Of a stretch of 64,000 nt of DNA, positions 1 through 64,000 are shown in pieces. Each line of letters starts with the position of its first letter. The stretch's first letter is position 1. Below the pieces are notes generated by a model that made no database searches, was not told the origin of the DNA, and was given only the letters and a program-made list of their open reading frames with translations. This DNA comes from Prorocentrum cordatum (lineage: Eukaryota; Sar; Dinophyceae; Prorocentrales; Prorocentraceae): positions 211,336-275,335 of the forward strand of contig CAUYUJ010015713.1 of the NCBI GenBank assembly GCA_963575745.1, read 5' to 3'. The position numbers were made by a program, and so were the translations under genes.

Positions 1-1050
1 GCGCTCGATCAAGACATGTCTGACGCTGTTGAAAGAGCAGGCGGAAATTTCGGGTGCACAGAAGAAGTACAATTCATCGGGGGAGAGGCTCTGTCGGAAA
101 TGCGCGGAGGGGCGAGAGAACGAGGTGCGACGCGACGTGCGCGGCGCGCGGAGGAGCGTTCTCGGACACGAAACATTTGCAGCAGCAACAGGTGAGGAAT
201 CATCAAAAGGCGACAGGAGCGGCGCGTGCAAGAGAAGACTACCGAAGTCGGAGAGGTCGTTTGGCGTCTCGGAGCTCTCGTGGGCCGTCTTGAAGGCTTT
301 TTGGGGGGCCTTTTTGGCCCGTGCTTAGGCCCTCTTGACCCCGGAAAAGTCCCGTGATGCGCTCGTGCCGGTCCCGGGGGGGGCAAATCTCCAGTTTGAG
401 GTCCCTGGGGGGGTTATGGGGGATCTCTGGGGAGGCATCTCGCAGGCTTCGTGGAGGTAGTTTCGAAGTTAACTGATAGCCGTTTTGGGACATTTTGGGG
501 CCTCTTTTGGGCCTCTCGGATTCTCTTTGGAGGTCTTTTGGGGGTCTCTTGGGACCTTCTGGGCGGCTCGCGGGATCCCACAGGGCCAGGTGGGAGCGGA
601 AGGCTCGGATTTTCGGTTCGGGCTCCGCCGCTGGGGCCCCTCTAGGAGCCGTCTTGGGATTCTTTTGGGCCGATTCGGGAGCCTCTGGGGCCGTCTTGGC
701 GCCGTTTTGGGCCGTTTTGGGCGCCTTGTGGGACCTTTTTGGGACGTCATGGGGTGGCCTTGGGGGCCTCTTAGACTGGCTGGAACTCCGTGCAGGCTGA
801 AAAGTCGTCGTTGCAAAAAAACGTACGTTTCCCAATGGAAAATCAATGATGCTCGCTGCTTTCGACCTTGTTGGAGCGCCCCTTCGGGGCCTCTTGGAGC
901 GTCTTGGAGGCATCGTGAGCTGTCTCGAGCCCATATTGGCGCATCTTGGAGCCACTGAAGGCCACGTGGAGGTCCTCTTGAGCCGTCGTGGTGCGCCCCG
1001 GGGCCATTCCGAGGCCGCCGGAGGAGTCCCTGCAGGATTTTCGGGAGCGG
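1..1050. repeat. G-rich GGCCTCTTGGG-type degenerate minisatellite
   Basis: From about 280 to 1050 the + strand is an irregular series of short blocks built on GGCCTCTTGGG / GGGGCCGTCTTGG. Open frames here are repetitive (Pro/Lys/Arg on one strand, Gly/Leu/Trp on the other) and are products of the repeat. The first 270 bases carry short open frames of mixed composition in which an exon cannot be excluded, but nothing is recognisable. The same repeat type recurs at 9480-10060, 35280-36120, 36800-37370, 63350-63510 and 63810-63900. Confidence 0.6.
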
Positions 1051-1139
1051 ATGGGAGTGCGCGCACACAAATGTTTGTTGATCACGCTTTGTCGCTCTTT
1101 GGTTTATGCTCATAGCCTTTGACCCCGCAGATTAACCGG
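1051..1139 (+). repeat. Split direct repeat A1 (left end of YR element)
   Basis: About 89 bp beginning ATGGGAGTGCG and ending AACCGG recurs at 7508-7597 with scattered substitutions. The shared core includes GTTTGTTGATCACGCTTTGT. Homology stops abruptly at both edges, which sets the left terminus of the element. Confidence 0.8.
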
Positions 1140-1520
1140 AGAAGTCCGGGGCCCACCGTCTGCGCGCTGGGCGCGGGTGTCGCGCACTGGCAGTGGGCGG
1201 TCCGTGTGCCCCTGGCCTCGCCCCCGGAGGTTCGACGCCTCTCGCCAGAGCCGGCGAGGGAGACACCGCCCAGTCTCGAGTCGGTGGTCGCGGGCGCCCT
1301 CGAGGAGCTGGGCGCCCGACGCGGGGGCTTGCCGCCTCCTTGGCCGGGCGACCCGCGGGAACGTCGGGGGTCGCCGATCGGCGCGAGCAGGCCCTCGAGC
1401 ACGTGGAGTGCCGCTGCGAGTGCCCGAGCTGCGAAGTCTCGGCAGGCGGCGGCTGGGGCGCGGCGCTGGGTCTAGTCTCGGTCGCTTTGCAGGTGAGGGG
1501 CTGGCGGGCCCGCCGCAGCG

Positions 1521-2807
1521 ATGGCGGCCCTAGCGTGCAACGCGAGGCTGGTGATGGAGATGGGCGCAAACGGCACAGAAAGGGGTAGATTACCTAGGCT
1601 GCGGCCAGGGCGGGAGGTGGCCGTGAAGTACCCAGAGGATGCGCTTTGGCACGGACGGCTGTTGATAGGCTCTAGCGCGGAGGAGCTGGGAACACTGTCA
1701 GGCTGGAACGGGCGCGTGAACACCCCAGACGGTGACGAGTACGAGGAGGCGCTGGACGGGAGCCACCCTGGTCCGACAAGGCTTGCCATGCTCACGCTGG
1801 AGGGAGGGGCCCCGCGGATGCTTCGAGGAAAGTTTTACCGGTTCAGGGGGCGCCCGACGGACGCGCAGCTGATTCACAAGGCCGTGGGGCACTCGCCGGA
1901 ACATTGCTGGATCACCTACGGCTCGGTAGGGCCGGAGCCAGTCGGGAGCATGGCGACGCCCGTGGATGGGGGGGGCGCGCCTGTCAGCGAATGCGTGATG
2001 ATGAAGCAGTACGGAGGGGGCCTCTTCGTGAAGCGCGTGATGGAGCGTCGCTCGGAGGCGGAGGCGCATTCTCGCATGCTGCTGGATATCGCGACTGGCT
2101 GCATCAGGCCCGCTGCCCCAGGCGACGAGGCCGCGGGGGGCAAGGATGCGGGCAACCCCCGAGACGATGGCAATGGCGCCGCCGCAGGGGAGTGCAGGAC
2201 CCTCTGGATAGGTTGTGATGCCCGTGGAGAACGTTTCAAGGAGTGGCGGCAGGTATGCTCGGAGTCGCGCGCGAAGACCTGGAGCGGCGGTCCCGTGGAA
2301 GGACTTCCCCCGCTTCTTCGCTGGATGAGTCAGGCCGCCAGGAACGGCGGAAACCCGAAGATGTGGCTCGCGGACTTCTGGCGGGACAGGAGGATCGTGA
2401 AGTCCGATCGCGTGTTCCACGAGCTGCAGAATCTGGTCGAGGTTGCCTATATCGGTGGCGCGGTCGATCAGCTGAACATGCCGGCTTTGCAGTGCTTCGA
2501 GCTCGTCAGCCGCCGCGCGTCGTCGATCGTGGACGCTTATAGCGGCAGCGGCGGTCCGTCATGGCAGATGGCGAGGCACTACGAGGGCGAGCCAGGAGTG
2601 CTGGACAGCGCGCCCCCCGCCCTGCGACAGTGGGGAATCGAGCGAGCGAGGGGCGAGAACGAGCTGAATACCGCCCGCGCACGCGGGCTGCAGGGCGGGT
2701 CTGGCGAGGATGACGAAGGTGGCACTGACGAGGCTGAGAAGGCGGAGAGCGGCAGAGGACGCGGCGGTGGCCGCGGCCGCGGTCGCGTCTCCGCCTCGAA
2801 GCCATGA
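1521..2807 (+). CDS. Gag-like ORF of the YR retrotransposon
   Basis: A 428-codon ORF starting at ATG 1521 precedes the RT ORF and overlaps it by 98 nt in the +1 frame, the usual gag/pol arrangement. I do not recognise a conserved domain. The N-terminal half is mixed globular sequence (for example a KYPEDALWHGRLLIG segment near residue 35). The C-terminal 60 residues are acidic and then turn into a Gly/Arg tract (GRGRGGGRGRGR), a plausible RNA-binding tail in place of a zinc knuckle. Position and basic tail support a nucleocapsid-type role; this is inferred from context, not homology. The overlap implies either +1 frameshifting or internal initiation for the RT. Confidence 0.65.
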   Translation: MAALACNARLVMEMGANGTERGRLPRLRPGREVAVKYPEDALWHGRLLIGSSAEELGTLSGWNGRVNTPDGDEYEEALDGSHPGPTRLAMLTLEGGAPRMLRGKFYRFRGRPTDAQLIHKAVGHSPEHCWITYGSVGPEPVGSMATPVDGGGAPVSECVMMKQYGGGLFVKRVMERRSEAEAHSRMLLDIATGCIRPAAPGDEAAGGKDAGNPRDDGNGAAAGECRTLWIGCDARGERFKEWRQVCSESRAKTWSGGPVEGLPPLLRWMSQAARNGGNPKMWLADFWRDRRIVKSDRVFHELQNLVEVAYIGGAVDQLNMPALQCFELVSRRASSIVDAYSGSGGPSWQMARHYEGEPGVLDSAPPALRQWGIERARGENELNTARARGLQGGSGEDDEGGTDEAEKAESGRGRGGGRGRGRVSASKP

Positions 2808-4521
2808 CGGACCAGGGGACCCGGGCGCGTGCTCCCAGCCCGGGCCCCCGATGCGTGGGAGCGGGGGCAGCGGCCCCCTCTGCGGGCACCAGGGACCTCT
2901 TCCCGCTACCTCGGGAGGAGGCGCCCGCGCGGCCAGCGAAGCAGGGCGCGGCAGGAGGCTGGCCAGGTGGCGCGCGCGCCGCCGGGAGAGCGATCTGGTT
3001 GACAGCGCGCTCAGCGCACTTAATTGGACGCATGGCTTCGAGCTCGGACATGAGGCCCAGCTTGAGGGAGATGAGATGCAGCGGGACGTGACGCAGTGCG
3101 TGCATGGGCTGGCCCAGGGCGAGCAGCGCGCGTGCAGCGGGCTTGGCGCGCCGCCGGCGCAGGTGGCCCTTCGGGAGTTGCTGCGCGGCCGTTCCCTATA
3201 CGGCGCGGGGGCGGCCGACGACTCAATGGCGCCCTTTCAACGGAGCCGCCTGTCGCCGCCGGAGTCCGTGGAGGGCCCCCCCTACATCGGCGACGTCTGC
3301 GGCAGGAGGGGCCATTACTTCTTTGAGAGGGAGGGCGAGCGCATGCTGAAGCCCGTCGGCGAGGCCCAGGCTGACCTCGCACGCGACGACACTCTGTGCT
3401 ACTGCGACCCCGCTCTGGTGACTCGTAGGACCGCTTACACTACGGTTTTGAAGGACTTGATGGCGAGGGGCCTGGTCGACTTCACGCTGCAGCCGCTGGA
3501 GAGCGTCGGCATCTTCTGCGCGTGGAAGAAGGGTCGCGAGCGACAACGACTTATACTTGATACCCGCCGGTGCAATCAGTGGTTCAGACGGCCACCCAGC
3601 GTGGACCTGATCACTGCGGAGGGCCTTAGCAGTATCGAGCTCGACATCGATGATTCGGAGGTGGTGGGCTCCGAGCTGCTTGCAGATATAGGGCGGAAGC
3701 TTTCTGTGACGGTGGGCGTGGCTGATGTCAAGGACGCCTTCCATCGTTTACGGATGCCGCAGTTCCTGAGACGGTACTTCTGCTTCCCGCCCGTCCGCAG
3801 CGGCGCCGCGGGCTTGAGTGGCCGAGAGGTGGAGGGCCAGGCATTGACAGGCAACGAGCTGGTGAGGCCTTGCCCCGTGGCGTTCCCGATGGGCTTCTCT
3901 TGGAGCCTTTTCTTTTGCCAGGTGTCCGGCGAGGAGCTCGCTGGCGGCGTGGCGTCGCGGGGGGCAGAGACCCTGCTCCGTGACCGCGGGAGGCCGTTGA
4001 TACTTGATGGAGAGCGGCAGGGTTCCCTTCGGCACTACATCTACGTGGACAACATGGGCGCGATGGGGACCGACCAGACCAGCGTCGAGGGCACGCTGGA
4101 GGACGTGGTGGGAGCATTCTCCAGGAAGGGGCTGTTGGTTCACGAGCAGGCCGTCAGCTCTGGCGTCGTCGAGGTGCTCGGTGTCGAAGTCGACGGGCAG
4201 GTGATGCAGACTCGGGCGACTGGCAGGAGGCGGCTGCGGGCTCGGCAGGCCATAGCCGGGCTGCTGCAGCGGGGCCGCTGCTCAGGCAGCGCGCTTGAGG
4301 TGCTGTTAGGGCACCTCACCTTCCTGGCGATGTCCCGCCGAGCAGTGCTGTCGCGTTTTCATGCATGCTACGCCTTTGTTCAGAAAAACTACCTCCAGCC
4401 GAAACCATTATGGCCCACTGTGATTGAGGAGCTTCGCGTTTTTTTCTGGGCTTATCGTTTTTCTCTGTGGCGACTGGGCCCGTCCCTGGAACCGACTTGT
4501 GGTCGCCTCGCATGCTTCTGA
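2710..4521 (+). CDS. Reverse transcriptase of the YR retrotransposon
   Basis: A 603-codon ORF from ATG 2710. RT landmarks are in order: RLILDTRRCNQWF (about residue 280), motif A VADVKDAFHRL (about 336) with the catalytic Asp, motif B PMGFSWSLFFCQ (about 391), and motif C YIYVDNMG (about 442), followed by thumb-like GVEV and LLGHLTFLAMSRR segments. Motif C reads YVDN where most reverse transcriptases have YxDD, so the second catalytic Asp is Asn. The first 170 residues are low-complexity and basic/Gly-rich, so the functional protein may begin later. The frame runs out at 4521, where the RNase H domain continues in another frame (about 4480 on), so this pol gene is broken or spliced. Confidence 0.85.
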   Translation: MTKVALTRLRRRRAAEDAAVAAAAVASPPRSHDGPGDPGACSQPGPPMRGSGGSGPLCGHQGPLPATSGGGARAASEAGRGRRLARWRARRRESDLVDSALSALNWTHGFELGHEAQLEGDEMQRDVTQCVHGLAQGEQRACSGLGAPPAQVALRELLRGRSLYGAGAADDSMAPFQRSRLSPPESVEGPPYIGDVCGRRGHYFFEREGERMLKPVGEAQADLARDDTLCYCDPALVTRRTAYTTVLKDLMARGLVDFTLQPLESVGIFCAWKKGRERQRLILDTRRCNQWFRRPPSVDLITAEGLSSIELDIDDSEVVGSELLADIGRKLSVTVGVADVKDAFHRLRMPQFLRRYFCFPPVRSGAAGLSGREVEGQALTGNELVRPCPVAFPMGFSWSLFFCQVSGEELAGGVASRGAETLLRDRGRPLILDGERQGSLRHYIYVDNMGAMGTDQTSVEGTLEDVVGAFSRKGLLVHEQAVSSGVVEVLGVEVDGQVMQTRATGRRRLRARQAIAGLLQRGRCSGSALEVLLGHLTFLAMSRRAVLSRFHACYAFVQKNYLQPKPLWPTVIEELRVFFWAYRFSLWRLGPSLEPTCGRLACF

Positions 4522-5110
4522 GTACGGCTACGGAGCCACCGAAGCGCGGTGGCCTATCGAGTTGGTCAAGGAGACTGGCCGACGTCGGGAGAGAGATAGG
4601 TTTCTCGTGCCAGAGGCGGCGAACGCCCGAGCCTCCGCTTCGGGAGAAGATTTCGCCTCGACTGCCCCCGCTTCCCTCTTAGATCGTGCCGAGGGTGTTC
4701 TAGGCAAAGGAGGGGCCGTAGGTTTGAGAGCGGCGCTGCCCCCCGGCGTCCGGGACCTGGACCCTGAGTTTTTCGGAGGTCCCTCGGGAGGGCCTCGTGC
4801 CCGAGCTTTGGAGCCCGACCTTGCGGGGCCCCTGGCGTTGGAAACAGGGGGTCGTGCACCTAGAGGCTCGTGCTTTAGTCATGAATCTGCGCAGATTGGC
4901 CCTCCTTACGTTCGGGCGCAATCTTCGACAGCTGTTGCTTGTGGATAACATGTCTGTGTGCCTCGCTTTCGATAGGTGTCGAGCCAGAGACTACCTTCTG
5001 CTGAATCAAGTGCGTCGTTTCTGCAGTTACTGGCTCGCGAAGAACATCAGTGCCGTAGTTCGGTGGATTCCCTCGGAACTTAACAGTGCTGATGGTCCTT
5101 CACGAATTTA
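4470..5110 (+). pseudogene. RNase H domain of YR element, split over two frames
   Basis: The RNase H start NRLVVASHASEYGYGA (about 4485-4535) is in frame 2. The rest, HLEARALVMNLRRLA through LLLVDNMSVCLAF to WIPSELNSADGPSR (about 4845-5105), is in frame 3. The order matches DIRS/LTR RNase H: xDAS strand, glutamate helix (E of HLEARAL), TDN-like strand (VDN), and a terminal N..AD..SR. In the first strand the expected Asp of DAS is His (SHAS), which would remove a metal ligand. Two frame changes plus the missing Asp argue that the domain is dead in this copy. A short intron between about 4700 and 4800 is the alternative for one of the shifts. Confidence 0.7.
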
Positions 5111-5304
5111 TGACCCTTCCAAAGGGGTAGATTGCAAACCACGGGGGGGGGGCGCTTTAAAGGTTGATGGGGCGCGGGTCCTCAGAGAGAGGTCCGCTTC
5201 AGAACAGGCTGTAGATTCCGCTTCTCTCTCGTTGCTGCCTGGTCGGCAGCCGACATCGGGCCGCGCGGGCGCTTTGGCTCAAACCAGCGGGGCCTCGGCT
5301 CCTT

Positions 5305-6604
5305 GTGGCTTTGATCGTGCCAGTCTTCTTTCTTCGAATCCTGCCAACGGTTCAGATAATCCACGTCGTGGCGCCGCGCCGTCTGGCCGGGGGCCAGATG
5401 CGGGGGCGGACGCTGGCGCCCCCCGCAGGCCCCGACCGCGCCAAGAAGGTGAGCGCGGGCCGGCGGAAGCGGGAGCTGGGCGCCCTGCAGGAGGCCGAGG
5501 CCCCGCCGCAGGCAAGACGAGCCTGGCTACTGTCGCCGGCGGGGCCACCCAAGGGCTGGGAAGCTCCGCGGGCCTCGCGCCTGCCCAGCCTGGAGGAGCT
5601 GACCCGGGAGGCGGAGGCTCCCTCCGGCACCCGACGCGCCGCGGCGTTGCGGCAGGGCGGTGCTCAGCCGAGCGTTTCGAGCAGCACTGGGACGTCGTCC
5701 GAAGGCGGGGAGTCGCCAGGCGCAGGGCGAGGGCGGGGGCTTTGCCGGCGGCGCAAGCGGCGGGTGGTGAACTTCGTGGCGGAGGCCTGCGAGCTGCTGA
5801 ACTCGGGCAGCAGTCTGCTCGGGCAGAAAGCTGTTCAGGGGCAGACCCGACGGCAGTGTCAGGCCAAGCTGGAGCGCTGGAAAAGTCACTCTCGCGTCGA
5901 CGATGTGAAGAGGTTCAGCGACGAGGAAGAGGACGAGTCACTGGTGCGTCTGTTCGAGAGAAAGTCAAGGCGCCCAGAGCCGCTCTGCCTGTGGGCGGGA
6001 ATCGCCAACGAGATGGTGAAGCGGGGAAAGGCCAAGATGGCGCTGTTCATCTTGCTCTCAGTGAGTGCCTACCTGAGGCCCAGCAGCATCCGCGGCTTGG
6101 GGCCGGAGAGGTTCTCGGCGCCCAGGTCCGCCCACGGACGCGGGAGCCTGCTGGTGCATCCAGCCGAGAGAGGAGTGCCAGACAAGGTCGGGGAGTACGA
6201 CCACTCGATGATTCTCGACAGCCCGTGGCTTCAGTTCATTGGTCCATTCCTGCATATCTTGGCAAATCAGAGCAGACTACAGGCGGTCTGGGGGGTTCGG
6301 ATACTGGGGGTACCTGAAGATGTTCAATCAGTGTGCCAAGGCGTTGAACGGGACGGTGGCCCCGTACCAAACCATGCATCCAGGCGCCTCGATCGACAGA
6401 GAGAACAGATGGAGAAGCCCCGCGGAAGTAAAACAACGGGGAGGATGGAAGGCCGACAGCAGCGTGATGAGGTACAAAAAACATGCCCGACCTCGACACG
6501 GAGAGCTGCTGTTCCCGTCAAGCCTCCCGCAGCACTTCCGGGCATGCGAATCGCAGCTCGAGGGTGATATCCTGCGGGGCAAGGCGGTAACGCGGTGCGA
6601 TTAG
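5305..6604 (+). pseudogene. Tyrosine recombinase of YR element (one frame change)
   Basis: Frame 1 (5305 to about 6260) gives a Pro/Arg/Ala-rich leader and then the catalytic core: LFILLSVSAYLRPSSIRGL contains the first active-site Arg. Frame 2 (about 6240-6604) continues with YQTMHPGASIDRENRWRS, EVKQRGGWKADSSVMRYKKH and the C-terminus. GGW and the Tyr of VMRY fit the last two catalytic boxes of phage-type integrases; the HxxR box is represented by HPGAS and is atypical. The two frames overlap around 6240-6270, so a single indel there joins them in principle. Its role would be site-specific joining of the circular cDNA. It lies between RNase H and the methyltransferase-like ORF, as in DIRS-like elements. 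Confidence 0.75.
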
Positions 6605-7086
6605 ATGTGAGTCGGGGGCAGTGGTTCATCGATGTATTCTCGGGTGCAGGAGGCGTGGCCCGCGCCCTGAGAAGTAACGGTTTTGCCTGTAGAGAGTTGG
6701 AGTTGAAGAGAGGGTTCGACATTCTCGACCGCCTGTCTTTAGTTAAACTTCTGTCCGACGTAAGAGCTGGAAAAGCCGCAGGAGCCATGATAGCTTTGCC
6801 ACGCACCTCTTTTTCAATGGCCCAAGCAGGGCGACTTTGGTCAGACAACTTCCCGATGGGGCTTCCCGATTTAGAGCCCCACTTGCAAGCCCGTGTGGAC
6901 CACGGAAACGCCTCGCTGAAAGCAACTGCGCAGCTTATCAGGGCGTGTGCATCCCAGCGGGTGCCGTGGATCTTAGAGAATCCTGGTAGTTCGTGCGCTT
7001 TCAAGACTCCAGTCCCCCAAGTGTTTTTACGACTAGGCTGGTGCCACGAGATAGTATGCGATCAGTGCCAGTACGGCACTCGATGA
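6595..7086 (+). CDS. DNA methyltransferase-like ORF of YR element
   Basis: About 163 codons open in frame 1, overlapping the end of the recombinase frame. FIDVFSGAGGVARALRSNGF is a typical SAM-binding motif I of class I methyltransferases. IALPRTSFSMAQ sits where Dcm-type enzymes have PCxTFS, and PWILENPGSSCAF carries the ENP motif. The Cys expected in the PC motif is Arg here, so cytosine-5 chemistry by this copy is doubtful. There is no in-frame ATG at the beginning (the frame opens at GTG), so it may be translated as a continuation of pol or be 5'-truncated. DIRS-type elements are known to carry methyltransferase domains at this position. Confidence 0.65.
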   Translation: MRLDVSRGQWFIDVFSGAGGVARALRSNGFACRELELKRGFDILDRLSLVKLLSDVRAGKAAGAMIALPRTSFSMAQAGRLWSDNFPMGLPDLEPHLQARVDHGNASLKATAQLIRACASQRVPWILENPGSSCAFKTPVPQVFLRLGWCHEIVCDQCQYGTR

Positions 7087-7429
7087 CGTAAACGAACAAA
7101 GTTCTTCGTAGGAAATATTTGCGTCGATGATTGTGGGCGCCTTTGCAGGCAGTGTAGGGCCCACGGGGGTCACTGTTCTGGAACAGGAAAATCGCATTGG
7201 CATCTCTCGGGTAAGTCTAATGGAGGCATTCACTGGACAGCACTTGCCGCCGAGTGCCCGCGCACGCTGGCGCGGGATCTGGCTTTCACCCCCTCAGCTC
7301 CCTGCAGGTCGAAGCTGCTAAATTGCTGTGAGGGCCTTGTCCTCTGCCCCTGACTTCCATAGACGCTGTCTTTCGCTCGCTTTTAAGATCCGCTCTTGGG
7401 GTCTGTGAACATCTGGTTTGGGATGGTTC

Positions 7430-7510
7430 GGGGCGATAGGCGCCCGCTGCGCGAAGACGCTGCCAGTGAGACTCGAGACGCATTCTCCGCTTAGTGAGAG
7501 ACTAAACATG
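7430..7510 (+). repeat. Split direct repeat B1
   Basis: 81 bp from GGGGCGATAGGCGCCCGC to ACTAAACATG, repeated at 7662-7742 with essentially one substitution (TTAGTGAG against TTAGCGAG). It abuts A2, giving the B1-A2-B2 right-hand structure. 7087-7429 lies between the last ORF and B1 and contains no other recognisable coding sequence. Confidence 0.85.
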
Positions 7511-7597
7511 GGAGTGCGTGCGCAGAAATGTTTGTTGATCACGCTTTGTCGCTCTTTGGTCTATGCTCGTGGCCTTTGGCTCCACAGATCAACCGGC
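7508..7597 (+). repeat. Split direct repeat A2
   Basis: About 90-bp second copy of A1. It overlaps the last three bases of B1 and ends at CAACCGG. About 65 bp of C/T-rich sequence separate it from B2. Confidence 0.8.
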
Positions 7598-7661
7598 CCT
7601 CCCCCCAACCCCTTTTTTTGATATTTCGTTTTATTCTGTGCGTCGGTCCCTCGTCTCACCT

Positions 7662-7742
7662 GGGGCGATAGGCGCCCGCTGCGCGAAGACGCTGCCAGTG
7701 AGACTCGAGACGCATTCTCCGCTTAGCGAGAGACTAAACATG
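7662..7742 (+). repeat. Split direct repeat B2 (right end of YR element)
   Basis: 81-bp second copy of B1. Similarity ends at AAACATG (7742), after which a G-rich unique stretch begins; this sets the right terminus. Confidence 0.85.
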
Positions 7743-7967
7743 ACCCCCCCGGGGGAATCGGGGAATTCGGGGAATTTGAACCGACCCCGCCCCCTCCAAA
7801 TCGACCGGGCCGGGCTCCCGGGGGAGGGGTTTGGGGAGGGGGGGGATTTCACGCGCCGATGAACCCCAAGGGGTCGGCGGATTCAGTCGCGTGTTTCTGT
7901 TTATCCGCTCTGGGTCTTGAGTCCGACCGATTTTTTGCAGAGACGGACGGAGCCAGGTTCAAGAATG

Positions 7968-8131
7968 GACGCGGTCTTGTTCGCGCCCATTTGGAGCCCG
8001 AAACGGGCCATTTGCTTGATGGGGGCGGATAGTTTCAGGATCCAGAATCCGCTTTGGATATTGAAGCGGTCCGTTCTCCTTGAGCAAATGCCCCGTTTCA
8101 GGTTCCAAATGGGCGTGAACGGGATTGCGTC
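7968..8131. repeat. Foldback element with about 53-bp inverted arms
   Basis: Left arm 7968-8021 (GACGCGGTCTTGTTCGCGCC...) pairs with right arm 8079-8131 (...GGGCGTGAACGGGATTGCGTC) with a handful of mismatches. About 57 bp lie between, including a smaller GCGGAT...ATCCGC stem. The size fits a MITE or foldback insertion. 7743-7967 is G-rich without recognisable content. Confidence 0.7.
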
Positions 8132-8159
8132 TTTTCGCGCCTCTTTCGTCGATTCTTCG

Positions 8160-8470
8160 GGTTCCCTCCTTCCGCGGGGCATTTGCGCGGGCGGGCGCGG
8201 AAACGGACGCGGGCGCGGCAGCCGCAATGGCGCGTTTGAGGGGGGGGGGCCGTGGCTGTTCATCGACCCGTTTGGTTTTGTTCCTTTTCCGCGGGATGCG
8301 CGGGCGGGCGCAAACGAGCGCGGGCGCGGCAGCGGCAATGGCGCGATTGGGAGGGGGGCGCGGGAAACCATCGCCTTTCATAGATGTTTCGCGTTTTGTT
8401 TTTTTTTCCCCGCGGGTTACGCGGGCGGGCGTGGGAGCGGGCGCGGGCACGGTCGTAATCCACGGGAATG
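8160..8470. repeat. Three GC-rich tandem units of about 118 bp
   Basis: Blocks of the form CCGCGGG...GCGCGGGCGGGCGC followed by a GCGGCAGC-GCAATGGCGCG segment start near 8176, 8299 and 8415. They are diverged and separated by T-rich interruptions. No coding signal. Confidence 0.55.
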
Positions 8471-8514
8471 CCCCCAAAGAACCTGAAACCGTGAACGCGG
8501 GACGTTCCGAAAAC

Positions 8515-8785
8515 ACTTGTGGGGTCACCCTCGAGAACCTTGGGAATCGACTCCCAGGGTTTTCCAAAACGACCCCAGGACCATTGTCAGAAAGCCCCCG
8601 CCTACTCGCCACCCAGGAAAAATTGAAACCCGCGCTCCCGCACGCACGCGCGCGCGCCCAAGCCGGGGCGCGCACGCGCACCCACGCGCGCACCCTTGGG
8701 ATCACCTTCGAAATCCCTGGGAATCGATTCCCAGGGATTTCAAAAGCGAGCCCAGGATCATTCTCGGAATATTCCAAGCGTTAAA
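8515..8785. repeat. Two diverged copies of a palindrome-centred unit
   Basis: Each unit has the order GGGNTCACC, a palindrome, then CAAAANCGANCCCAGGANCATT. The first palindrome (8536-8561) is imperfect. The second (8710-8741) is a perfect 32-bp palindrome with core CCTGGGAATCGATTCCCAGG. The units are separated by a CG-alternating stretch (8635-8695, GCACGCGCG...). Confidence 0.75.
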
Positions 8786-9186
8786 CCCAGAAGTGGGAGT
8801 GCTCCGGGAAAATCACATGTGAAATCATTTTCGGAATTGTTGACGCTTCGCGTATCCCCACCAGCGGGGTCCGCGTGATGCCCTCTTTTGCTGACACACG
8901 CTCAGCGGCTGGGCTCGCGTTCGGTTCGCTTCCACCCGCGGGCTGAACCGTGGCCGTCTCTTTCTAATTATCTGCAGGTGCACTCTGCGCGATGTCGCGC
9001 CAATTATCTGTTGCTGTGCCCCAGCCTCGGTCACACCGCCCTCTGGACTTCTCCTCGCGGGCCGCGATTCAAAAAAAATATCCCCACCAACCCATCCAGA
9101 AACGATGCTCAGGGGAGTTGAGGTGATCAGGGAAGCCGGGGAACATGCAGAATAACAAAGGGCGGGGGGAGCTGCCACAGACCCCG
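8786..9186. other. No gene recognised
   Basis: Mixed sequence without a long open frame of believable composition; I see no feature here. Confidence 0.5.
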
Positions 9187-9450
9187 AGAGGGGGAGGATG
9201 GAAGAGGAATCGTCGTCGTTGGAGGACGAGGAGGAGGAGGAAGAGGAAGAGGAGGAGGAGGAGGAGGAGGAGAATGATGAGGATATGGGGTAGGGCGAGG
9301 ACGAGGAGGACGAGAAGGAGGAGAAGGAGCAGAGGGAGGAGAAGGAGGAGAAGGAGGAGAAGGACGAGGAGGGGGAGGAGGAGGAGGAGGAGGAGGAGGA
9401 GGAGGAGGGAGGAAGAGGAAGAGGTGGTTGAGGAAGAGGAAGAGGAATAG
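9187..9450. repeat. GAG/GGA purine microsatellite
   Basis: Nearly pure purine on + (GAGGAGGAAGAG...). Open frames here encode Glu/Arg runs on + and Ser/Pro/Leu runs on - and are artefacts. Confidence 0.9.
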
Positions 9451-9479
9451 GACGGCGAACCGAAGAGCCAGAAGCGTCT

Positions 9480-10070
9480 TGAATGCCTTTTCGGGAATCC
9501 TCTTGAGGCTTCTTGGGGGTCTCTTGGGAGCCTCTTGGAGGCCTCTTGGGCGCCTCTTGGGGACGTCTTGGCACCTCTTGGGGCGCTTTTGGGGGCTGTA
9601 GGGGCGCTCTTGAGGCCATCTTGGAGGGAGTCGATCAAGCAAGAGGGGAGCTCCAATTAGCCTCCCCCCTCGGGAGCCCCATAAATCGCCTCTTGGGCCC
9701 CTCTTGGAGCGCTCTTGGAGCGCTTTTGGGGCTGTCTTGGGGCTCTCTTGCGCCTCTCGTGGGGCCCTTTTGGGCCATCTTGAAGCCATATTGAGGCCTC
9801 GGATGTCCATCGTAAGCGAAAAGGCGAGAAAGCAACAAACATTGTTTGTCCTTAGGTTCTGGGACGATTTTGGCCTCGTCGGGGCCTCCTTAGGGAGCTC
9901 TTTGGCCACTTGGAGCCGTCTTGGGATCGTCTTGGGGCCTCTTGGAGCATCTTGGGAGCCATCGTGAGCGATCTTGCGCTATCTTGAGCCATCTTGGAGC
10001 TCATCTTGGGCTCTCTGAGGCGCTTTTGAAGCCATCTTTGGCCATCTTGGACGCTCCAACGCGCCGCGGC
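9480..10070. repeat. GGCCTCTTGGG-type minisatellite, second locus
   Basis: Irregular tandem blocks of CTCTTGGGGCCTCTTGG with GCCATCTTG variants, like 280-1050. 10071-10310 that follows has no recognisable gene. Confidence 0.7.
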
Positions 10071-10324
10071 CCCCCCCCGTCCAGGTCCAGGGAAGGGGGT
10101 AGGGGGAGGGGTAAACCCCTCCCCAAGGGGGAAGAGGGAGGGGTGGAAGAGGATCTGCTCTAGACCACCTACGCCCAGAGGGCTGGTGGGATTTATCGGC
10201 TTCTTCAGATTTCTTGGGCAATACCATGGTCAGTTCCAAATCGTCCCCATCTGCGGGAAAGCCAAGGAAACCTGATATTCAGAATATGGAAGAATCCGGG
10301 GGAGGGGAACCTTTTTGGAGTCAC

Positions 10325-10360
10325 CTTTGAAATCCCTGGGAATCGATTCCAAGGGATTCC
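10325..10360. repeat. Palindromic ATCGAT element, third copy
   Basis: Left context TCACCTTTGAAATCC and centre GGGAATCGATTCC match the unit at 8700-8741. The right arm has a C to A change (CCAAGGG), so the palindrome is imperfect. Confidence 0.75.
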
Positions 10361-10409
10361 TAAAGTATTGGTTTAGACGGGGCGCGCGGGGGGAAACGTC
10401 TCTTACCTC

Positions 10410-10429
10410 CCTTGGAATCGATTCCAAGG
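10410..10429. repeat. Palindromic ATCGAT element, fourth copy
   Basis: Perfect 20-bp palindrome CCTTGGAATCGATTCCAAGG, 60 bp from the third copy. The arm change CTGGG to CTTGG is compensated on both sides. Confidence 0.75.
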
Positions 10430-10495
10430 AATCAAGAGTGGCGATCTCAGGCGATGCCCTCTCGGGCCCCAGACGGCCCCAAAGGGGCCCCAAAT

Positions 10496-10692
10496 CGGCG
10501 GCGAGCGAGGGGGGGAAGTGCGAAGGAGAGGGCCTTTTCAGAAGGCGGGACTCCTCAGAAGCCCTCGCGCCCTCTGGGAGGTGTCCTCTGTCTTCGGGGG
10601 GAAGGCTTAGGCAGCTTCTCAGAAGGCCAGGGGACTTCCGAACCTTCTGAGAAGGCCTTCTCCTTCTCACTTCCCCCCCAGGCTCGCCCCGC
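10496..10692. mobile_element. MITE-A copy 1
   Basis: Left end GCGGCGAGCGAGGGGGG...AAGTG; right end CACTTCCCCCCCAGGCTCGCC: inverted termini of about 40 bp enclosing AAGGCCTT-rich inner stems and an AGAAGGC..CTTCTG core. Further copies at 14174-14372 and 34496-34696, and partial copies near 10866-11040 and 14435-14555, make this a dispersed family. No transposase is encoded. Confidence 0.75.
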
Positions 10693-10865
10693 CTAGAATC
10701 CCTCTCGCAACCGTCCTGGGGCCCAGCGGGGGCCCGCTGTGCTCTTCTTATGCACGGCGCGAGGAGGTCAAAGATGCCCTACAGTGACCGCGGAGCAGCG
10801 CAGAACATGCGTTTTCGGGTGTCCGCGCGGACGTCCGAGCGCGTCTTGCTTTCCCCCAAGGTCGG

Positions 10866-11040
10866 CGGCACGCAGGGGGGGGGGAAGTGAGAGAGGCAGG
10901 CCTCCTCGGAAGGCGGCGGGGCTTTTCAGAACCGTCGGAGGAGCCCCGTGCGGCTTCGCTGGAGACCTGGGGAGCTCCTCGGGAGGCCCGGAAGCCTCCT
11001 GAGCCTTCCTGCGACGGCGCCCCGCCCCCCTCTCTGCCCG
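10866..11040. mobile_element. MITE-A, diverged copy
   Basis: GGCGGCACGCAGGGGGG...AAGTGAGAGAGGC resembles the MITE-A left end and is followed by the same CCTCCTCGGAAGGCGGCGGGG segment as the 34.5-kb copy. The right end is poorly conserved. 11041-11215 holds no gene. Confidence 0.5.
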
Positions 11041-11214
11041 TCCCCCCTGTCGTGGGCAAACAACATGTATTTTTAGGCGCGGCCTCGCGGGCTGGGCCCC
11101 TGGGCTGCGACCCCGCGGATACGGAGCGTTTTTTCGCGACTTCCCGCGCGGAGCGCATCCGTGCGTCCGCGTACGTATCCCCGGGATCGCGCCCCGCGGG
11201 GGGTTGATTGGGAT

Positions 11215-11850
<636 letters not shown>

Positions 11851-11859
11851 CATGATGAT

Positions 11860-11990
11860 GTGTTCGCCGCTCGTGACCCTGGGAACGCCGACGAAGAGGG
11901 GGAGCTGGCGGCCAAGGAGCGCGGCCTCTCGGAGGAGCGGGACCAGGTGTCAGGGGAGGACAGATCATCTCGACCCCCAGTGAAGGCGCG
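11860..11990 (+). CDS. Possible coiled-coil exon (weak)
   Basis: Directly after the microsatellite, frame 1 encodes an acidic/helical segment NADEEGELAAKERGLSEER followed by DQVSGED. Composition matches the other coiled-coil islands on this strand (12.9, 19.2, 20.0, 24.3 and 25.2 kb), so it may be an exon of the same gene. No splice sites can be fixed, and the upstream GAG repeat could simply have supplied the Glu-rich frame. Confidence 0.25.
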
Positions 11991-12039
11991 CTCGTGAGTC
12001 GGCGGGCACTCGGCCTTCGTCGGGCGCGAATACCATACA

Positions 12040-12455
12040 CACAGCCACAAGCACAAACACAAAACACATACACACACACTCAAACACACACAAGCACAGA
12101 GACAAGCACCATCACACACAAGCACACACAACACACAAACACTAACACAAACACACAACACATAAACACAAACCCAAGCACAAGCACTATAGCACAACAG
12201 CACAAACACAAACACAAACAAGCATGTGCGCACACGCATACACAACACACACAACACACACACACACGACACAACACAGCACACATACACAAACACAACA
12301 CACAACACACAACACACAACACACACAACACACAACACACAACATACATACACAACACACAACACGCACAACACACAACACACATACCCGACACACACAC
12401 ACACAACACACACACACACCACACAACACACACACAACACACACACACACGTCTC
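12040..12455. repeat. ACACA microsatellite
   Basis: CA/ACA-rich low-complexity tract. Frames read Thr/His/Gln on + and Cys/Val on -; not coding. Confidence 0.95.
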
Positions 12456-12644
12456 CGCAGCCCCTTCTCCGAATACACGTCTGGGAGTACGGAAGTACGG
12501 CGCAAGCCCTGGCAGCGGGTTGCTGGACGTGGCCCGCCGCGGCGCCGATCCCCGCAGCCGGCGTTCACGGAGCAGTCCTCGGCGTTTACGCAGCACCCCT
12601 GCCCTGCTCGATCCGCCCCCTCCAGATGCGCTTTTACCCGAGGG

Positions 12645-12880
12645 CTTTTCTTGTCGGGGTTCTGTGGAGATCGTGGCGCGCGCACACCACAAATTAATGG
12701 ACGTCCTGAGTCTCAGGCAGGACTGGACTTCGGCTGTGGTTTGTTTCTGCAGGGCTTTGGGTGGCTTTGCTGTGGAGATCGCGACGCTCGCACACCAAAA
12801 AACGAGTGGGCGTCCTGGGGCCTCCGGGCCTGGTCTCTCGTGGCAGGTCCCCTGTGGACGGGCCTCCGCTGCGGGGCGGG
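12645..12880. repeat. Diverged tandem duplication of about 115 bp
   Basis: The segment CTGTGGAGATCG(T/C)G(G/A)CGC.CGCACACCA recurs 110-120 bp later with GACGTCCTGAG / GGCGTCCTGGG downstream of it. The two copies are next to each other and upstream of the 12.9-kb coiled-coil island. 12456-12644 contains no recognised gene. Confidence 0.55.
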
Positions 12881-12895
12881 TGGCTGGGCCCTCCG

Positions 12896-13048
12896 AGGTG
12901 GCGCAGCTCTGCGCCGAGGCGGAGCGGCTGCAGGCCCGAGGGGACGAGGCGCTCGCGCGCCTCGAGGGCCAGCGGCTGGAGGCCGACGGCCTCCGAGAGC
13001 AGCTGGCGGCGGCCAGCCGGCAGCAGGAGGACCGCCTCCCCTCGGGCG
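12896..13048 (+). CDS. Coiled-coil-encoding exon candidate
   Basis: Frame 1 encodes VAQLCAEAERLQARGDEALA followed by RLEGQRLEADGLREQLAAAS and RQQED, a heptad-like Leu/Glu/Arg/Ala pattern typical of a coiled coil, then runs into a CTC microsatellite. It has neither a credible start nor a credible stop, so it is best read as an internal exon. Similar islands on the same strand at about 19.24, 20.03, 24.27 and 25.23 kb suggest one long coiled-coil gene (or related genes) with repeat-filled introns. The protein family cannot be named from coiled coil alone. Confidence 0.5.
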
Positions 13049-13560
13049 TCCTCCTCCTCCTCCCTATCCTCCTCCTTATCCTCCTCCTTATCCTCCTCCT
13101 CCTCCCTATCCTCCTCCTTTTCATAGTCGTCGCGTTGTCCGAAGAAGCGCCGGCTGGCTCTGAGCAGGGGAGGAAGAACCACCCGGGCGTTCGTCAAATG
13201 GCCCCTGGGCATTTGCTGAACCGCCCTGCCCTTTTTGATCCTTCTTGAGGCGCGTTTACTGACGGCTTCGCGTGTGGGGAGGACCGCCTCCCCTCGGGCG
13301 TCCTCCTTGTCCTCCTCCTCCTCCTCCTCGTCCTCCTCCTCCTCCTCTTCTTCTTCGTCTTGTTATTATTATTATTATGATTATTATTATTACTATTACT
13401 ATTAGTATTATTATCATTATTAGTGTTATTAATATGATTATTAGTATGAATAATCATAAGTATTTTTGTTGTTATTATTATTATTAACATTATTATTATT
13501 TTTATTTGTATTATTATGTTATTATTATTATGTTTATTATTATTATTCCTCCTCCTCCTC
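13049..13560. repeat. CTC/CCT and TTA/ATT microsatellites
   Basis: CTCCTC tracts at about 13050-13115 and 13290-13350; ATT/TTA-rich tract 13360-13545. A segment CCGCCTCCCCTCGGGCGTCCT occurs at about 13030 and again at about 13287, so the tract has been duplicated locally. Confidence 0.9.
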
Positions 13561-13744
13561 CCTATCCTCCTCCTTTTCGTATCCCTCGCGTCGCGTCGCC
13601 CGAAGAAGCGCAGGCTGGGGCTGCTCTCTATCTACGTCTACGGCGCGTGGGTCAGCGATGCGTCCCGCTCCCGTGCAGACTCGGCGCGTTCCGTGGCCAG
13701 ATCGGTCGGCACCGGCGCCGTGTGTTGGGGGGTCACTTCCCCGA

Positions 13745-13965
13745 TTCACGGCTCCTCCTCTTTCTCCTCTTCCTCGTCCTCCCTTCCTCCTCCTCCTCCT
13801 CCTCCTCTTCTCGTCCCCTCCTGCTCCTCCTCCTGCTCCTCCTCCTCCCTCCTCTCCTCCTCCTCCTCCTCCTCCCTCCTCCCTCCTCCTCCTCCTCCCT
13901 CCTCTCCTCCTCCTCCTCCTCCTCCCTCCTCCTCCTCCTCCTCCTCCTCCTCCTCCTCGGCCAGA
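13745..13965. repeat. CTC/CCT microsatellite
   Basis: Pyrimidine triplet repeat on +, encoding Ser/Pro/Leu runs in all frames. 13561-13744 and 13966-14170 hold short unique sequence (with a TG and G run at 13986-14020) and no gene I can support. Confidence 0.95.
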
Positions 13966-14173
13966 TCAGGCGGCACCAGTGTCATCTGTGTGTGTGTGTG
14001 TGTGGGGGGGGGGGGGTCGCTTCTCCGATTCACGGCTCTGGCGCCGACGCGCCAGATCCACGGAACCCCAAATCCACGTGGGCGTTTGCCCGAGTCATGG
14101 GGGGACGATACTTCGATACCGTGCACCGTTCGTGCCCCTTTCGGGCCCCAGAGGGCCTCAAAGGGGCCCCAAG

Positions 14174-14372
14174 TCGGCGGCGAGCGAAGGGGGGGGAAGT
14201 GCGAATGAGAAGGCCTTCTCAGAAGGCGGCGGGACTTCTCAGAAGCCCTCGCGCCTTTGAGAGGTTTTCTCTGTCTTCGGGGGGAAGACTTAGAAAGCTT
14301 TTCAGAAGGCCAGGGGACTTCCGAGCCTTCTGAGAAGGCCTTCTCCTTCTCACTTCCCCCAGGCTCGCCGCC
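14174..14372. mobile_element. MITE-A copy 2 (best preserved)
   Basis: Left TCGGCGGCGAGCGAAGGGGG, right CCCCCAGGCTCGCCGCC. Inner inverted arms GAGAAGGCCTTCTCAGAAGGC / GCC..TTCTGAGAAGGCCTTCTC. The flanks TCGGGCCCCAGA...GGGGCCCC on the left and GTCCTGGGACCCAGCGGGGG on the right are also shared with copy 1, so the repeated unit may extend beyond the inverted termini. Confidence 0.8.
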
Positions 14373-14434
14373 AAGAATCCCCCTCGTGACGGTCCTGGGA
14401 CCCAGCGGGGGGCCCCAGAGGCAGAACATTGAAA

Positions 14435-14555
14435 TTGCCGTTGCGACTTCGGGGAAGGCTTCGAACATTTCTCAGAAGGCTGGCGGACTTTCGAGCCTGC
14501 TGAGAAGGCCCGCCCCTGCTCACTTCCCCCCAGGGCTCGCCGCCGACAAAAGCGG
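14435..14555. mobile_element. MITE-A, right half only
   Basis: CTTCGGGGAAGGCTTCGAAC through CTCACTTCCCCCCAGGGCTCG matches the right half of MITE-A. The left half is absent. Confidence 0.6.
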
Positions 14556-14773
14556 ACGGGAGGTGCACGTTTCTTCGCCCCCCCACTCAGCATCGCCCTC
14601 CCATGAGGCGACGCCAGGTCCCACCGGCTCGAAGAACAGAAAACGGCATGCAGTCAACCATGGTAGTAAAGGCTAATTACCCCTGCATCTTTGCCACTTC
14701 GGTATTCGGCATCCTTCGGCATTATGTTGCGCTCCGCACGGAAAACGTCAACATGGCGTTCCAAGTCTTATGT

Positions 14774-14955
14774 CGGGCTTGTCCCTTTACAGGGGGATTT
14801 TCTACGAAAAACACAAAAAAATACCCCCAAAATAATAACAAATAGTTAAAACATAGTCTGGGGACTATTGTTTGCGTATCTTTTGACCTTTTTGGGGTAT
14901 TTTGTGGGTATGCTTTATTTCTCGTCGAAAATCCCCTTGTATGGGGGACAGGCCC
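14774..14955. mobile_element. MITE-B-type foldback (diverged)
   Basis: Starts GTCGGGCTTGTCCCTTTACAG and ends with ATCCCCTTGTATGGGGGACAG / GCCCC. The arms pair over about 65 bp, and the A/T-rich middle carries ATAGTCTGGGGACTATT as in other MITE-B copies. See 20241-20402 for the canonical copy. Confidence 0.6.
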
Positions 14956-15708
14956 CACATAATCCAAGTCCCTTGCATCCCTACCGCGCATCCTTACTAT
15001 CCTGGCCGAGCATAGACGTGACTCGTCGACGGTCCGCGCGCCCCTGGAGGGCTCCGCGTGCTGGTGGGGGGTGGCTCCAGCGCAGAGCCCAGACGTCCGC
15101 GCGAGCTGCTGAAAGTTTCTGCTCGTGTTGCTTTTTGTTTGTGTAGTTTTTTGTTTGTGTAGTGTCGAAAGTTGATGTTTGTGTAGAACGTTCATGTTTG
15201 TGTAGAAAGTTGATGTGTTTGTGTGTGTATGTTTGTGTTGGAAGCTTATGCTTGTGTAGTTTTTGTTTGCCGCCTCCATTCAGGGGTAACGATAGGGGGG
15301 AGAGGCATAAGGGGGGGATGCATCGACACCCAATCGCCCAGGGAGGTGCGGATTCACTACCGGAGGCCTATCGCCGATCCATCGGCGATGCATCGCCGAT
15401 TCCAGGTGGGTGTTTCCCCCCCTATCCCTCTCCCGCCCTACTGTTGCCCCTCAGTCATGAGGGGGTATGTGAAGTCCTTGGGGCCGGGACGGTGTGGGCA
15501 TAGGCCGGCCGCATGAGGTGGCCCACCACCAAAAAGAAACATCATAGCCTCTACGCTGGCACACAAGACTGATCCGTTGACAGACCCAATCCATGTTCCC
15601 TCCATTGGCATCAGGTTTATGCGGAGAGGCAGCATGCTCTTCCCTCGCGTCGTGAAAAAAGCGACGCATGTTTTTGTGTATGTTCTGCCTCTGGAGGTCC
15701 TCGCTGGG
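14956..15708. other. No gene recognised; short TTTGTGTAG and GATGCATC-type repeats
   Basis: 15130-15265 is a run of GTTTGTGTAG / AGTTGATGTTTGTGTAG variants. About 15366-15405 has GCCGATCCATCGGCGATGCA-type palindromic repeats, related to 33100-33255. The rest shows no believable coding sequence. Confidence 0.5.
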
Positions 15709-16150
15709 CGGGGCTAGGACAAGGACACATCAGTTCCAGAGCGTTCCAGAACGCTCTTGGAGTGACCCGGAGCGCTCTGAGACGAACTCGGCGCCCTATA
15801 CATCGCTCAGAGTCGCCGGATCTCTGAGGTTTATGATTTGTCCCTGTCCGATTTTGTCCTCGTCTTGGCTTCGTCTTAGTGAACGAAACGACTCAGCATG
15901 AAAAGCCGGTCCCGGGGAACGGGCCCCAGAGCCAAGGGGAGCCACGTTGCAAACAAAAGTCACTACGTCGGACTTGTGGGGAGCGGGTTGCTGAGGATCG
16001 CTATGCATTGAAGAGGAGATCAGACGGGGCTAGGACGAGGACAAGTCCGTTTCAGGGCGCTCAGGAACGCGAGCGTTCCGGAGCGCTCTGAAAAGGCCGC
16101 GGCTCTCGATGCATCTTCCCGAGCCGCCGGATCTCAGAGATTCTCGATTT
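15709..16150. repeat. Dispersed direct duplication (two copies of about 130-150 bp)
   Basis: GGGGCTAGGAC(A/G)AGGACA and a GCGTTCC.GAACGCTC / GAGCGTTCCGGAGCGCTCT block, then GCCGGATCTC.GAGATT, occur in the same order at about 15713-15830 and 16027-16145. Each contains short GAACGC/GCGTTC palindromes. Confidence 0.6.
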
Positions 16151-16581
16151 TTCCTCACCCGACGTTACCCATCGGTCGTTGAAAGTAGGTATTTTTGGAT
16201 TCCCAGATTCCAATCTGTTTTCAGCGCCCTCCTACTTCAAGAGTTCAGTGGTTCTCCCTCTTCCCTCCTCTTCAGGAGGCGGGCTGAAATCCAAACTATT
16301 TCCAACGCCTTCCTGCTTCATGTTTCTACCCATTTCTTCCGACCGATGGGTATCCTCGTTCTGGCCTCGTCTTCGAAGAGAGCGGCGAGCATGATCTCCT
16401 GAGCTCCGCGCGGACGTCGTGGGTCGTCGAAGGACCCCCCCCTCCCTGGCGCGGGGGGGCCCCGCGCCCCCCCCCCGCAGAAGTCCGCGCGGACGTCCGA
16501 GCGTGTTATTCTGCAGCTCTCCTCCCGATCAACCAGGTCGCTTGGCATCGGCGAGGGCCATCGAGGAGCATCTGGGCTTAG

Positions 16582-16650
16582 GTCAGGCATGTCCCTCCTA
16601 CAGGAGGAAGATTCAAAGATAGTCAAAAGGTAGTCCAGGGACAATTTTGG
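16582..16650 (+). mobile_element. MITE-B left end
   Basis: GTCAGGCATGTCCCTCCTACAGGAGGA followed by TCAAAGATAGTCAAAAGGTAGTCCAGGGACAA matches the canonical copy at 20241. The right end is missing. An open frame ending RAIEEHLGL runs up to it; 16161-16580 otherwise has no gene I can support. Confidence 0.6.
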
Positions 16651-16689
16651 ACTTGTTTTGACTCTCTTGGACCCTTTTCTGGCCCTTTT

Positions 16690-17175
16690 TACCTAACAGC
16701 GAAGACTGATAGGTTTCTAGTAGTGTCAAAAGAGAGCATCTTGACTCCCCAGGGGGGTCTGGGCAGGATCCGGGGAGAATCCGCGGAAGTCGTTTTCAGC
16801 AAACAGTTACACACTTCGTGGTCTTCGAGGTCCCAGAACTCCATGCCCGGGCCACATTCTGAATGCCCGGAGCCAACTGTAGGCCACTTCGTGGTCTTCG
16901 AATTCCCAGAACTCCATTCCTGGGCATGATTTGGAAGGCTCGGAGCCAACTGTAGGCCACTTCGTGGTCTTCGAATTCCCAGAATTCCACTCGTGGGCAT
17001 GATTTTGACTGCCCGGAGCCAACTGTAGGCCACTTCGTGGTCTTCGAATTCCCAGAACTCCATTCCTGGGCATGATTTGGAATGCTCGGAGCCAACTGTA
17101 GGCCACTTCGTGGTCTTCGAGTTCCCAGAATTCCATTCCCGGGCCACATTTTCAATGCCCGGAGCCAATTGTAGG
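16690..17175. repeat. 73-bp minisatellite, first locus
   Basis: Five units of exactly 73-bp spacing (GAGCCAACTGTAGGCCACTT at 16870, 16943, 17016, 17089 and 17162). The 100-bp leader CCTAACAGCGAAGACTGATA...GGGGGGTC and the unit itself recur at 37361-38200. GAG/GAC microsatellite follows to about 17320. Confidence 0.9.
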
Positions 17176-17381
17176 AGGATCAGGGGCAAGAGCACGAGGA
17201 GGAGGAGGACGAGCACGAGGAGGAGGAGGAGGAGCAGGAGAAGGAGGACGAGCAGGAGGAGGAGGAGGAGGACGAGGACTCCTACATGCGAGGACGAGCA
17301 GGAGGACGAGCGACTGCGAGGACTCCAGAATTCTACACCAGGATTCCTACATGAATCTCAAGGGCAATGCTTCCAGATATG

Positions 17382-17465
17382 CTTGTACACATCGCTGTTA
17401 GGTTGATTTGCCGGGATAATCTTTTCGTCCAGAATCCGCCTGTAGGAGGACAGGCCCGACTAACT
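17382..17465. mobile_element. MITE-B right end
   Basis: TTGCCGGGATAATCTTTTCG then ATCCGCCTGTAGGAGGACAGGCCCGACTA matches the right terminus of the family. The preceding CGCTGTTAGGTTG.TTTGCCGGGATAAT is shared with 58695-58725. 17466-17670 has no recognised gene. Confidence 0.6.
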
Positions 17466-17670
17466 CTGGGCCCTCCTGCGAGAAAATACAGTCGGGGCGC
17501 TGAAGAAGGAGCTCTTTTCGTTGGCGAGGGGCTCCGTGCTCCTGAACTGTTGCGCAGTTTGCCTCAGGTTGTCCTCAGGTGTTCGATGGGAGGTCGAAGT
17601 TTAACTTCTGGGGAAAAGGAGCCTCGTTCCTCATTCAGGGTTCCTTAGGTCAGCGCCCCGACTGTACACT

Positions 17671-17800
17671 AAAGTCGGGCAAAAATAGTCTAGGGACGAT
17701 TTTCCTAGTATTGTTTGCCATGCTTGAATATGTTCTGGGCCTGTTTTAACATGTTGTCGAACATCCGCCTGTAGGGGGGCATGCCCGACCTAACTGTACA
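17671..17800. mobile_element. MITE-B, near-complete copy
   Basis: Left AAAGTCGGGC, inner ATAGTCTAGGGACGATTTT and ATTGTTTG, right CCGCCTGTAGGGGGGCATGCCCGACCTAACTGTA. About 120 bp long with imperfect inverted ends. Confidence 0.65.
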
Positions 17801-17870
17801 CGCACGAGGCCGACAACTGCACGGGGAGTGGGCGCCCGAGCGATGGCGAGGCCGCCCCCCCCCTGGGGAG
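17797..17870. repeat. Dispersed 65-bp fragment (copies at about 18689 and 34349)
   Basis: ACACGCACGA..CCGACAACTGCA.GGGGAGTGGGCGCCCGAGCGATGGCGAG-type sequence occurs three times in the window (17797, 18689, 34349) with substitutions. Function unknown. Confidence 0.5.
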
Positions 17871-17938
17871 GGGCGTGGAAGCACACTTGCGCGCCGCGGC
17901 CTGGGCTGGGGAGCCAACACTGGAAGTGAACTCTCTCG

Positions 17939-18101
17939 GGTGTTGCTAGAAGTGCCCCTGGCCCAAGGTGCCCCCAGGATTTCCAAGGAGGCCCCCACGG
18001 CCTCCAGAGCACCCCTCACGAGGCCCAGAGGGCCCAAGGGGGCTCCGAAATTGAGCGGAAAGCTGGGGGCACCTCGGGCCAGGGGCACTTCTAGCAACAC
18101 C
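17939..18101. repeat. Foldback with 37-bp nearly perfect arms
   Basis: Left arm 17939-17975 (GGTGTTGCTAGAAGTGCCCC...) and right arm 18065-18101 are inverse complements with one mismatch, separated by 89 bp. Arms this well matched imply recent origin or ongoing conversion. Confidence 0.9.
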
Positions 18102-18318
18102 GGACTCTCAAGCTTTCGCCAGGCCCGCGCAGTGTCCACAAGAGCAAGAGTGCAGCTGAGCACAGGAGGGCGTGCAGGCAGTTGCGGAGAGCTCGGGACC
18201 TGCAGAGCATTGACGGCGCGACCGCCACATCTGCAAGTGGCCCGGGAGCCCGCGCGCCATGCTCACGAGCGTTGCTCCACCCCGGCGGGCGTGGGCAGGG
18301 GGCGCGCACACTTGCGCT

Positions 18319-18463
18319 GGAGGCGACGATGAGGGCGAATAGCCCAGGGGGGGGGGGGCAATACATGTATCCAGGGGTGCCGATGATCTCTGTCTTCGAC
18401 AAGGCTCGCGGGCGAATGCGTGTAATGCCCGCCCCTGGGCTATTCGCCTCTATCGTCGCCGCC
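18319..18463. repeat. Foldback with about 40-bp arms
   Basis: Left 18319-18360 (GGAGGCGACGATGAGGGCGA...) pairs with right 18424-18463 (...TATTCGCCTCTATCGTCGCC) around a 60-bp loop that holds a G12 run. Only a few mismatches. Confidence 0.8.
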
Positions 18464-18815
18464 GATTGCCCGTCGCGGCCTGGGCCCGGGAGCCGCCCTC
18501 CTCCGGGAGGGGGGGCGGCGTGGGTGCGCGCAGGTGGCCGTGCGTCGCGGGTGTGCGGTGCGCGGGGGCCGTCGTTCTCTCATGCCCTGCTCTGCCGATC
18601 AGCGCGGGCTCTCCCCCCCCGGCGTGTGCATTTTTTATCGGCACGGGCCATCGAGGAGCATTTGTGTTCACGTTGCGAAAAAATACACGCACGAATCCGG
18701 CAAACGCACAGGGAATGGACGTCCAAGCGATGGCGAGTCTCCCCCCCTCCTCCATGGAGTAGGTCTTGGCTGTTTCTCGCGCTTGTCTCAGGCAGGCGGA
18801 GTCTCCCCCATGGGT
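18464..18815. other. No gene recognised
   Basis: GC-rich sequence. Contains the second 65-bp dispersed fragment (18689-18755) and CTCTGCCGATCAGCGCGGGC, which recurs at 20453 and 24470 upstream of related repeats. Confidence 0.5.
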
Positions 18816-19090
18816 CGGAGGTTGGTAGAACTCCTACCCTGACACGTCGATTAAGGAATTGGCAGTTTTCGGTTCGCGAGAGGGCGTCGCGGCCGTCATT
18901 TTTGCGGGTCCAGGTCCGTCGGTTTCGGTTCCAGGCCGTTTTCATTAAGGGGAGGTTTACTAAGGGAGGTTTGTCCAACGCCGAATAGGATGCATTTGGT
19001 AAACAGTCGCATCAAGCAGAGGTCTGGAGCCAGACCCCCCCCCTCCCCCCCTTCCGCCCAATGTTGACACGCCGAAGACGAAGAAAACGT
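18816..19090. repeat. Dispersed repeat R330, copy 1
   Basis: GGTCGGAGGTTGGTAGA.CTCCTACCCTGACACG, then TTTTCGGTTCGCGAGAGGGC, GTCCAGGTCCGTCGGTTTCGG, AGTCGCAT.AAGCA and CCCAATGTTGACACGCCGAA, in that order; the same order is found at 20500-20840. Sequence near 24600-24720 is a weak third copy. Confidence 0.75.
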
Positions 19091-19239
19091 TCACGAGCTA
19101 AGCGACCCAGACGAAATATGGTTGTGAAGAGGAGCGGGTCTGGACGTCGTTCGCCGTTTTCTGCCTCCACGGGCCTCTTGGGGAGAGCCTCGGAGTCCAG
19201 GCCCCGTCCTGCTCGGGGCCCCTCCTTGCCCCGCGGCAG

Positions 19240-19333
19240 CGGGAGGACGTCTCGCAGGAGGAGGTGGCGAAACTGCGCGCGGACGTGGAGAAGGGCAAGG
19301 CGGTCGCCCGCAAGATCCACGAGAAGTCCCAGG
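19240..19333 (+). CDS. Coiled-coil-encoding exon candidate
   Basis: After CCCCGCGGCAG (possible 3' splice site) the frame reads REDVSQEEVAKLRADVEKGK then AVARKIHEKSQ, a clear amphipathic helix. It is open for only about 31 codons before unrelated sequence. It has the same strand and composition as the other islands. There is no start or stop codon, so it would be an internal exon; GA after CCCAG could be a non-canonical donor of the sort dinoflagellates use, but this is a guess. Confidence 0.4.
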
Positions 19334-19518
19334 ATATTTGTTATTCCAACCTGCCGTTGGTTTCTTGTTTGGGGTAGAGCATCGCGGCCTGCAGCCTTCC
19401 TCCTCACGCCTACCTCCTGTTCTCGTTCTCTCCCCTTTCCTCCTTTCTCCTCCTCTCTTCCTACTACCTCCTACTCATCTCTTTAGTTATGGTGCCTACT
19501 GTATCCTAGTTGCGGTGT

Positions 19519-19850
19519 GCCGAAACTGTTGCCAACTTCGAAGGCTGCTGGTGGGCCCAGCGCAGTGACGTCACATGGGGATTCAGATTTATCAGACCTC
19601 GCCTTCCCTGGGGGGCTGAGAACTGCGAAACCGTCGCCACTTTCGAGGGCTGCTGGTGGGCCCATCGCAGTGACCTCATACGGGGATCTCACATCAGACC
19701 TCGCCTTTTCTGGGGGGCTGCGAACTGCGAGACCGTCGCCATTTTCGAGGGGATCTCACGTCAGACCTCGCCTTCCCTTGGGGGCTGCGAACTGCGAGAC
19801 TGTCGCCACTTTCGAGAGCTTCTGGTGGGCTCAGTGCAGTGACGCCATGC
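19519..19850. repeat. Four tandem units of about 106 bp
   Basis: Units contain GAAACCGTCGCCACTTTCGA, GGCTGCTGGTGGGCCCA.CGCAGTGAC and ATCAGACCTCGCCTT.CCTGGGGGGCTG. The third unit has lost its middle third. 19334-19518 has no gene I can support. Confidence 0.85.
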
Positions 19851-20029
19851 GGAGATTCAGATTCGACCTAGGCGGGGGGAGGAAGAAATGATCGTGCGAC
19901 GTACACGCCCCGTCTGCACCAAGCGACACGGGGAGGCGGCCCAAAAGCTTGCATGGACAGCAGCCGCTCGGGAGGCAGGGCGGCAGGCGGGGGAGAGGGG
20001 GGGAGAGGAGGCAGCAGAGCTCTGCTTTA

Positions 20030-20240
20030 GAACGAGGGCCCGACGCAGGAGGGCCGGGAGCGAAAACATCTCCAGGAGGCCGTCGCGGAGCTCAAGAGGC
20101 AGCTCGACGAGCAGCGCGAGGAGCTCGCCCGGTCGGCTGGCGCGCAGGAGGAGGCAGTGGCCGCGCTGCGGGCGCGGCTCGAGGGAGCGCAGGCCGACGC
20201 GGCGGCCGCCGAGGGCGACGCGAGCAGGCTCTGGGATCAA
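20030..20240 (+). CDS. Coiled-coil-encoding exon (best supported island)
   Basis: Following CTGCTTTAG, the frame reads NEGPTQEGRERKHLQEAVAE, then LKRQLDEQREELARSAGAQE, then EAVAALRARLEGAQADAAAA and EGDASRLWDQ, about 70 residues of uninterrupted coiled-coil-type sequence. It stops being coding exactly at GTCGGGC (20241), the left end of MITE-B. Skipping 20241-20402 (GT...AG, 162 nt) resumes in phase with EQEARHRHH. So this looks like an exon whose downstream intron is a MITE-B copy. The protein identity is unknown beyond coiled coil; the other islands may be exons of the same gene. Confidence 0.55.
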
Positions 20241-20402
20241 GTCGGGCCTGTCCCTCTATAGGAGGGCTATTCAAAGGTAGTCAAAAAATAGTCTGGGGGC
20301 GATATTTTGACGACTGTTGACAACTTTTGAGTATTTGTTTGACAGTATCTAATTGTTCGTCCATAAACCGCCAGTAGGGGGACATGCCCGACCTAACTGT
20401 AG
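20241..20402 (+). mobile_element. MITE-B full copy, possible introner (GT...AG)
   Basis: 162 bp. It begins GTCGGGCCTGTCCCTCTATAG and ends GACATGCCCGACCTAACTGTAG, with about 28-bp inverted termini and an inner ATAGTCTGGGGGCGATAT stretch. The ends double as GT and AG splice sites, and removal keeps the flanking coiled-coil frame open. Related ends occur at 14774, 16582, 17382, 17671, 32920, 35128 and 36726. Confidence 0.7.
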
Positions 20403-20499
20403 GAGCAGGAAGCGCGCCACCGCCACCATGGCGTCGTTTTCTTATGCCTTGTTTTGCCGATCGGCGCGGGCCCTCGCACCCCCTCTCTCCCCCCCCTAT

Positions 20500-20840
20500 A
20501 GATCGGAGGTTGATAGACCTCCTACCCTGACACGCCGATAGGCGAATTGGCCGTTTTCGGTTCGCGAGAGGGCGTCGCGGCCGTCATTTTTCTGGGTCCA
20601 GGTCCGTCGGTTTCGGTCCTATGCCATTTTCACTAAAGGGTGGTTTACTAAAGGGAGGTCTGTCCACCGCCGAGAGTAGATATTGGCTGTTTTGGGCGCC
20701 GGTTTCGAGCAGGCGGAGCCTCTCCCCCAAAGGACGCACCGCTGCAAACAGTCGCATTAAGCACGGGTCCAGAGCCAGAACCCCCCCCTCGCCCCCCTTT
20801 TAGCCCAATGTCGAAACGCCGAATAAGAAAACGCTCGCCT
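20500..20840. repeat. Dispersed repeat R330, copy 2
   Basis: Same block order as 18816-19090, with an extra 60-bp segment (about 20685-20745) between the TTTACTAAAGGGAGG and AGTCGCATTAAGCA blocks. Confidence 0.75.
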
Positions 20841-21730
20841 GTCAGAGGAGGAAAGGATACGGATACCGCTACCCTCGCCCCGTTTTCGCAAGTTTGGGCC
20901 TCCTGGGAGGCCCTCGTCGCCTGAAGATTCTGGTCAGAAGGCATCCCGGGAGACCCGCCGGGAGAGGTCCCAGGCGTAGCGGTATCGGTGCCCGTGGGTT
21001 CCCTGATCTGGGGGGCTTCAGGCGAGGCAGCGGCGGGCCGCCGGTCAACGGCACGCGCACACCCACAAAGACATTATGTGGCGGTCGCGGCCTCGCGCGC
21101 GGCAGCGAGGCGGTTCAAGTCGAAAGCGGCGTGAGCGGGCGCGCGCGGCCGGGCCCTCAAGTGGGATCGCGCTGGATCACCACTTTTGCCACTATGGCGG
21201 TTGGCATGATGTCCCGCGAGAGTGCCCGAAAGGATCTACACCACCACCACCACGCTTGACCACCCTCTGCCTCCATCCTCCAGGTGGTGGTAGTGGTGCG
21301 TTTCCTTTTCCCAAGGCTGAGGCAGGAGGCGGCGGCCATGCAGGCCGACCTGGAGCTCAGGGGCAGCGCTTTCGGTTTTCGGCGGTTCTCGTCGACCGCG
21401 CCAGGGGGGGATGAGTTTTCGGGCGTGGTCGTCGGTTCTCGGCGGTCTTCCAGCCTCGGGGTTCATTCCAGCAGCTGCGCCTCGCCAAAGACCGGATCGT
21501 CCCTAACGGCCGCCAGCGACCCGAGCTATGACCCGAGAACCCGACGACGAGGATCAGTAGGAGAGATAGGCTCAGGGGGGAGGCACCTGCCCACGATCGC
21601 CCACTGATGGCCAATAGGGGCCCGATACGGTAGCCCGTCCCGTCCAGGAGCGCACGCTTCTGCCACCAGGGTCCTCTCGCCGATCTTTGTCGGCGACGCA
21701 CCGCCTAGTGCACGTCGGTGCCTCCCCCCG
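20841..21730. other. No convincing gene; possible short exon near 21305-21365
   Basis: A short frame PRLRQEAAAMQADLELRGS at about 21308-21364 resembles the coiled-coil islands and is preceded by a CCTCCAG acceptor-like sequence; it is too short to call. Around it are GC-rich unique sequence and GTGGTGG/CACCACC repeats (21238-21300). Confidence 0.35.
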
Positions 21731-21737
21731 TGAGCTG

Positions 21738-21815
21738 GCCCCGCCGTGGAGGAGGAGGAGGGGAAGGGGGAGGGAAGGAGGGGGAGGGGGACGGGGAGGG
21801 GGAGGGAGCAAGCTA
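21738..21815. repeat. GGGGAG purine microsatellite
   Basis: Polypurine GGAGGG tract on +. Confidence 0.9.
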
Positions 21816-21934
21816 GGTGCGCTCGCGTCATATCTGACATCCTACCCCTACCTCCCACGCCTTACCATGGCGTAGATCCCCTCTCTACTCGCACAGTCGG
21901 ATGTTGAGCAGGGCAATGATCCCGAAAGGGTACG

Positions 21935-22180
21935 CGATGCATTGTAGCGCACGGCATGGCATAGCGTAGAAGAGCACCACAAAGCGTAGTATGTCACAGC
22001 ATGGCGTGGTGTGGCGTAGTGAAGAATTGCATCACAAAGTTTTGCAACGCAAAGCATGGCATCGCACAGCGGCCCCGAACATAACATTGCATAGCATGGC
22101 GTTGAAGATCAAAGCGTAGCATGGCATAGCATGGCATGGCACTTACGCACTGGATATGACAGCTGCAGCTGAAGGCTTGG
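21935..22180. repeat. GCATGGCATAGC low-complexity tract
   Basis: Irregular repeats of AGCATGGC / GTAGCATGGCATAGC / GGCATCGC, with occasional GCACAGCGGCCC. Confidence 0.8.
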
Positions 22181-22248
22181 CATCGCGCAGCGGAACGCAA
22201 CCTAGCATTGCATTGCATGCCGTGGCATGGCACGGGAAATGACGCCAG

Positions 22249-22375
22249 CGCTGCAGCGGGAACACGATTCGGAACGAGCGGAAGTGCGGAAATGAGGCCA
22301 GCGCTGCAGCGGGAGCACGATTCGGAACGAGCGGAAACCCGAAAATGAAGCCCGCGCCTCAGCGAGAGCATCATT
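22249..22375. repeat. 54-bp tandem repeat
   Basis: GCGCTGCAGCGGGA(A/G)CACGA then TTCGGAACGAGCGGAA occurs twice at 54-bp spacing, with a third diverged unit. Confidence 0.75.
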
Positions 22376-22960
22376 TTGACAAAAACCCAAGCGAAAACCC
22401 AACTCCGGGTAATCCTGCGTAACAAACAAGACGCGGAGGGGTGCCTGCTATCTTCCGCAAGCCATCAGGGGATGGAGGAGAGTGTCGAAACCAATTGCCC
22501 TAGCCAGCTCAACCTGCCAACCCGTCCAACCAGCCAGCCAGCCCACCCAGCCACCCCGCCACCTAGCCAACCCGTCAGCCAACCAGCCCAGCCGCCCACC
22601 CCGTCATCCCGCCAACCAGCCGATCCCCTCCGCCTGTTCTCCGTGCCCAACCAGCCACCCTGCCAACCCGCCCTCCCCCGCCGCCTACCCTCCGTCACCG
22701 CCGAGAGGGGGGGGGAAGTGTTTCTTACCAGCGAAAACCAGAAAACTAGCCCTCCCGGGGACCGGCGGGACAGCGGGGAGGGGGCAAATCGCACTGTACT
22801 ATGCAGGACCGGGAATGGCGGGGGGGGGGCCCGGCACGGTTTTGGGCCTCAAGTGTGTAATTGTTGTCATTTTGCAACGTCCACCGCGCCCTCTTTCTCA
22901 ATGGGAAGGCTCTCATCCTTGAAACTGTCGCCAATTTTGAGGCCCCGCGCGTGGTTTCTT
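22376..22960. repeat. CCAGCCAACC tract and unassigned sequence
   Basis: 22500-22690 is a CCAACCAGCCCACC-type pyrimidine/CA repeat giving Pro/Gln/Ser/Thr frames. The rest has no gene; GAAACTGTCGCCAATTTTGAGG at about 22920 echoes the 106-bp repeat at 19.5 kb. Confidence 0.6.
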
Positions 22961-23300
22961 AGAGAGCCGCCAAGAGGCCCCAGGAGGTTTCAGGAGGCAT
23001 CAGGAAACTCCAGGAGGCTTCAGGACGTCCCCGGAGGCCGGGGGAATCCTAAGAGGCTCCAGGACGCTCCAGGAGGTCCCAGGATGCCCCGCGAGGTCCC
23101 ACAAGGCCCCAGGAGGTCCCATCACGCTCCGGGCGTATCCTGAACGACCCAAAAGTTCCAGAACGCTGCGGACGCCCCTGGAGGGCTGAGGATACCCTAG
23201 GAGAGCCCAGGAGGTTTCAAGAGGCCGCAGGAAGTCCCCAGAGGTTGCTATCCCAGGAGGCCCCCGGGATTACCAGGAGGCTCCATGAGGTCCCATGGTC
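22961..23300. repeat. CCAGGAGG-type minisatellite
   Basis: CCCAGGAGGTTTCAGGAGGC / CTCCAGGACG variants, the inverse-strand relative of the GGCCTCCTGG blocks at 61780 and 62150. Confidence 0.8.
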
Positions 23301-23319
23301 CATCACGCCCGAGGTAGGG

Positions 23320-23645
23320 AGGGGGAGGCGGAGGAGGAGGAGGACGTGGAGGAGGAGGAGGAGGACAAGGAAAAGGAGGAGGAGGAGGACGAGGAGAAGG
23401 ATGAGGAGGAGGACGAGCATGATGAGGAAAGGATGAGGAGGACAGGATGTGACAGGCGTGACGCCCCAGCAAATACACTTGGTCCAATTGGTTTCTACCC
23501 CCGCGAGGGGCGTTACATGGTATTCATATCGTGTAAGTGTTGAGGGAGGGGGAGGGGGAGGGGAGGGGGAGGGGGAGGGGGAGGAGAAGGGGGAGGGGGA
23601 GGGGGAGGAGGAGGAGGAGGAGGAGGAAGAGGAGGAGGAGCTTCG
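23320..23645. repeat. Purine microsatellites
   Basis: GGAGGAGGACGAG tract 23320-23445 and GGGAGGGGGAGGAGGAG tract 23540-23640, separated by about 95 bp of unique sequence. Confidence 0.9.
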
Positions 23646-24265
23646 CGGTCAGAGTTGCCTCGTCGACCCGTGGGCGATGTACCGCCTGCTGCAGGCCGAT
23701 GCTTCCCCCCGGGAGCTGGTCCCCCGCTCCTCGTCCTCGAAGGCCTTCTGTGCACCGCCACCGTCTGCTTCTGGCCCTGGCCGGGGGGCGCACACGCCAT
23801 GCCAGGGCCCAGGCTGGCCCTGGCCGGGAGGGGTGGTGTGGTATGTATCAAGCAGTGGCGAAGTGCCCTGGCTCGCTCATAGTCCTACCAACTACCAAAC
23901 AATGTTCTAAGAACCTCTGGTGGTTCCCACGAAATGTTCTTAGAACATTTCTGGCTGAGACTGTCTTGTTTTTGCACATCGGGTTTATGTTCTAAGATCA
24001 TCATTTGCGTTCTTAGAAAATTTTGGGATTCTAAACACATGTCGTGGCAGGACTACCGAACTGCTGGAACGGTCGGTCCCCGCTCAAATGTAGATGCTTT
24101 CTGTCACCGAGCGCGTTCCACTACTCGCAAAGTGCCCACTCGCAAGCGTCAAAAAGCACTTGTCCTCCTCGGTGTAAAAACGAGCGCAAATCCGCCGCGG
24201 CAGAGTCAGGCCAGGTGCGAGCAGCTGGTCCGCGAGCAGTGGAACGCGCCTGTCGATTCTGCGCA
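23646..24265. other. No gene recognised; AT-richer island with TTCTAAGAAC repeats
   Basis: 23885-24020 contains ATGTTCTAAGAACC, ATGTTCTTAGAACAT, TATGTTCTAAGATCA and GCGTTCTTAGAAAA, four variants of a TTCT(A/T)AGAA palindrome within 130 bp. No coding sequence is evident. Confidence 0.5.
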
Positions 24266-24436
24266 GATCGCTCCTTCCCCGAGGAGCACCTCCGGGGCAG
24301 GGGTGCGGAGGAGGTGCAGCGCTGGGAGCGGCGTGCGGAGCAGGCGCAGCAGGCGCAGGCGGCGCTCGCGGCGCGGGCGGAGGAGGCCGAGGCCAAGGTG
24401 GCGCACTGGCAGAAGGAGGCGGAGAGGCCTTCGGAG
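24266..24436 (+). CDS. Coiled-coil-encoding exon candidate
   Basis: Downstream of TCTGCGCAG the frame reads SFPEEHLRGRGAEEVQRWER, then RAEQAQQAQAALAARAEEAE and AKVAHWQKEAERPSERR: about 55 residues rich in Ala/Glu/Gln/Arg with helical periodicity. The frame is bounded by non-coding-like sequence on both sides. Same strand and composition as the islands at 12.9, 19.2, 20.0 and 25.2 kb. Confidence 0.45.
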
Positions 24437-25023
24437 AGGAGGAATCAGCTCTTCTGGCGATGTTTGGTTTCGCCGATCGGCGCGGGCCCCGAGTCCCCCA
24501 TCAGCCCCTCCCCCCTCCCCTCCCCCCCCATGGGCCAGATCTCGACCGCTTTGGGCGACTGGCTTCTGGCGGCTGGTCAGCACCCCCGCCCCCCCTCCGG
24601 CTTGTTTGCGCGACGGGTCAAAGCAGATCGACTAAGCATTGGCCCAGGCTCAGACCCCCACCCCTCCCCCACCCTGCAGCCAAATGCTGAAACCCATGAT
24701 TAAAAACACGCTTACGTTCCCAATTCTAAAATGTTGGAGGTCCGCGCAGCATCGCCGCGAAGAATTAGGTCACCCCCAGGGGCGCTCCAGGAGGGCGGGG
24801 GGGCCCAGCGCCGATGCAAGAAATCCGCGCGGATCTCCGCACTCGAGGAAGCGCAAGGATTAGCAGCAGATCCCGCTTCCATGCAGAATCGGCTCGCTCG
24901 GTCGCCCAATCGGGCGGCCTTCTGTCTCCTGGGCTATACTTTCCCAGATGCGTGGACCTGGCGCCCACGCGCGAACTCACCTGATCCGCAGTCCGCGTTA
25001 AGAGTGTGCCCGACGCACGTCTA

Positions 25024-25197
25024 CCCAGACATGCGGCGTCGTGATTTCTTCAGGACGGCGTCCATCGAAGTCCCGACCCTTTCCCCGGGACCGGTTTTTC
25101 GTCCTGAATCGTTGTTTGAGGCCCGGCGAGGGCCCCCTGGGGCCGAAAGTACGCAAGAACCTCCCGCCCTGATTTTTTGCGACGCGATCATGTCTGG
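25024..25197. mobile_element. MITE-C copy 1
   Basis: 174 bp from CCAGACATGCGGCGTCGTG to GCGACGCGATCATGTCTGG with inverted termini of about 35 bp. Inner CCTTTCCCCGGGACCGG and GGCCCGGCGAGGGCCC. A second copy lies at 34901-35083. It ends 36 bp before the acceptor of the next coiled-coil exon. Confidence 0.85.
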
Positions 25198-25233
25198 GTG
25201 GGTTTGTGCATGTGTATATTTGTCTTCTTCTAG

Positions 25234-25372
25234 GCTCCGGGCCAAGGGCCGCGAGGTGTGGCAGCAGGGGGAGGCCGCCCTCGCCGCGTCGATCGAGCAG
25301 AGGGAGGCGCTCCAGGCGGAGGTGGAGGAGATGAAGGCGCAGGTGTCGGCCCTGGAGGACGGCCCTGGACAC
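25234..25372 (+). CDS. Coiled-coil-encoding exon with clear 3' splice site
   Basis: TATTTGTCTTCTTCTAG at 25217-25233 is a textbook polypyrimidine tract plus AG. The frame after it reads LRAKGREVWQQGEAALAASI, then EQREALQAEVEEMKAQVSAL and ED, a strong coiled coil. Coding character ends near 25360-25375, just before a CTC/ATC microsatellite (25378-25525). The donor cannot be fixed. This acceptor is the best evidence that the scattered coiled-coil islands are exons of a spliced gene read on +. Confidence 0.55.
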
Positions 25373-25377
25373 GGCCA

Positions 25378-25396
25378 TGCCCGCCCTCCTCCTTCT

Positions 25397-25427
<31 letters not shown>

Positions 25428-25530
25428 ATCATCATCATCATCATGATCCCTCCTCCTCCTCCCTCCTCTTCTTCCACATCCTCCTCCACCTCCTCCTCCT
25501 CATCATCAGCATCATCATCCTCATCCAAGG
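25378..25530. repeat. CTC and ATC microsatellites
   Basis: CTCCTC followed by ATCATC, then mixed CTC/CAT triplets. Confidence 0.9.
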
Positions 25531-26088
25531 CCGCCGCGCGCTCAGGCCTTCGAAGGAGCAGCGGCCTTTAGTCACCGCCCTCTTGCCTTGCCCGAAGGCA
25601 GGGGGCCTCCCAGATGACACCCCGCGCGCCGCCATGCCGCTGAGGTTGTGCTCCAGAGCGCGGGCGCCGCGCACCTGCTGAGCAATCAAGACGCTCGCTG
25701 ACATGAACATAGACGAGCGCATGGCAAGGGCACCTGACCACAAGCCAGATGATGATGCCGATGCTGCAGCACGGGACCCACCTGTCCGACTACGACGCGC
25801 ACGAGTCCCACGCTACAGCCGCCACCCAGTCCCGACTCCAGCATCACCACCACCCCCACACCCAGTTCGTGACGGACCAGTGGATGCAGTTCTGCAGGCT
25901 AGTTCGCATTGTGAAGGGTTTCAAAATGCAGAGCCTCGATTGCCACACTGGCGAGATAAGTGTAACGCTGAGCATCAATTTCAACATCAACGGGAAGCCG
26001 ATGGCGGCCCACCCTGTGAACGATTCCCAATCTACACGAGCATAGAGGGCCAGCCCACTGTGAAGGATTTCACCACGCTGACCTTGAA
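25531..26088. other. No convincing gene; region upstream of LINE
   Basis: A frame open from 25703 to 26287 ends in the stem-loop repeat with ...RRPLLEQ and stop. Its middle part (CHQWNNFTLPAELIVQPLYL region) has non-repetitive composition, but I do not recognise it. It could be the 3' part of an unrelated retroelement ORF or an untranslated leader of the LINE. Confidence 0.35.
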
Positions 26089-26275
26089 TTGCCACCAGTG
26101 GAACAATTTCACGCTCCCCGCGGAGCTGATTGTGCAGCCCCTGTACTTGAATTTCGGCACGAACGGGCACCTGGTGACGAACGCTCTGATCTTCAATTTC
26201 CAGTCCGACGACCCACCCCTGCCTTTCCCGACGCCCCCCCGCCTGGCCTTCCCCTGCCTCTCCCGACGCCCCCTG

Positions 26276-26335
26276 CTCGAGCAGTGATTCCTGGAAACGG
26301 GGCGGCCCCGTCTCGTTTCCATAGCGAGCCTGCTA
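26276..26335 (+). repeat. 60-bp stem-loop repeat, LINE 5' side
   Basis: GCTCGAGCAGTGATTCCTGG then AAACGGGGCGGCCCCGTCTCGTTTCC and AGCGAGCCTGCTAG. It contains a stem (GGAAACG.GGC / GTCTCGTTTCC). An almost identical copy sits at 31467-31526, 5.2 kb downstream, beyond the LINE. Confidence 0.85.
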
Positions 26336-26339
26336 GCCC

Positions 26340-28173
26340 ACCCCCACGACGCCCCGACCCCGACGTACGCCCACATCACGCCACGACGAAGCCCATCACA
26401 GTATTGGGATGGAACCCGTTTTCGCTCAAGGGAGCTCCAGGGCGTCTCGACCACATTTCCGACACATGCCGCGCCATTCAGGTCATGCTGTACGTAGGCG
26501 CCAAGATACGCCAGCGCGCCGCCGACGCCCCGCACCACCTCGAGGACAGCCTCCACCACGCATGGGTTCACTTCGGCTGGGGCCGCGGAGCCCACACGAA
26601 CAGCTCAACAGGCTTCAGCATCGCAGTCTCCAAGCGCCACTCCCACAAGATCGACGTCGTCAAGGTACTGCACCCCCCGCAGCCCGACCTACGCGGCCGC
26701 GCAGGCGCCGTCGAGCTTCACCGCGGCCAGCTCCGTCTTCGACTCATTGCTGCGTACTTCCCACCACGGCCGAACGGAGCAGGTCAACGCCGACACTGGA
26801 AAGCAGGATGCCGACGACTCTGGAGTTGGGTACTGCAGACGCTTACCGACACTCCCACTCGCGTCACGCCCATCTTGTTCACGGACCTCAACCAAGGACT
26901 AGGACGACGGTCACGACAGCTCCACACCGACAACGCGATCGGCAGCTACCACGCGAGCGACGAGACCGAGTTCGGACGCTTTGTACACGACCAGCTTCTG
27001 ACTCACCAGCTGACGGCCACCAACGCGCATTCCGACGTTGGCAACACCTACTATGGCCCCAACAGGTCCAGATCACGCATCGACTACTTCATCGGCGACG
27101 ACAAGCTCATGGAGATCGTGAAATACGCGAAGCTGAACTGGAAGATCCACACCAAGCTACGTAGCCTACTACATGTTGCCGACCACGCCCCCATGATCAT
27201 GCAGATTAAGATGCCCTTCAGCGGTGCCAACATCACGAACAACAACATTCGCTGGGACTTCGGCCTCCTCGCTGCTGGGCCCCAGACAGGCGCCCGCCGC
27301 GCTTCGTTTCTCACCGACGTCTCCGCCGAGATCGACAAATACAAGGAGGTTTTCCGCGTTGTCAAGATGGATCCGTTTCCGACTCGCCACGACGCCCTCG
27401 TCGCTCACATCATACGCGAATGCGGTCGCAAGTACTACACAAAGGAAGGAGGACAACCACAATGGTACCAACAAGCTCGACTTGAACGACTCCGCTTGCT
27501 TAAAAAACGCGCCGACTGCCGAGCCCGACGACTACCGTTCAACCATGCGACCCTACGCGAGATTCAACGCCGCCTACGAGCACACCAACGATGGATGGGT
27601 CACTGGTGGAAAGTCAGCCTCGACCAGGACATCCGCGACGCGTGGGCCACACGCGACCTCCCCCGAGCTGCGCATCTCATGTGCATCCGAGCGGGGCGAC
27701 GGACGGGACCACGACGACGACCCTACCTTGCACTACCATCCACGCGCCCCACTGCAGCCGAATACGCCGACGCCCTTACTCAACCAGCCGTCCAAGGGGG
27801 ACTCACTGCCACGCCAGCTTACGTCAGTAGGTACATCGACGACCCTGCAGCTATTCCACGTTTACTGGCCCAACCTAACGACATTCAACCGGTGGGGGAG
27901 CACATCGGCGCCCCTGAGATCCACGACATTGAGGCGGCAGCGGAGGAGCTCGACCATCTGCAGAAACGACTGTGGAGGGAGAAACGGAGGCGCTACAACC
28001 CACCTTGGGCATGGCCCATCGAACTCACCATCATGCTCCTCGCCCCACAGCATTTGACGCGCCCTGGTGTTCAACGCGCGGGGTTGGGACATGCCACTGC
28101 CGACTACCACTGCGCGGACCCGCTCGCCGAGCGCGTTTACCAACCCAATCGACGGAAGCTCGTGATCGACTAA
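26340..28173 (+). CDS. LINE endonuclease (APE-type) region of ORF2
   Basis: The frame is open from 26089 to 28173. The EEP endonuclease landmarks are VLGWNPFSLKG (about 26401), LIAAYFPPRP (about 26740), ILFTDLNQGLG (about 26872), SRIDYFIGDD (about 27076) and VADHAPMIM (about 27175), the order of APE-like LINE endonucleases that nick target DNA for target-primed reverse transcription. The following 330 residues, rich in Arg, form the linker to the RT. The true start is uncertain: the part before about 26395 runs through the stem-loop repeat and is low-complexity Pro-rich. The frame stops at 28173 while RT motifs continue in other frames, so this ORF2 is broken. Confidence 0.75.
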
Positions 28174-28369
28174 GACGTCAGCTACACCATCATCCAGACA
28201 TTCGTCACACTACTCGCACATGTGCACCGACGTGGTTCTCTGCCCGCTCAGGCGTTCACCAGCCAGGCGGTTGCCATCGGCCAAAAAAAAGCCCCACTGG
28301 CAATGTGATTCAGGACATTCATTCATGCGTACGTCTATTTCATTGTTTCGACCGTTCTTGGCGATTGTA

Positions 28370-28790
28370 TCTCAGGATAGGGCTCATTCCGTATGGAACC
28401 CACTTCGATCCACCGCCGTGGGCACATGGAGGCATTCATTCCCGCCGTCGCGAATCTCTCATGCTCCTCGCTAAGCTCCTGATATGGCACATGAGATCTG
28501 CCAGAATGTCATTTCTTGCTAAGTTGTGCGGCATGCGGAACGCGTTCGCGACATGCTCCCACGAGCGACTGGTCGCCGCCCACACACTTCGATGCGAAGA
28601 TGAGCATTTTCACCTCCTCCTCGAGCAGCACCGACACGAGGCTGTAGTTTTTCTGCAGGCGCCTGATGCTAGCATAGCTCTTCGACCAGGGACAGGAGGG
28701 AGGATGGGAGACTCAAACGCGCCTGAACTTTTCATGGAATATTTCTTTTTTATCCATTGGTTATGCAGTGGTCTCAGGAGATGGCCCAGG
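28370..28790 (+). pseudogene. LINE reverse transcriptase, fingers/palm (frame 3)
   Basis: Frame 3 encodes PWAHGGIHSRRRESLMLLAK, then LLIWHMRSARMSFLAKLCGM and RNAFA, followed by GGRMGDSNAPELFMEYFF. These correspond to LINE RT motif A (normally DMRNAF, here GMRNAF, the catalytic Asp replaced by Gly) and motif B (xRxGDxxxPxLF). Frame relative to the endonuclease differs, so at least one indel lies between 28140 and 28380; the stretch 28174-28370 shows no recognisable RT motif. With motif A lost this copy cannot be an active polymerase. Confidence 0.65.
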
Positions 28791-29707
28791 TCCAGGGAAA
28801 CCCGTTTCAGGTAGACTGCCCGTTTACTGGTGAAGAGTTTGGTGCGCATCTTGGAGCTTTCATTGACGATCTAGTTAAGATCCTCTTGGTGCCAGACGGC
28901 ACGGCCCTCCAGGCGCTGCAGATTGATAAGATCGACAACGACACGCTCTCCCAGGCCCTCGAGGCTGGCGGCTACGCACAGAACATCAGTGAGCAGGACA
29001 CCCTGGTCTCACTGGGCACTCACGGGGCGACGAAGGAGGCCGAACGGAATATTTCTGGGAACGCGGTCCAGGACTTGATGCATCTTGGAGGATTTGTACA
29101 TGTCGCTAACAGCAACCGCCGTGAAGTCGAGGCCCGCATACAGTCAGGTAAGATCGGGTGGTGTCGCTTGGGCGATTACTGGTTTTCTGGGGGTCCTTGG
29201 AAGGCCAAGCGGATCGCGGTCGTGTCCAACGTCGCTGGGAGGGTTTGGTCTGGCCTCGAAAGCTACGTGCTGACCCCCAGAGAGCTCCACCGTCTCGACA
29301 GTTCGCTGGCCCGTAAACTTCGAGCAGTGGTGAGAGGAGCTGCACATCTGGAGGATGAGCACAGCAATCATCGATCCCTTTCTACCCGGCAAGTGCTTCT
29401 CGAGTGGCAAGTTGCACCGACTTCGATCGAGCTTCTCGTGCGCAGGCTCAGTTGGTGGCAGAGCATCATCCGATTGCCCACGCATCTTGGCCACTGTCTC
29501 GCTTCTTTTTTGGGCAGATGCAAGTTCGAGCAGCAGGCGGCCATAAGTCACCGCCCCGTCAGCGCTGGCACTCTCAATTCGCAGGTGAGATCTCCGCAGG
29601 CCCGAACGTGCACCCGTGGGCCACACAGCTCGCGGACGATTTGTTGTGCCTGTCGTCTCACTCGATCGGCGAGAGCTTTCAGGAGGCGTGGCAACCTCGA
29701 GTTGTAA
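28757..29707 (+). pseudogene. LINE reverse transcriptase, palm to thumb (frame 2)
   Basis: Frame 2 continues with RT motif C, LGAFIDDLVKILLV (the FxDD box, about 28850), and the typical C-terminal region: DLMHLGGFVHVANSNRREVE, IQSGKIGWCRLGDYWF, and a helical WSGLESYVLTPRELHRLDSS. It overlaps the frame-3 segment around 28757-28790, so a second indel separates motif B from motif C. The C-terminal part after about 29560 loses similarity where the zinc-finger tail continues in frame 1. Confidence 0.7.
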
Positions 29708-30210
29708 AAAACTTGTGGGGTGACGAGTGGGTTCGAGAGGCCTTCCTAAACTGCGATGTTCGGACTCTCAGGGCTTCCCACTGGACGACTCAGTGGGCTT
29801 CTCCCGAGGCCAGCTCGATCACCTCCTCTCTCCCCTCGGCGGCGACGTACGACGAGACGGACACCGACGACGAGACGAACCGCCCCTTCGTGTGTAACAT
29901 CGAGTCGTGCCAGAAACGGTTCGGGACGCTCAAACAGCTCGTTACACATAAAACCAAATCTAAGAGCCTAGGACACGGTATGCCAGCGGTCTTGAGCACC
30001 CTACAGATCGACAGCAAATATATTGTGTGCCACACTACGTTCCCAAATCAAGATCATGAAGTCCGACATTTACGACGAGCATGGCAAGCAGGTAGATGCA
30101 TTCCAGATTTTTCTCATCATGTGTACGCTTGGATTCCAGCCACATGTACTACATGCCTTTTACGGGACTACGCTCTGGACCACGCATGCCAACATGAATA
30201 TCACGATTAG
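29404..30210 (+). pseudogene. LINE C-terminal tail with C2H2 zinc finger (frame 1)
   Basis: From about 29560 frame 1 carries PNVHPWATQLADDLLCL, WGDEWVREAFLNCDVRTLRA, a Thr/Asp/Glu-rich linker, and FVCNIESCQKRFGTLKQLVT-H, a C2H2-type finger (about 29887-29955), as found at the C-terminus of several LINE ORF2 proteins. A long tail follows to 30210. Third frame of the same decayed ORF2. 30211-30574 has no domain I can name. Confidence 0.55.
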
Positions 30211-30574
30211 CAAAAACTTCGAGCACACGTCTTGGGTCATCTCCCACCGTCGCCATCGGGTTCCCTGCTCAAGCCTGTTGTCAGAAGGCCTGCCACGCGC
30301 TCGGCCACTCCGAGTGCTCCCCCGTCGCGCCCCGCGCGTTCCAGCTGCCGCCCCTCGCGTGCGATCGAAGACACCCCTGCTGTGCGCGCTGCCATTCGCC
30401 AGTCGGTGGATCACGTCGTGGGCAGCGACCTTCGCAGCAGGCCTAGCTATCGACCACTTCGGCTACGAGCAGCACAGCGCCCAGCTGCAGTATCTGCAGT
30501 ACCTCCGCGGTCACTTCGAGTGGCTACCGTCTCCTCTACACCTACTCTCCCTGCGCTACCTCCTGGAGTAGAGG

Positions 30575-31477
30575 ATGACGCCCAATCAGAGAGCGTCGTG
30601 GCGACTCCCGCTGGACTCCTCCCAGGGCTCGAAGGGCTCCGGCAACGCCTCCAGCGCCGCGCCAGGCCAGAAGGCGACAAAGGCTGCACGCCCGCCAGGC
30701 CCGCCGCCGCAACGGCGATCGCGATCACCACGAACACCAGCCGAGGATGGGGGAGTAGCTGCGCCCATCGAGGTGGACGAGGGGGACAACGGCGAGAAGA
30801 ACACGAAGACCGACCAGCCCAGCCGGCGCCCAGCTCGCCGCGGAGGACGCCGCGGACGCCGCGGCACTCACAACCCCAAGGCCTGGAGCAGCAAGGACAA
30901 GAACTTGTTGGATCTGCTTCGGTCGACCCTGAAGCTGCTGCTCCAGACGACGCACAAGACCAGGCTGAACTGCAGCATCAACACGGACACCTACACGATG
31001 AGCAGCGAGCACCCAGTGATCATGGCCATCACGCAAGAGCTCGAGGGCTACAAGCACACCTTGGACTCCCTCAGGAAGAGCGGCACCCCAGAGGACAATA
31101 AACGCCTGCAGGAGATAGGGTCGCCAGCTCCGTCCCTCGCGCTCGCGGCCTTGGAGGGATTGCTCAAGTGCGACGTGGGCGGCGCCATGAAGGGTGCCAT
31201 TCGGAACTACTTGCTCCGAGCGGAGCCCGAGGACATGGAGGCAGAGGCGGAGATCAGCAAGGGAGATCTTCTCGACGTCATCTCCTTCGTGCGCCTGGAG
31301 AAGTGCTACGACGACACCAAGACGAAGCTGGTGATAGGCGCGCCCTCGTGGGAGGGCCGAGTCTTGATCAGCCGCGCCCTGGGCGCCGAGGGCCAAGCGG
31401 CCCACCGCAGAGGCGTGGCCCCAGCGGGCTGGCTGGAGGGGGAGGTTGGCCACTGGTTGGAGACGCTCGAGCAGTGA
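30575..31477 (+). CDS. Hypothetical 300-aa protein inside the LINE bracket
   Basis: ORF from ATG 30575 to TGA 31477. The N-terminal 95 residues are Ser/Pro/Gly/Arg-rich and end in a strongly basic RRPARRGGRRGRRG patch. The remainder is mostly helical and acidic/basic mixed (ITQELEGYKHTLDSLRKSGT, LALAALEGLLKCDVGGAMKG). I do not recognise the family. The stop codon lies inside the second stem-loop repeat (31467-31526). It could be an accessory nucleic-acid-binding ORF of the LINE placed downstream of ORF2, or a remnant of a second element. Composition is protein-like rather than repeat-driven. Confidence 0.5.
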   Translation: MTPNQRASWRLPLDSSQGSKGSGNASSAAPGQKATKAARPPGPPPQRRSRSPRTPAEDGGVAAPIEVDEGDNGEKNTKTDQPSRRPARRGGRRGRRGTHNPKAWSSKDKNLLDLLRSTLKLLLQTTHKTRLNCSINTDTYTMSSEHPVIMAITQELEGYKHTLDSLRKSGTPEDNKRLQEIGSPAPSLALAALEGLLKCDVGGAMKGAIRNYLLRAEPEDMEAEAEISKGDLLDVISFVRLEKCYDDTKTKLVIGAPSWEGRVLISRALGAEGQAAHRRGVAPAGWLEGEVGHWLETLEQ

Positions 31478-31526
31478 TTCCTGGAAACGAGGCGGCCCCG
31501 TCTCGTTTCCAGAGCGAGCCTGCTAG
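31467..31526 (+). repeat. 60-bp stem-loop repeat, LINE 3' side
   Basis: Second copy of 26276-26335, with a few substitutions: stem CTGGAAACGAG / CTCGTTTCCAG with a GC-rich loop. Here the stem is better paired than in the 5' copy. Confidence 0.85.
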
Positions 31527-31934
31527 GCAATGCAACGCAGTGACTAGCAGAGATGATACCGTCCAGCGCCGTGTTAATTTTGTCTGAGGCGAAGGCCTCC
31601 CTGCCAGTAGTAGCACGGTCACTGTTACGTATCCTCCCTCCTCCGTTGAGCCCCCACCTTATCCTCCTGCCGTGCCAGCGCATGCAGAGGAGTTCTGCGA
31701 GGTGGAGGCCCCGCCAGATTTCGACACGATCGCCGAAGATGAAGCAGCCGAATATCTTTTCAGCCAGCTCCGGTTGATGTTGCTTGGCACGCGCTGCGCA
31801 GGAAGCCCCTCTGCGCGGCGCCCTGGCAGCCTGGCCCACGCGGGGCACTTCGAGACATTTGGCTCTCTGCGACGGATCTCCAAGTTCAGATTCACTGTAC
31901 GCCATTTAGTTGTTTCGAACGTTGGTCCTGACGT

Positions 31935-32142
31935 CGAGGAAGATCATCCTCATCCTCATCCTCATCCTCATCCTCATCCCTCCTCCTCCTCCTTTCTCCC
32001 TCCTCCTCCTCCAATTCCTCCTCCTCCTCATCCTCATCCCTCNNNNNNNNNNNNNNNNNNNNNNNNNNNNNNNNNNNNNNNNNNNNNNNNNNNNNNNNNN
32101 NNNNNNNNNNNNNNNNNNNNNNNNNNNNNNNNNNNNNNNNNN
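31935..32142. other. CATCCT microsatellite running into an assembly gap
   Basis: TCATCC and CTCCTC repeats to 32042, then 100 Ns (32043-32142), a conventional gap of unknown size. 31527-31934 contains no recognised gene. Confidence 0.95.
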
Positions 32143-32340
32143 ATGTAAATAGTATGGGTTTCCGATACCCTCCTCGCTCAGGCGGGGCCTCCCTGGAGGG
32201 GAGGGGGGGGCACGAAACCATGTAAATAGTACGGGTTCCCGATACCCTCCTCGCTCAGGCGGGGCCTCTTTGGAGGGGCGGGAGGGGCCCGAAACCTCGT
32301 AAATAGTGCGGTATTCCGATACCTTGCTCGCTCCTGCGGG
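32143..32340. repeat. Three tandem units of about 77 bp
   Basis: ATGTAAATAGTATGGGTTTC then CGATACCCTCCTCGCTCAGG and CGGGGCCTC.. repeated at 32143, 32220 and 32298 (diverged). Confidence 0.85.
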
Positions 32341-32790
32341 TATGGTATGGTAAGGTATGTAGGGTATGGTATTGTATGGGTAGTATGGTATGGTATTGTA
32401 TGGTATGTGTGGTATGGTATTGTATCGTATGGTAGGTATGCTATTGTATGGTAGGTATGGCATGGTATTGTATGGTAGGTATGGTATGGTATGATATGGT
32501 GTGGTATGGTATGGCACGTATGCTATACAGTATGGTTGGTATGGTATGGTACTGTTCGGTATTGTGTGGTATGTATGGTATGGTGTGGTATGGCATGGTA
32601 GGTATGGTGTGGTATGGTATTGTTTGGTAGTGTGTGGTATGTATGGTATGGCATGGCATGGCATGGCATGGCATGGTATGGTATGGTATGGTATGGTATG
32701 GTATGGTAGGTATGGTATGGTACGGTATGTAATGGTAGGCATGGTATGATATGGGAGGCTGGAATGGTAGGCATGGTATTGATTTGGGAG
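32340..32790. repeat. TATGG pentanucleotide microsatellite
   Basis: GGTATGGTATGGTAGG variants over about 450 bp. Frames encode Met/Val/Trp/Tyr repeats and are artefacts. Confidence 0.95.
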
Positions 32791-32914
32791 GCGGGAGGCG
32801 AGAGGGAGAAGGAGAGGATGTTCTGGGAAAACAAGAACCCCACTCAGGATGTGGGGAAAAATGATGTGGGGACTATTTTTAAGTGGGGCATGTTCTGAAT
32901 CTTTTCCATGTTTC

Positions 32915-32960
32915 CTCCAAGATCCGCCTGTAGGGGGACACGCCCGACCTCCTAAAGCAA
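32915..32960. mobile_element. MITE-B right end
   Basis: ATCCGCCTGTAGGGGGACAC followed by GCCCGACCTCCTAAAG matches the right terminus and again ends in AG. Confidence 0.55.
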
Positions 32961-33094
32961 GACCCCCCAGCCCGCGATCGCTGCCCGCGCCCCTCCTGCG
33001 CAGGACAGGGTGCAGTCGGACGGCGGCCAGGACCAGGAGCTCCAGGACCGTGGTCCAGGCCTCTCAGATGAGGTCGGAGCAGGTTTGGTCGAAG

Positions 33095-33255
33095 GATCGC
33101 GCCGCATCGCCGATGCATCGGAGATGCGACTCAATGTGCAACCTGCTTTGTTTCATGTCGACGTCGCCGATGCAGAGCCGACGTCAACGATGCATCGCCG
33201 CTGCATCACCGATGCATCGCCGCTGCATCGGCGGTGCGGCGCGATACTCCGACCC
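33095..33255. repeat. GATGCATCGCCGCTGCATC palindromic repeats
   Basis: CGATGCATCG, GCTGCATC and GGAGATGCGAC variants, many overlapping palindromes on ATGCAT. Related short runs at 15366-15405. Confidence 0.7.
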
Positions 33256-34495
33256 CATCTGCTCCGACCCCATCTGGGAGGCCTCTACGTGGGTAGCCGC
33301 ACTGTTCGTGGTAGACCTGGGCCGGGCAGGCAGGGTCCTGTGCGGGGTCCCCACCCGGACGTGCTCGCGCTGTTGCAGAAATCTCGACACGAGGCTTTTC
33401 AGGCAATGGTCAGCCTCTGGGGGCCCTCACAGGGCCCGGGACCGTCAGGGAACGACTCAGGAGGGAGGAGGGAGGAGGGATAAGCCCGTCCTCGGGAAGG
33501 GGTCGGGACTTCCATGGGCCCTGTTCTGCGAAACAAGCAGGACATCGCATGCCTGGGAGCATGCTCTCCCCGGAACCACTTGGTTCGGAGTCACTCCTCT
33601 CTCAGGAGCGTGCTGGACACCCTCCACACGGGGCAGAAGGTAATTTGGGAGAGCTCGGGGTGATTGCAATCCGGGGAAACTCTAGTGCGCAAACGGGAGT
33701 GCAGAGAAGTCTTTTCTGTTTACTCCACATGTGCAACTGACCTCGATAGGCCGGCAGGGTGTGTGACCTCGAGGTTTTGTTGATCCCCGCATTGTACATT
33801 ACATCTCTCCGCTCCGCCTCTGGTCCCATTGTTTGGCCCGAAGAGTCCCCAGGTGGCGAAATGAGTAGCCTCTTTTTTCGTTTGAATCTCGATCCAAAGC
33901 AGGAGCTATGCCTGACCAGCCCCCTGCCCTGATACAATTTTGCATATTCGGAGGACCATTCCTCTTCTGTAAATGGCAGTCTTTTCCCTTGTTTCTCTTG
34001 TACCCCGACGTGGGTTCGACGCGTGAATTCGACGTGGAGTCGACATGGATGTGGATTCGACGTGGGCTCGACTTGGTTGCGACACGGAAAGCTGGCGCGA
34101 TGGGACAGATGAGGTCCCTGAAAGATGCATCGTAATTGGCCCTGAGATCCGACGTAGCGAGACATTTGTGACATCGGGAGGTATTACGGCCGCAGCCCCA
34201 GACCCCATCCTGCTGCGCAGCTCTTCGAGCCAGATCGATCTGTGAGAGGCCCCGGGCCCGAAACCGGGCGAAAACGCCCGATTCAAAAAATTGAGACGCC
34301 AGGATCTCTTGGGATCGTGGCATCGCTCGGACGTGGAGGAGAAGAAGGACACGCACGGCACCGACAACTGCATAGAGAATGGGCGCCCGATCCATGGCAA
34401 TGGATGGCTCCGGGGGGGCTCTGAGGGCCTGGCGCGGGGCCATTCGCCGGGCAATTGCGCTCTCTCCTTTCGCGCATCCTTCCTGTTGCCTCCAT
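33256..34495. other. No convincing gene
   Basis: Unique-looking sequence with TTCGACGTGG/GTCGAC repeats (about 34015-34080) and the third 65-bp dispersed fragment (about 34349-34412). No ORF has recognisable homology. Confidence 0.45.
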
Positions 34496-34696
34496 TCGGC
34501 GGCGAGCGAGGGGGGAAGTGGGAATGAGACGGCCTCCTCGGAAGGCGGCGGGGCTTCTCAGAAGCCCTCACGCCCGCCTTCTGAGAAGTTTTTGGCGTCC
34601 TCGGGGACAGCTCCGAAAATTTATCAGAAGGTCGGGGGACTTCGAGCCTTCTGCGAAGGCCCGCCCCCTCTCACTTCCCCCCCGGGCTCGCCGCCG
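34496..34696. mobile_element. MITE-A copy 3
   Basis: Left TCGGCGGCGAGCGAGGGGGG, right CCCCCCCGGGCTCGCCGCCGA. Inner CCTCCTCGGAAGGCGGCGGG matches the diverged copy at 10.87 kb. Confidence 0.8.
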
Positions 34697-34900
34697 ATCC
34701 GTGCATCAAAAAAAACAACGACAAATTCGGGGCTCTGAGGACCCAGGCCTGCACCCAAACGCTGTTTTGCTGTACTTCGGCTGTGTCTTGTTTTTTGCCT
34801 TGGCAGGGAGTCACGGGAAAACAGGTAGAGCAAAACGAGCAACAAAACAAATAGCAAAACGAAAACAAACGGATAACAACATTTAGGTCCAGCCCTGTTC

Positions 34901-35083
34901 CCAGACATGCGACGTCTTGATTTTTTCAGGACGGCGTCCCTGGAAGTCCTGACCCTTTCCCCGGGACCGGTTCATCGTCCTGAGTCGTTTTTTGATGGTC
35001 CCAAGGCCCGGCGAGGGCCCTCCGGGGCCGAAAATAGCCAAGAACCTCCCGTCCTGATTTTTTGACGACGCAATCATGTCTGG
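34901..35083. mobile_element. MITE-C copy 2
   Basis: CCAGACATGCGACGTCTTGA to CGACGCAATCATGTCTGG, 183 bp. Similar to 25024-25197 throughout, differing by substitutions and small indels. Confidence 0.85.
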
Positions 35084-35127
35084 TGAGCCACGTGGCGCCG
35101 ATTACCCCCATTCCGCCCTCCGCTTGC

Positions 35128-35240
35128 CTTGAAGTCGGGCATGTCCTTCTACAGGAGGAATGAGCTGCAACAGTAAAAAAATAGTCTGGCTACGTTTTTT
35201 TGACTATCGTCGAGCATTGTTTGACTATTCCTTTCGCTTC
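35128..35240. mobile_element. MITE-B left half joined to repeated cassette
   Basis: GTCGGGCATGTCCTTCTACAG then ATAGTCTGGCTACG and GACTATCGTCGAGCATTG. Instead of the right terminus it runs into CGCTTCGCGGGGTGCACG. Confidence 0.6.
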
Positions 35241-36170
35241 GCGGGGTGCACGTCCGGAGCACGTACAGTCACGTCGTCGCGGGGCCTCTTGGGAGGCTCT
35301 TGGGGGCCTCCTGGAGGCCTCCTGGGAGTTTCTTTTGGCCTCTTGGGGGCTTCTTTGGGGCCTTTCCCCCCTCCCTCCTTTGCATACACCCCTCCCCATT
35401 TTCCCTTCCATCGCCGGCTCTAATCATGGGCGCCGCAGTGACCAACTTCTACCTGGCTGGCGCTGCGCCGCAGTTCGCCCAGAAGGGGGAAAATAACGTT
35501 ACACTCCAGTCGCTGTGTGGCCTTTGGGGGGCTTGTTGGGGGCCTTTTGGAGGTTTCTGGGGGACTTTTTGGAGGCTTCTTGGGGAGCTCTTGGGGCCTC
35601 TTGGGGGCGTCTTGGGCCGTCTTGGGGCGCTTTTGCACCGTTTCGCCCCTTCGGAGGCTGTCTTGGGGGCCTCTCGCGGCCGCATTGGAGCCCTCTCGGG
35701 GTCCTCTTGGGCCGTCTTCGCGGCCTCTTGGACCGTCTTGGGAGCCTCTTTGGGCAGTTTTGGGGCCCTCTTGGGCCGTCTTGGGGCCCTCTTGGAGGCT
35801 TTTTGGCTTGTTATGGGGCGATTATGGAAGCGGCTTGGGCCGTCAAGGGTTTGTGAAACTCGAGAAAGGCGAGAACGCTACAATATTGCAAAAACCATAC
35901 GAAATACATGATTTTGGCCTCTGGAGGCGCAGTTATGGGCGCTCTCGGGGGCCTGTTGGGCCGTCCTTGGGGCTTTGGGGGCCCTCTTGGGGCCATCTTG
36001 GGGGCCTCATGGGCCGCCGTTGGGAATATATTGGGCCGTCTTGGGGCCGTCTTGGACCGCCTTGGGGCCATCTTGGGTCATCTTGAGGCCCTCTTGGAGC
36101 CCCAAGAGGCCCAAGAGGCCGAAAATGTTGATTGTTCATGGGTTCTTGTATGTTTTTAGGGCCCCGGGAG
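35234..36170. repeat. G-rich cassette, copy 1
   Basis: Begins CGCTTCGCGGGGTGCACGTC, continues with GGCCTCTTGGG minisatellite, then CGCCGGCTCTAATCATGGGC, GTGACCAACTTCTACCTGGC, and a second GGCCTCTTGGG tract from about 35520. The same order occurs at 36769-37370 and, cut by the window end, at 63767-64000. Confidence 0.85.
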
Positions 36171-36219
36171 GGGGGTCACTTTGGTCCGGCGGTGCGGCGC
36201 AGCTCCCAGGGGGGGCTTG

Positions 36220-36380
36220 GTGGGGAGACATAATAATGCAACGCAATACAACATGTGGCAAGTATGCAATCATTGGATACATTGGATACGTTGCAGTAAG
36301 GCGTTCGCCGAAAAACGCTGCCGCTCAGCACGTCACCTCCGGACGTGGATTCATTGGTTTACGCCGCACCGCTGACCCTT
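36220..36380. repeat. Dispersed unit with GCAATACAACATG / TTGGATACGTTGCA
   Basis: GACATAATAATGCAACGCAA through CCGCTCAGCACGTCACCTCC matches 63630-63765, where it directly precedes the G-rich cassette. Confidence 0.8.
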
Positions 36381-36494
36381 TAGGGCGGCAGCAATCGTTT
36401 CCCGCGTGGACTATCCGGACAGCCTGTGAGGCCCCTCTAGACACGTTATGGAGCCCTCTTAGGACCGTCCTGCCTTTTCCCCAGGCCGTTGCTA

Positions 36495-36725
36495 TGGTTT
36501 CTGGGGCCTTCGTGGGGCGCCCGGAGGCCGTCGTGGAGAGATGTTTTGACGATCTTCGAGCATTCTCTGATTACTTACGACGCGACCCCGCCTGGGCCGA
36601 GGACCTGCGCGCGGAGCTCCAGCGCCTCCGCGGCGCGGGCGCGGCGCCCGCGCCGCCCAAGCCCGGCCCCGCCCCCGCCGGGGGAGGCCGCGCGCCGGCC
36701 GGCACGGCCCCCCCCCGACGCGACG
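36495..36725 (+). CDS. Possible exon ending at a MITE-B donor
   Basis: Frame 2 (from about ATG 36495) reads MVSGAFVGRPEAVVERCFDD, then LRAFSDYLRRDPAWAEDLRA and ELQRLRG, helical and well composed, followed by an Ala/Pro/Gly tract to about 36720. Coding-like character stops at GTCAGGCGGGCCTGTCCCTC (36726), the left end of a MITE-B copy, as at 20241. No homology recognised. It may be an exon of an otherwise unseen gene. Confidence 0.35.
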
Positions 36726-36770
36726 TCAGGCGGGCCTGTCCCTCTACAGGAGGAATTATTTTCGCTTCGC
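36726..36770. mobile_element. MITE-B left end joined to cassette
   Basis: GTCAGGCGGGCCTGTCCCTC followed by TACAGGAGGAATTATTT, then immediately the CGCTTCGCGGGG cassette, the same junction type as at 35128-35240. Confidence 0.6.
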
Positions 36771-37360
36771 GGGGTGCACGTCCGGAGCACGTACAGTCAC
36801 GTCGTCGCGGGGCCTCTTGGGAGCCTCCTGGGGGCCTCCTGGAGGCCTCTTGGGAGCTTTTTGGGGCCTCTTGGGGGTTTTTTGGGGGCCTTTCCCCCCT
36901 CATTTTCATACTCTCTCCCAATTTTCCCTTCTGGCGTCGGCTCTAATCAAGGGCGCCGCCGTGACCAACTTCACCTGGCTGGCGCTGCGCCGCAGTTCGC
37001 CCAGGGGGAGAAAAATGACATTACGCTCCAGTCGTTGTGTGGCCTTGTGGGGGTTTCTTTGGGGCCTCTTGGAGGCTTCTTGGGGACTTGTTGGAGGCCT
37101 CTTGGGTTTTTTTTTGAGGCCCTTGGGGGCCTCTCGTGGCCTCTCGTGGCCTCTCAGGGGCGTCTTGGCCGTCTTGGGGCGGTTTTGCGCCGTTCCGCCC
37201 CTTCGGAGGCCGTCTTGGGGGCCTCTCGCGGCCGCCTTGGGGTTCTTTTGGGGTCCTTTTGGGCCGTCTCAGGGTTTTTGTTGGACCGCCTTGGGGGCCT
37301 TTTTGGGCCAGCTTGGGGCCCTCCTGGGCCGTTTGGGGGCTCTTTTCTGGGGGCTTCTTT
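36769..37360. repeat. G-rich cassette, copy 2
   Basis: Same order as 35234-36170, shorter minisatellite. It is followed at 37361 by the leader of the 73-bp minisatellite. Confidence 0.85.
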
Positions 37361-38200
37361 ACCTAACATCGAAGACTGGTAGGTTTCTAGTGGTCTAAAA
37401 ACAGCTCACAGATCACTCCACAGGGGGGTCCGGGCAGGTGTTGGGAGTTGCCGGGCGGCAGGGTGCCGGGCTCGTTTTTCGCCAACAGTCACACACTTCG
37501 TGCTCTTCGACTTCCCAGAACTCCATTCCCAGGCCACATTCTGGAGGGCCGGATGCAACAGTCACACACTTCGTGCTCTTCGAGATCCCAGAACGCCATT
37601 CCCGGGCCACATTCTGGAGGGCCGGATGCAACAGTCACACACTTCGTGCTCTTCGAGTTCCCAGAACTCAATTCCCGGGTCACATTCTGGAGGGCCGGAT
37701 GCAACAGTCACACACTTCGTGCTCTTCGAGTTCCCAGAGTTCCACTCCCGGGCCACATTTTCGATGCCCGGAGCCAACTGTAGGCCACTTCCTGGTCTTC
37801 GAGTTCCCAGAACTCCATTCCCGGGCCACATTTTGAATAGCCAGACGCAACAGTCATACAATTCTTCGTACTTGACATCCCAAAACCTTATTCCCGGGCC
37901 ACATTCTGAGTAACGGGATGCAGCAGAAATCCATTTCGAGCTCTTTGGCATCCCAGAACCCCATTTCCAGGCCACATTCGGAAGAACAGGATGCAAGAGT
38001 CAAACTCTTCGTGTCCGAGACCTCCCAGAACGCCACTCCCAGGCTACATTTGGAAAAATTGCACACAAGAGGTATACACGCCGGGTTATCTGGCTGTCTG
38101 GAACGGCAATCCCGGGATACATTCAGAGTAATCCCACGCGACAGTTACACACTTTGTGCTCTGTGACCTCTCAGAGCTTCATATCTGGGCGACACTCCTG
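37361..38200. repeat. 73-bp minisatellite, second locus
   Basis: Leader CCTAACATCGAAGACTGGTA...GGGGGGTCCGGGCAG matches 16692-16790. Units start at 37486, 37559, 37632 and 37705 (exact 73-bp spacing), and further diverged units of 71-74 bp continue to about 38200. Core CACACTTCGTGCTCTTCGAG then TTCCCAGAACTCCATTCCCG. 38201-38440 is ACAC/TCAC-rich without a gene. Confidence 0.9.
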
Positions 38201-38448
38201 GGCAACACTCGTTCTCACACTATCATGCAACACTCATACACAGTGTCCTTGTCGTTTTGTCACATCTCAACTTTCAATTCCCTGACACAACCGTCACACA
38301 CACACACTGATTTCTTTGAGTTTTCACTAGGTTAGTCTCGGGTCACATTTCAGATTCCTTCCGCGACAGCCGTGTTTGGTTCAGGAGTTACTAGTGACAC
38401 TGCAGTCCATTTCACTCAACGTGCCTCGTCACTAGAGTTTCGATTGCA

Positions 38449-40644
38449 ATGGCGTTCCCCTGGCCGTACCGCTATATGGAACGTTCATCCGCAGCCTCTG
38501 CTCCGCGAGGCTCGTCCGAAGTGTCGCCGCCTCGCGGTGCTTCTCAGCCTGCGGAGGAAGGTCGACAGACGCCTGGTCCTGGCGCTCTGCAGCCTGCGTC
38601 TTTCACGGTCGCCTCCTTCAATTTCGGGTTCGAGCAGGGCATGATGACTGGTAAGCAGGCGGCCACTCACTGCGCTAACTTCGGAAGGGTGTGCGCCACG
38701 ATAGTGGAGACCGCTGATGCTGATATTGTCTGTGCATGCGAGGTCGGTGCGTTCCGTGAAGGCTTTCGCCGAGCAGCGTTCAACGTGACAGAGATCCTCA
38801 GTAAGCCTTTCGGTGATGGCATTGGCTTCTCGGAGGTCGACAACTACTTGACTCTCTGGGGCTTTCGCGGTGCTTCTCAGCCTGCGGAAGTGACTCTGTG
38901 CGAAGACAGCCAAGTTTACAGGCCTCCTAGCGGGCGAGAGATTGATGCTGTTATTTCACATTTTGAGGTGAACAAACCAGGCCATGACAAGTTCGACGCG
39001 GTGATCGCCAACATGCACATCGTCTGCGGCAAGAAACCGCCGACCATTCAGACTTGAAAGCGGACAGTTCGCCATCTCCGCTTGCACCTGGGCGGCATCG
39101 CTCAGATTCTCAATGCTTCGGAGCCGCACGTGCCAGTCGTTCCGCTTGTAGTCGGCGACGACAACCTGACTTTCCAGGAGGCGCGGGAGGCTTACCAGCG
39201 CCAGCAGAACGACGAGAAGCTCTGGGAGGTCCTTGCCACTCCGGCCGACCTCAAAGGCGACCACGTCGCGGTCTGCGGAGCAGTCGCCCGTTTCCGCTCG
39301 ATTGCCGTTGGCGCGTCTTTTACGGATCGTGGCATGCGCAACGACGCACACGATGCCGTGGCGGTTGTGCTCACTCTCCCTGGTGCTTCTCAGCCTGGGG
39401 AGAGCAAGAGGCGGAAGATTGTCGTCGAAAACGTCTCCGACGCCGACGCCAGCGCACAGGCGGACGCCGAGTCTTCTGTGCACTGGGATCGGTCGCCGAG
39501 CCCTACTCCTCCGCTTTCACCGACTTCACCGGCTGATCCCGACTACGTCGAGGATGTCGTTCAAACTCGCGCGAACGACTTGCACAGGGAGCTGCGGCAG
39601 TTTTGGGACGAAAGGTACGACGAGGAGTACGATCCGAAAGTCCTCTTTCATCTCAGTCTCTTGCTTTTCAAAAAGAGGAAGTCCACGGAGCTAGCGGACG
39701 CTGATCCAGCTGGCGCTCCTCAGCCTGGCTCGGCATATGACGCGGCCTTTGCGTCTCAGGAGGAGACTGGCCGAACCATTCTCTCTGTCCTTCAGCTTCG
39801 ACATGACTTTCTGCGGAGCAAGAACATCGACGACATGCGCTACGTTCTCACGGAGCCTGAGCGCCAGGAATTGGTCAGAGTAGCTCGCGACCAGTACGAG
39901 CAGTCGCGGCAGCAGCGTGCGCTTCAGGAACGGGATGTCGAAAAGGGAAAAGCGAGAGGCAAGTCTGCGCCACAAGGGGGCCATGCGGTTCCGCAGGGTC
40001 CTAACAAAGGGCCAGGCGGTAAGAAAGGTTCTCGCGGTGCTTCTCAGCCTGCGGGAAAAGGTGGCCAGGCCAAGGGTGCAGGTCTGGGTAGCGTCGCCAA
40101 GTTTGTGAAAGACCAGAAGCGTAAGCGGTGGCATCGCCATTTGCAACGTGTGGCCGGCACCAAACAGATCTGGGAGGTGCTGGCCTTCTCAGGGCGCTTC
40201 GACGTTGATTGGCTAACGCAAGCGTTGCAAGCTGATCACAGTGAGGGCCGTGATACAGCAGCTCCCGAGGAAGCTCTGCGGGAACAGCGGCGCCGTCTGC
40301 ACCACCAGAAGGCCGAAGCCATCGCGCGCTACAACGAGGGGGAGCGGCTTTCCCGCCATCGCGAAGAGCTCCGTCGTGTCGGCGCTCTTCCGTCTGCCCG
40401 GGCTGGCCAGCCAAAGCCGAACCTCACGCGCAGGCAGCTGGACGTGTTGCAGATGTTTGACAGCGGAGAGCTGCTTGAAATCCGCAACCAAGCGATTCTG
40501 GCGTTGGGACACGGCCGTTTGCGCAGGGCCGGAGGCGACTACCTTGACATCGGCGGCATCACGGGCGGTGGCTCCAGGCGCATCATCGATTCTTGGCAGC
40601 CGCCAGACTGGCGTGACTTCCTCCAAGACGATCAGGACATCTGA
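38449..40644 (+). pseudogene. EEP-fold (endonuclease/exonuclease/phosphatase) protein, one in-frame TGA
   Basis: ATG 38449; a single in-frame TGA at 39055-39057; then the same frame is open to TGA 40644, about 730 codons in all. EEP landmarks span the stop: FTVASFNFGFEQGM (residue about 50), ADIVCACEVGAFREGF (about 91), IANMHIVCGKK, then after the TGA PVVPLVVGDDNLTF (GDxN-like) and NDAHDAVAVVL (SDH-like). EEP enzymes cleave phosphodiesters; LINE and Helentron endonucleases belong here. The C-terminal 350 residues are charged and coiled, with no known domain. GA(S/P)QPA peptides, encoded by the 20-nt motif, occur near residues 30, 140, 313, 424 and 529. The TGA may be a null mutation (CGA to TGA fits), readthrough, or an assembly error. 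Confidence 0.65.
38534..38553 (+). repeat. 20-nt motif, coding copy (GASQPA)
   Basis: Reference copy of GCGGTGCTTCTCAGCCTGCG. Other copies inside the EEP gene: 38866, 39381 and 39711 (diverged) and 40034, all in the frame that reads GASQPA/GAPQPA. Confidence 0.9.
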
Positions 40645-40659
40645 GTTTTGCAAGCCTCC

Positions 40660-40950
40660 CTGCCCGCGGTGCTTCTCAGCCTGCGGTCTGCCGCTCTCCA
40701 GCTGCGGTCTCGAGCAGTAGTGTTCGAAAGCATGCGAGTTCCTGCGGTGCTTCTCAGCCTGCAGGTTTCGCAGCTTGCGCTCTGCAGTACAAGTGCTTTT
40801 CAGCATGCGACATCCTGCGGTGCTTCTCAGCCTGCAGGGTTCGCAGCGTGCGGTTTGCAATGCATTCCTTTTCAGTATGCGAGTTCCTGCGGTGTTTCTC
40901 AGGCTGCAGGGCTCCGAGGCTCTTCGCTTCGATGCCAATGTTGTCAGACA
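40660..40950 (+). repeat. 72-73-bp tandem repeat containing the 20-nt motif
   Basis: Directly after the EEP stop codon, CATGCGAGTTCCTGCGGTGC occurs at 40731, 40804 and 40876 (third diverged). Each unit holds one 20-nt motif followed by CAGG.TTCGCAGC and a degenerate half-motif TGCTTTTCAGCATGCGA. A further motif precedes the array at 40665. Confidence 0.8.
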
Positions 40951-42085
40951 CCGTAGCTCCGTTCCGTAAACATCTTCCAAGAGCCGCTCGCAACCTTTTG
41001 CAGTTGGCGGTCTGCAGACGTAGTTCTTCTCAGCATGCGAGCTCCCTCACGCTTCGCCGGCTTTTGCTGCGCGGACAATTTTCTCACACACGTCAGCGCC
41101 GTCTGTAGGCGTCAGAAAAACATGTACACATTCACGAAGGGCTCAGTCTGTATATCGTCACATCATTACATACGCAGTCGTCGAACACATCGGTGTACAT
41201 TCAGCGCTTTGTCCTTCTATAGCATTCTTTCCGTTGGTAACAGTGTTCTGATGGGTTCGCTTCGTTCTAAAAGCGTTGATAGCAGTGTCTCGTTTGCGGA
41301 CAACTCATTGTATATCAACTCACTGATACAGAGTTTCCTTTCACCATAAGTGAATGCATACCAGTGTATGTTGGTTACTACAAATGTTGGTTACTACAAC
41401 CGACTTCATGATCGCTATCATCATCGCAGATTTCACTCATCCTCATCACCACGACTGGTTCACGTTGGCCTGCGGTGCTTCTCAGCCTGCAGTTCCTTTC
41501 GTTACACTGTAGTTGAATCCGTTCATGGCAGTGACTCGTTTAAAGACAACTTTAGTATTGGTGGAAGTGTCGATAGCAGCGTTTCTTTTTAATTATACAA
41601 GCGTTGATAGCAGTGTCTCGTTTGTGGACAACTCATTGTATATCAACTCATTCATGCAGAGTTTCCTTTTAGCAGCAAGTGAATGCACAGCAGTGTATCT
41701 TCATTACTGGCCCCCACTCCATTATCACCATCATCATCAACGATTTCCTACACGCGCGTGCGCGGCGGTCGCCAGAAGTGTATAGTTTGCAGAGACTTCT
41801 CGTATTGATAGCCATGGGTCACTTCAGACTGAAATAATTTGTGATCTTCTTTTATTGGAAGTTGAATCGGTTGATGGCAGTGCCTCGTTTAAACTCAACT
41901 TTGGTATTGCTAGTAGTGTCAATGCCAGCGTTTCTTTTTACTTATACAAGCGTTGATAGCAGCGTCTCGTTTGTGGTTAGTTATAACAGCGTTGATAGCA
42001 GTGTCTCGTTTGCGGACAACTCATTGTACATCAACTCACTGATACCGTGTTTCCTATCATCACCATCATCATCATCCTTAACCTC
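40951..42085 (+). repeat. Intergenic spacer with 21-nt GTTGATAGCAGTGTCTCGTTT repeats
   Basis: Copies of AGCGTTGATAGCAGTGTCTC begin near 41272, 41603, 41951 and 41989, usually followed by GACAACTCATTGTATATCAAC and a GAGTTTCCTTT block. The 20-nt motif is at 41471 within GGTTCACGTTGGCCTGCGGT. ATCACCATCATCATC runs precede the next gene. Short frames here are repeat products. Confidence 0.8.
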
Positions 42086-42107
42086 CTCGTAGCCATTTTG
42101 CTTAGAG
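42086..42107 (+). promoter_or_regulatory. Possible relict dinoflagellate spliced leader
   Basis: CGTAGCCATTTTG is a 13-nt exact match to the core of the known dinoflagellate spliced leader (CCGTAGCCATTTTGGCTC...), followed by CTTAGAG. About 16 of 22 positions agree. It lies upstream of the 42.4-kb ORF, in the same position as the second match at 47484. Relict leaders arise when trans-spliced mRNA is reverse-transcribed and re-inserted. Confidence 0.55.
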
Positions 42108-42148
42108 CTGTCCTGTCCTGTACATGCCTTGCGCCGTGTGACCACGTG

Positions 42149-42170
42149 GCGCGGTGCTTCTCAGCCTGCG
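42149..42170 (+). repeat. 20-nt motif, non-coding copy
   Basis: GCGGTGCTTCTCAGCCTGCG, exact, between the possible leader relict and the next ORF. Confidence 0.9.
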
Positions 42171-42411
42171 TAGTTCTTCCAGGTGCTCCTCGGCGTAGTA
42201 GCCATGGTGAAGAAATTCTTTTTGAAAACGAAAAAAGGTGTGACCAGGAGGTTTTTACCCGCGGTCGTTCCCACCATGGAGAAGAAAGACTTGGCCACCC
42301 CGAGGAGTGCTACTATGGTTTGGCATTGCTCATTCCGTCCGCCCATGTTGTATTTCGTTTTCGTTGGGTTCTGCTTTGAGACATCTCCATACTTATTTAA
42401 TTGTTTCGGGA

Positions 42412-43731
42412 ATGTTGTTCTGCGGGATTCTGGTGCATTGCTTCGTGCATTACAGGTTTTTTGTTGTGTGTTCATATTTCGGAAACATCGTTAAGTATTT
42501 GGAAACTCCCGGGACAGCTTTCGACAAAGGGGTTGACCGAAATCATTTGGGACAACTGCTCATTATCTATTTCGGATTGCGGATTTCAGGTCGCCGCCGT
42601 GCTGCGAGGAGAACGACTAGGCGCTCCAAGTACAATCGTCCTGTGAAAGTGTCGCTGCAGTTCAATGTCATATCTTCATTGTTACTGGGCCTAAAGACAG
42701 CAAGGAACAGGTATGAGCGGTGCTTGCTTAGAGATGCCGTCGCTCGCTCCCGCATGCGGAGTTTTCCTCCGCCTTCGAACTCAGAAGTTCAATTCGCATG
42801 TGGGGCATGTGCAGCTAAGCAAACGCGTGATTGCATATGCTCAGGCATAGCATCAATGCATGGCTGTGTGAATGACAAGCTCTTGTCCGAATTCGTTTCA
42901 GGTGTTCGATCGCCAGACAACCCTGTATATCAACCATTTGACCCTGACGATCAACGCAAATTGCAGGAATCTCTGGAGCATGGTGCCGCGGTGCTTCTCA
43001 GCCTGCGAGGTTCGCGCAGCATGAGTGTTCTGGTACGTTCCCGCCACCTTGTGCGCATGATTTACATTGCTGCCATGACGGGCTTGGCAGCGACCGTGGA
43101 TGCTGCAGCGCCATACCTTGCTCAGAACGATTTGAGAGGCCTCAGGCGCTACCTTGATACTGCGGAGGTAGTGCACCGTGGCGGCCAACATCCTGGGAAG
43201 ATTTGTCGCGGCAACCTGACAGTGCAGCTTGTTCAGTTCATGCGCGTCGCGGGGAACAAGATGGCGCGTTTGCTCTCGTCGTGCACGGCTTCCCTGCAGA
43301 CTGTTCGGCGGCGACAGGTGCTTCTCAGTCTTGTCAAACTAGTCTTCCAACTCGCGAACAAGCGCGGATTCGAGGTCGATGGCTGTGGAGCATACAAATG
43401 CAAGCGAATTCTGGAAATCACCTTGCTGGCTGGGCTCAGTTCCAAACTGACATTGCCACACTTGCTGCCTGGTGACCTTTGCGCTTTGTCTGGTTCGTGG
43501 CCGGTTCCAAGCGGATCGCGCCTTGGCTTGAGAAAAATCATGCCCGGCATGACTTCGAAGATTCGGGAGCAACAGGCTTTGAAAGCGATCTCTTTGACAC
43601 TCGGCTCCGGCGGTAATGGCAAGTCGGTACCTGTTTGCATTATATCTGCAATGTTGTGCTTTTGGAACGAGCATAAGAATAACGTCTTGCAGTGGGTGCA
43701 GGAGTGGGTGCCCAAGATGCGGCCGCACTAG
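42412..43731 (+). CDS. Unrecognised protein in the Helitron-like cluster
   Basis: The frame is open from 42307; the first in-frame ATG is 42412, giving about 439 residues. The N-terminus MLFCGILVHCFVHYRFFVVC is hydrophobic (possible membrane segment, or untranslated leader read through), then a basic stretch (RRRAARRTTRRSK). The centre has a Cys-rich CGACAAKQTRDCICSG motif (about 42800) and the C-terminal half is helical, ending VLQWVQEWVPKMRPH. No family recognised. The 20-nt motif is inside the frame at 42987-43008 but read as AVLLSLR, with a decayed copy at 43313 read as QVLLSL: a different frame from the GASQPA reading of its neighbours. Intronless, + strand, head-to-tail with the EEP and RPA-like genes. 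Confidence 0.5.
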   Translation: MLFCGILVHCFVHYRFFVVCSYFGNIVKYLETPGTAFDKGVDRNHLGQLLIIYFGLRISGRRRAARRTTRRSKYNRPVKVSLQFNVISSLLLGLKTARNRYERCLLRDAVARSRMRSFPPPSNSEVQFACGACAAKQTRDCICSGIASMHGCVNDKLLSEFVSGVRSPDNPVYQPFDPDDQRKLQESLEHGAAVLLSLRGSRSMSVLVRSRHLVRMIYIAAMTGLAATVDAAAPYLAQNDLRGLRRYLDTAEVVHRGGQHPGKICRGNLTVQLVQFMRVAGNKMARLLSSCTASLQTVRRRQVLLSLVKLVFQLANKRGFEVDGCGAYKCKRILEITLLAGLSSKLTLPHLLPGDLCALSGSWPVPSGSRLGLRKIMPGMTSKIREQQALKAISLTLGSGGNGKSVPVCIISAMLCFWNEHKNNVLQWVQEWVPKMRPH

Positions 43732-43761
43732 GCAGCGAGTTCCTGAAGACTTGTTCGTTTG

Positions 43762-43800
43762 CCTGCGGTGCTGCTCAGCCTGCGGTGCTGCTCAGCCTGC
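43762..43800 (+). repeat. Tandem pair of the 20-nt motif
   Basis: GCGGTGCTGCTCAGCCT twice in direct tandem, 30 bp after the stop codon of the preceding ORF. Both have TTC to TGC, so the pair arose by duplication after the change. Confidence 0.9.
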
Positions 43801-43932
43801 GTGTATGCTCATGAACAGCATTCTCTCCTGTGGCCACATCTCGATCTTCCTTACACATGCAGGTGCTGATGGGGCAGCGCCGATCCGTATTGACTTGGAA
43901 AAGGAAAAAAAGATTGGAAAGAGTGAGGACAC

Positions 43933-43997
43933 ATCAATGCGTTTGGCAACCTAAGCACAGACTGTCTGTCTGTGCTTAAGTTGCCAAACGCATTGAT
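43933..43997. terminator. 30-bp-arm hairpin in the intergenic spacer
   Basis: Left arm 43933-43962 and right arm 43968-43997 pair with a single mismatch around a 5-nt loop (cores TTTGGCAACCTAAGCACAGAC / GTCTGTGCTTAAGTTGCC). The right arm and following GATTCACGTT are shared with 46785-46820, so the hairpin was made by inverted duplication of a spacer segment. It could serve as a 3'-end or processing signal; the terminator label is tentative. Confidence 0.6.
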
Positions 43998-44008
43998 TCA
44001 CGTTGGCA

Positions 44009-44029
44009 CGCGGTGCTTCTCAGCCTGCA
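44009..44029 (+). repeat. 20-nt motif, non-coding copy
   Basis: Set in GATTCACGTTGGCACGCGGTGC..., the spacer context also seen at 41460, 46810 and 47320. Confidence 0.9.
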
Positions 44030-44575
44030 GATCCTTTGCTACATGCGCTTGTTGTGCGGTCGCCCCATATTGATATATGCGGAGACTTCCCATATTGATA
44101 TCATTGCGCCCCATATGTTCTGAATGTGGTTCATTGAATCCCGAATCCGTTCATGGCAATGCCTCATGCCTTTTCGCATAAGCGAATGCATATCAGTTTC
44201 TCTTGGTGACTAGAATCGAGTCATCGCACGAGCATGAACACCACAGCACAGAGCAAGCACCGCATACAGCATACGCAAGAAAATATATAGACCACATACA
44301 GTGCCGCAGCAAATTGAATATTCACAGACAAGTATGAAGCACATCACAAAACAATACAGTACACCACACAGCACACACATCACATCCATCCAGTCACGCA
44401 CACATACAGCAACACGCTTTCTCGACTCCACAGGGGGGGTGCTTCGTGGAGGCATCACTTGTAACTTTGAAATTCTGTAATCATTGCCGTTTTGGTTCAA
44501 AGAACTTGGATTGCAGGAGTTCGAGGCAAAAGCGAGCCTTGTCCGCATCCGCTCACCCAGTCTCACCGTGCCGTG
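44030..44575. other. Spacer, no gene
   Basis: Contains CCATATTGATAT repeats (44070-44115) and an ACACA/CATACAG-rich tract (44220-44410). Nothing else recognisable. Confidence 0.5.
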
Positions 44576-44595
44576 CACGGTGCTTCTCAGCCTGT
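44576..44595 (+). repeat. 20-nt motif 41 nt upstream of RPA-like start codon
   Basis: CACGGTGCTTCTCAGCCTGTG. The TGCTTCTCAG inside it would suit a trans-splice acceptor for the following gene. Confidence 0.85.
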
Positions 44596-44635
44596 GTCAC
44601 TGTGCGCTCCACGGTGATCCTCCGGGTGAGCTACC

Positions 44636-46528
44636 ATGGCTGCTGCTGCAGATCAGCCGACGTCTCCACTGGGTTTTCTCACGAAGAGCAGCGCCAAAAC
44701 CCAAGACTTCCTTGTCCGAGTATACAAGCCCAGGGAGATCAAGTACTCGTACAAGAGCAGGAACAATGGCCAGCTAGTCCATGCAAACCGATTCACATGC
44801 ATTCTGCTTGGCACAGACTCAGAGCACTATTGTGAGGCCATCCTCAAAGGAACTCCAGCAGAAGTCGAAGCTGCTCTGAAGAAGTTCCCTCCGATGACGG
44901 CGTGGAAACTCTCCAGCGTCGGCCTGGACAGTCGGCAGCAGGACGCTTTTGTGCATACGTCTGTTCGTGTCGTGGTCGACCTCAAGCGCACAACCTGCAC
45001 TCCAGTGCTCAAAAGCTCTCCGGAGGAGACCTCCTTGGCATCGGCGCCGGCTCCAGCGACTACAGTGGCAGACATGATGAACATCAAATCGCAGCGTTGC
45101 TTCGATGTCATGGCTGTGGTTCATTCTGTTTCAGAAACCCGCACTCCCGCTGGCCACCCTCCAGTGGCAAGTGTACATCTGGTCGACGGCACACAGACGA
45201 GTAACTCCAAGACAGCGGAGGCTGTGATTGCAGTCTGGGGATCCACCAACATTGAGCTTTGTCGCTCTCACAAAGGACAACCGCTGCTGTTTCTCAACGT
45301 GGCGGGCAAATTCGACGGCAAACTGGAGCTGAACTTGTCGCAAGGTCGCGCGGTGGATTCTGCATGCTCTTGTCCCAGAATGACTCAACTACACGACTTA
45401 GCAGCCACTCAAGACTTCGCGAAGGACCAGGAGCAGCTGACCACCGCTCATGCGGGCACATGGGATCCAGACCACGCTTCGCAGATTCTCACCGGAGAAG
45501 CACTCCTCTCCTGCTGTGCCTTTCTGGCTATGGCGTCGGATGATCCGAATGCAAACTTGCCACTCTTGTTGCAGGTCAATGGGATGAGGCTTGAGGAACC
45601 GGAGCCAGCCGACTCTGTGGTGGAGAACACAGGCGAGCGCGTCTTCTTTACGACTACTGCTCGTGATTTCAGTGGCTCGTGCAAAGTCGGCGTATCCCAA
45701 GCGGCAGCCTTCGCCTTGACTGGCATTGATAGCATGCAAGAATTCAAAAAAGTTCACGACGAGAAAGCTATCTCCTTCCCTCCACTGAGCAATTGTCGCA
45801 TCATACGACGCGTGCGCAATGTGGCTGCGAATGCACAGGATGACACACCTCAACGGACTTTCGTCAACACGACTGTGGTGGCCGTTTCACCGCTTCAGAT
45901 ATCGCACGCCCCGAATACGTCTTACAATGTCGTCTTGGAGATCCTGAAGCAGTGCCGCGAGAGCCAGGATGCAATGCTCGCGGCACAGCTCTCTGAGATA
46001 CGGTCTTGTCCCTTCTACGGCATGCGCGTGCAGTACTCACCAGCGGGTGGCGGGGGTGACGCTTCTCAGCTTACCCGGAACTGCCACTTGGCAGTCGTTC
46101 TCGTTCGTACCACGCAGAAGTCTCGGTGCGTATCCACTGCGGCTGGCTTCGTCGTGTCCACACCAGGTGTCACGGACGCTTCTGACGGTGAGTCTTCCCA
46201 CTCAGTGACGATTCGCGGACATTGCTCAGTTGACAACTTGCTCTCGTTCAAAATGGATCCGCCCAACCGAGCGAAGCACAGAGTCTGCTTGTTGCTCATT
46301 ACTGGCTGTTCAAAAGATGGCATGACGGTGCACAGCGTGACCCACATTGACGACTCCGTCGTGTCTGAGGCGCAGTACTTCATTAAAAAATTGAGAACAC
46401 TGGGGATGCGCACAGAGCTTCAGCAATCAGGCGAGCATAAGCGGATGAATGAGTGGAGCAAGACGCCGGAATCCGCCAAGAAGTGCCGAATTCTTGAAAG
46501 CCACCCCTCAGGAGAAAGCTTGAGATGA
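44636..46528 (+). CDS. RPA-like OB-fold protein (tentative)
   Basis: 630 codons from ATG 44636 (context ACCATGG) to TGA 46528, uninterrupted. Residues about 150-240 (RCFDVMAVVHSVSETRTPAG, then VASVHLVDGTQTS, AVIAVWGSTNIELC, KGQPLLFLNVAGKFDGKLEL) follow the pattern of an RPA1-type OB fold: 'dvigvV..v', 'v.l.D.tg..v.l.lWg', 'G.pvl...v..f.g..L'. The rest lacks a motif I can name; a C-terminal CCCH-type zinc site is not evident. Replication protein A binds single-stranded DNA, and RPA-like genes are classic cargo of plant Helitrons. A weak motif trace (GACGCTTCTCAGCTTACC) lies in frame at about 46058. Alternative: an unrelated OB-fold protein. Confidence 0.5.
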   Translation: MAAAADQPTSPLGFLTKSSAKTQDFLVRVYKPREIKYSYKSRNNGQLVHANRFTCILLGTDSEHYCEAILKGTPAEVEAALKKFPPMTAWKLSSVGLDSRQQDAFVHTSVRVVVDLKRTTCTPVLKSSPEETSLASAPAPATTVADMMNIKSQRCFDVMAVVHSVSETRTPAGHPPVASVHLVDGTQTSNSKTAEAVIAVWGSTNIELCRSHKGQPLLFLNVAGKFDGKLELNLSQGRAVDSACSCPRMTQLHDLAATQDFAKDQEQLTTAHAGTWDPDHASQILTGEALLSCCAFLAMASDDPNANLPLLLQVNGMRLEEPEPADSVVENTGERVFFTTTARDFSGSCKVGVSQAAAFALTGIDSMQEFKKVHDEKAISFPPLSNCRIIRRVRNVAANAQDDTPQRTFVNTTVVAVSPLQISHAPNTSYNVVLEILKQCRESQDAMLAAQLSEIRSCPFYGMRVQYSPAGGGGDASQLTRNCHLAVVLVRTTQKSRCVSTAAGFVVSTPGVTDASDGESSHSVTIRGHCSVDNLLSFKMDPPNRAKHRVCLLLITGCSKDGMTVHSVTHIDDSVVSEAQYFIKKLRTLGMRTELQQSGEHKRMNEWSKTPESAKKCRILESHPSGESLR

Positions 46529-46548
46529 GCTTCTGATGTCTTGTCAGC

Positions 46549-47480
46549 GATGCTTCTCAGCTTGCTGGACATGGCAAGCGTCTTTGTTCTTCGCCTTGCG
46601 GGATGCCAGCTAGGTTTGCCTCAAACATATCGTTTGGTAGTTTCCTTTGCCTTGTTTGTTTATGCGGTGCTTCTCAGCCTGCACTATTTACTGTTGTGGC
46701 GTCTGGTGCAAGAGTAGTGTTTGCGGCCTGCATTCCTCCTCAGCCTGCCCTGGCTCCCTTGAGAGTGCCTGCACAGAGTTTCGGTCTGTGCTCAGGTTGC
46801 CCAACGGATTGATTCACGTTCGCCTGCGGTGCTTCTCAGCCTGCACTTCCTTTGCTACAAGCGCCTGTTCTGCAGTCGTTCAAAGTGTCTCGTTTACAAA
46901 GAATTTCCGTATTGATATCCCTGTCTCTTTCCAGAAAAAAAAAACATTTCTACATGTGTTTCATTGGACCCTAAATCAGGTCATGGCCGTGCTTCATTTC
47001 AAGACAACCCCCATGTTCGTAGCAGCGTCGATATCAGACGTTCGTTCAGTTATAAAAGCGTTGATAGCAGTGTCTCGTTCTCGGACACCTCATTGTATAT
47101 CAACTCTGGCTGTGCCTCATTTCAAGACACCTCCCATGTTCGTAGCAGCGTCGGTATCAGAGGTTCGTTCAGTTATAAAAGCGTTGATAGCAGTGTCTCG
47201 TTTTCGGACACCTCATTGTGTATCAACTCATTGATACCGAGTTTCCTTTCAGCATACGTCAATGCATAGCAGTTAATCTTACTTACTGGAACCGCCTCCA
47301 TCATCGCTATCATCACGACTGGTTCACGTTGGCCTGCGGTGCTTCTCAGCCTGCAGATCTTTTGCGACCTCATCATCGCCATTGATCATCATCACCATCA
47401 ACATCACTGATTCACATCATCACCATCACCAACATCCTCCACAACGAATTTCCCTCATCACCATCATCATCATCATCAAT
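46549..47480 (+). repeat. Intergenic spacer with 20-nt and 21-nt motifs
   Basis: 20-nt motif copies at about 46549 (diverged), 46664, 46823 and 47333. The GTTGATAGCAGTGTCTCGTT motif at about 47056 and 47182 lies within two copies of a 125-bp unit (CCCATGTTCGTAGCAGCGTC ... TCATTGT.TATCAACTC). It ends in CATCATCACC runs. Layout repeats that of 41.2-42.1 kb. Confidence 0.85.
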
Positions 47481-47483
47481 GTC

Positions 47484-47505
47484 TCCGTAGCCATCTTGCC
47501 TAGAG
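47484..47505 (+). promoter_or_regulatory. Possible relict dinoflagellate spliced leader
   Basis: TCCGTAGCCATCTTGCCTAG agrees with the spliced leader at about 18 of 22 positions and sits 44 nt before ATG 47549. It shares a CATCATCATC lead-in with the match at 42086, so the two come from one spacer family and are not independent observations. Confidence 0.6.
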
Positions 47506-47548
47506 CTATCCTTACAAAGGAACTTTCCAGCACCCACTGCACACAGTA

Positions 47549-50500
47549 ATGCCACTGCATGCTGGTAGCTCTCGGTCTGGGCGCCATGCTCCTGACGTTT
47601 CTGCACCCAACAGCGGTGCTCCTCAGCCTGCTGCAGTGAGCAGTGCCCCTCCTCAGCGTGCTGTGTTGAGCGGTACTGTGCAAAGGATTGTTGACCTGGT
47701 GAAGCAGTTCGGTCGTATACCGAAGCGACAGAAAGGAACGTCCGAGGAAGTGCGAGCTGAAAACAAGTTGGCCAAACGTTTCTCCGACCACCGCGACAGC
47801 ATTCCTAATGACGTTATGTTAGAGTTGCAAGCCCTCGAATGCGCCACGCCTTCAGAGTCAGCCGCTGTCAGCGCTGCCCTTCAGCGTTCTGCATTAAGCG
47901 GATCTCTGCAAACGCTCGTCGAGGACGTGAAGCAGTTCGGTCGTATACCGATACGAAATAACGGAACGTCTGAGGAAGCACGAGCCGAAAACAAGTTGGC
48001 CAAACGTTTCTTTTGGCACTGCGAGAGCATTCCTCATGACGTGATGTTGGAATTGCAAGACCTCGAGGAGTCACGCGCCGTCAGCGCTGCTGCTCAGAAT
48101 GCTGCAGGTGCTGCTGCTCAGCGTGCTGCAACCGAGGAGTTCAAGCGGAAGCAGAAGACCGATGAGATCCTGCAGCAGGTGCGCGAATTCGGCAGCTGGC
48201 CGAAGGAGAGCGCTCAACGCCCGCTTGCAGAGCGGCAGTTGGCTTGGCACATCCGAAAAACACGGAAGGCCAAGCATTTCTCACCGGAGCAGGAGGCCGA
48301 GCTTCAAACTCTGCAGCAGGCGGATACGAAGTCCGACGGGCTCATGCAGCAGACGAAGATCGAGGAGGTCATGCAGCAGGTGCGAGACCTCGGCCGCTTT
48401 CCGAAAGAGTCCGCCGGGCGTAGTGTTGCAGAGCGGCAACTAGGCTGGCTAGTTCGGAAAGGATTGAAGGCCAAGCAGTTCTCTCCCGAGCAGGAGGCCG
48501 AGCTCCAGGCACTCCAGCAGGCGGAAAGCGATGGCAAAACAATGCTTCGCATCGCGGAGGCGGAGGAAAGGCCAAACCCCATGGAAGGGTTCGCTGAGGA
48601 GGCGCAGAACAGGATCGACCAGGATCTGCTGATGCTGGAGAGTGGCATTCGTAACAAGGCAATCCTGCGGCGCCTGGCCACCTACAAAGAGCTTGTGTCC
48701 AGCCGCGGTGCTCCTCAGCCTGCGCAGCACAGGGAATTTGCGCAGAGGTACGCGGAGCGAGTGCGGAGAGCGTTGGCTGCTCCCGCGGGGAAGAGCTGCT
48801 ACGTTCCCGGCGGCGAAGTAGAGGGGGACCAGTTGCGCGTTTTCTCTAACCGTGCAGTCATGACGGGACCGCTCGTCTGCCAGCTCTGCGACTGCGATTT
48901 CTTAATAGAAGAGGACTTTGCGCGGCATAAGCAGTGCAACCACGCCGGCGAGGCAGAATGCCGCAAACGGGTGCTGTACCTGATGGCACACGCTGGCTGC
49001 AGGCCGATAACCGCTCAAGAGAAGAGGATCATGGTGCATAATTTTGTTGACTTCCAACAGTTCTGTCACCCTGGCAGCAAGGCCAACCGCTTCTCGGGCG
49101 GCGAGGCGGTGCCCCGAAGCGAGGCAGCCTGCGTAGTCTGTGCGCAGAAAGACTACCTGGAGCATCGCCACAAACTCAGCCTGTTTGGAGCAGTGCCGGA
49201 GGAGCGTGTCTTTGAGCACTGCGCCGACTCAGCAAGCGATCGTGATGACCTATCCGATGGCGAGGCAGATGCTCCACCCAAGCGTGCTCTGGTGAAGCAC
49301 CGCGGGGTGTACTACTTGCAGTCCCCGGAGCTCGTGCAGAAGCTCCTGGACGTGGACAGGTACAGGCAGCGGTGGCCACTGATCCCGTGCGAACAGCTGC
49401 ACGCGTCCAGCGTTCAGCATCCGGAGCACCCAGAGTGGCGGTGGCTGCTGCACTCCCGCCGAGTCCCTGTGGTTGCACCACCAGAAGCAACGGCGGGAAC
49501 CTGCGGTGCTTCTCAGCCTGCTGCCGACAGGTCCGGCGGAGCTTCTCAGCCTGCGGACGAGAGGCCTCCGTGCGCAGGGGTGGGAGATGCCAACGCGTTG
49601 GTGTGGGTCTGTTGGGATTGCCTCAATGACCTGTGCGCCAAGAAACCGAAGATGCCGTTAAACGCCCTGGTCAACGACAACTGGATCGGCCGGGAGCTCA
49701 TGCTCGTCCGCAACGCTTCGAAAGCTACTAAGATGCTGGCGCCCCTTGGCCGATGCTGTTGGAAGCAAGTCCGCCTCGGCAAGGGCGCTCCGGATGTCCA
49801 GCAGAAAGGCATCTCGGGCAACACTATCCTCTTCGCCCAGCCCACGGCGCAAATCCCGACCATGGAGCTGCCCCCGGAGCAGGGCGCGCTTGTGGACTCT
49901 CTGAACATCGTTTTCTCGGGCGCCGCGCACAAACTCCACAAGGCGTACTGGGCAACAGTCAAGCGCGGCGAGTATATGCAGATCGTGAGGGAGCGCAAGC
50001 AGCAGTGCGCAACCTTTTCCGAGGTATCCGTCCGGGAGGATGTTGCCCCGACACGGCTGCCGGAGGACGGCGTGCCAGACCACATCCAAGCCTGTCTGCA
50101 ACCAGTGGACGGTGCGGACAAAGCCCCGGTACGTCTGTTGGGGCCAGCATCCAGGGCGCCGGAAGTGGGCAGAGACGACGAGGCGGGAGACGAGTCTGAC
50201 GAGGAGAAAGAGACAGACAAAGACGGAGAAGCAGCAGAACAGCCTGACATGGCCTACCTGCATGAAAATGTGGCAGAGTTCACAGTTGCAGTGGATCCAG
50301 TGCATGACATCGCTCCAGTCCGAATGATGCAAGCGCTGCAAGGCACGCTGGTGGCGCTGCAGGAGCAGGCAGCACGCATCGCCAAGAACGAGGTGACACC
50401 GACAGTGGCAGACAGCAGCGGTGCTCTTGAGCCTGTTGCCGACGAGGGCGGCAGGCATACGATGCGCAGCATGGTTCTCGATGTGCAGAGTGCTGCTCGT

Positions 50501-50745
50501 TCGTTCGACGAGCGAGCGCAGGTGGTGCTGGAGAAAGCGCAAGCAGGAGCAGACGCGTGCAGGGCTGTGGGCCCGCACTCCTTATCGGTGCCTACGCAGA
50601 AACCCTTGAGTTCTTTCGACAGCAGGTCTTGGCCGGCGTGCTACACAGAGTTCTGGTTCGGGGACGGCGCGCCGAACCTCGAGCGGGAGCGGCCCATGCT
50701 GTTCGAACAGGTCTTCCCCAGGAATACTACTTATGCTACCAGTGT
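47549..50745 (+). CDS. Helitron-like Rep/helicase, N-terminal part (HA-like repeats, zinc finger, DUF6570-like)
   Basis: ATG 47549. The frame is formally open to 51244, but from about 50745 it is minisatellite. Residues 30-320 hold four copies of a helicase-associated-like repeat (VKQFGRIPKRQKGTSEEVRA; ...WPKESAQRPLAERQLAWHIR; ...FPKESAGRSVAERQLGWLVR), probably DNA-binding. Around 443 there is a C2H2-type finger (CQLCDCDFLIEEDFARHKQC-NH). From about 684, CWDCLNDLCAKKPKMPLNAL, then NDNWIGRELML and GNTILFAQPTAQ, is the DUF6570-like region that precedes Rep in many Helitrons. EFWFGDGAPNLERERPMLFE (about 1033) is the link to the Rep domain, which resumes in the same frame at 52262. GA(S/P)QPA copies at 47612, 48703, 49502 and 49535. 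Confidence 0.75.
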
Positions 50746-52258
50746 TGATAGAGGAGTCGATCCATTGATAGCAGTGTGTCGTTTGGACCTACATGTGTTG
50801 ATAGCAGTGTCTCGTTTGGACCTACATCCATTGATCGCAGTGTCTTGTTTGTACCTACGTGCGTTGATAGCAGTGTCTCGTTTGGACCTACATGTGTTGA
50901 TAACAGTGTCTCGTTTGGATCTACACCCACTGATAACACTGTTCCGTTTGGACCTACATGTGTCGATAGCAGTGTCTCGTTTGGACCTACACATGTTGAT
51001 AGCAGTGTCTCGTTTGGACCTACATCCATTGATAGCACTGTTCCGTTTGGACCTACATGTGTTGATAGCAGTGTCTCGTTTGAACTTACATGTGTTGATA
51101 GCAGTGTCTCATTTGGACATACATCCATTGATAACAAGGTTGCGTTTGGGCAGCGTCTCCTTTGGACCTACATGTGTTGTTAGCAGTGTCTCGTTTGGAC
51201 CTACATGTGTTGATATCAGTCCCCTTTGGACCTACATCCATTGATAGCAGTGTCTTGTTTGTACCTACATGCGTTGATAGCAGTGTCTCTCTTGGACCTA
51301 CACGTGTTGATAGCAGTGTCTCTTTTGGATCTACACCCACTGATCCCATTGTCTCGTTTGGACCTACATGTGTTGTTCGCAGTGTTGCGTTTTGACCTAC
51401 ATGTGTTGATCGCAGTGTCTCGTTTGGACCTACATCCATTGATGGCAGTGTCTCGTTTGTACCTACATGCGTTGATAGCAGTGTCTCGTTTGGACCTACA
51501 TGTGTTGATAGCAGTGTCTCGTTTGAACCTACATCCATTGATAGCACTGTTCCGTTTGGACCTACATGCGTTGATGGCAGTGTCTCGTTTGGACCTACAT
51601 GTGTTGATAGCAGTGTCTCGTTTGGATCTACACCCACTGATCCCATTGTCTCGTTTGGACCTACATGTGTTGTTCGCAGTGTTGCGTTTTGACCTACATG
51701 TGTTGATAGCAGTGTCTCGTTTGGACCTACATCCATTGATGGCAGTGTCTCGTTTGTACCTACATGCGTTGATAGCAGTGTCTCGTTTGGACCTACATGT
51801 GTGGATAGCAGTGTCTCGTTTGAACCTACATCCATTGATAGCACTGTTCCGTTTGGACCTACATGCGTTGATGGCAGTGTCTCGTTTGGACCTACATGTG
51901 TTGATAGCAGTGTCTCGTTTGGACATACATCCATTGATAGCAAGGTTGCGTTTGGACCTACATGTACATGTGTTGATAGCAGTGTCTCGTTTGGACCTAC
52001 ATCCATTGATAGCAGTGTCTTGTTTGTACCTACGCGCGTTGATAGCAGTGTCTCGTTTGGACCTACATGTGTTGATAGCAGTGTCTCGTTTGGACCTACA
52101 TCCATTGATAGCACTGTTCCGTTTGGACCTACATGCGTTGATAGCAGTGTCTCGTTTGGACCTACATGTGTTGATAGCAGTGTCTCGTTTGGACATACAT
52201 CCATTGAACGCAAGGTTGCGTTTGGACCTACATGTCTTCATAGCAGTGTCTCGTTTCT
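50745..52258 (+). repeat. 33-bp minisatellite inside the Rep/helicase frame
   Basis: About 45 units of 33 bp. Each starts GTTGATAGCAGTGTCTCGTT and continues with a GGACCTACAT block, with variants (CCATTGATAGCACTGTTCCG; CACCCACTGATCCCATTGTC). A higher-order repeat is visible: about 305 bp at 51405-51700 recurs at about 51710-52000. 33 is divisible by 3, so reading frames persist (VDSSVSFGPTC in one, LIAVSRLDLHV in another), but the Rep frame meets stops (TGA 51242). The same 21-nt core is dispersed singly in spacers at 41-42, 47 and 58 kb. Confidence 0.95.
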
Positions 52259-52261
52259 TCG

Positions 52262-55200
52262 TCCTTCGAGGTCGCACGGCGCCTCATCAACCTGGAGGAG
52301 CTCGAGTACTCTCTCGCGACCGACGAGGAGCCCTGCGAGGCAGCCTGCCAGAGCCGCTTCAGCTCGCCAGAGATCATTTCTGTCTTCGGCGACGTGATCC
52401 GCCGGCTGCGGCTCTTGAAAGGCACTCGGGCGGCGATTGGCAGGAAAGGCTTCGGCACTGACCTCCAGATCCTGTCAGAGGCGTCGGCGGGGGATTTTAT
52501 GGAGGCGCTAAACATCGCTAAGCCGGGCGACTGCATCGGCTCCGCCATTTCACGCCCGGGCACGCCTGCGAAGGTCAAGACTGCCCTCAGGACGTTGCTT
52601 CTCAGCACTTCCGATGTCCCTGGCACGGAGGGGCGGAAAACCGCACTCCGCTTCGACGGGCACGGCAACAACCTCAAGTTCGGCGCGGCCAGCTTCTTCG
52701 TCACACCGAACTTCGCAGACACGTACAGCCCGTTGGTCCTCCAGCTTCACGAAGGGCCCGGAAAGCGGAGCCACTTAGACATTCGCGGGGGCGCGGTTGG
52801 CGCGGTGGCCAGAGCCGGCGGCGCTTCTCAGCCTGCTGGCCCTGACCTGCGGAGTCCAGCTCCGACCATGCCTTCTCTGGAGCGGATGCACCAGATAGTG
52901 GCAGCAGACCCGCGGGCGCAGGCCAAGTTCTTCCTGTTGATGACGGAGCTTCACTACCGCTACATCATCGGCTTAGAGCGCCTGTTTGTTGGCCGCACAA
53001 CGCTAGCCCGACAGGCGGTGACAACGGAGGACGACGTGGCAGCGTCTCTGCAGCCGTGCGTGGCCCCAGGCACCACTGATGTGCAAGCGCCTTTCGAAGC
53101 ACAGGGTCGGGGCTTCACGCACGGCCACGGCAAAGGCCACAGCGTCATCGGGCCTACGATGGCGTGGCTGCGGTCGGCAGTGGTCGGAGGCCTGCGCACC
53201 GCCGCTCGGGAGCTGCGAACTGCGCTTCTTTCCACCGCGGAGACCGTGCAGTACGAAGCTGCCAACGAGCCCGCACGGCAGCTGGGGCTTCCTGACGTCG
53301 CGCCAGAGCCTTTCACAGCCAGGCAGCAACGACAGAGCCGCATGGACGGAGGGGAAGAGGAGGACGGCACCCTGCGCGACGAGGTGCCTCTCGGCCCGCC
53401 AGTGGAGCAGCCGCACCTGGTGGAGGAGCGAGCGCGGGCAGCCGCAGAGAACCGGATGCCTGCAATCGGCGCTGCAGCGTACCGGGGCCTCCCGCTCACA
53501 GGAGCCTTTCAGTCTACGTTTCCAAGCTACCGCCAACGAACTAGCTTCGGGCAGCTAGGTGGCGCTCCTCAGCCTGCCATGGCAGCCAGCCATGCTAGCC
53601 TCTTCCAGACGAACGAGGATGGAGCGATTCAGGAAGTCCTCAAGCCCGATGGCTCGCCGGCTTCGGTCGAGGAGATTACCGCAGATGCGGAGGCTTGGGC
53701 GGTAGCGTTTAGCCATGACTTCTTTTGCAACATCTGCTCCAACCACGAGCACGACTGCACCGAGACGTGCGTCAAGTACGTCAAGAAGAAGCTCGAGGCC
53801 AAAGAGAGTCTGCGCTCGAACAGAACCCCGTCGTGCCGCTTCTGGTTCTTTCGCATCCAGCAGCTATGTCTAGCAGGCCGCACCAAGCGAGTGCGTCGGC
53901 GCGGCAAGCCTTTGGTCCGGACTCCGTTCATCGACTTCTCTGATGACCGCAACCAGCGGTGCCGCTGCCAGGTCAAACGCGACCAGCCGTTCAGGAGCTC
54001 CAGCAACGACGTCTCTCAAGTGACCAGCCGGTGCAACGTGGATTTCCAGTTCTTGATGTGCGCGCCTGACGAGTCTGCCGAGGCAGCAAAAGTGCTTCAG
54101 CCTGGTGGTGCTCCTCAGCCTGCCCAGGACGGGCTGCCTGCGGCCGCCCCAGCTCAGCTGGCCAAGCGCAGAAGGCTTACCAAGAAGACGGCCAGCATGA
54201 AGAACCCAGAGTCGGCAATCGCATTGCGCTCATCCAAACAACTCGGCGGCCGCAAAAAGTGGCTCTACGGTTGTGGCTCCTTGCATCCGACAGATGCATC
54301 TGTCGTGGAGAGCTTCCAAGCTGCTTTCCAGAAGGCTTTCTCCATGGACTTCTACATCACGAAGTACCAGGGCAAGATGATGGAGTCCATGACGCCGCTC
54401 TTCCAGTCTATGCTCACCGGCATGCAGCGTCTGGAGCAGCAGGAGAGGGACGAGAAGGAGGAGGAAGCCCGGAAGGTGCTCAGTGAGGGCGGCGCTGATG
54501 GCGAGGACCAGACGCTGGCCAAACGGGGCCGGACGCGCGAGGATCTCGCTCGCCGCGCTCGGCGGGTCTGTATCCGCCTGGCGTCGATGGCGAACCGGTG
54601 CTTCTGGCTCTCCACGACGGAGGTGGCCGTGCATATCCTCACAGGCGGCGACTGCCTCCAGTCGCACCACAATGTGCGGCTCTTCACGAGACAACTACAG
54701 TGGGCCTGCCAGCAGTGCAAACGCTTGCTAAACCATGAAGGTTCGGGCGAGGAGACGCATAATGATCAGGTGCCAATACAAGCAGTCCGCATCCAGATCC
54801 CTGACGCCGACAACGAGGAGGAGGACGCAGCAGGTGACACCAGCGGTGCTCCTCAGCCTCCTGGAGACACCCCTGCTGGTGATGAGCAAGGTGGCGGTGC
54901 GGAGTGCGAGGACATGCACGCGTGCACCACCAGCACGAACACGGCCGACGACTACGCCCACAGAGGCCCTCGCCTGCAGACCATGCCGTACTACGTCTAC
55001 AGGATGTACGTCCGGCGAGTCCTGAAGCCGAGCCGGGTCAAAGCTTCTGGACCGCGATTCTTCGCCTTCGAGAGCCACTACGTCATGGCTCCGCGGTACA
55101 TGCAGGAGGTCCGGTTGACGCGGAGTCACGTCCCCACCATCGATGGCTTCCAGTGCCCGACCTGGGCACAGGACCCCGAGCAGAACTCGCTCTTCAAGGC

Positions 55201-58015
55201 CCTCCTCTTCACGCCTTGGGCGTGCGAGTGTCCCCTCTCTTGTGGCTGCGTTACTCAGTACAGCCATATGCTGAGGAACTGCGACTGCCCCGCCGTGCGC
55301 CCATACTCGTTCGAGCGGGCGTGGCGGCTTCGGTGCGCGGAGATCCACGTGTTGGCAGCGCGCGCAGACTCCAGGAGCCGCCTGGCCCGCAAGAGGCTCG
55401 TGCTCGCGGACACGACCCTCTTCTCCGAGCTGAAAGAGCCCCGGGCGAACCTCGAGGAGGGCGAGCTGGTGCTCCTCAGCCTAGCGCACTTCGCAAGGTC
55501 CCAGCTGGCGCGGCGCATGCCAGCGGAGGCGGCACGGCGCATCCTCGCCTTCAGTGACCACCACTGCCGGTGGCACGAGGAACAGTGCACCCTGGCGGAG
55601 TTCTGCGCGCACGTGGCGCGAGACGTGCTGGCGCACGTGGACCTCGCGGCGGAGGCGCGGGTTAAGCCTCGGCCAGCAACGACTGCACACCTCGAGGCGG
55701 ATGAAGACTCCGCGAGCGATGCCGAAGGGCTCAAGGGGCGAGTCCCGCTGGAGCTCGTTGACGTGGGTGGAGGCGGCGGCAGCGACGTAGAGGAGGACGT
55801 GGAGGACGCCGAGATTACCGAGATCTCCCGGTTTCCGCTGCGGGACCACGTCAGAGCAACCGAGCTGGCCCTACAGCAAGACCAACTGCAGCGCTTGGAC
55901 CAGAAGGGCCGCCTCAGCTACGCCGATAAGCAGTTGAAGAACCTCGACCGAGCGTACAGCGGCATGCTGCAGCCCAGCTTTGCACTGCCAGCCAGCAGCG
56001 GCGCGCGGGAACATCAGGGCACGCGGCTGGACGAGACCTTTTCTGACATGCTCGCCCTACAGCGGCAAAGCATTGCGCTCCAAAAGAAGCAAGCGAGCCC
56101 GGATGGAGAGATCTTGCCCGATGCTGCGGACGACTGGCTCCCCAGCGGTGCTCCTCAGCCTGCTGCCGAGGACGCCCAACCAGAACTCGTTCCGCAGCTC
56201 TTGGCCATGCAGGGCCCGGCGGCTGTTGCGTGGAAGCTCGTCACTGATGCCCACTGCACGGAGGAGCAGATTGACGCGGTGGCGTTGTTTGCGTTGTCTC
56301 TGCAGAAACGTTTTGACGGCAGACCAGACAAGACAACGCATCTCCTCCCCGTGGCGTCCGCGACAGGCAACCACAGAGCGATCTGGCTCGGTGGAGGCGG
56401 TGTCGGCAAGACGCGCACCCTCTCCAAAGTGGTGGAGCCGATGGCCATCACTTACTTCGGCGAGCAGGGGTACCTCGGCAAAGCGCAGTCCAACCACGCC
56501 GCACACAACCTCGGCCCGCGCGGCAGGACCATGCATTCCTCCAATGGCCTGCTCATGTCGGATTCCATGCAGACAGCCAGGCTGCGCTTGACGCCACAGA
56601 CGCAGAAAAAGCTGGATCGCCTCACAGGCACACTCGGCGTCGACGTGATCGATGAGCTGGGTGCTGTGCCGGGGCCTTTGCTGCATGCAGATGCACTGCG
56701 CACGACCTACGGCAGGGCGTTGCGCTACAACCTGGACCCCGCGAAGTACATGCGCCCGCAGGAGACGTGGGGACGCATGCCTGTGAAGATCTTGTGCGGG
56801 GACTTCTACCAGTTGCCGCCAGTCCCCGCCACCGCTTCCCTGCTGGCGCCTCACGCGGGCCAGTCCTACGAACACCAACAGGGTAGGAAGTTGCTCGCCG
56901 ACATCGAGTACGTCATCGATTTCGTGCAGATGCAGCGCTTTACAGACCCGTTGCAACTCGAGGTTCTCCACGCCATGAGAACTCCAGGCGGAAAAAAGAT
57001 CTCTGACGAGAGCTGGCAGGCGATCGTCAAAACAGAGGTCGTTAGCCCTAGCGGTGCTGCTCAGCCTGCTGCCAGCAGCAGCGAAGCCGCTCAGCCACCT
57101 CAGTGGGACCCTCGGTTGCGTGCAGCACGAGGCTGGTACGAGTCGGCCTATGAGTGGCGCATCGTCTCTTACGCCATGCATGCACAGGCCAAGCTTGATG
57201 CGCACGATGCTGGCCAGCTGCTCTTTTACGTCCCAGCAATCGACAGACCAGCTGCGCGCCTCGCGAAGCCTGATTTCGACGAGATGCGCGCGGAGCCCAA
57301 CATCGGCGCTACCGCAAAAATGCCGGGGCTGCTGCCGCTCTTCGTTGGCATGGAGGTCATCCTGACAGAATCCGTCTTGCCGCCGAAGTATGTCCGTGGC
57401 GCGCCAGGCAAAGTGGTAGGCATAGAGCTGCACGCTCTGGAGCCTCCGGTGGAGGGCCGCCCGTCCATTGTCTCGGACGGCGTGGTCGTACTCTACTACA
57501 TGCCAAAGGCCGTCTATGTCAAGATCGATGACAGCGATGAACTTTTCTTGAAGGCCGCGCCGGTGACAGCTGGCAGTGCTTCTCAGCCTGCCGGCCCCGA
57601 CCTGCGCGGAGTGCTCGCGATCACCCCGCAGGCGCGCCCCTGGAAGTTCAAAGCGAAGACAGGTGGCCCGGCCATCGCGGTGTCCAGGACGCAGTTGACC
57701 GTGCTGCCCAAAAAGCAGGGGACTCTGCATGGCGTCCAGGGCAAGACGACGGACCCAGGCTTCATCGTGCACTGGACGTTTCCGCCAGGACTCAAGAAGG
57801 AGTCCATTTGGCTTGCCTACTACGTCAGCCTGTCGCGCCCCAGAAGCTTCAACCAACTCTTGAGCCACGGCTTGCCTGACCGGAGCATCATCGAATCCGG
57901 CCCCCCGGAACAGATCGCCAAGGCCTTCGCCGAGCTCTTCACGGACAAGATTGCCGCGACGAAGATCGCTTGCGCGAAGGCCCGACAGCAACTGGGATGG
58001 CCTGCGCGAGCTTGA
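52262..58015 (+). CDS. Helitron-like Rep/helicase, HUH-Y2 Rep and PIF1 helicase part
   Basis: Same reading frame as 47549-50745, open from 52262 to TGA 58015. The formal start at 52394 is GTG, so it is a continuation rather than an independent gene. Counting from 52394: Helitron N-domain [20 protein letters not shown] (about 95); [20 protein letters not shown] (about 176); HUH motif [13 protein letters not shown] (His 243, 245); Cys/His cluster [15 protein letters not shown] (about 445); Y2 motif YITKYQGK (Tyr 654 and 658, the YxxxYxxK of Helitrons). PIF1 helicase: Walker [12 protein letters not shown] (about 1335), Walker B VDVIDELG (about 1415), [11 protein letters not shown] (about 1467), [11 protein letters not shown] (about 1778), [10 protein letters not shown] (about 1808). 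It nicks, unwinds and rejoins DNA by rolling circle. GA(S/P)QPA at 52817, 53561, 54101, 54841, 56141, 57050 and 57576. Confidence 0.85.
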
Positions 58016-58029
58016 GGAGCCATGAGATG

Positions 58030-58255
58030 CAGGTTGCGTTGTGGCGGTGCTGTTCAGTCTGTCCGTCTGCATTCGCGTGGTGCTTCTCAGCCTGCATGCG
58101 CGCGGTGCTTCTCAGCCTGCGCTCGTGTGCAGCTGTGCGCGGTGAGCCTGCGCGTGTCGCGGAATGCTTTTCAGCCTGCGCGTGTCTGCAATGCTTGTCA
58201 GCCTGCACGGTTTGCAGCTTCTCCGCTTCGCACGCCGCTCCTCAGCGCGGTCCTC
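58030..58255 (+). repeat. Cluster of 20-nt motif copies after the Rep/helicase stop
   Basis: GGTGCTTCTCAGCCTGC at 58078 and 58107 and diverged copies near 58162 and 58187 (AATGCTTTTCAGCCTGCGC, AATGCTTGTCAGCCTGCAC), at 25-55-bp spacing. Confidence 0.85.
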
Positions 58256-58319
58256 TGAAAAAAGGACAGTCATCATCTCATCGTCGCACTCATCATCACA
58301 CTCATCATCATCATTCATT

Positions 58320-58575
58320 GCCAGCGTTGATAGCAGTGTCTCGTTTTTACACGACTCCCACTGTTGATGGCAATGTCTCGTTTTGACACACTTCCAGCGT
58401 TGATAGCAGTGTCTCCTTTTTACACGACTCCCACCATTCACAGCAAAGTTTCGTTTTGACACACTGCGAGCGTTGATAGCAGTATCTCCTTTTTACACGA
58501 CTGCCACCATTGATAGCAGTGTCTCGTTTTGACACATTTCCAGCGTTGATAGCAGTGTCTCCTTTTTACAGGACT
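58320..58575 (+). repeat. GTTGATAGCAGTGTCTC repeats, 3' spacer form
   Basis: Seven alternating units of about 30-35 bp, GCGTTGATAGCAGTGTCTCG / TTTTGACACACTTCCA and CTTTTTACACGACTCCCACC. Same 21-nt core as the 50.7-52.3-kb array, different filler. Last copy of either cluster motif in the window. Confidence 0.9.
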
Positions 58576-59630
58576 CCGAACTACAACTACTACTTCACTG
58601 TTACCACTGTTTCATCTTTCCTGCTCTTATTGCTACTACTACTGCGACTGTTACTGCTGCTGCATGCCTCCAGCTATGCTTCTACATATCGATGTTAGGT
58701 TGCTTTGCCGGGATAATTGTTTTTTTGGGAATGTTGGTGGCTGCCTGGGCGGCCATGGGCTTCTGAGAGTCGAGAAAAGGCGAGAAAGCCGAAATCCATT
58801 ATAATCATAATAAGAATAAGAATCAAAACGAATAAGCATAATAATAATAACAATATTGAGAATGATAATAATAATAACAATAATAATAATACTTACTCAC
58901 TGCATGGAGCTCCCCATATGTGCATCTCATGTTTTATGTCATGCCGTGGTGAGCATCTGTTCATGAGCGGTCGACTACAATAGCGCGTCCACGTGGGCGA
59001 CAGGGCCGACGAAGACGAGTGACCCCTAATGCGAGTGATTGCGTATGAGTCAGAGTGAGCTTTGAGTATGGTTGAATGCAAGCCTCTTCCTCTTCATCCC
59101 CCCTCCTCAGCTGCCAGGCCTTCCCCTTTTTCAGCCCGTGGTAGCTTTGGAGCTTCCCACATGTGCATATGTTGTAGGATAGTTGGCAGTGGGATATGTA
59201 AGACGAGCGTTTAGCCACACAAGGCCATAAGTGCATGTCATGCTGGAGGATAGTGCCACGGTGAGCATGTCCAACGATCCCCGCACACAACCACCGCCCC
59301 CCCTCGCAGTCACCCCCTAGGAATATGTATATATATATATATGTATATATATACATAAACATATGTATGTATATATATATGCCCTGGACTTCGGAACGAA
59401 CGTTCTGCTCGCGTCAAGGACCTTCGAGCAAAACGCCCTCCTCCTCCTCCTCCTCCTCCTCCTCCTGTTCCTCCGCCCCCTCCCTTCTCCTGCTCCTGCT
59501 CCTCCTCCTCATCCTCCTGCTCCCCCTCCCCCATCCGCACCCCCATGCCCTTCCTCACGATCCCCCGCCTCCTCCTCCTCCTCCTGTTCCTCCTCCTCAT
59601 CCTCGTTCCTGTAATTTCCCTCCCTGTTGA
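58576..59630. other. No gene; short microsatellites and dispersed fragments
   Basis: ATAATAATA tract 58798-58895; TATATATG tract 59322-59385; CTCCTC tracts 59438-59600. TGTTAGGTTGCTTTGCCGGG at about 58694 matches 17396. CATGGAGCTCCCCATATGTG at about 58902 matches 61601. Confidence 0.7.
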
Positions 59631-59631
59631 G

Positions 59632-61118
59632 CCCAGAAACAAGCGAACCGCCTGAGACATCCCCACAATATGGCCGCGAACGTGCCCGTGCAACCACCCC
59701 TGGCGGCTCCCCATAGGGGTGCTGCAACCAGCGCCCCGCTTGAGACATCGTCACAATCTGCTCTCCAAGCGAAGGATGTTGAGCCCAGAAACAAGCAAAC
59801 CGCCTGAGACATCCCCACAAAATGGCCGCGAACGAGCCCGTGCAACCACCCCTGGCGGCTCCCCTTAGGGGTGCTGAAACCAGCGCCCCGCCTGAGACAT
59901 CCTCACAATCTGCTCTCCAAGCGAAGGATGTTGAGCCCAGAAACAGGCAAACCGCCTGAGACATCCCCACAAAATGGCCGCGAACGAGCCCGTGCAACCA
60001 CCCCTGGCGGCTCCCCTTAGGGGTGCTGAAACCAGCGCCCCGCCTGAGACATCCTCACAATCTGCTCCCCAAGCGAAGGATGTTGGGCCCAGAAACAAGC
60101 AAACCGCCTGAGACATCCCCACAAAATGGCCGCGAACGAGCCCGTGCAACCACCCCTGGCGTCTCCCCTTAGGGGTGCTGAAACCAGCGCCCCGCCTGAG
60201 ACATCCTCACAATCTGCTCTCCAAGCGAAGGATGTTGGGCCCGGAAACAAGCAAACCGCTTGAGACATCCCCACAAAATGGCCGCGAACGAGCCCGTGCA
60301 AACACCCCTGGCGGCTCCCCTTAGTGGTGCTGAAACCGCGCCCCGCCTGAGATCCTCACAATTGCTCTCCAAGCGAAGGATGTTGAGCCCAGAAACAAGC
60401 AAACCGCCTGAGACATCCCCACAAAATGGCCGCGAACGAGCCCGTGCAACCACCCCTGGCGGCTCCCCTTAGGGGTGCTGAAACCAGCGCCCCGCCTGAG
60501 ACATCCTCACAATCTGCTCTCCAAGCGAAGGATGTTGGGCCCAGAAACAAGCAAACCGCCTGAGACATCCCCACAAAATGGCCGCGAACGAGCCCGTGCA
60601 ACCACCCCTGGCGGCTCCCCTTAGGGGTGCTGAAACCAGCGCCCCGCCTGAGACATCCTCACAATCTGCTCCCCAAGCGAAGGATGTTGGGCCCGGAAAC
60701 AAGCAAACCGCTTGAGACATCCCCACAAAATGGCCGCGAACGAGCCCGTGCAACCACCATTGGCGGCTCCCCTTAGGGTGCTGAAACCAGCGCCCCGCCT
60801 GAGACATCCTCACAATCTGCTCTCCAAGCGAAGGATGTTGAGCCCAGAAACAAGCAAACCGCTTGAGACATCCCCACAAAATGGCCGCGAACGAGCTCGT
60901 GCAAACACCCCTGGCGGCTCCCCTTAGGGGTGCTGAAACCAGCGCCCCGCCTGAGACATCCTCACAATCTGCTCTCCAAGCGAAGGATGTTGAGCCCAGA
61001 AACAAGCAAACCGCTTGAGACATCCCCACAAAATGGCCGCGAACGAGCCCGTGCAAACACCCTTGGCGGCTCCCCTTAGGGGTGTTCAAACCAGCGCCCC
61101 GCTTGAGACATCCTCCAA
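59632..61118. repeat. 152-bp satellite
   Basis: About ten head-to-tail units with exact 152-bp spacing. Each has GCAAACCGCCTGAGACATCC then CCACAAAATGGCCGCGAACG, GGCTCCCCTTAGGGGTGCTG and CGCCCCGCCTGAGACATCCT. The GAGACATCC element occurs twice per unit, about 76 bp apart, so the unit is itself an old dimer. Continuous - strand frames are a result of the repeat. Confidence 0.97.
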
Positions 61119-61125
61119 ATCTGAT

Positions 61126-61490
61126 GCGTGTTGAGTAAGTATGAGTATGAGTAGGTCTGAGTATGAGTATGCCTGAGTATGAGTAAGTCTGTGTATGAGT
61201 AAGTCTGTGTATGAGTAAGTCTGGGTATGAGTAGGTCTGTGTATGAGAAACTCTGTGTATGTGTACGTCCGGGTATGAGTAAGTCTGAGTATGCGTAATA
61301 CTGTGTATGATTAAGTCTGTGTATGAGTAAGTCTGTGTATGAGTACGTCTGGGTGTGAGGAAGTCTGTGTATGAGTAAGTCTGTGTATGAGTATGTCTGA
61401 GTGTGAGTAAGTCTGAGTATGAGTAGGTCTGAGTATGAGTAAGTCAGAGTATGAGTAAGTCTGAGTATGAGTAGGTCTGAGTATGAGGAA
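61126..61490. repeat. GAGTATGAGTAAGTCT minisatellite
   Basis: TGAGTATGAGTAAGTCTGTG variants of 11-16 bp, followed by a short purine tract (61488-61530). 61531-61780 has no gene; AAGAACCCAATCTTAGGATA at 61553 recurs at 63160 and 63270. Confidence 0.9.
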
Positions 61491-61780
61491 AGAGGAGGAG
61501 GGGAGGAGGAAAGAGGAGGAGGGAGAGGGAGTAGGAGGCGCCCAAGTAATATCAAGAACCCAATCTTAGGATATGGGGAATAATAACAATACTTATTCAC
61601 TGCGTGGAGCTCCCCATATGTGCATCTATTCGCATGGACCTGTCCGCCGTGAATGTCTAGGCGCAAGAGCTGTCGAATATACACGGGCTTCAGTTGTGAC
61701 GGTCTGGACATATCTAATTGCGAATGAATTGGAGTGTGAATGAGCCTCAGTAGTACGAGCGCGTCTTTGTGCATGAGCCT

Positions 61781-62410
61781 GGGGCCTCCTGGGGCCTCCT
61801 GAAACCTACTGGGGCTTCCTGGGGTCTCCAGGAGCCTCTTGGGGCCTCCTGGGACCTCCTAGGGAGGTTTCGTGCCCCAGGAGAGGCGCAATCTATAGCA
61901 ACAGACGTACATAAAACATTGCGGATTAGAGCCACAGGAGAAGGGCAATATATAGGAACACGCGTAAACACCAAGGACTCGTGCCCCAGGAGAGGCCCAA
62001 TATATAGGAACATAAGTAAAACATGTAGGATTGTGTACACAGGAGAAGGACAATCTATAGAAACATACGTATAACATCAAAGAATCGTGCTCCAGGTGAG
62101 GCCCAATCGATAGGAGCATACGTAAAACACATGGGATTGGAGCCACTCCTGTTGCCTTCTGAGGCCTCCTGCTCCTGGGGCCTCTCGGGGCCTCCTGTTG
62201 CCTTCCGAGGCCTCCTGGCGCTTCCTGTTGCCTCCTGGGGCCTCCTGTGGTTTCCTGAGGCCTTCTGGAGCTTCCTGGGGCCTCCTGGAGCCTCTTGGGA
62301 CATCCTGTGGCCTCTTGAGTCTTTCTGTGGCCTCCTGATGCCTCCTGGGACCTCATGTGGTCTCCTGGGGCATCCTGGAGCCTGTTGGAGCCTCCTGTGG
62401 CATCCTGAGA
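61781..62410. repeat. GGGGCCTCCTGG minisatellites around a 54-bp repeat
   Basis: CCTGGGGCCTCCTGG tracts at 61780-61865 and 62145-62410 flank five units of about 54 bp (61870-62140) containing CCCCAGGAGAGGCCCAATAT then ATAGGAACATACGTAAAAC. Confidence 0.85.
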
Positions 62411-62429
62411 AGAATCTGCGCCCACGAGC

Positions 62430-62968
62430 CTGGCCACCAAAACAAGCAAACCGATCGAGACATCCTCAACATCTGGCCCACCTGGGGGGTGAAAATGAGC
62501 GCCTCGCTCGAGACATCCTCCAAATCTGCTCCGAAAGCGAAGGATGGTGGCACAGAAAACAGGCAAACCGCCTGAGGCATCCCCACAAAATCCCGCGAAA
62601 GGGGCCGAGTGCAATACCCCCCGGCCGCTCCCCTTAGGAACGTGAAAAGGAGCGCCTCGCTCGAGACATCCTCCAAATCTGCTCCGAAAGCGAAGGATGG
62701 TGGCACAGAAAACAGGCAAACCGCCTGAGACATCCCCACAAAATTCCGCGAACGGGACCCCGTGAAATACCCCCCCGCCGCCCCCCTTAGATTGCTGAGA
62801 CGAGCGAATCGCCTGAGACATCCTCCAAATCTGCTCCGAAAACGAAACATGTTGGATCAGAAAATGGCCAAACCGCCTGAGACATCCCCACAAAATTCCG
62901 CGAACGGGACCCCGTGAAATACCCCCCCGCCGCCCCCCTTAGATTGCTGAGACGAGCGAATCGCCTGA
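62430..62968. repeat. Decayed relatives of the 152-bp satellite
   Basis: Units at about 62440, 62570, 62700 and 62870 keep GCAAACCGCCTGAGACATCC, CACAAAAT.CCGCGAA and GAGACATCCTCCAAATCTGC, but the middle is replaced by GACCCCGTGAAATACCCCCC-type sequence. One segment (about 62745-62815) is duplicated at about 62890-62968. Confidence 0.85.
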
Positions 62969-63130
62969 GTCTGAGTGATGACTGAGTCTGAGTGACGAGA
63001 GAGCAAGAGTGAGTCTGAGTGATGAGTGAATCTGAGTGGTGAGTCTGAGTGATGAGTGGTGTGCCTGAGTGAGGACTGAGTCTGAGTGATGAGTGAGTCT
63101 TGATGAGTGAGTCTGAGTGATGAGTGAGTG
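62969..63130. repeat. GAGTCTGAGTGATGAGT minisatellite
   Basis: GTGAGTCTGAGTGATGAGTG variants. Confidence 0.9.
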
Positions 63131-63350
63131 GGGAATCAAAAACCCCATCTTTGGATATGGGGAATCAAGAACCCCATCTTAGGATATGGGGAATAACTTA
63201 CGTGTGTGTCTGAGTGATGGGTGTGGTGTTCTGTCCTGTTCTGTGTCCTTCCGGCGCGGTCCGCCAATAACAAGAACCCCATCTTTGGATATGGGGAATA
63301 CTAATAATAATAGTAATAATAATACTATATAAATTATATGACAATTGATG
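63131..63350. repeat. AACCCCATCTTNGGATATGGGG repeats
   Basis: Three copies of a near-palindromic CCCCATCTT(T/A)GGATATGG at about 63142, 63171 and 63279, followed by AATAATAATA. Related copy at 61555. Confidence 0.75.
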
Positions 63351-63520
63351 AGTTTGGCTTCTGGAGGCATTCTTGGGGGTCGTCTTGGGGCCCCCTTGGG
63401 ACGTCTTAGGAGTTTATTGGGCCCTTTTGGGGCCATCATGGACCGTCTTGGAGCCGTCTTCGCCCGTCTTGAAGCCATATGGAGCCGTCTTGAGACCCTA
63501 TCGGGCCTCCCAGAGGGCCC
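63351..63520. repeat. GGCCTCTTGGG-type minisatellite
   Basis: CCGTCTTGGAGCCGTCTT variants, as at 280-1050. Confidence 0.7.
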
Positions 63521-63629
63521 AAAGTCCCGAGTCGTAGGTTTTACACGGGTTTTGGTACGCTTTTGAGCCCCAAATGGGGGTCTCCCTCCACCTTGGGCCC
63601 ACGGATGTGGCGTAGCCCCTGGGGGGGGG

Positions 63630-64000
63630 TAGGGGGGGATACATAATAATGTAGCACAATACAATATGTTGCAATTATGCAATCTTTAGATACATTGGAT
63701 ACGTTGCACTATCGCCTCCGCAGAACACGTTGCCGCTCAGCACGTCACCTCCAGACGTGGATTCCTCTCGCTTCGCGGGGTGCACGTCCGGAGCACGTAC
63801 AGTCACGTCGTCGCGGGGCCTCTTGGGAGCCTCCTGGGGGCCTGGAGGCCTCTTGGGAGCTTCTTTGGGCCTCTTGGGGGCTTCTTTGGGGCCTCCCCCC
63901 CCTCCTATTCACACTCCCTCCCCATATCCCCTTCCAGCGCCGGCTCTAATCATGCGCGCCGCCGTGACCAACTTCCACCTGGCTGGCGCTGCGCCGTCGT
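63630..64000. repeat. Dispersed unit plus G-rich cassette copy 3 (cut by window end)
   Basis: 63630-63765 matches 36220-36355. At 63767 the cassette CGCTTCGCGGGGTGCACGTC starts and runs off the window. Here the two repeats are directly joined, whereas at 36 kb about 400 bp separate them. Confidence 0.85.

Follow-up and report, generated by a model that had tools for sequence, protein, structure and literature searches.

The window, i.e. the whole 64,000-nucleotide stretch of Prorocentrum cordatum DNA that was analysed, contains a 21,356-bp element on its + strand (37360..58715), running from TACCTAACATCG to GCCGGGATA, with limits set by homology and by comparison of terminal sequences. Within it lie an EEP-fold nuclease gene as predicted by structure modelling (38449..40644), a gene for an RPA70-like single-strand binding protein with an OB-fold (44636..46528) and a RepHel gene in two exons. 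A sequence-only reading had proposed four intronless genes in one autonomous rolling-circle element of about 20 kb; the long + strand frames are present where it placed them and a single element was recovered, with true limits of 37360-58715 in place of those suggested.

Exon 1 of RepHel (47549..50710) encodes DUF6570 (PF20209, E 1.2e-8), which is continuous with the Rep/helicase in relatives, and exon 2 (52271..58015) encodes a Rep of the HUH-Y2 type and a PIF1-like helicase, as indicated by Pfam, the PDB, the alignment of relatives and dN/dS. The matches to Helitron_like_N (PF14214, 22.1 bits, E 1.9e-4) and PIF1 (PF05970, 20.7 bits, E 3.5e-4) fall in the same frame, as had been read from the sequence, each below its curated Pfam cut-off (28.9 and 25.9 bits respectively), and a phmmer search of the PDB matched PIF1 (E 1.4e-4). 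The combination that defines Helitrons in general, i.e. Rep (HUH-Y2) and a PIF1-type helicase in one protein, is thus found here. The HUH motif (H-G-H, 53120..53128) was read from the sequence and is aligned in relatives; YITKY (54353..54367), also read from the sequence, is a candidate Y2 pair, assigned by the Y2 spacing of Helitrons. Upstream, 43 nt before the RepHel ATG, is a relic (47485..47505) that we presume to be dinoflagellate spliced-leader-like, with 4 mismatches in 21 positions to DinoSL. Compared with two copies of another subfamily, both exons gave dN/dS values of 0.23-0.26 (dS 0.15-0.175), and by this sequence measure RepHel is under purifying selection; among close copies the values ranged from 0.36 to 1.16 (noisy, with few changes).

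DUF6570 (47549-51244) and Rep/PIF1 (52394-58015) stand in two separate frames as read. However, the junction is read through in 9/9 relatives among the matches listed, and a GT...AG tract occupies it in 5/5 loci containing both exons (window included). We therefore conclude from sequence comparison that DUF6570, Rep and PIF1 are one two-exon gene, so that neither the count of four genes nor their intronless state holds. In the window the intron (50711..52270) has AGGTC at both splice points and is filled with 33-bp motif 2 repeats. This array could instead be a repeat translated in frame, or an insertion that disables the gene, as one of its frames is open (LIAVSRLDLH) and the exon 1 frame continues about 530 nt into it, but GT and AG stand at the same points in 5/5 loci, four of the five tract lengths (851, 944, 941, 517 and 1560 bp) are not multiples of three, and removal of the array restores the FEQVARR of relatives, which makes a non-intronic array very unlikely. 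Dinoflagellate introners share the short direct repeat at both splice points (excerpts of PMC10666404 and PMC11453091), whereas the RepHel intron is filled with a repeat that also occurs in the element's spacers.

The first frame had been read as an EEP nuclease, and the predicted structural model of a relative does have an EEP fold, as assigned by VIA-align, which re-ranks Foldseek matches only. In the model, proximity to TDP2 equals that to nocturnin. No Pfam EEP family was found among the matches of 33 members at E<=5, and a PDB sequence profile search gave four weak matches, none of them EEP; two relatives carry a precomputed PF26933 assignment. The window copy of the gene is broken by one in-frame TGA (39055-39057), and the autonomy of this copy is therefore doubtful; from the proposal of an autonomous rolling-circle element, the rolling-circle nature and the separation of nuclease and OB genes from Rep/helicase are retained. 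As dN/dS among close EEP copies (0.63-0.85) is noisy, with few changes, and not low, recent constraint at the sequence level is unproven.

The frame at 44.6-46.5 kb, also expected to encode an OB-fold, has an RPA-like OB domain at its start with an OB fold of the DBD type; an 18-row PDB sequence profile gave no match for it at E<=1. Close copies gave dN/dS values of 0.25-0.94 (noisy, with few changes). Searching viral contigs by tblastn found no OB relative; six viral stretches contain one exact match each to GGTGCTTCTCAGCCTGC, the hairpin motif described below. The open frame P0006 (42307..43731, + strand) was considered as a fourth gene and rejected: two of the three copies holding the region have an aligned stop, one of them also a 1-bp insertion, and it is probably not a gene.

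We compared the window with related loci by blastn, leaving out pieces of 250 bp or less. Homology begins at 37355-37359 in five other loci. On the 3' side, two loci align as far as the end, and there homology breaks off at 58718 and 58726. All 11 of the 5' ends compared begin with TACCTAAC and are preceded by T (three are tandem joints). All 10 of the 3' ends read GGGATA, and the second base after it is T. The predicted ends, 5' TC and 3' CTRR, are thus absent, as is the A|T target of canonical Helitron1. The element has the subterminal inverted repeats of Helitron2 and Helentrons: ACCTAACATCGA (37361..37372) is the inverse of TCGATGTTAGGT (58689..58700), after which comes a tail of 15 nt that ends in GGGATA. 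Their general form is ACCTAACA(T/G)CGA with TCG(A/C)TGTTAGGT, the variable base agreeing between both ends in the copies read. The T/TT insertion of these groups is also seen, judged from the flanks of occupied copies (11/11 5' ends and 10/10 3' ends). A 5-bp palindrome, ACCTA/TAGGT, is visible at the 5' end. Tandem repeats of a 73-bp unit (37483..38054) are present too in a short non-autonomous relative of 729 bp (16690..17418), which shares these ends and lies in another part of the window.

Four other copies are near full length (20.6-22.3 kb), and a deletion derivative of 10.6 kb was also found; one derivative, C15507, lacks the EEP gene. As to copy number, OB matches were full length in 70/70 scored among 677 first-look candidates. 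At least 83 EEP matches (31,919 first-look candidates) and at least 70 OB matches have 22 contigs in common, and in 22/22 of these, among the matches listed, EEP lies upstream of OB on the same strand, with the 23 nearest pairs 3.6-6.0 kb apart; three of 26 same-contig pairs (two on C19971, one on C1002) were dropped as linking different copies. Linkage of these genes, on which the first reading depended, thus recurs elsewhere, RepHel linkage being seen in the window itself and in the copies retrieved. Dinoflagellates do have tandem gene arrays (excerpt of PMC11453091), and copies of the element are in some cases arranged head to tail, as an ordinary tandem gene cluster would be, neighbours meeting at joints of the form GGGATA-AT-TACCTAAC. 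However, the same precise ends stand in different flanks, loci lie on many contigs, T precedes the 5' end and short relatives share the ends, so an immobile cluster is extremely improbable. A chance gene cluster is disfavoured by the exact ends common to copies whose flanks differ, by the tandem joints, by the presence of several full copies and by the linkage of EEP with OB. The locus is very probably a 21.4-kb Helitron2-like rolling-circle transposon of P. cordatum with three genes, and we hold with the same high confidence that its family is young and multi-copy and encodes an EEP nuclease, an RPA-like protein and a two-exon RepHel.

We know of no EEP in plant Helitrons. These share with the element an RPA70-like gene beside RepHel (excerpt of PMC4067079) and differ from it in their canonical 5' TC, 3' CTRR and A|T target (excerpt of PMC5148889). 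Helitron2, including FoHeli of Fusarium, has in common with it RepHel, asymmetric inverted repeats, a T-rich target and evidence of joined ends, according to the latter excerpt; in contrast to Helitron2, the present element is 21 kb long, with EEP and RPA-like genes, oriented hairpins and a two-exon RepHel with DUF6570. Fungal Helitrons are typically 6-7 kb and up to 14 kb long, and maize Helitrons reach 39 kb with captured fragments (excerpt of PMC6431247). Helentrons, with their non-autonomous DINE-1/HINE partners, share subterminal inverted repeats, a TT target, coding for an endonuclease and RPA, and short partners, some with tandem repeats (this and the following from an excerpt of PMC4067079). 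The split gene layout had been thought undescribed; as a mite Helentron encodes RPA in a separate ORF (PMC4067079), only the separate nuclease is unusual. The AP endonuclease of Helentrons is fused to the RepHel C-terminus and is closest to that of CR1 (PMC4067079), whereas here EEP is a separate 5' gene lacking a Pfam EEP match and the RepHel frame ends at 58015 after the helicase, i.e. the C-terminal fusion of Helentrons sensu stricto is absent. The 3' inverted repeat lies 15 nt from the end, compared with about 38-60 bp in mite HINEs (PMC4067079).

The private short motifs noticed earlier in genes and spacers were recovered as two families, and the hairpin motif is the most unusual part of the element. 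Allowing up to three mismatches, GGTGCTTCTCAGCCTGC has 41 sites in the window, all + (38536-58190), against 0.23 expected from Markov shuffles of the element on both strands; at up to four mismatches, three matches (one +, two -) also lie beyond the element's ends. Adding one site at four mismatches gave an alignment of 42 dispersed hairpins (38528..58214, + strand) with an inner stem GCT/AGC, a 4-nt loop, a bulged T and variable complementary arms. Across the window and five loci, as far as fetched, sites at up to three mismatches all lie between the element ends, and reverse sites number zero at up to two; the counts relied on are those of the window, since sites in related copies are not independent. 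The genome contains 8,020 exact copies (reversed control, 0), the best 100 of which are spread over 16 contigs; 13 of these contigs hold at least two copies, in each case all on a single strand. A sixth copy, on the minus strand (C1220), has five sites, all reverse, in one stretch and none in the other. Other Helitron_like_N families of the genome were considered as carriers, but eight of their 151 matches, taken as loci of roughly 3.5 kb (L001-L008), contained no site.

Pairing in the hairpin structure exceeded that in shuffled controls (74.6% of cells versus 65.9%; 0/500 shuffles as high), as did the covariation score (0.325 versus 0.172; 0/500), pairs changed on both sides (9 versus 6.9; 5/500) and further pair types (37 versus 33.1; 16/500), in shuffles that ignore the relatedness of sites. 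Slid structures paired 34-42% of cells, a comparison that favours the tested structure because it was derived from the same sites. Variable arms were paired in 100/160 cells at the 20 coding sites (80 expected; 2/1000 whole-arm permutations as high) and in 114/176 at the 22 non-coding sites (97 expected; 1/1000). Predicted DNA folding energy was -5.42 kcal/mol, compared with -4.38 with permuted arms (0/200). Single hairpins are often unremarkable in folding energy (eight folded, z -3.69 to +0.70, four of them above -1). Overall, the hairpin structure is quite probably real. Motif 2 (TTGATAGCAGTGTCTCGTTT, 41276..58565) has 50 sites at up to three mismatches, all +, in spacers and the intron. 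As a second hairpin it was set aside as unproven: its consensus is able to pair (about 75% of cells versus 26-58% when slid), and covariation is not convincing, with one of 12 pairs at P<0.01 in 44 window sites and five at P 0.003-0.034 when all copies, which are not independent, are pooled.

We infer the catalytic steps of movement as follows. Once Rep had nicked the + strand at its 5' end, that strand would be peeled off by the helicase and coated by the element's RPA-like protein; Rep would then stop at the subterminal repeat and GGGATA end and join the ends into a circle, which would insert at T-rich sites, a scheme that the tandem joints fit. HUH enzymes make 5'-tyrosyl DNA adducts. The EEP nuclease may nick the target or, as its modelled fold is as near TDP2 as nocturnin, clear the 5'-tyrosyl Rep adduct. 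The 42 oriented hairpins would fold on the transferred + strand; they would have spread by short duplications and be tolerated in proteins as a linker peptide, GA(S/P/A)QPA.

What the hairpins do can be suggested only tentatively. They may be distributed recognition sites, used as long as the 21-kb strand is unpaired, at which a cognate protein is loaded or second-strand synthesis begins. It is equally conceivable that the element labels the strand it transfers with about 40 sequence-variable hairpins, near-fixed in loop and inner stem and on the + strand only, and, as a similarly speculative suggestion, that they are read by the RPA-like protein, the DUF6570 region or EEP to protect the strand, prime the second strand or choose between self and non-self. 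If so, an oriented 'address code' would run through genes and spacers alike; to our knowledge no such component has been described for any transposon.

A serious competitor, though short of probable, is that the motif is a selfish palindromic repeat parasitising the transposon with no part in its movement, its arms complementary since palindromes duplicate or insert at palindromes. Such repeats are known, e.g. organellar GC clusters and the Rickettsia palindromic elements, short palindromes found in frame in protein genes and in spacers. The sites do sit in gap-rich protein linkers in the alignments listed, motif-bearing units underlie a 27-bp in-frame duplication in one EEP copy and a 24-bp gain or loss in exon 1, and the peptide GAxQPA occurs at shifting positions in 21/36 RepHel relatives, by a regular expression that misses degenerate forms (e.g. 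...QPT in OB relatives). However, the single orientation and confinement between element ends disfavour this view, since a selfish repeat that moved freely should occur either way round and in other places too. Rickettsia palindromic elements are larger and scattered over a bacterial genome, whereas the present motif combines a small core with stems that vary and occurs on a single strand of a single transposon family. The hairpins could also act in mRNA, e.g. in stability, trans-splicing or translation, rather than in single-stranded DNA. As the three genes and all hairpin sites are on the + strand, DNA and RNA roles are inseparable here, but 22/42 sites lie outside the three genes and we consider an mRNA role unlikely.

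The P. cordatum genome paper does not use the word 'Helitron' in its main text, and a literature search for Helitron with dinoflagellate listed no title on such elements. The present analysis describes a rolling-circle family, large and recently multiplied, in a dinoflagellate genome of 4 Gb. A nuclease of the type fused to RepHel in Helentrons has a gene of its own here; its predicted fold, as near TDP2 as nocturnin, would be placed beside enzymes of the HUH class that make 5'-tyrosyl DNA adducts. The hairpins offer a testable new component, i.e. oriented sites with covarying stems throughout the presumed transferred strand, including its coding sequence.

Translation of the window confirmed that long frames exist where the sequence-only reading had placed them. 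Pfam places DUF6570 in the 47.5-51.2 kb frame (E 1.2e-8), and similarity of the last frame to Helitron_like_N (E 1.9e-4) and PIF1 (E 3.5e-4) was weak and below cut-offs. The DUF6570 and Rep/helicase frames had been taken for separate genes; instead, both align to single chains of 2,285-2,882 aa in five public relatives (P0035-P0037, P0039 and P0040), and point to one gene, RepHel. In the relatives the junction is continuous (...FEQVARRL... or alike, in nine relatives listed by an anchor search). In the window FEQV is separated from ARRL by 1.5 kb, mostly of 33-bp repeats. This tract starts with GT and ends with AG at identical points in all five loci that have both exons, the window included (lengths 851, 944, 941, 517 and 1560 bp). 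Because the relatives read through the junction and the GT...AG points are the same in 5/5 loci, the tract is, as judged from sequence, an intron. AGGTC is present at both splice points, which we infer resembles an introner-like insertion. The conceptual RepHel (47549-50710 plus 52271-58012, + strand, intron removed) has 2,968 codons. The copies on contigs C20543 and C21510 have an in-frame acidic insertion (GAC/GAT, 147-162 bp) at the position matching window 55000, which is missing from RepHel of the window, C19971, C14545 and C15507 copies. The genome (4.128 Gb in 21,875 contigs; window G+C ∼59%) also has 151 PF14214 matches. Many further Helitron_like_N families are present, and these have long open frames as well as far better Pfam scores.

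Comparison of copies, as the sequence-only reading had proposed, revealed shared termini. By blastn against five other loci the element start was constant at 37355-37359, and the stops were 58718 and 58726 in the two loci whose 3' part aligned fully. The consensus is T followed by TACCTAACA(T/G)CG... for 11 5' ends and ...TCG(A/C)TGTTAGGTTG(C/A)TTTGCCGGGATA-N-T for 10 3' ends. In copies read at both ends, the varying base of one inverted repeat agrees with that of the other. Neighbouring elements share the joint GGGATA-AT-TACCTAAC in two places, (i) short to full and (ii) full to short; at a third joint, two full elements are separated by a longer T/A spacer. Four other copies are 20.6-22.3 kb long, and a 10.6 kb deletion derivative is without EEP. 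A short non-autonomous relative (16690-17418, 729 bp) precedes the full element by 20 kb in the same orientation, with identical ends and 73-bp repeats, and further short relatives with the same ends adjoin the copies in C21510 and C14545. Long GAG/CTC trinucleotide tracts also occur in the window (9221-13958, 25385-25501 and 59437-59604), some as inverted pairs ∼2.4 kb apart.

The expected gene order recurs elsewhere for the nuclease and OB genes (38449-40644 and 44636-46528, both +): EEP is upstream of OB on the same strand in 22/22 contigs common to both, among the matches listed for each gene. OB is full length in 70/70 scored matches (of 677 first-look candidates), and linkage to RepHel was observed in the window and fetched copies. 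The C-terminal tail of P0081, a public EEP relative on a 17.2-kb contig, looks by eye like the OB protein C-terminus, which suggests the same gene neighbours elsewhere too. In C20543 (L027-L030) and C21510 (L035-L038) the copies are mosaic, with a 5' block near-identical to the window and a RepHel half of a diverged subfamily. RepHel differs from the window at dS 0.15-0.175 (dN/dS 0.23-0.26), and EEP and OB of those same copies at dS 0.004-0.017. Subfamilies appear to have swapped the 5' gene block. Between close copies dN/dS is noisy (EEP 0.63-0.85, OB 0.25-0.94, RepHel exons 0.36-1.16).

Relics that resemble the dinoflagellate spliced leader (DinoSL) lie upstream of RepHel (47485-47505, 4/21 mismatches) and of the P0006 open-frame region (42087-42107, 5/21 mismatches); they have common flanking sequence and are not independent. 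At ≤5 mismatches, 20 shuffles gave a chance expectation of 0.0 matches in 64 kb, and the match at 44481 before OB, with 6 mismatches, is at chance level. The relics may reflect genes that in the past went through trans-spliced mRNA.

The ends and target fit Helitron2/Helentron as described in PMC5148889 and PMC4067079. However, the C-terminal endonuclease fusion that defines Helentrons is absent, and the Helentron label was therefore rejected; the safest name is a Helitron2-like element in which EEP and RPA have genes of their own. Neither such an element nor hairpin arrays were found in the open-licence literature, judged by titles, abstract openings and partial texts.

The hairpin motif GGTGCTTCTCAGCCTGC occurs at 41 window sites (≤3 mismatches), all on the + strand and within the element. 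In five other loci the sites are likewise confined between the element ends, with no reverse-strand site at ≤2 mismatches. The whole genome contains 8,020 exact copies and none of the reversed pattern; the 100 copies listed lie on 16 contigs, 13 with at least two copies, and on a single strand per contig. Among the matches listed, C30 and C303 carry both exact copies and EEP matches. Of the coding sites, 21/23 (≤4 mismatches) read in frame as GA(S/P/A)QPA, the remaining two being weak. One regular expression found this peptide in 21/36 RepHel and 1/25 OB relatives; among the alignments listed, its positions shift within gap-rich linkers. Small in-frame changes are seen in the motif units, e.g. 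a 27-bp duplication in EEP of C14545 and 24 bp gained or lost in RepHel exon 1. The motif may have spread selfishly.

We compared a gapless alignment of 42 window sites with shuffles and slid partners. The inner pairs of the stem are near-invariant and the outer pairs covary, one with six pair types and 21 two-sided changes. Paired cells reached 74.6% vs 65.9% shuffled and the covariation score 0.325 vs 0.172 (each 0/500 shuffles as high); margins were narrower for two-sided changes (5/500) and pair types (16/500). Slid partner structures were 34-42% paired. Arm permutation weakened the folds (0/200 as good), although individual sites were uneven (z -3.69 to +0.70, 8 sites tried). The pairing excess holds for coding and for non-coding sites, each set alone. 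As for mechanism, the hairpins may act in RNA or in DNA. According to PMC6431247, Helitrons transpose the + strand only; the element's + strand hairpins would therefore form on the transferred strand. A transferred 21-kb single strand would need coating and second-strand synthesis, and hairpins that share one orientation and keep their loop and bulge fixed would suit a landmark for a protein.
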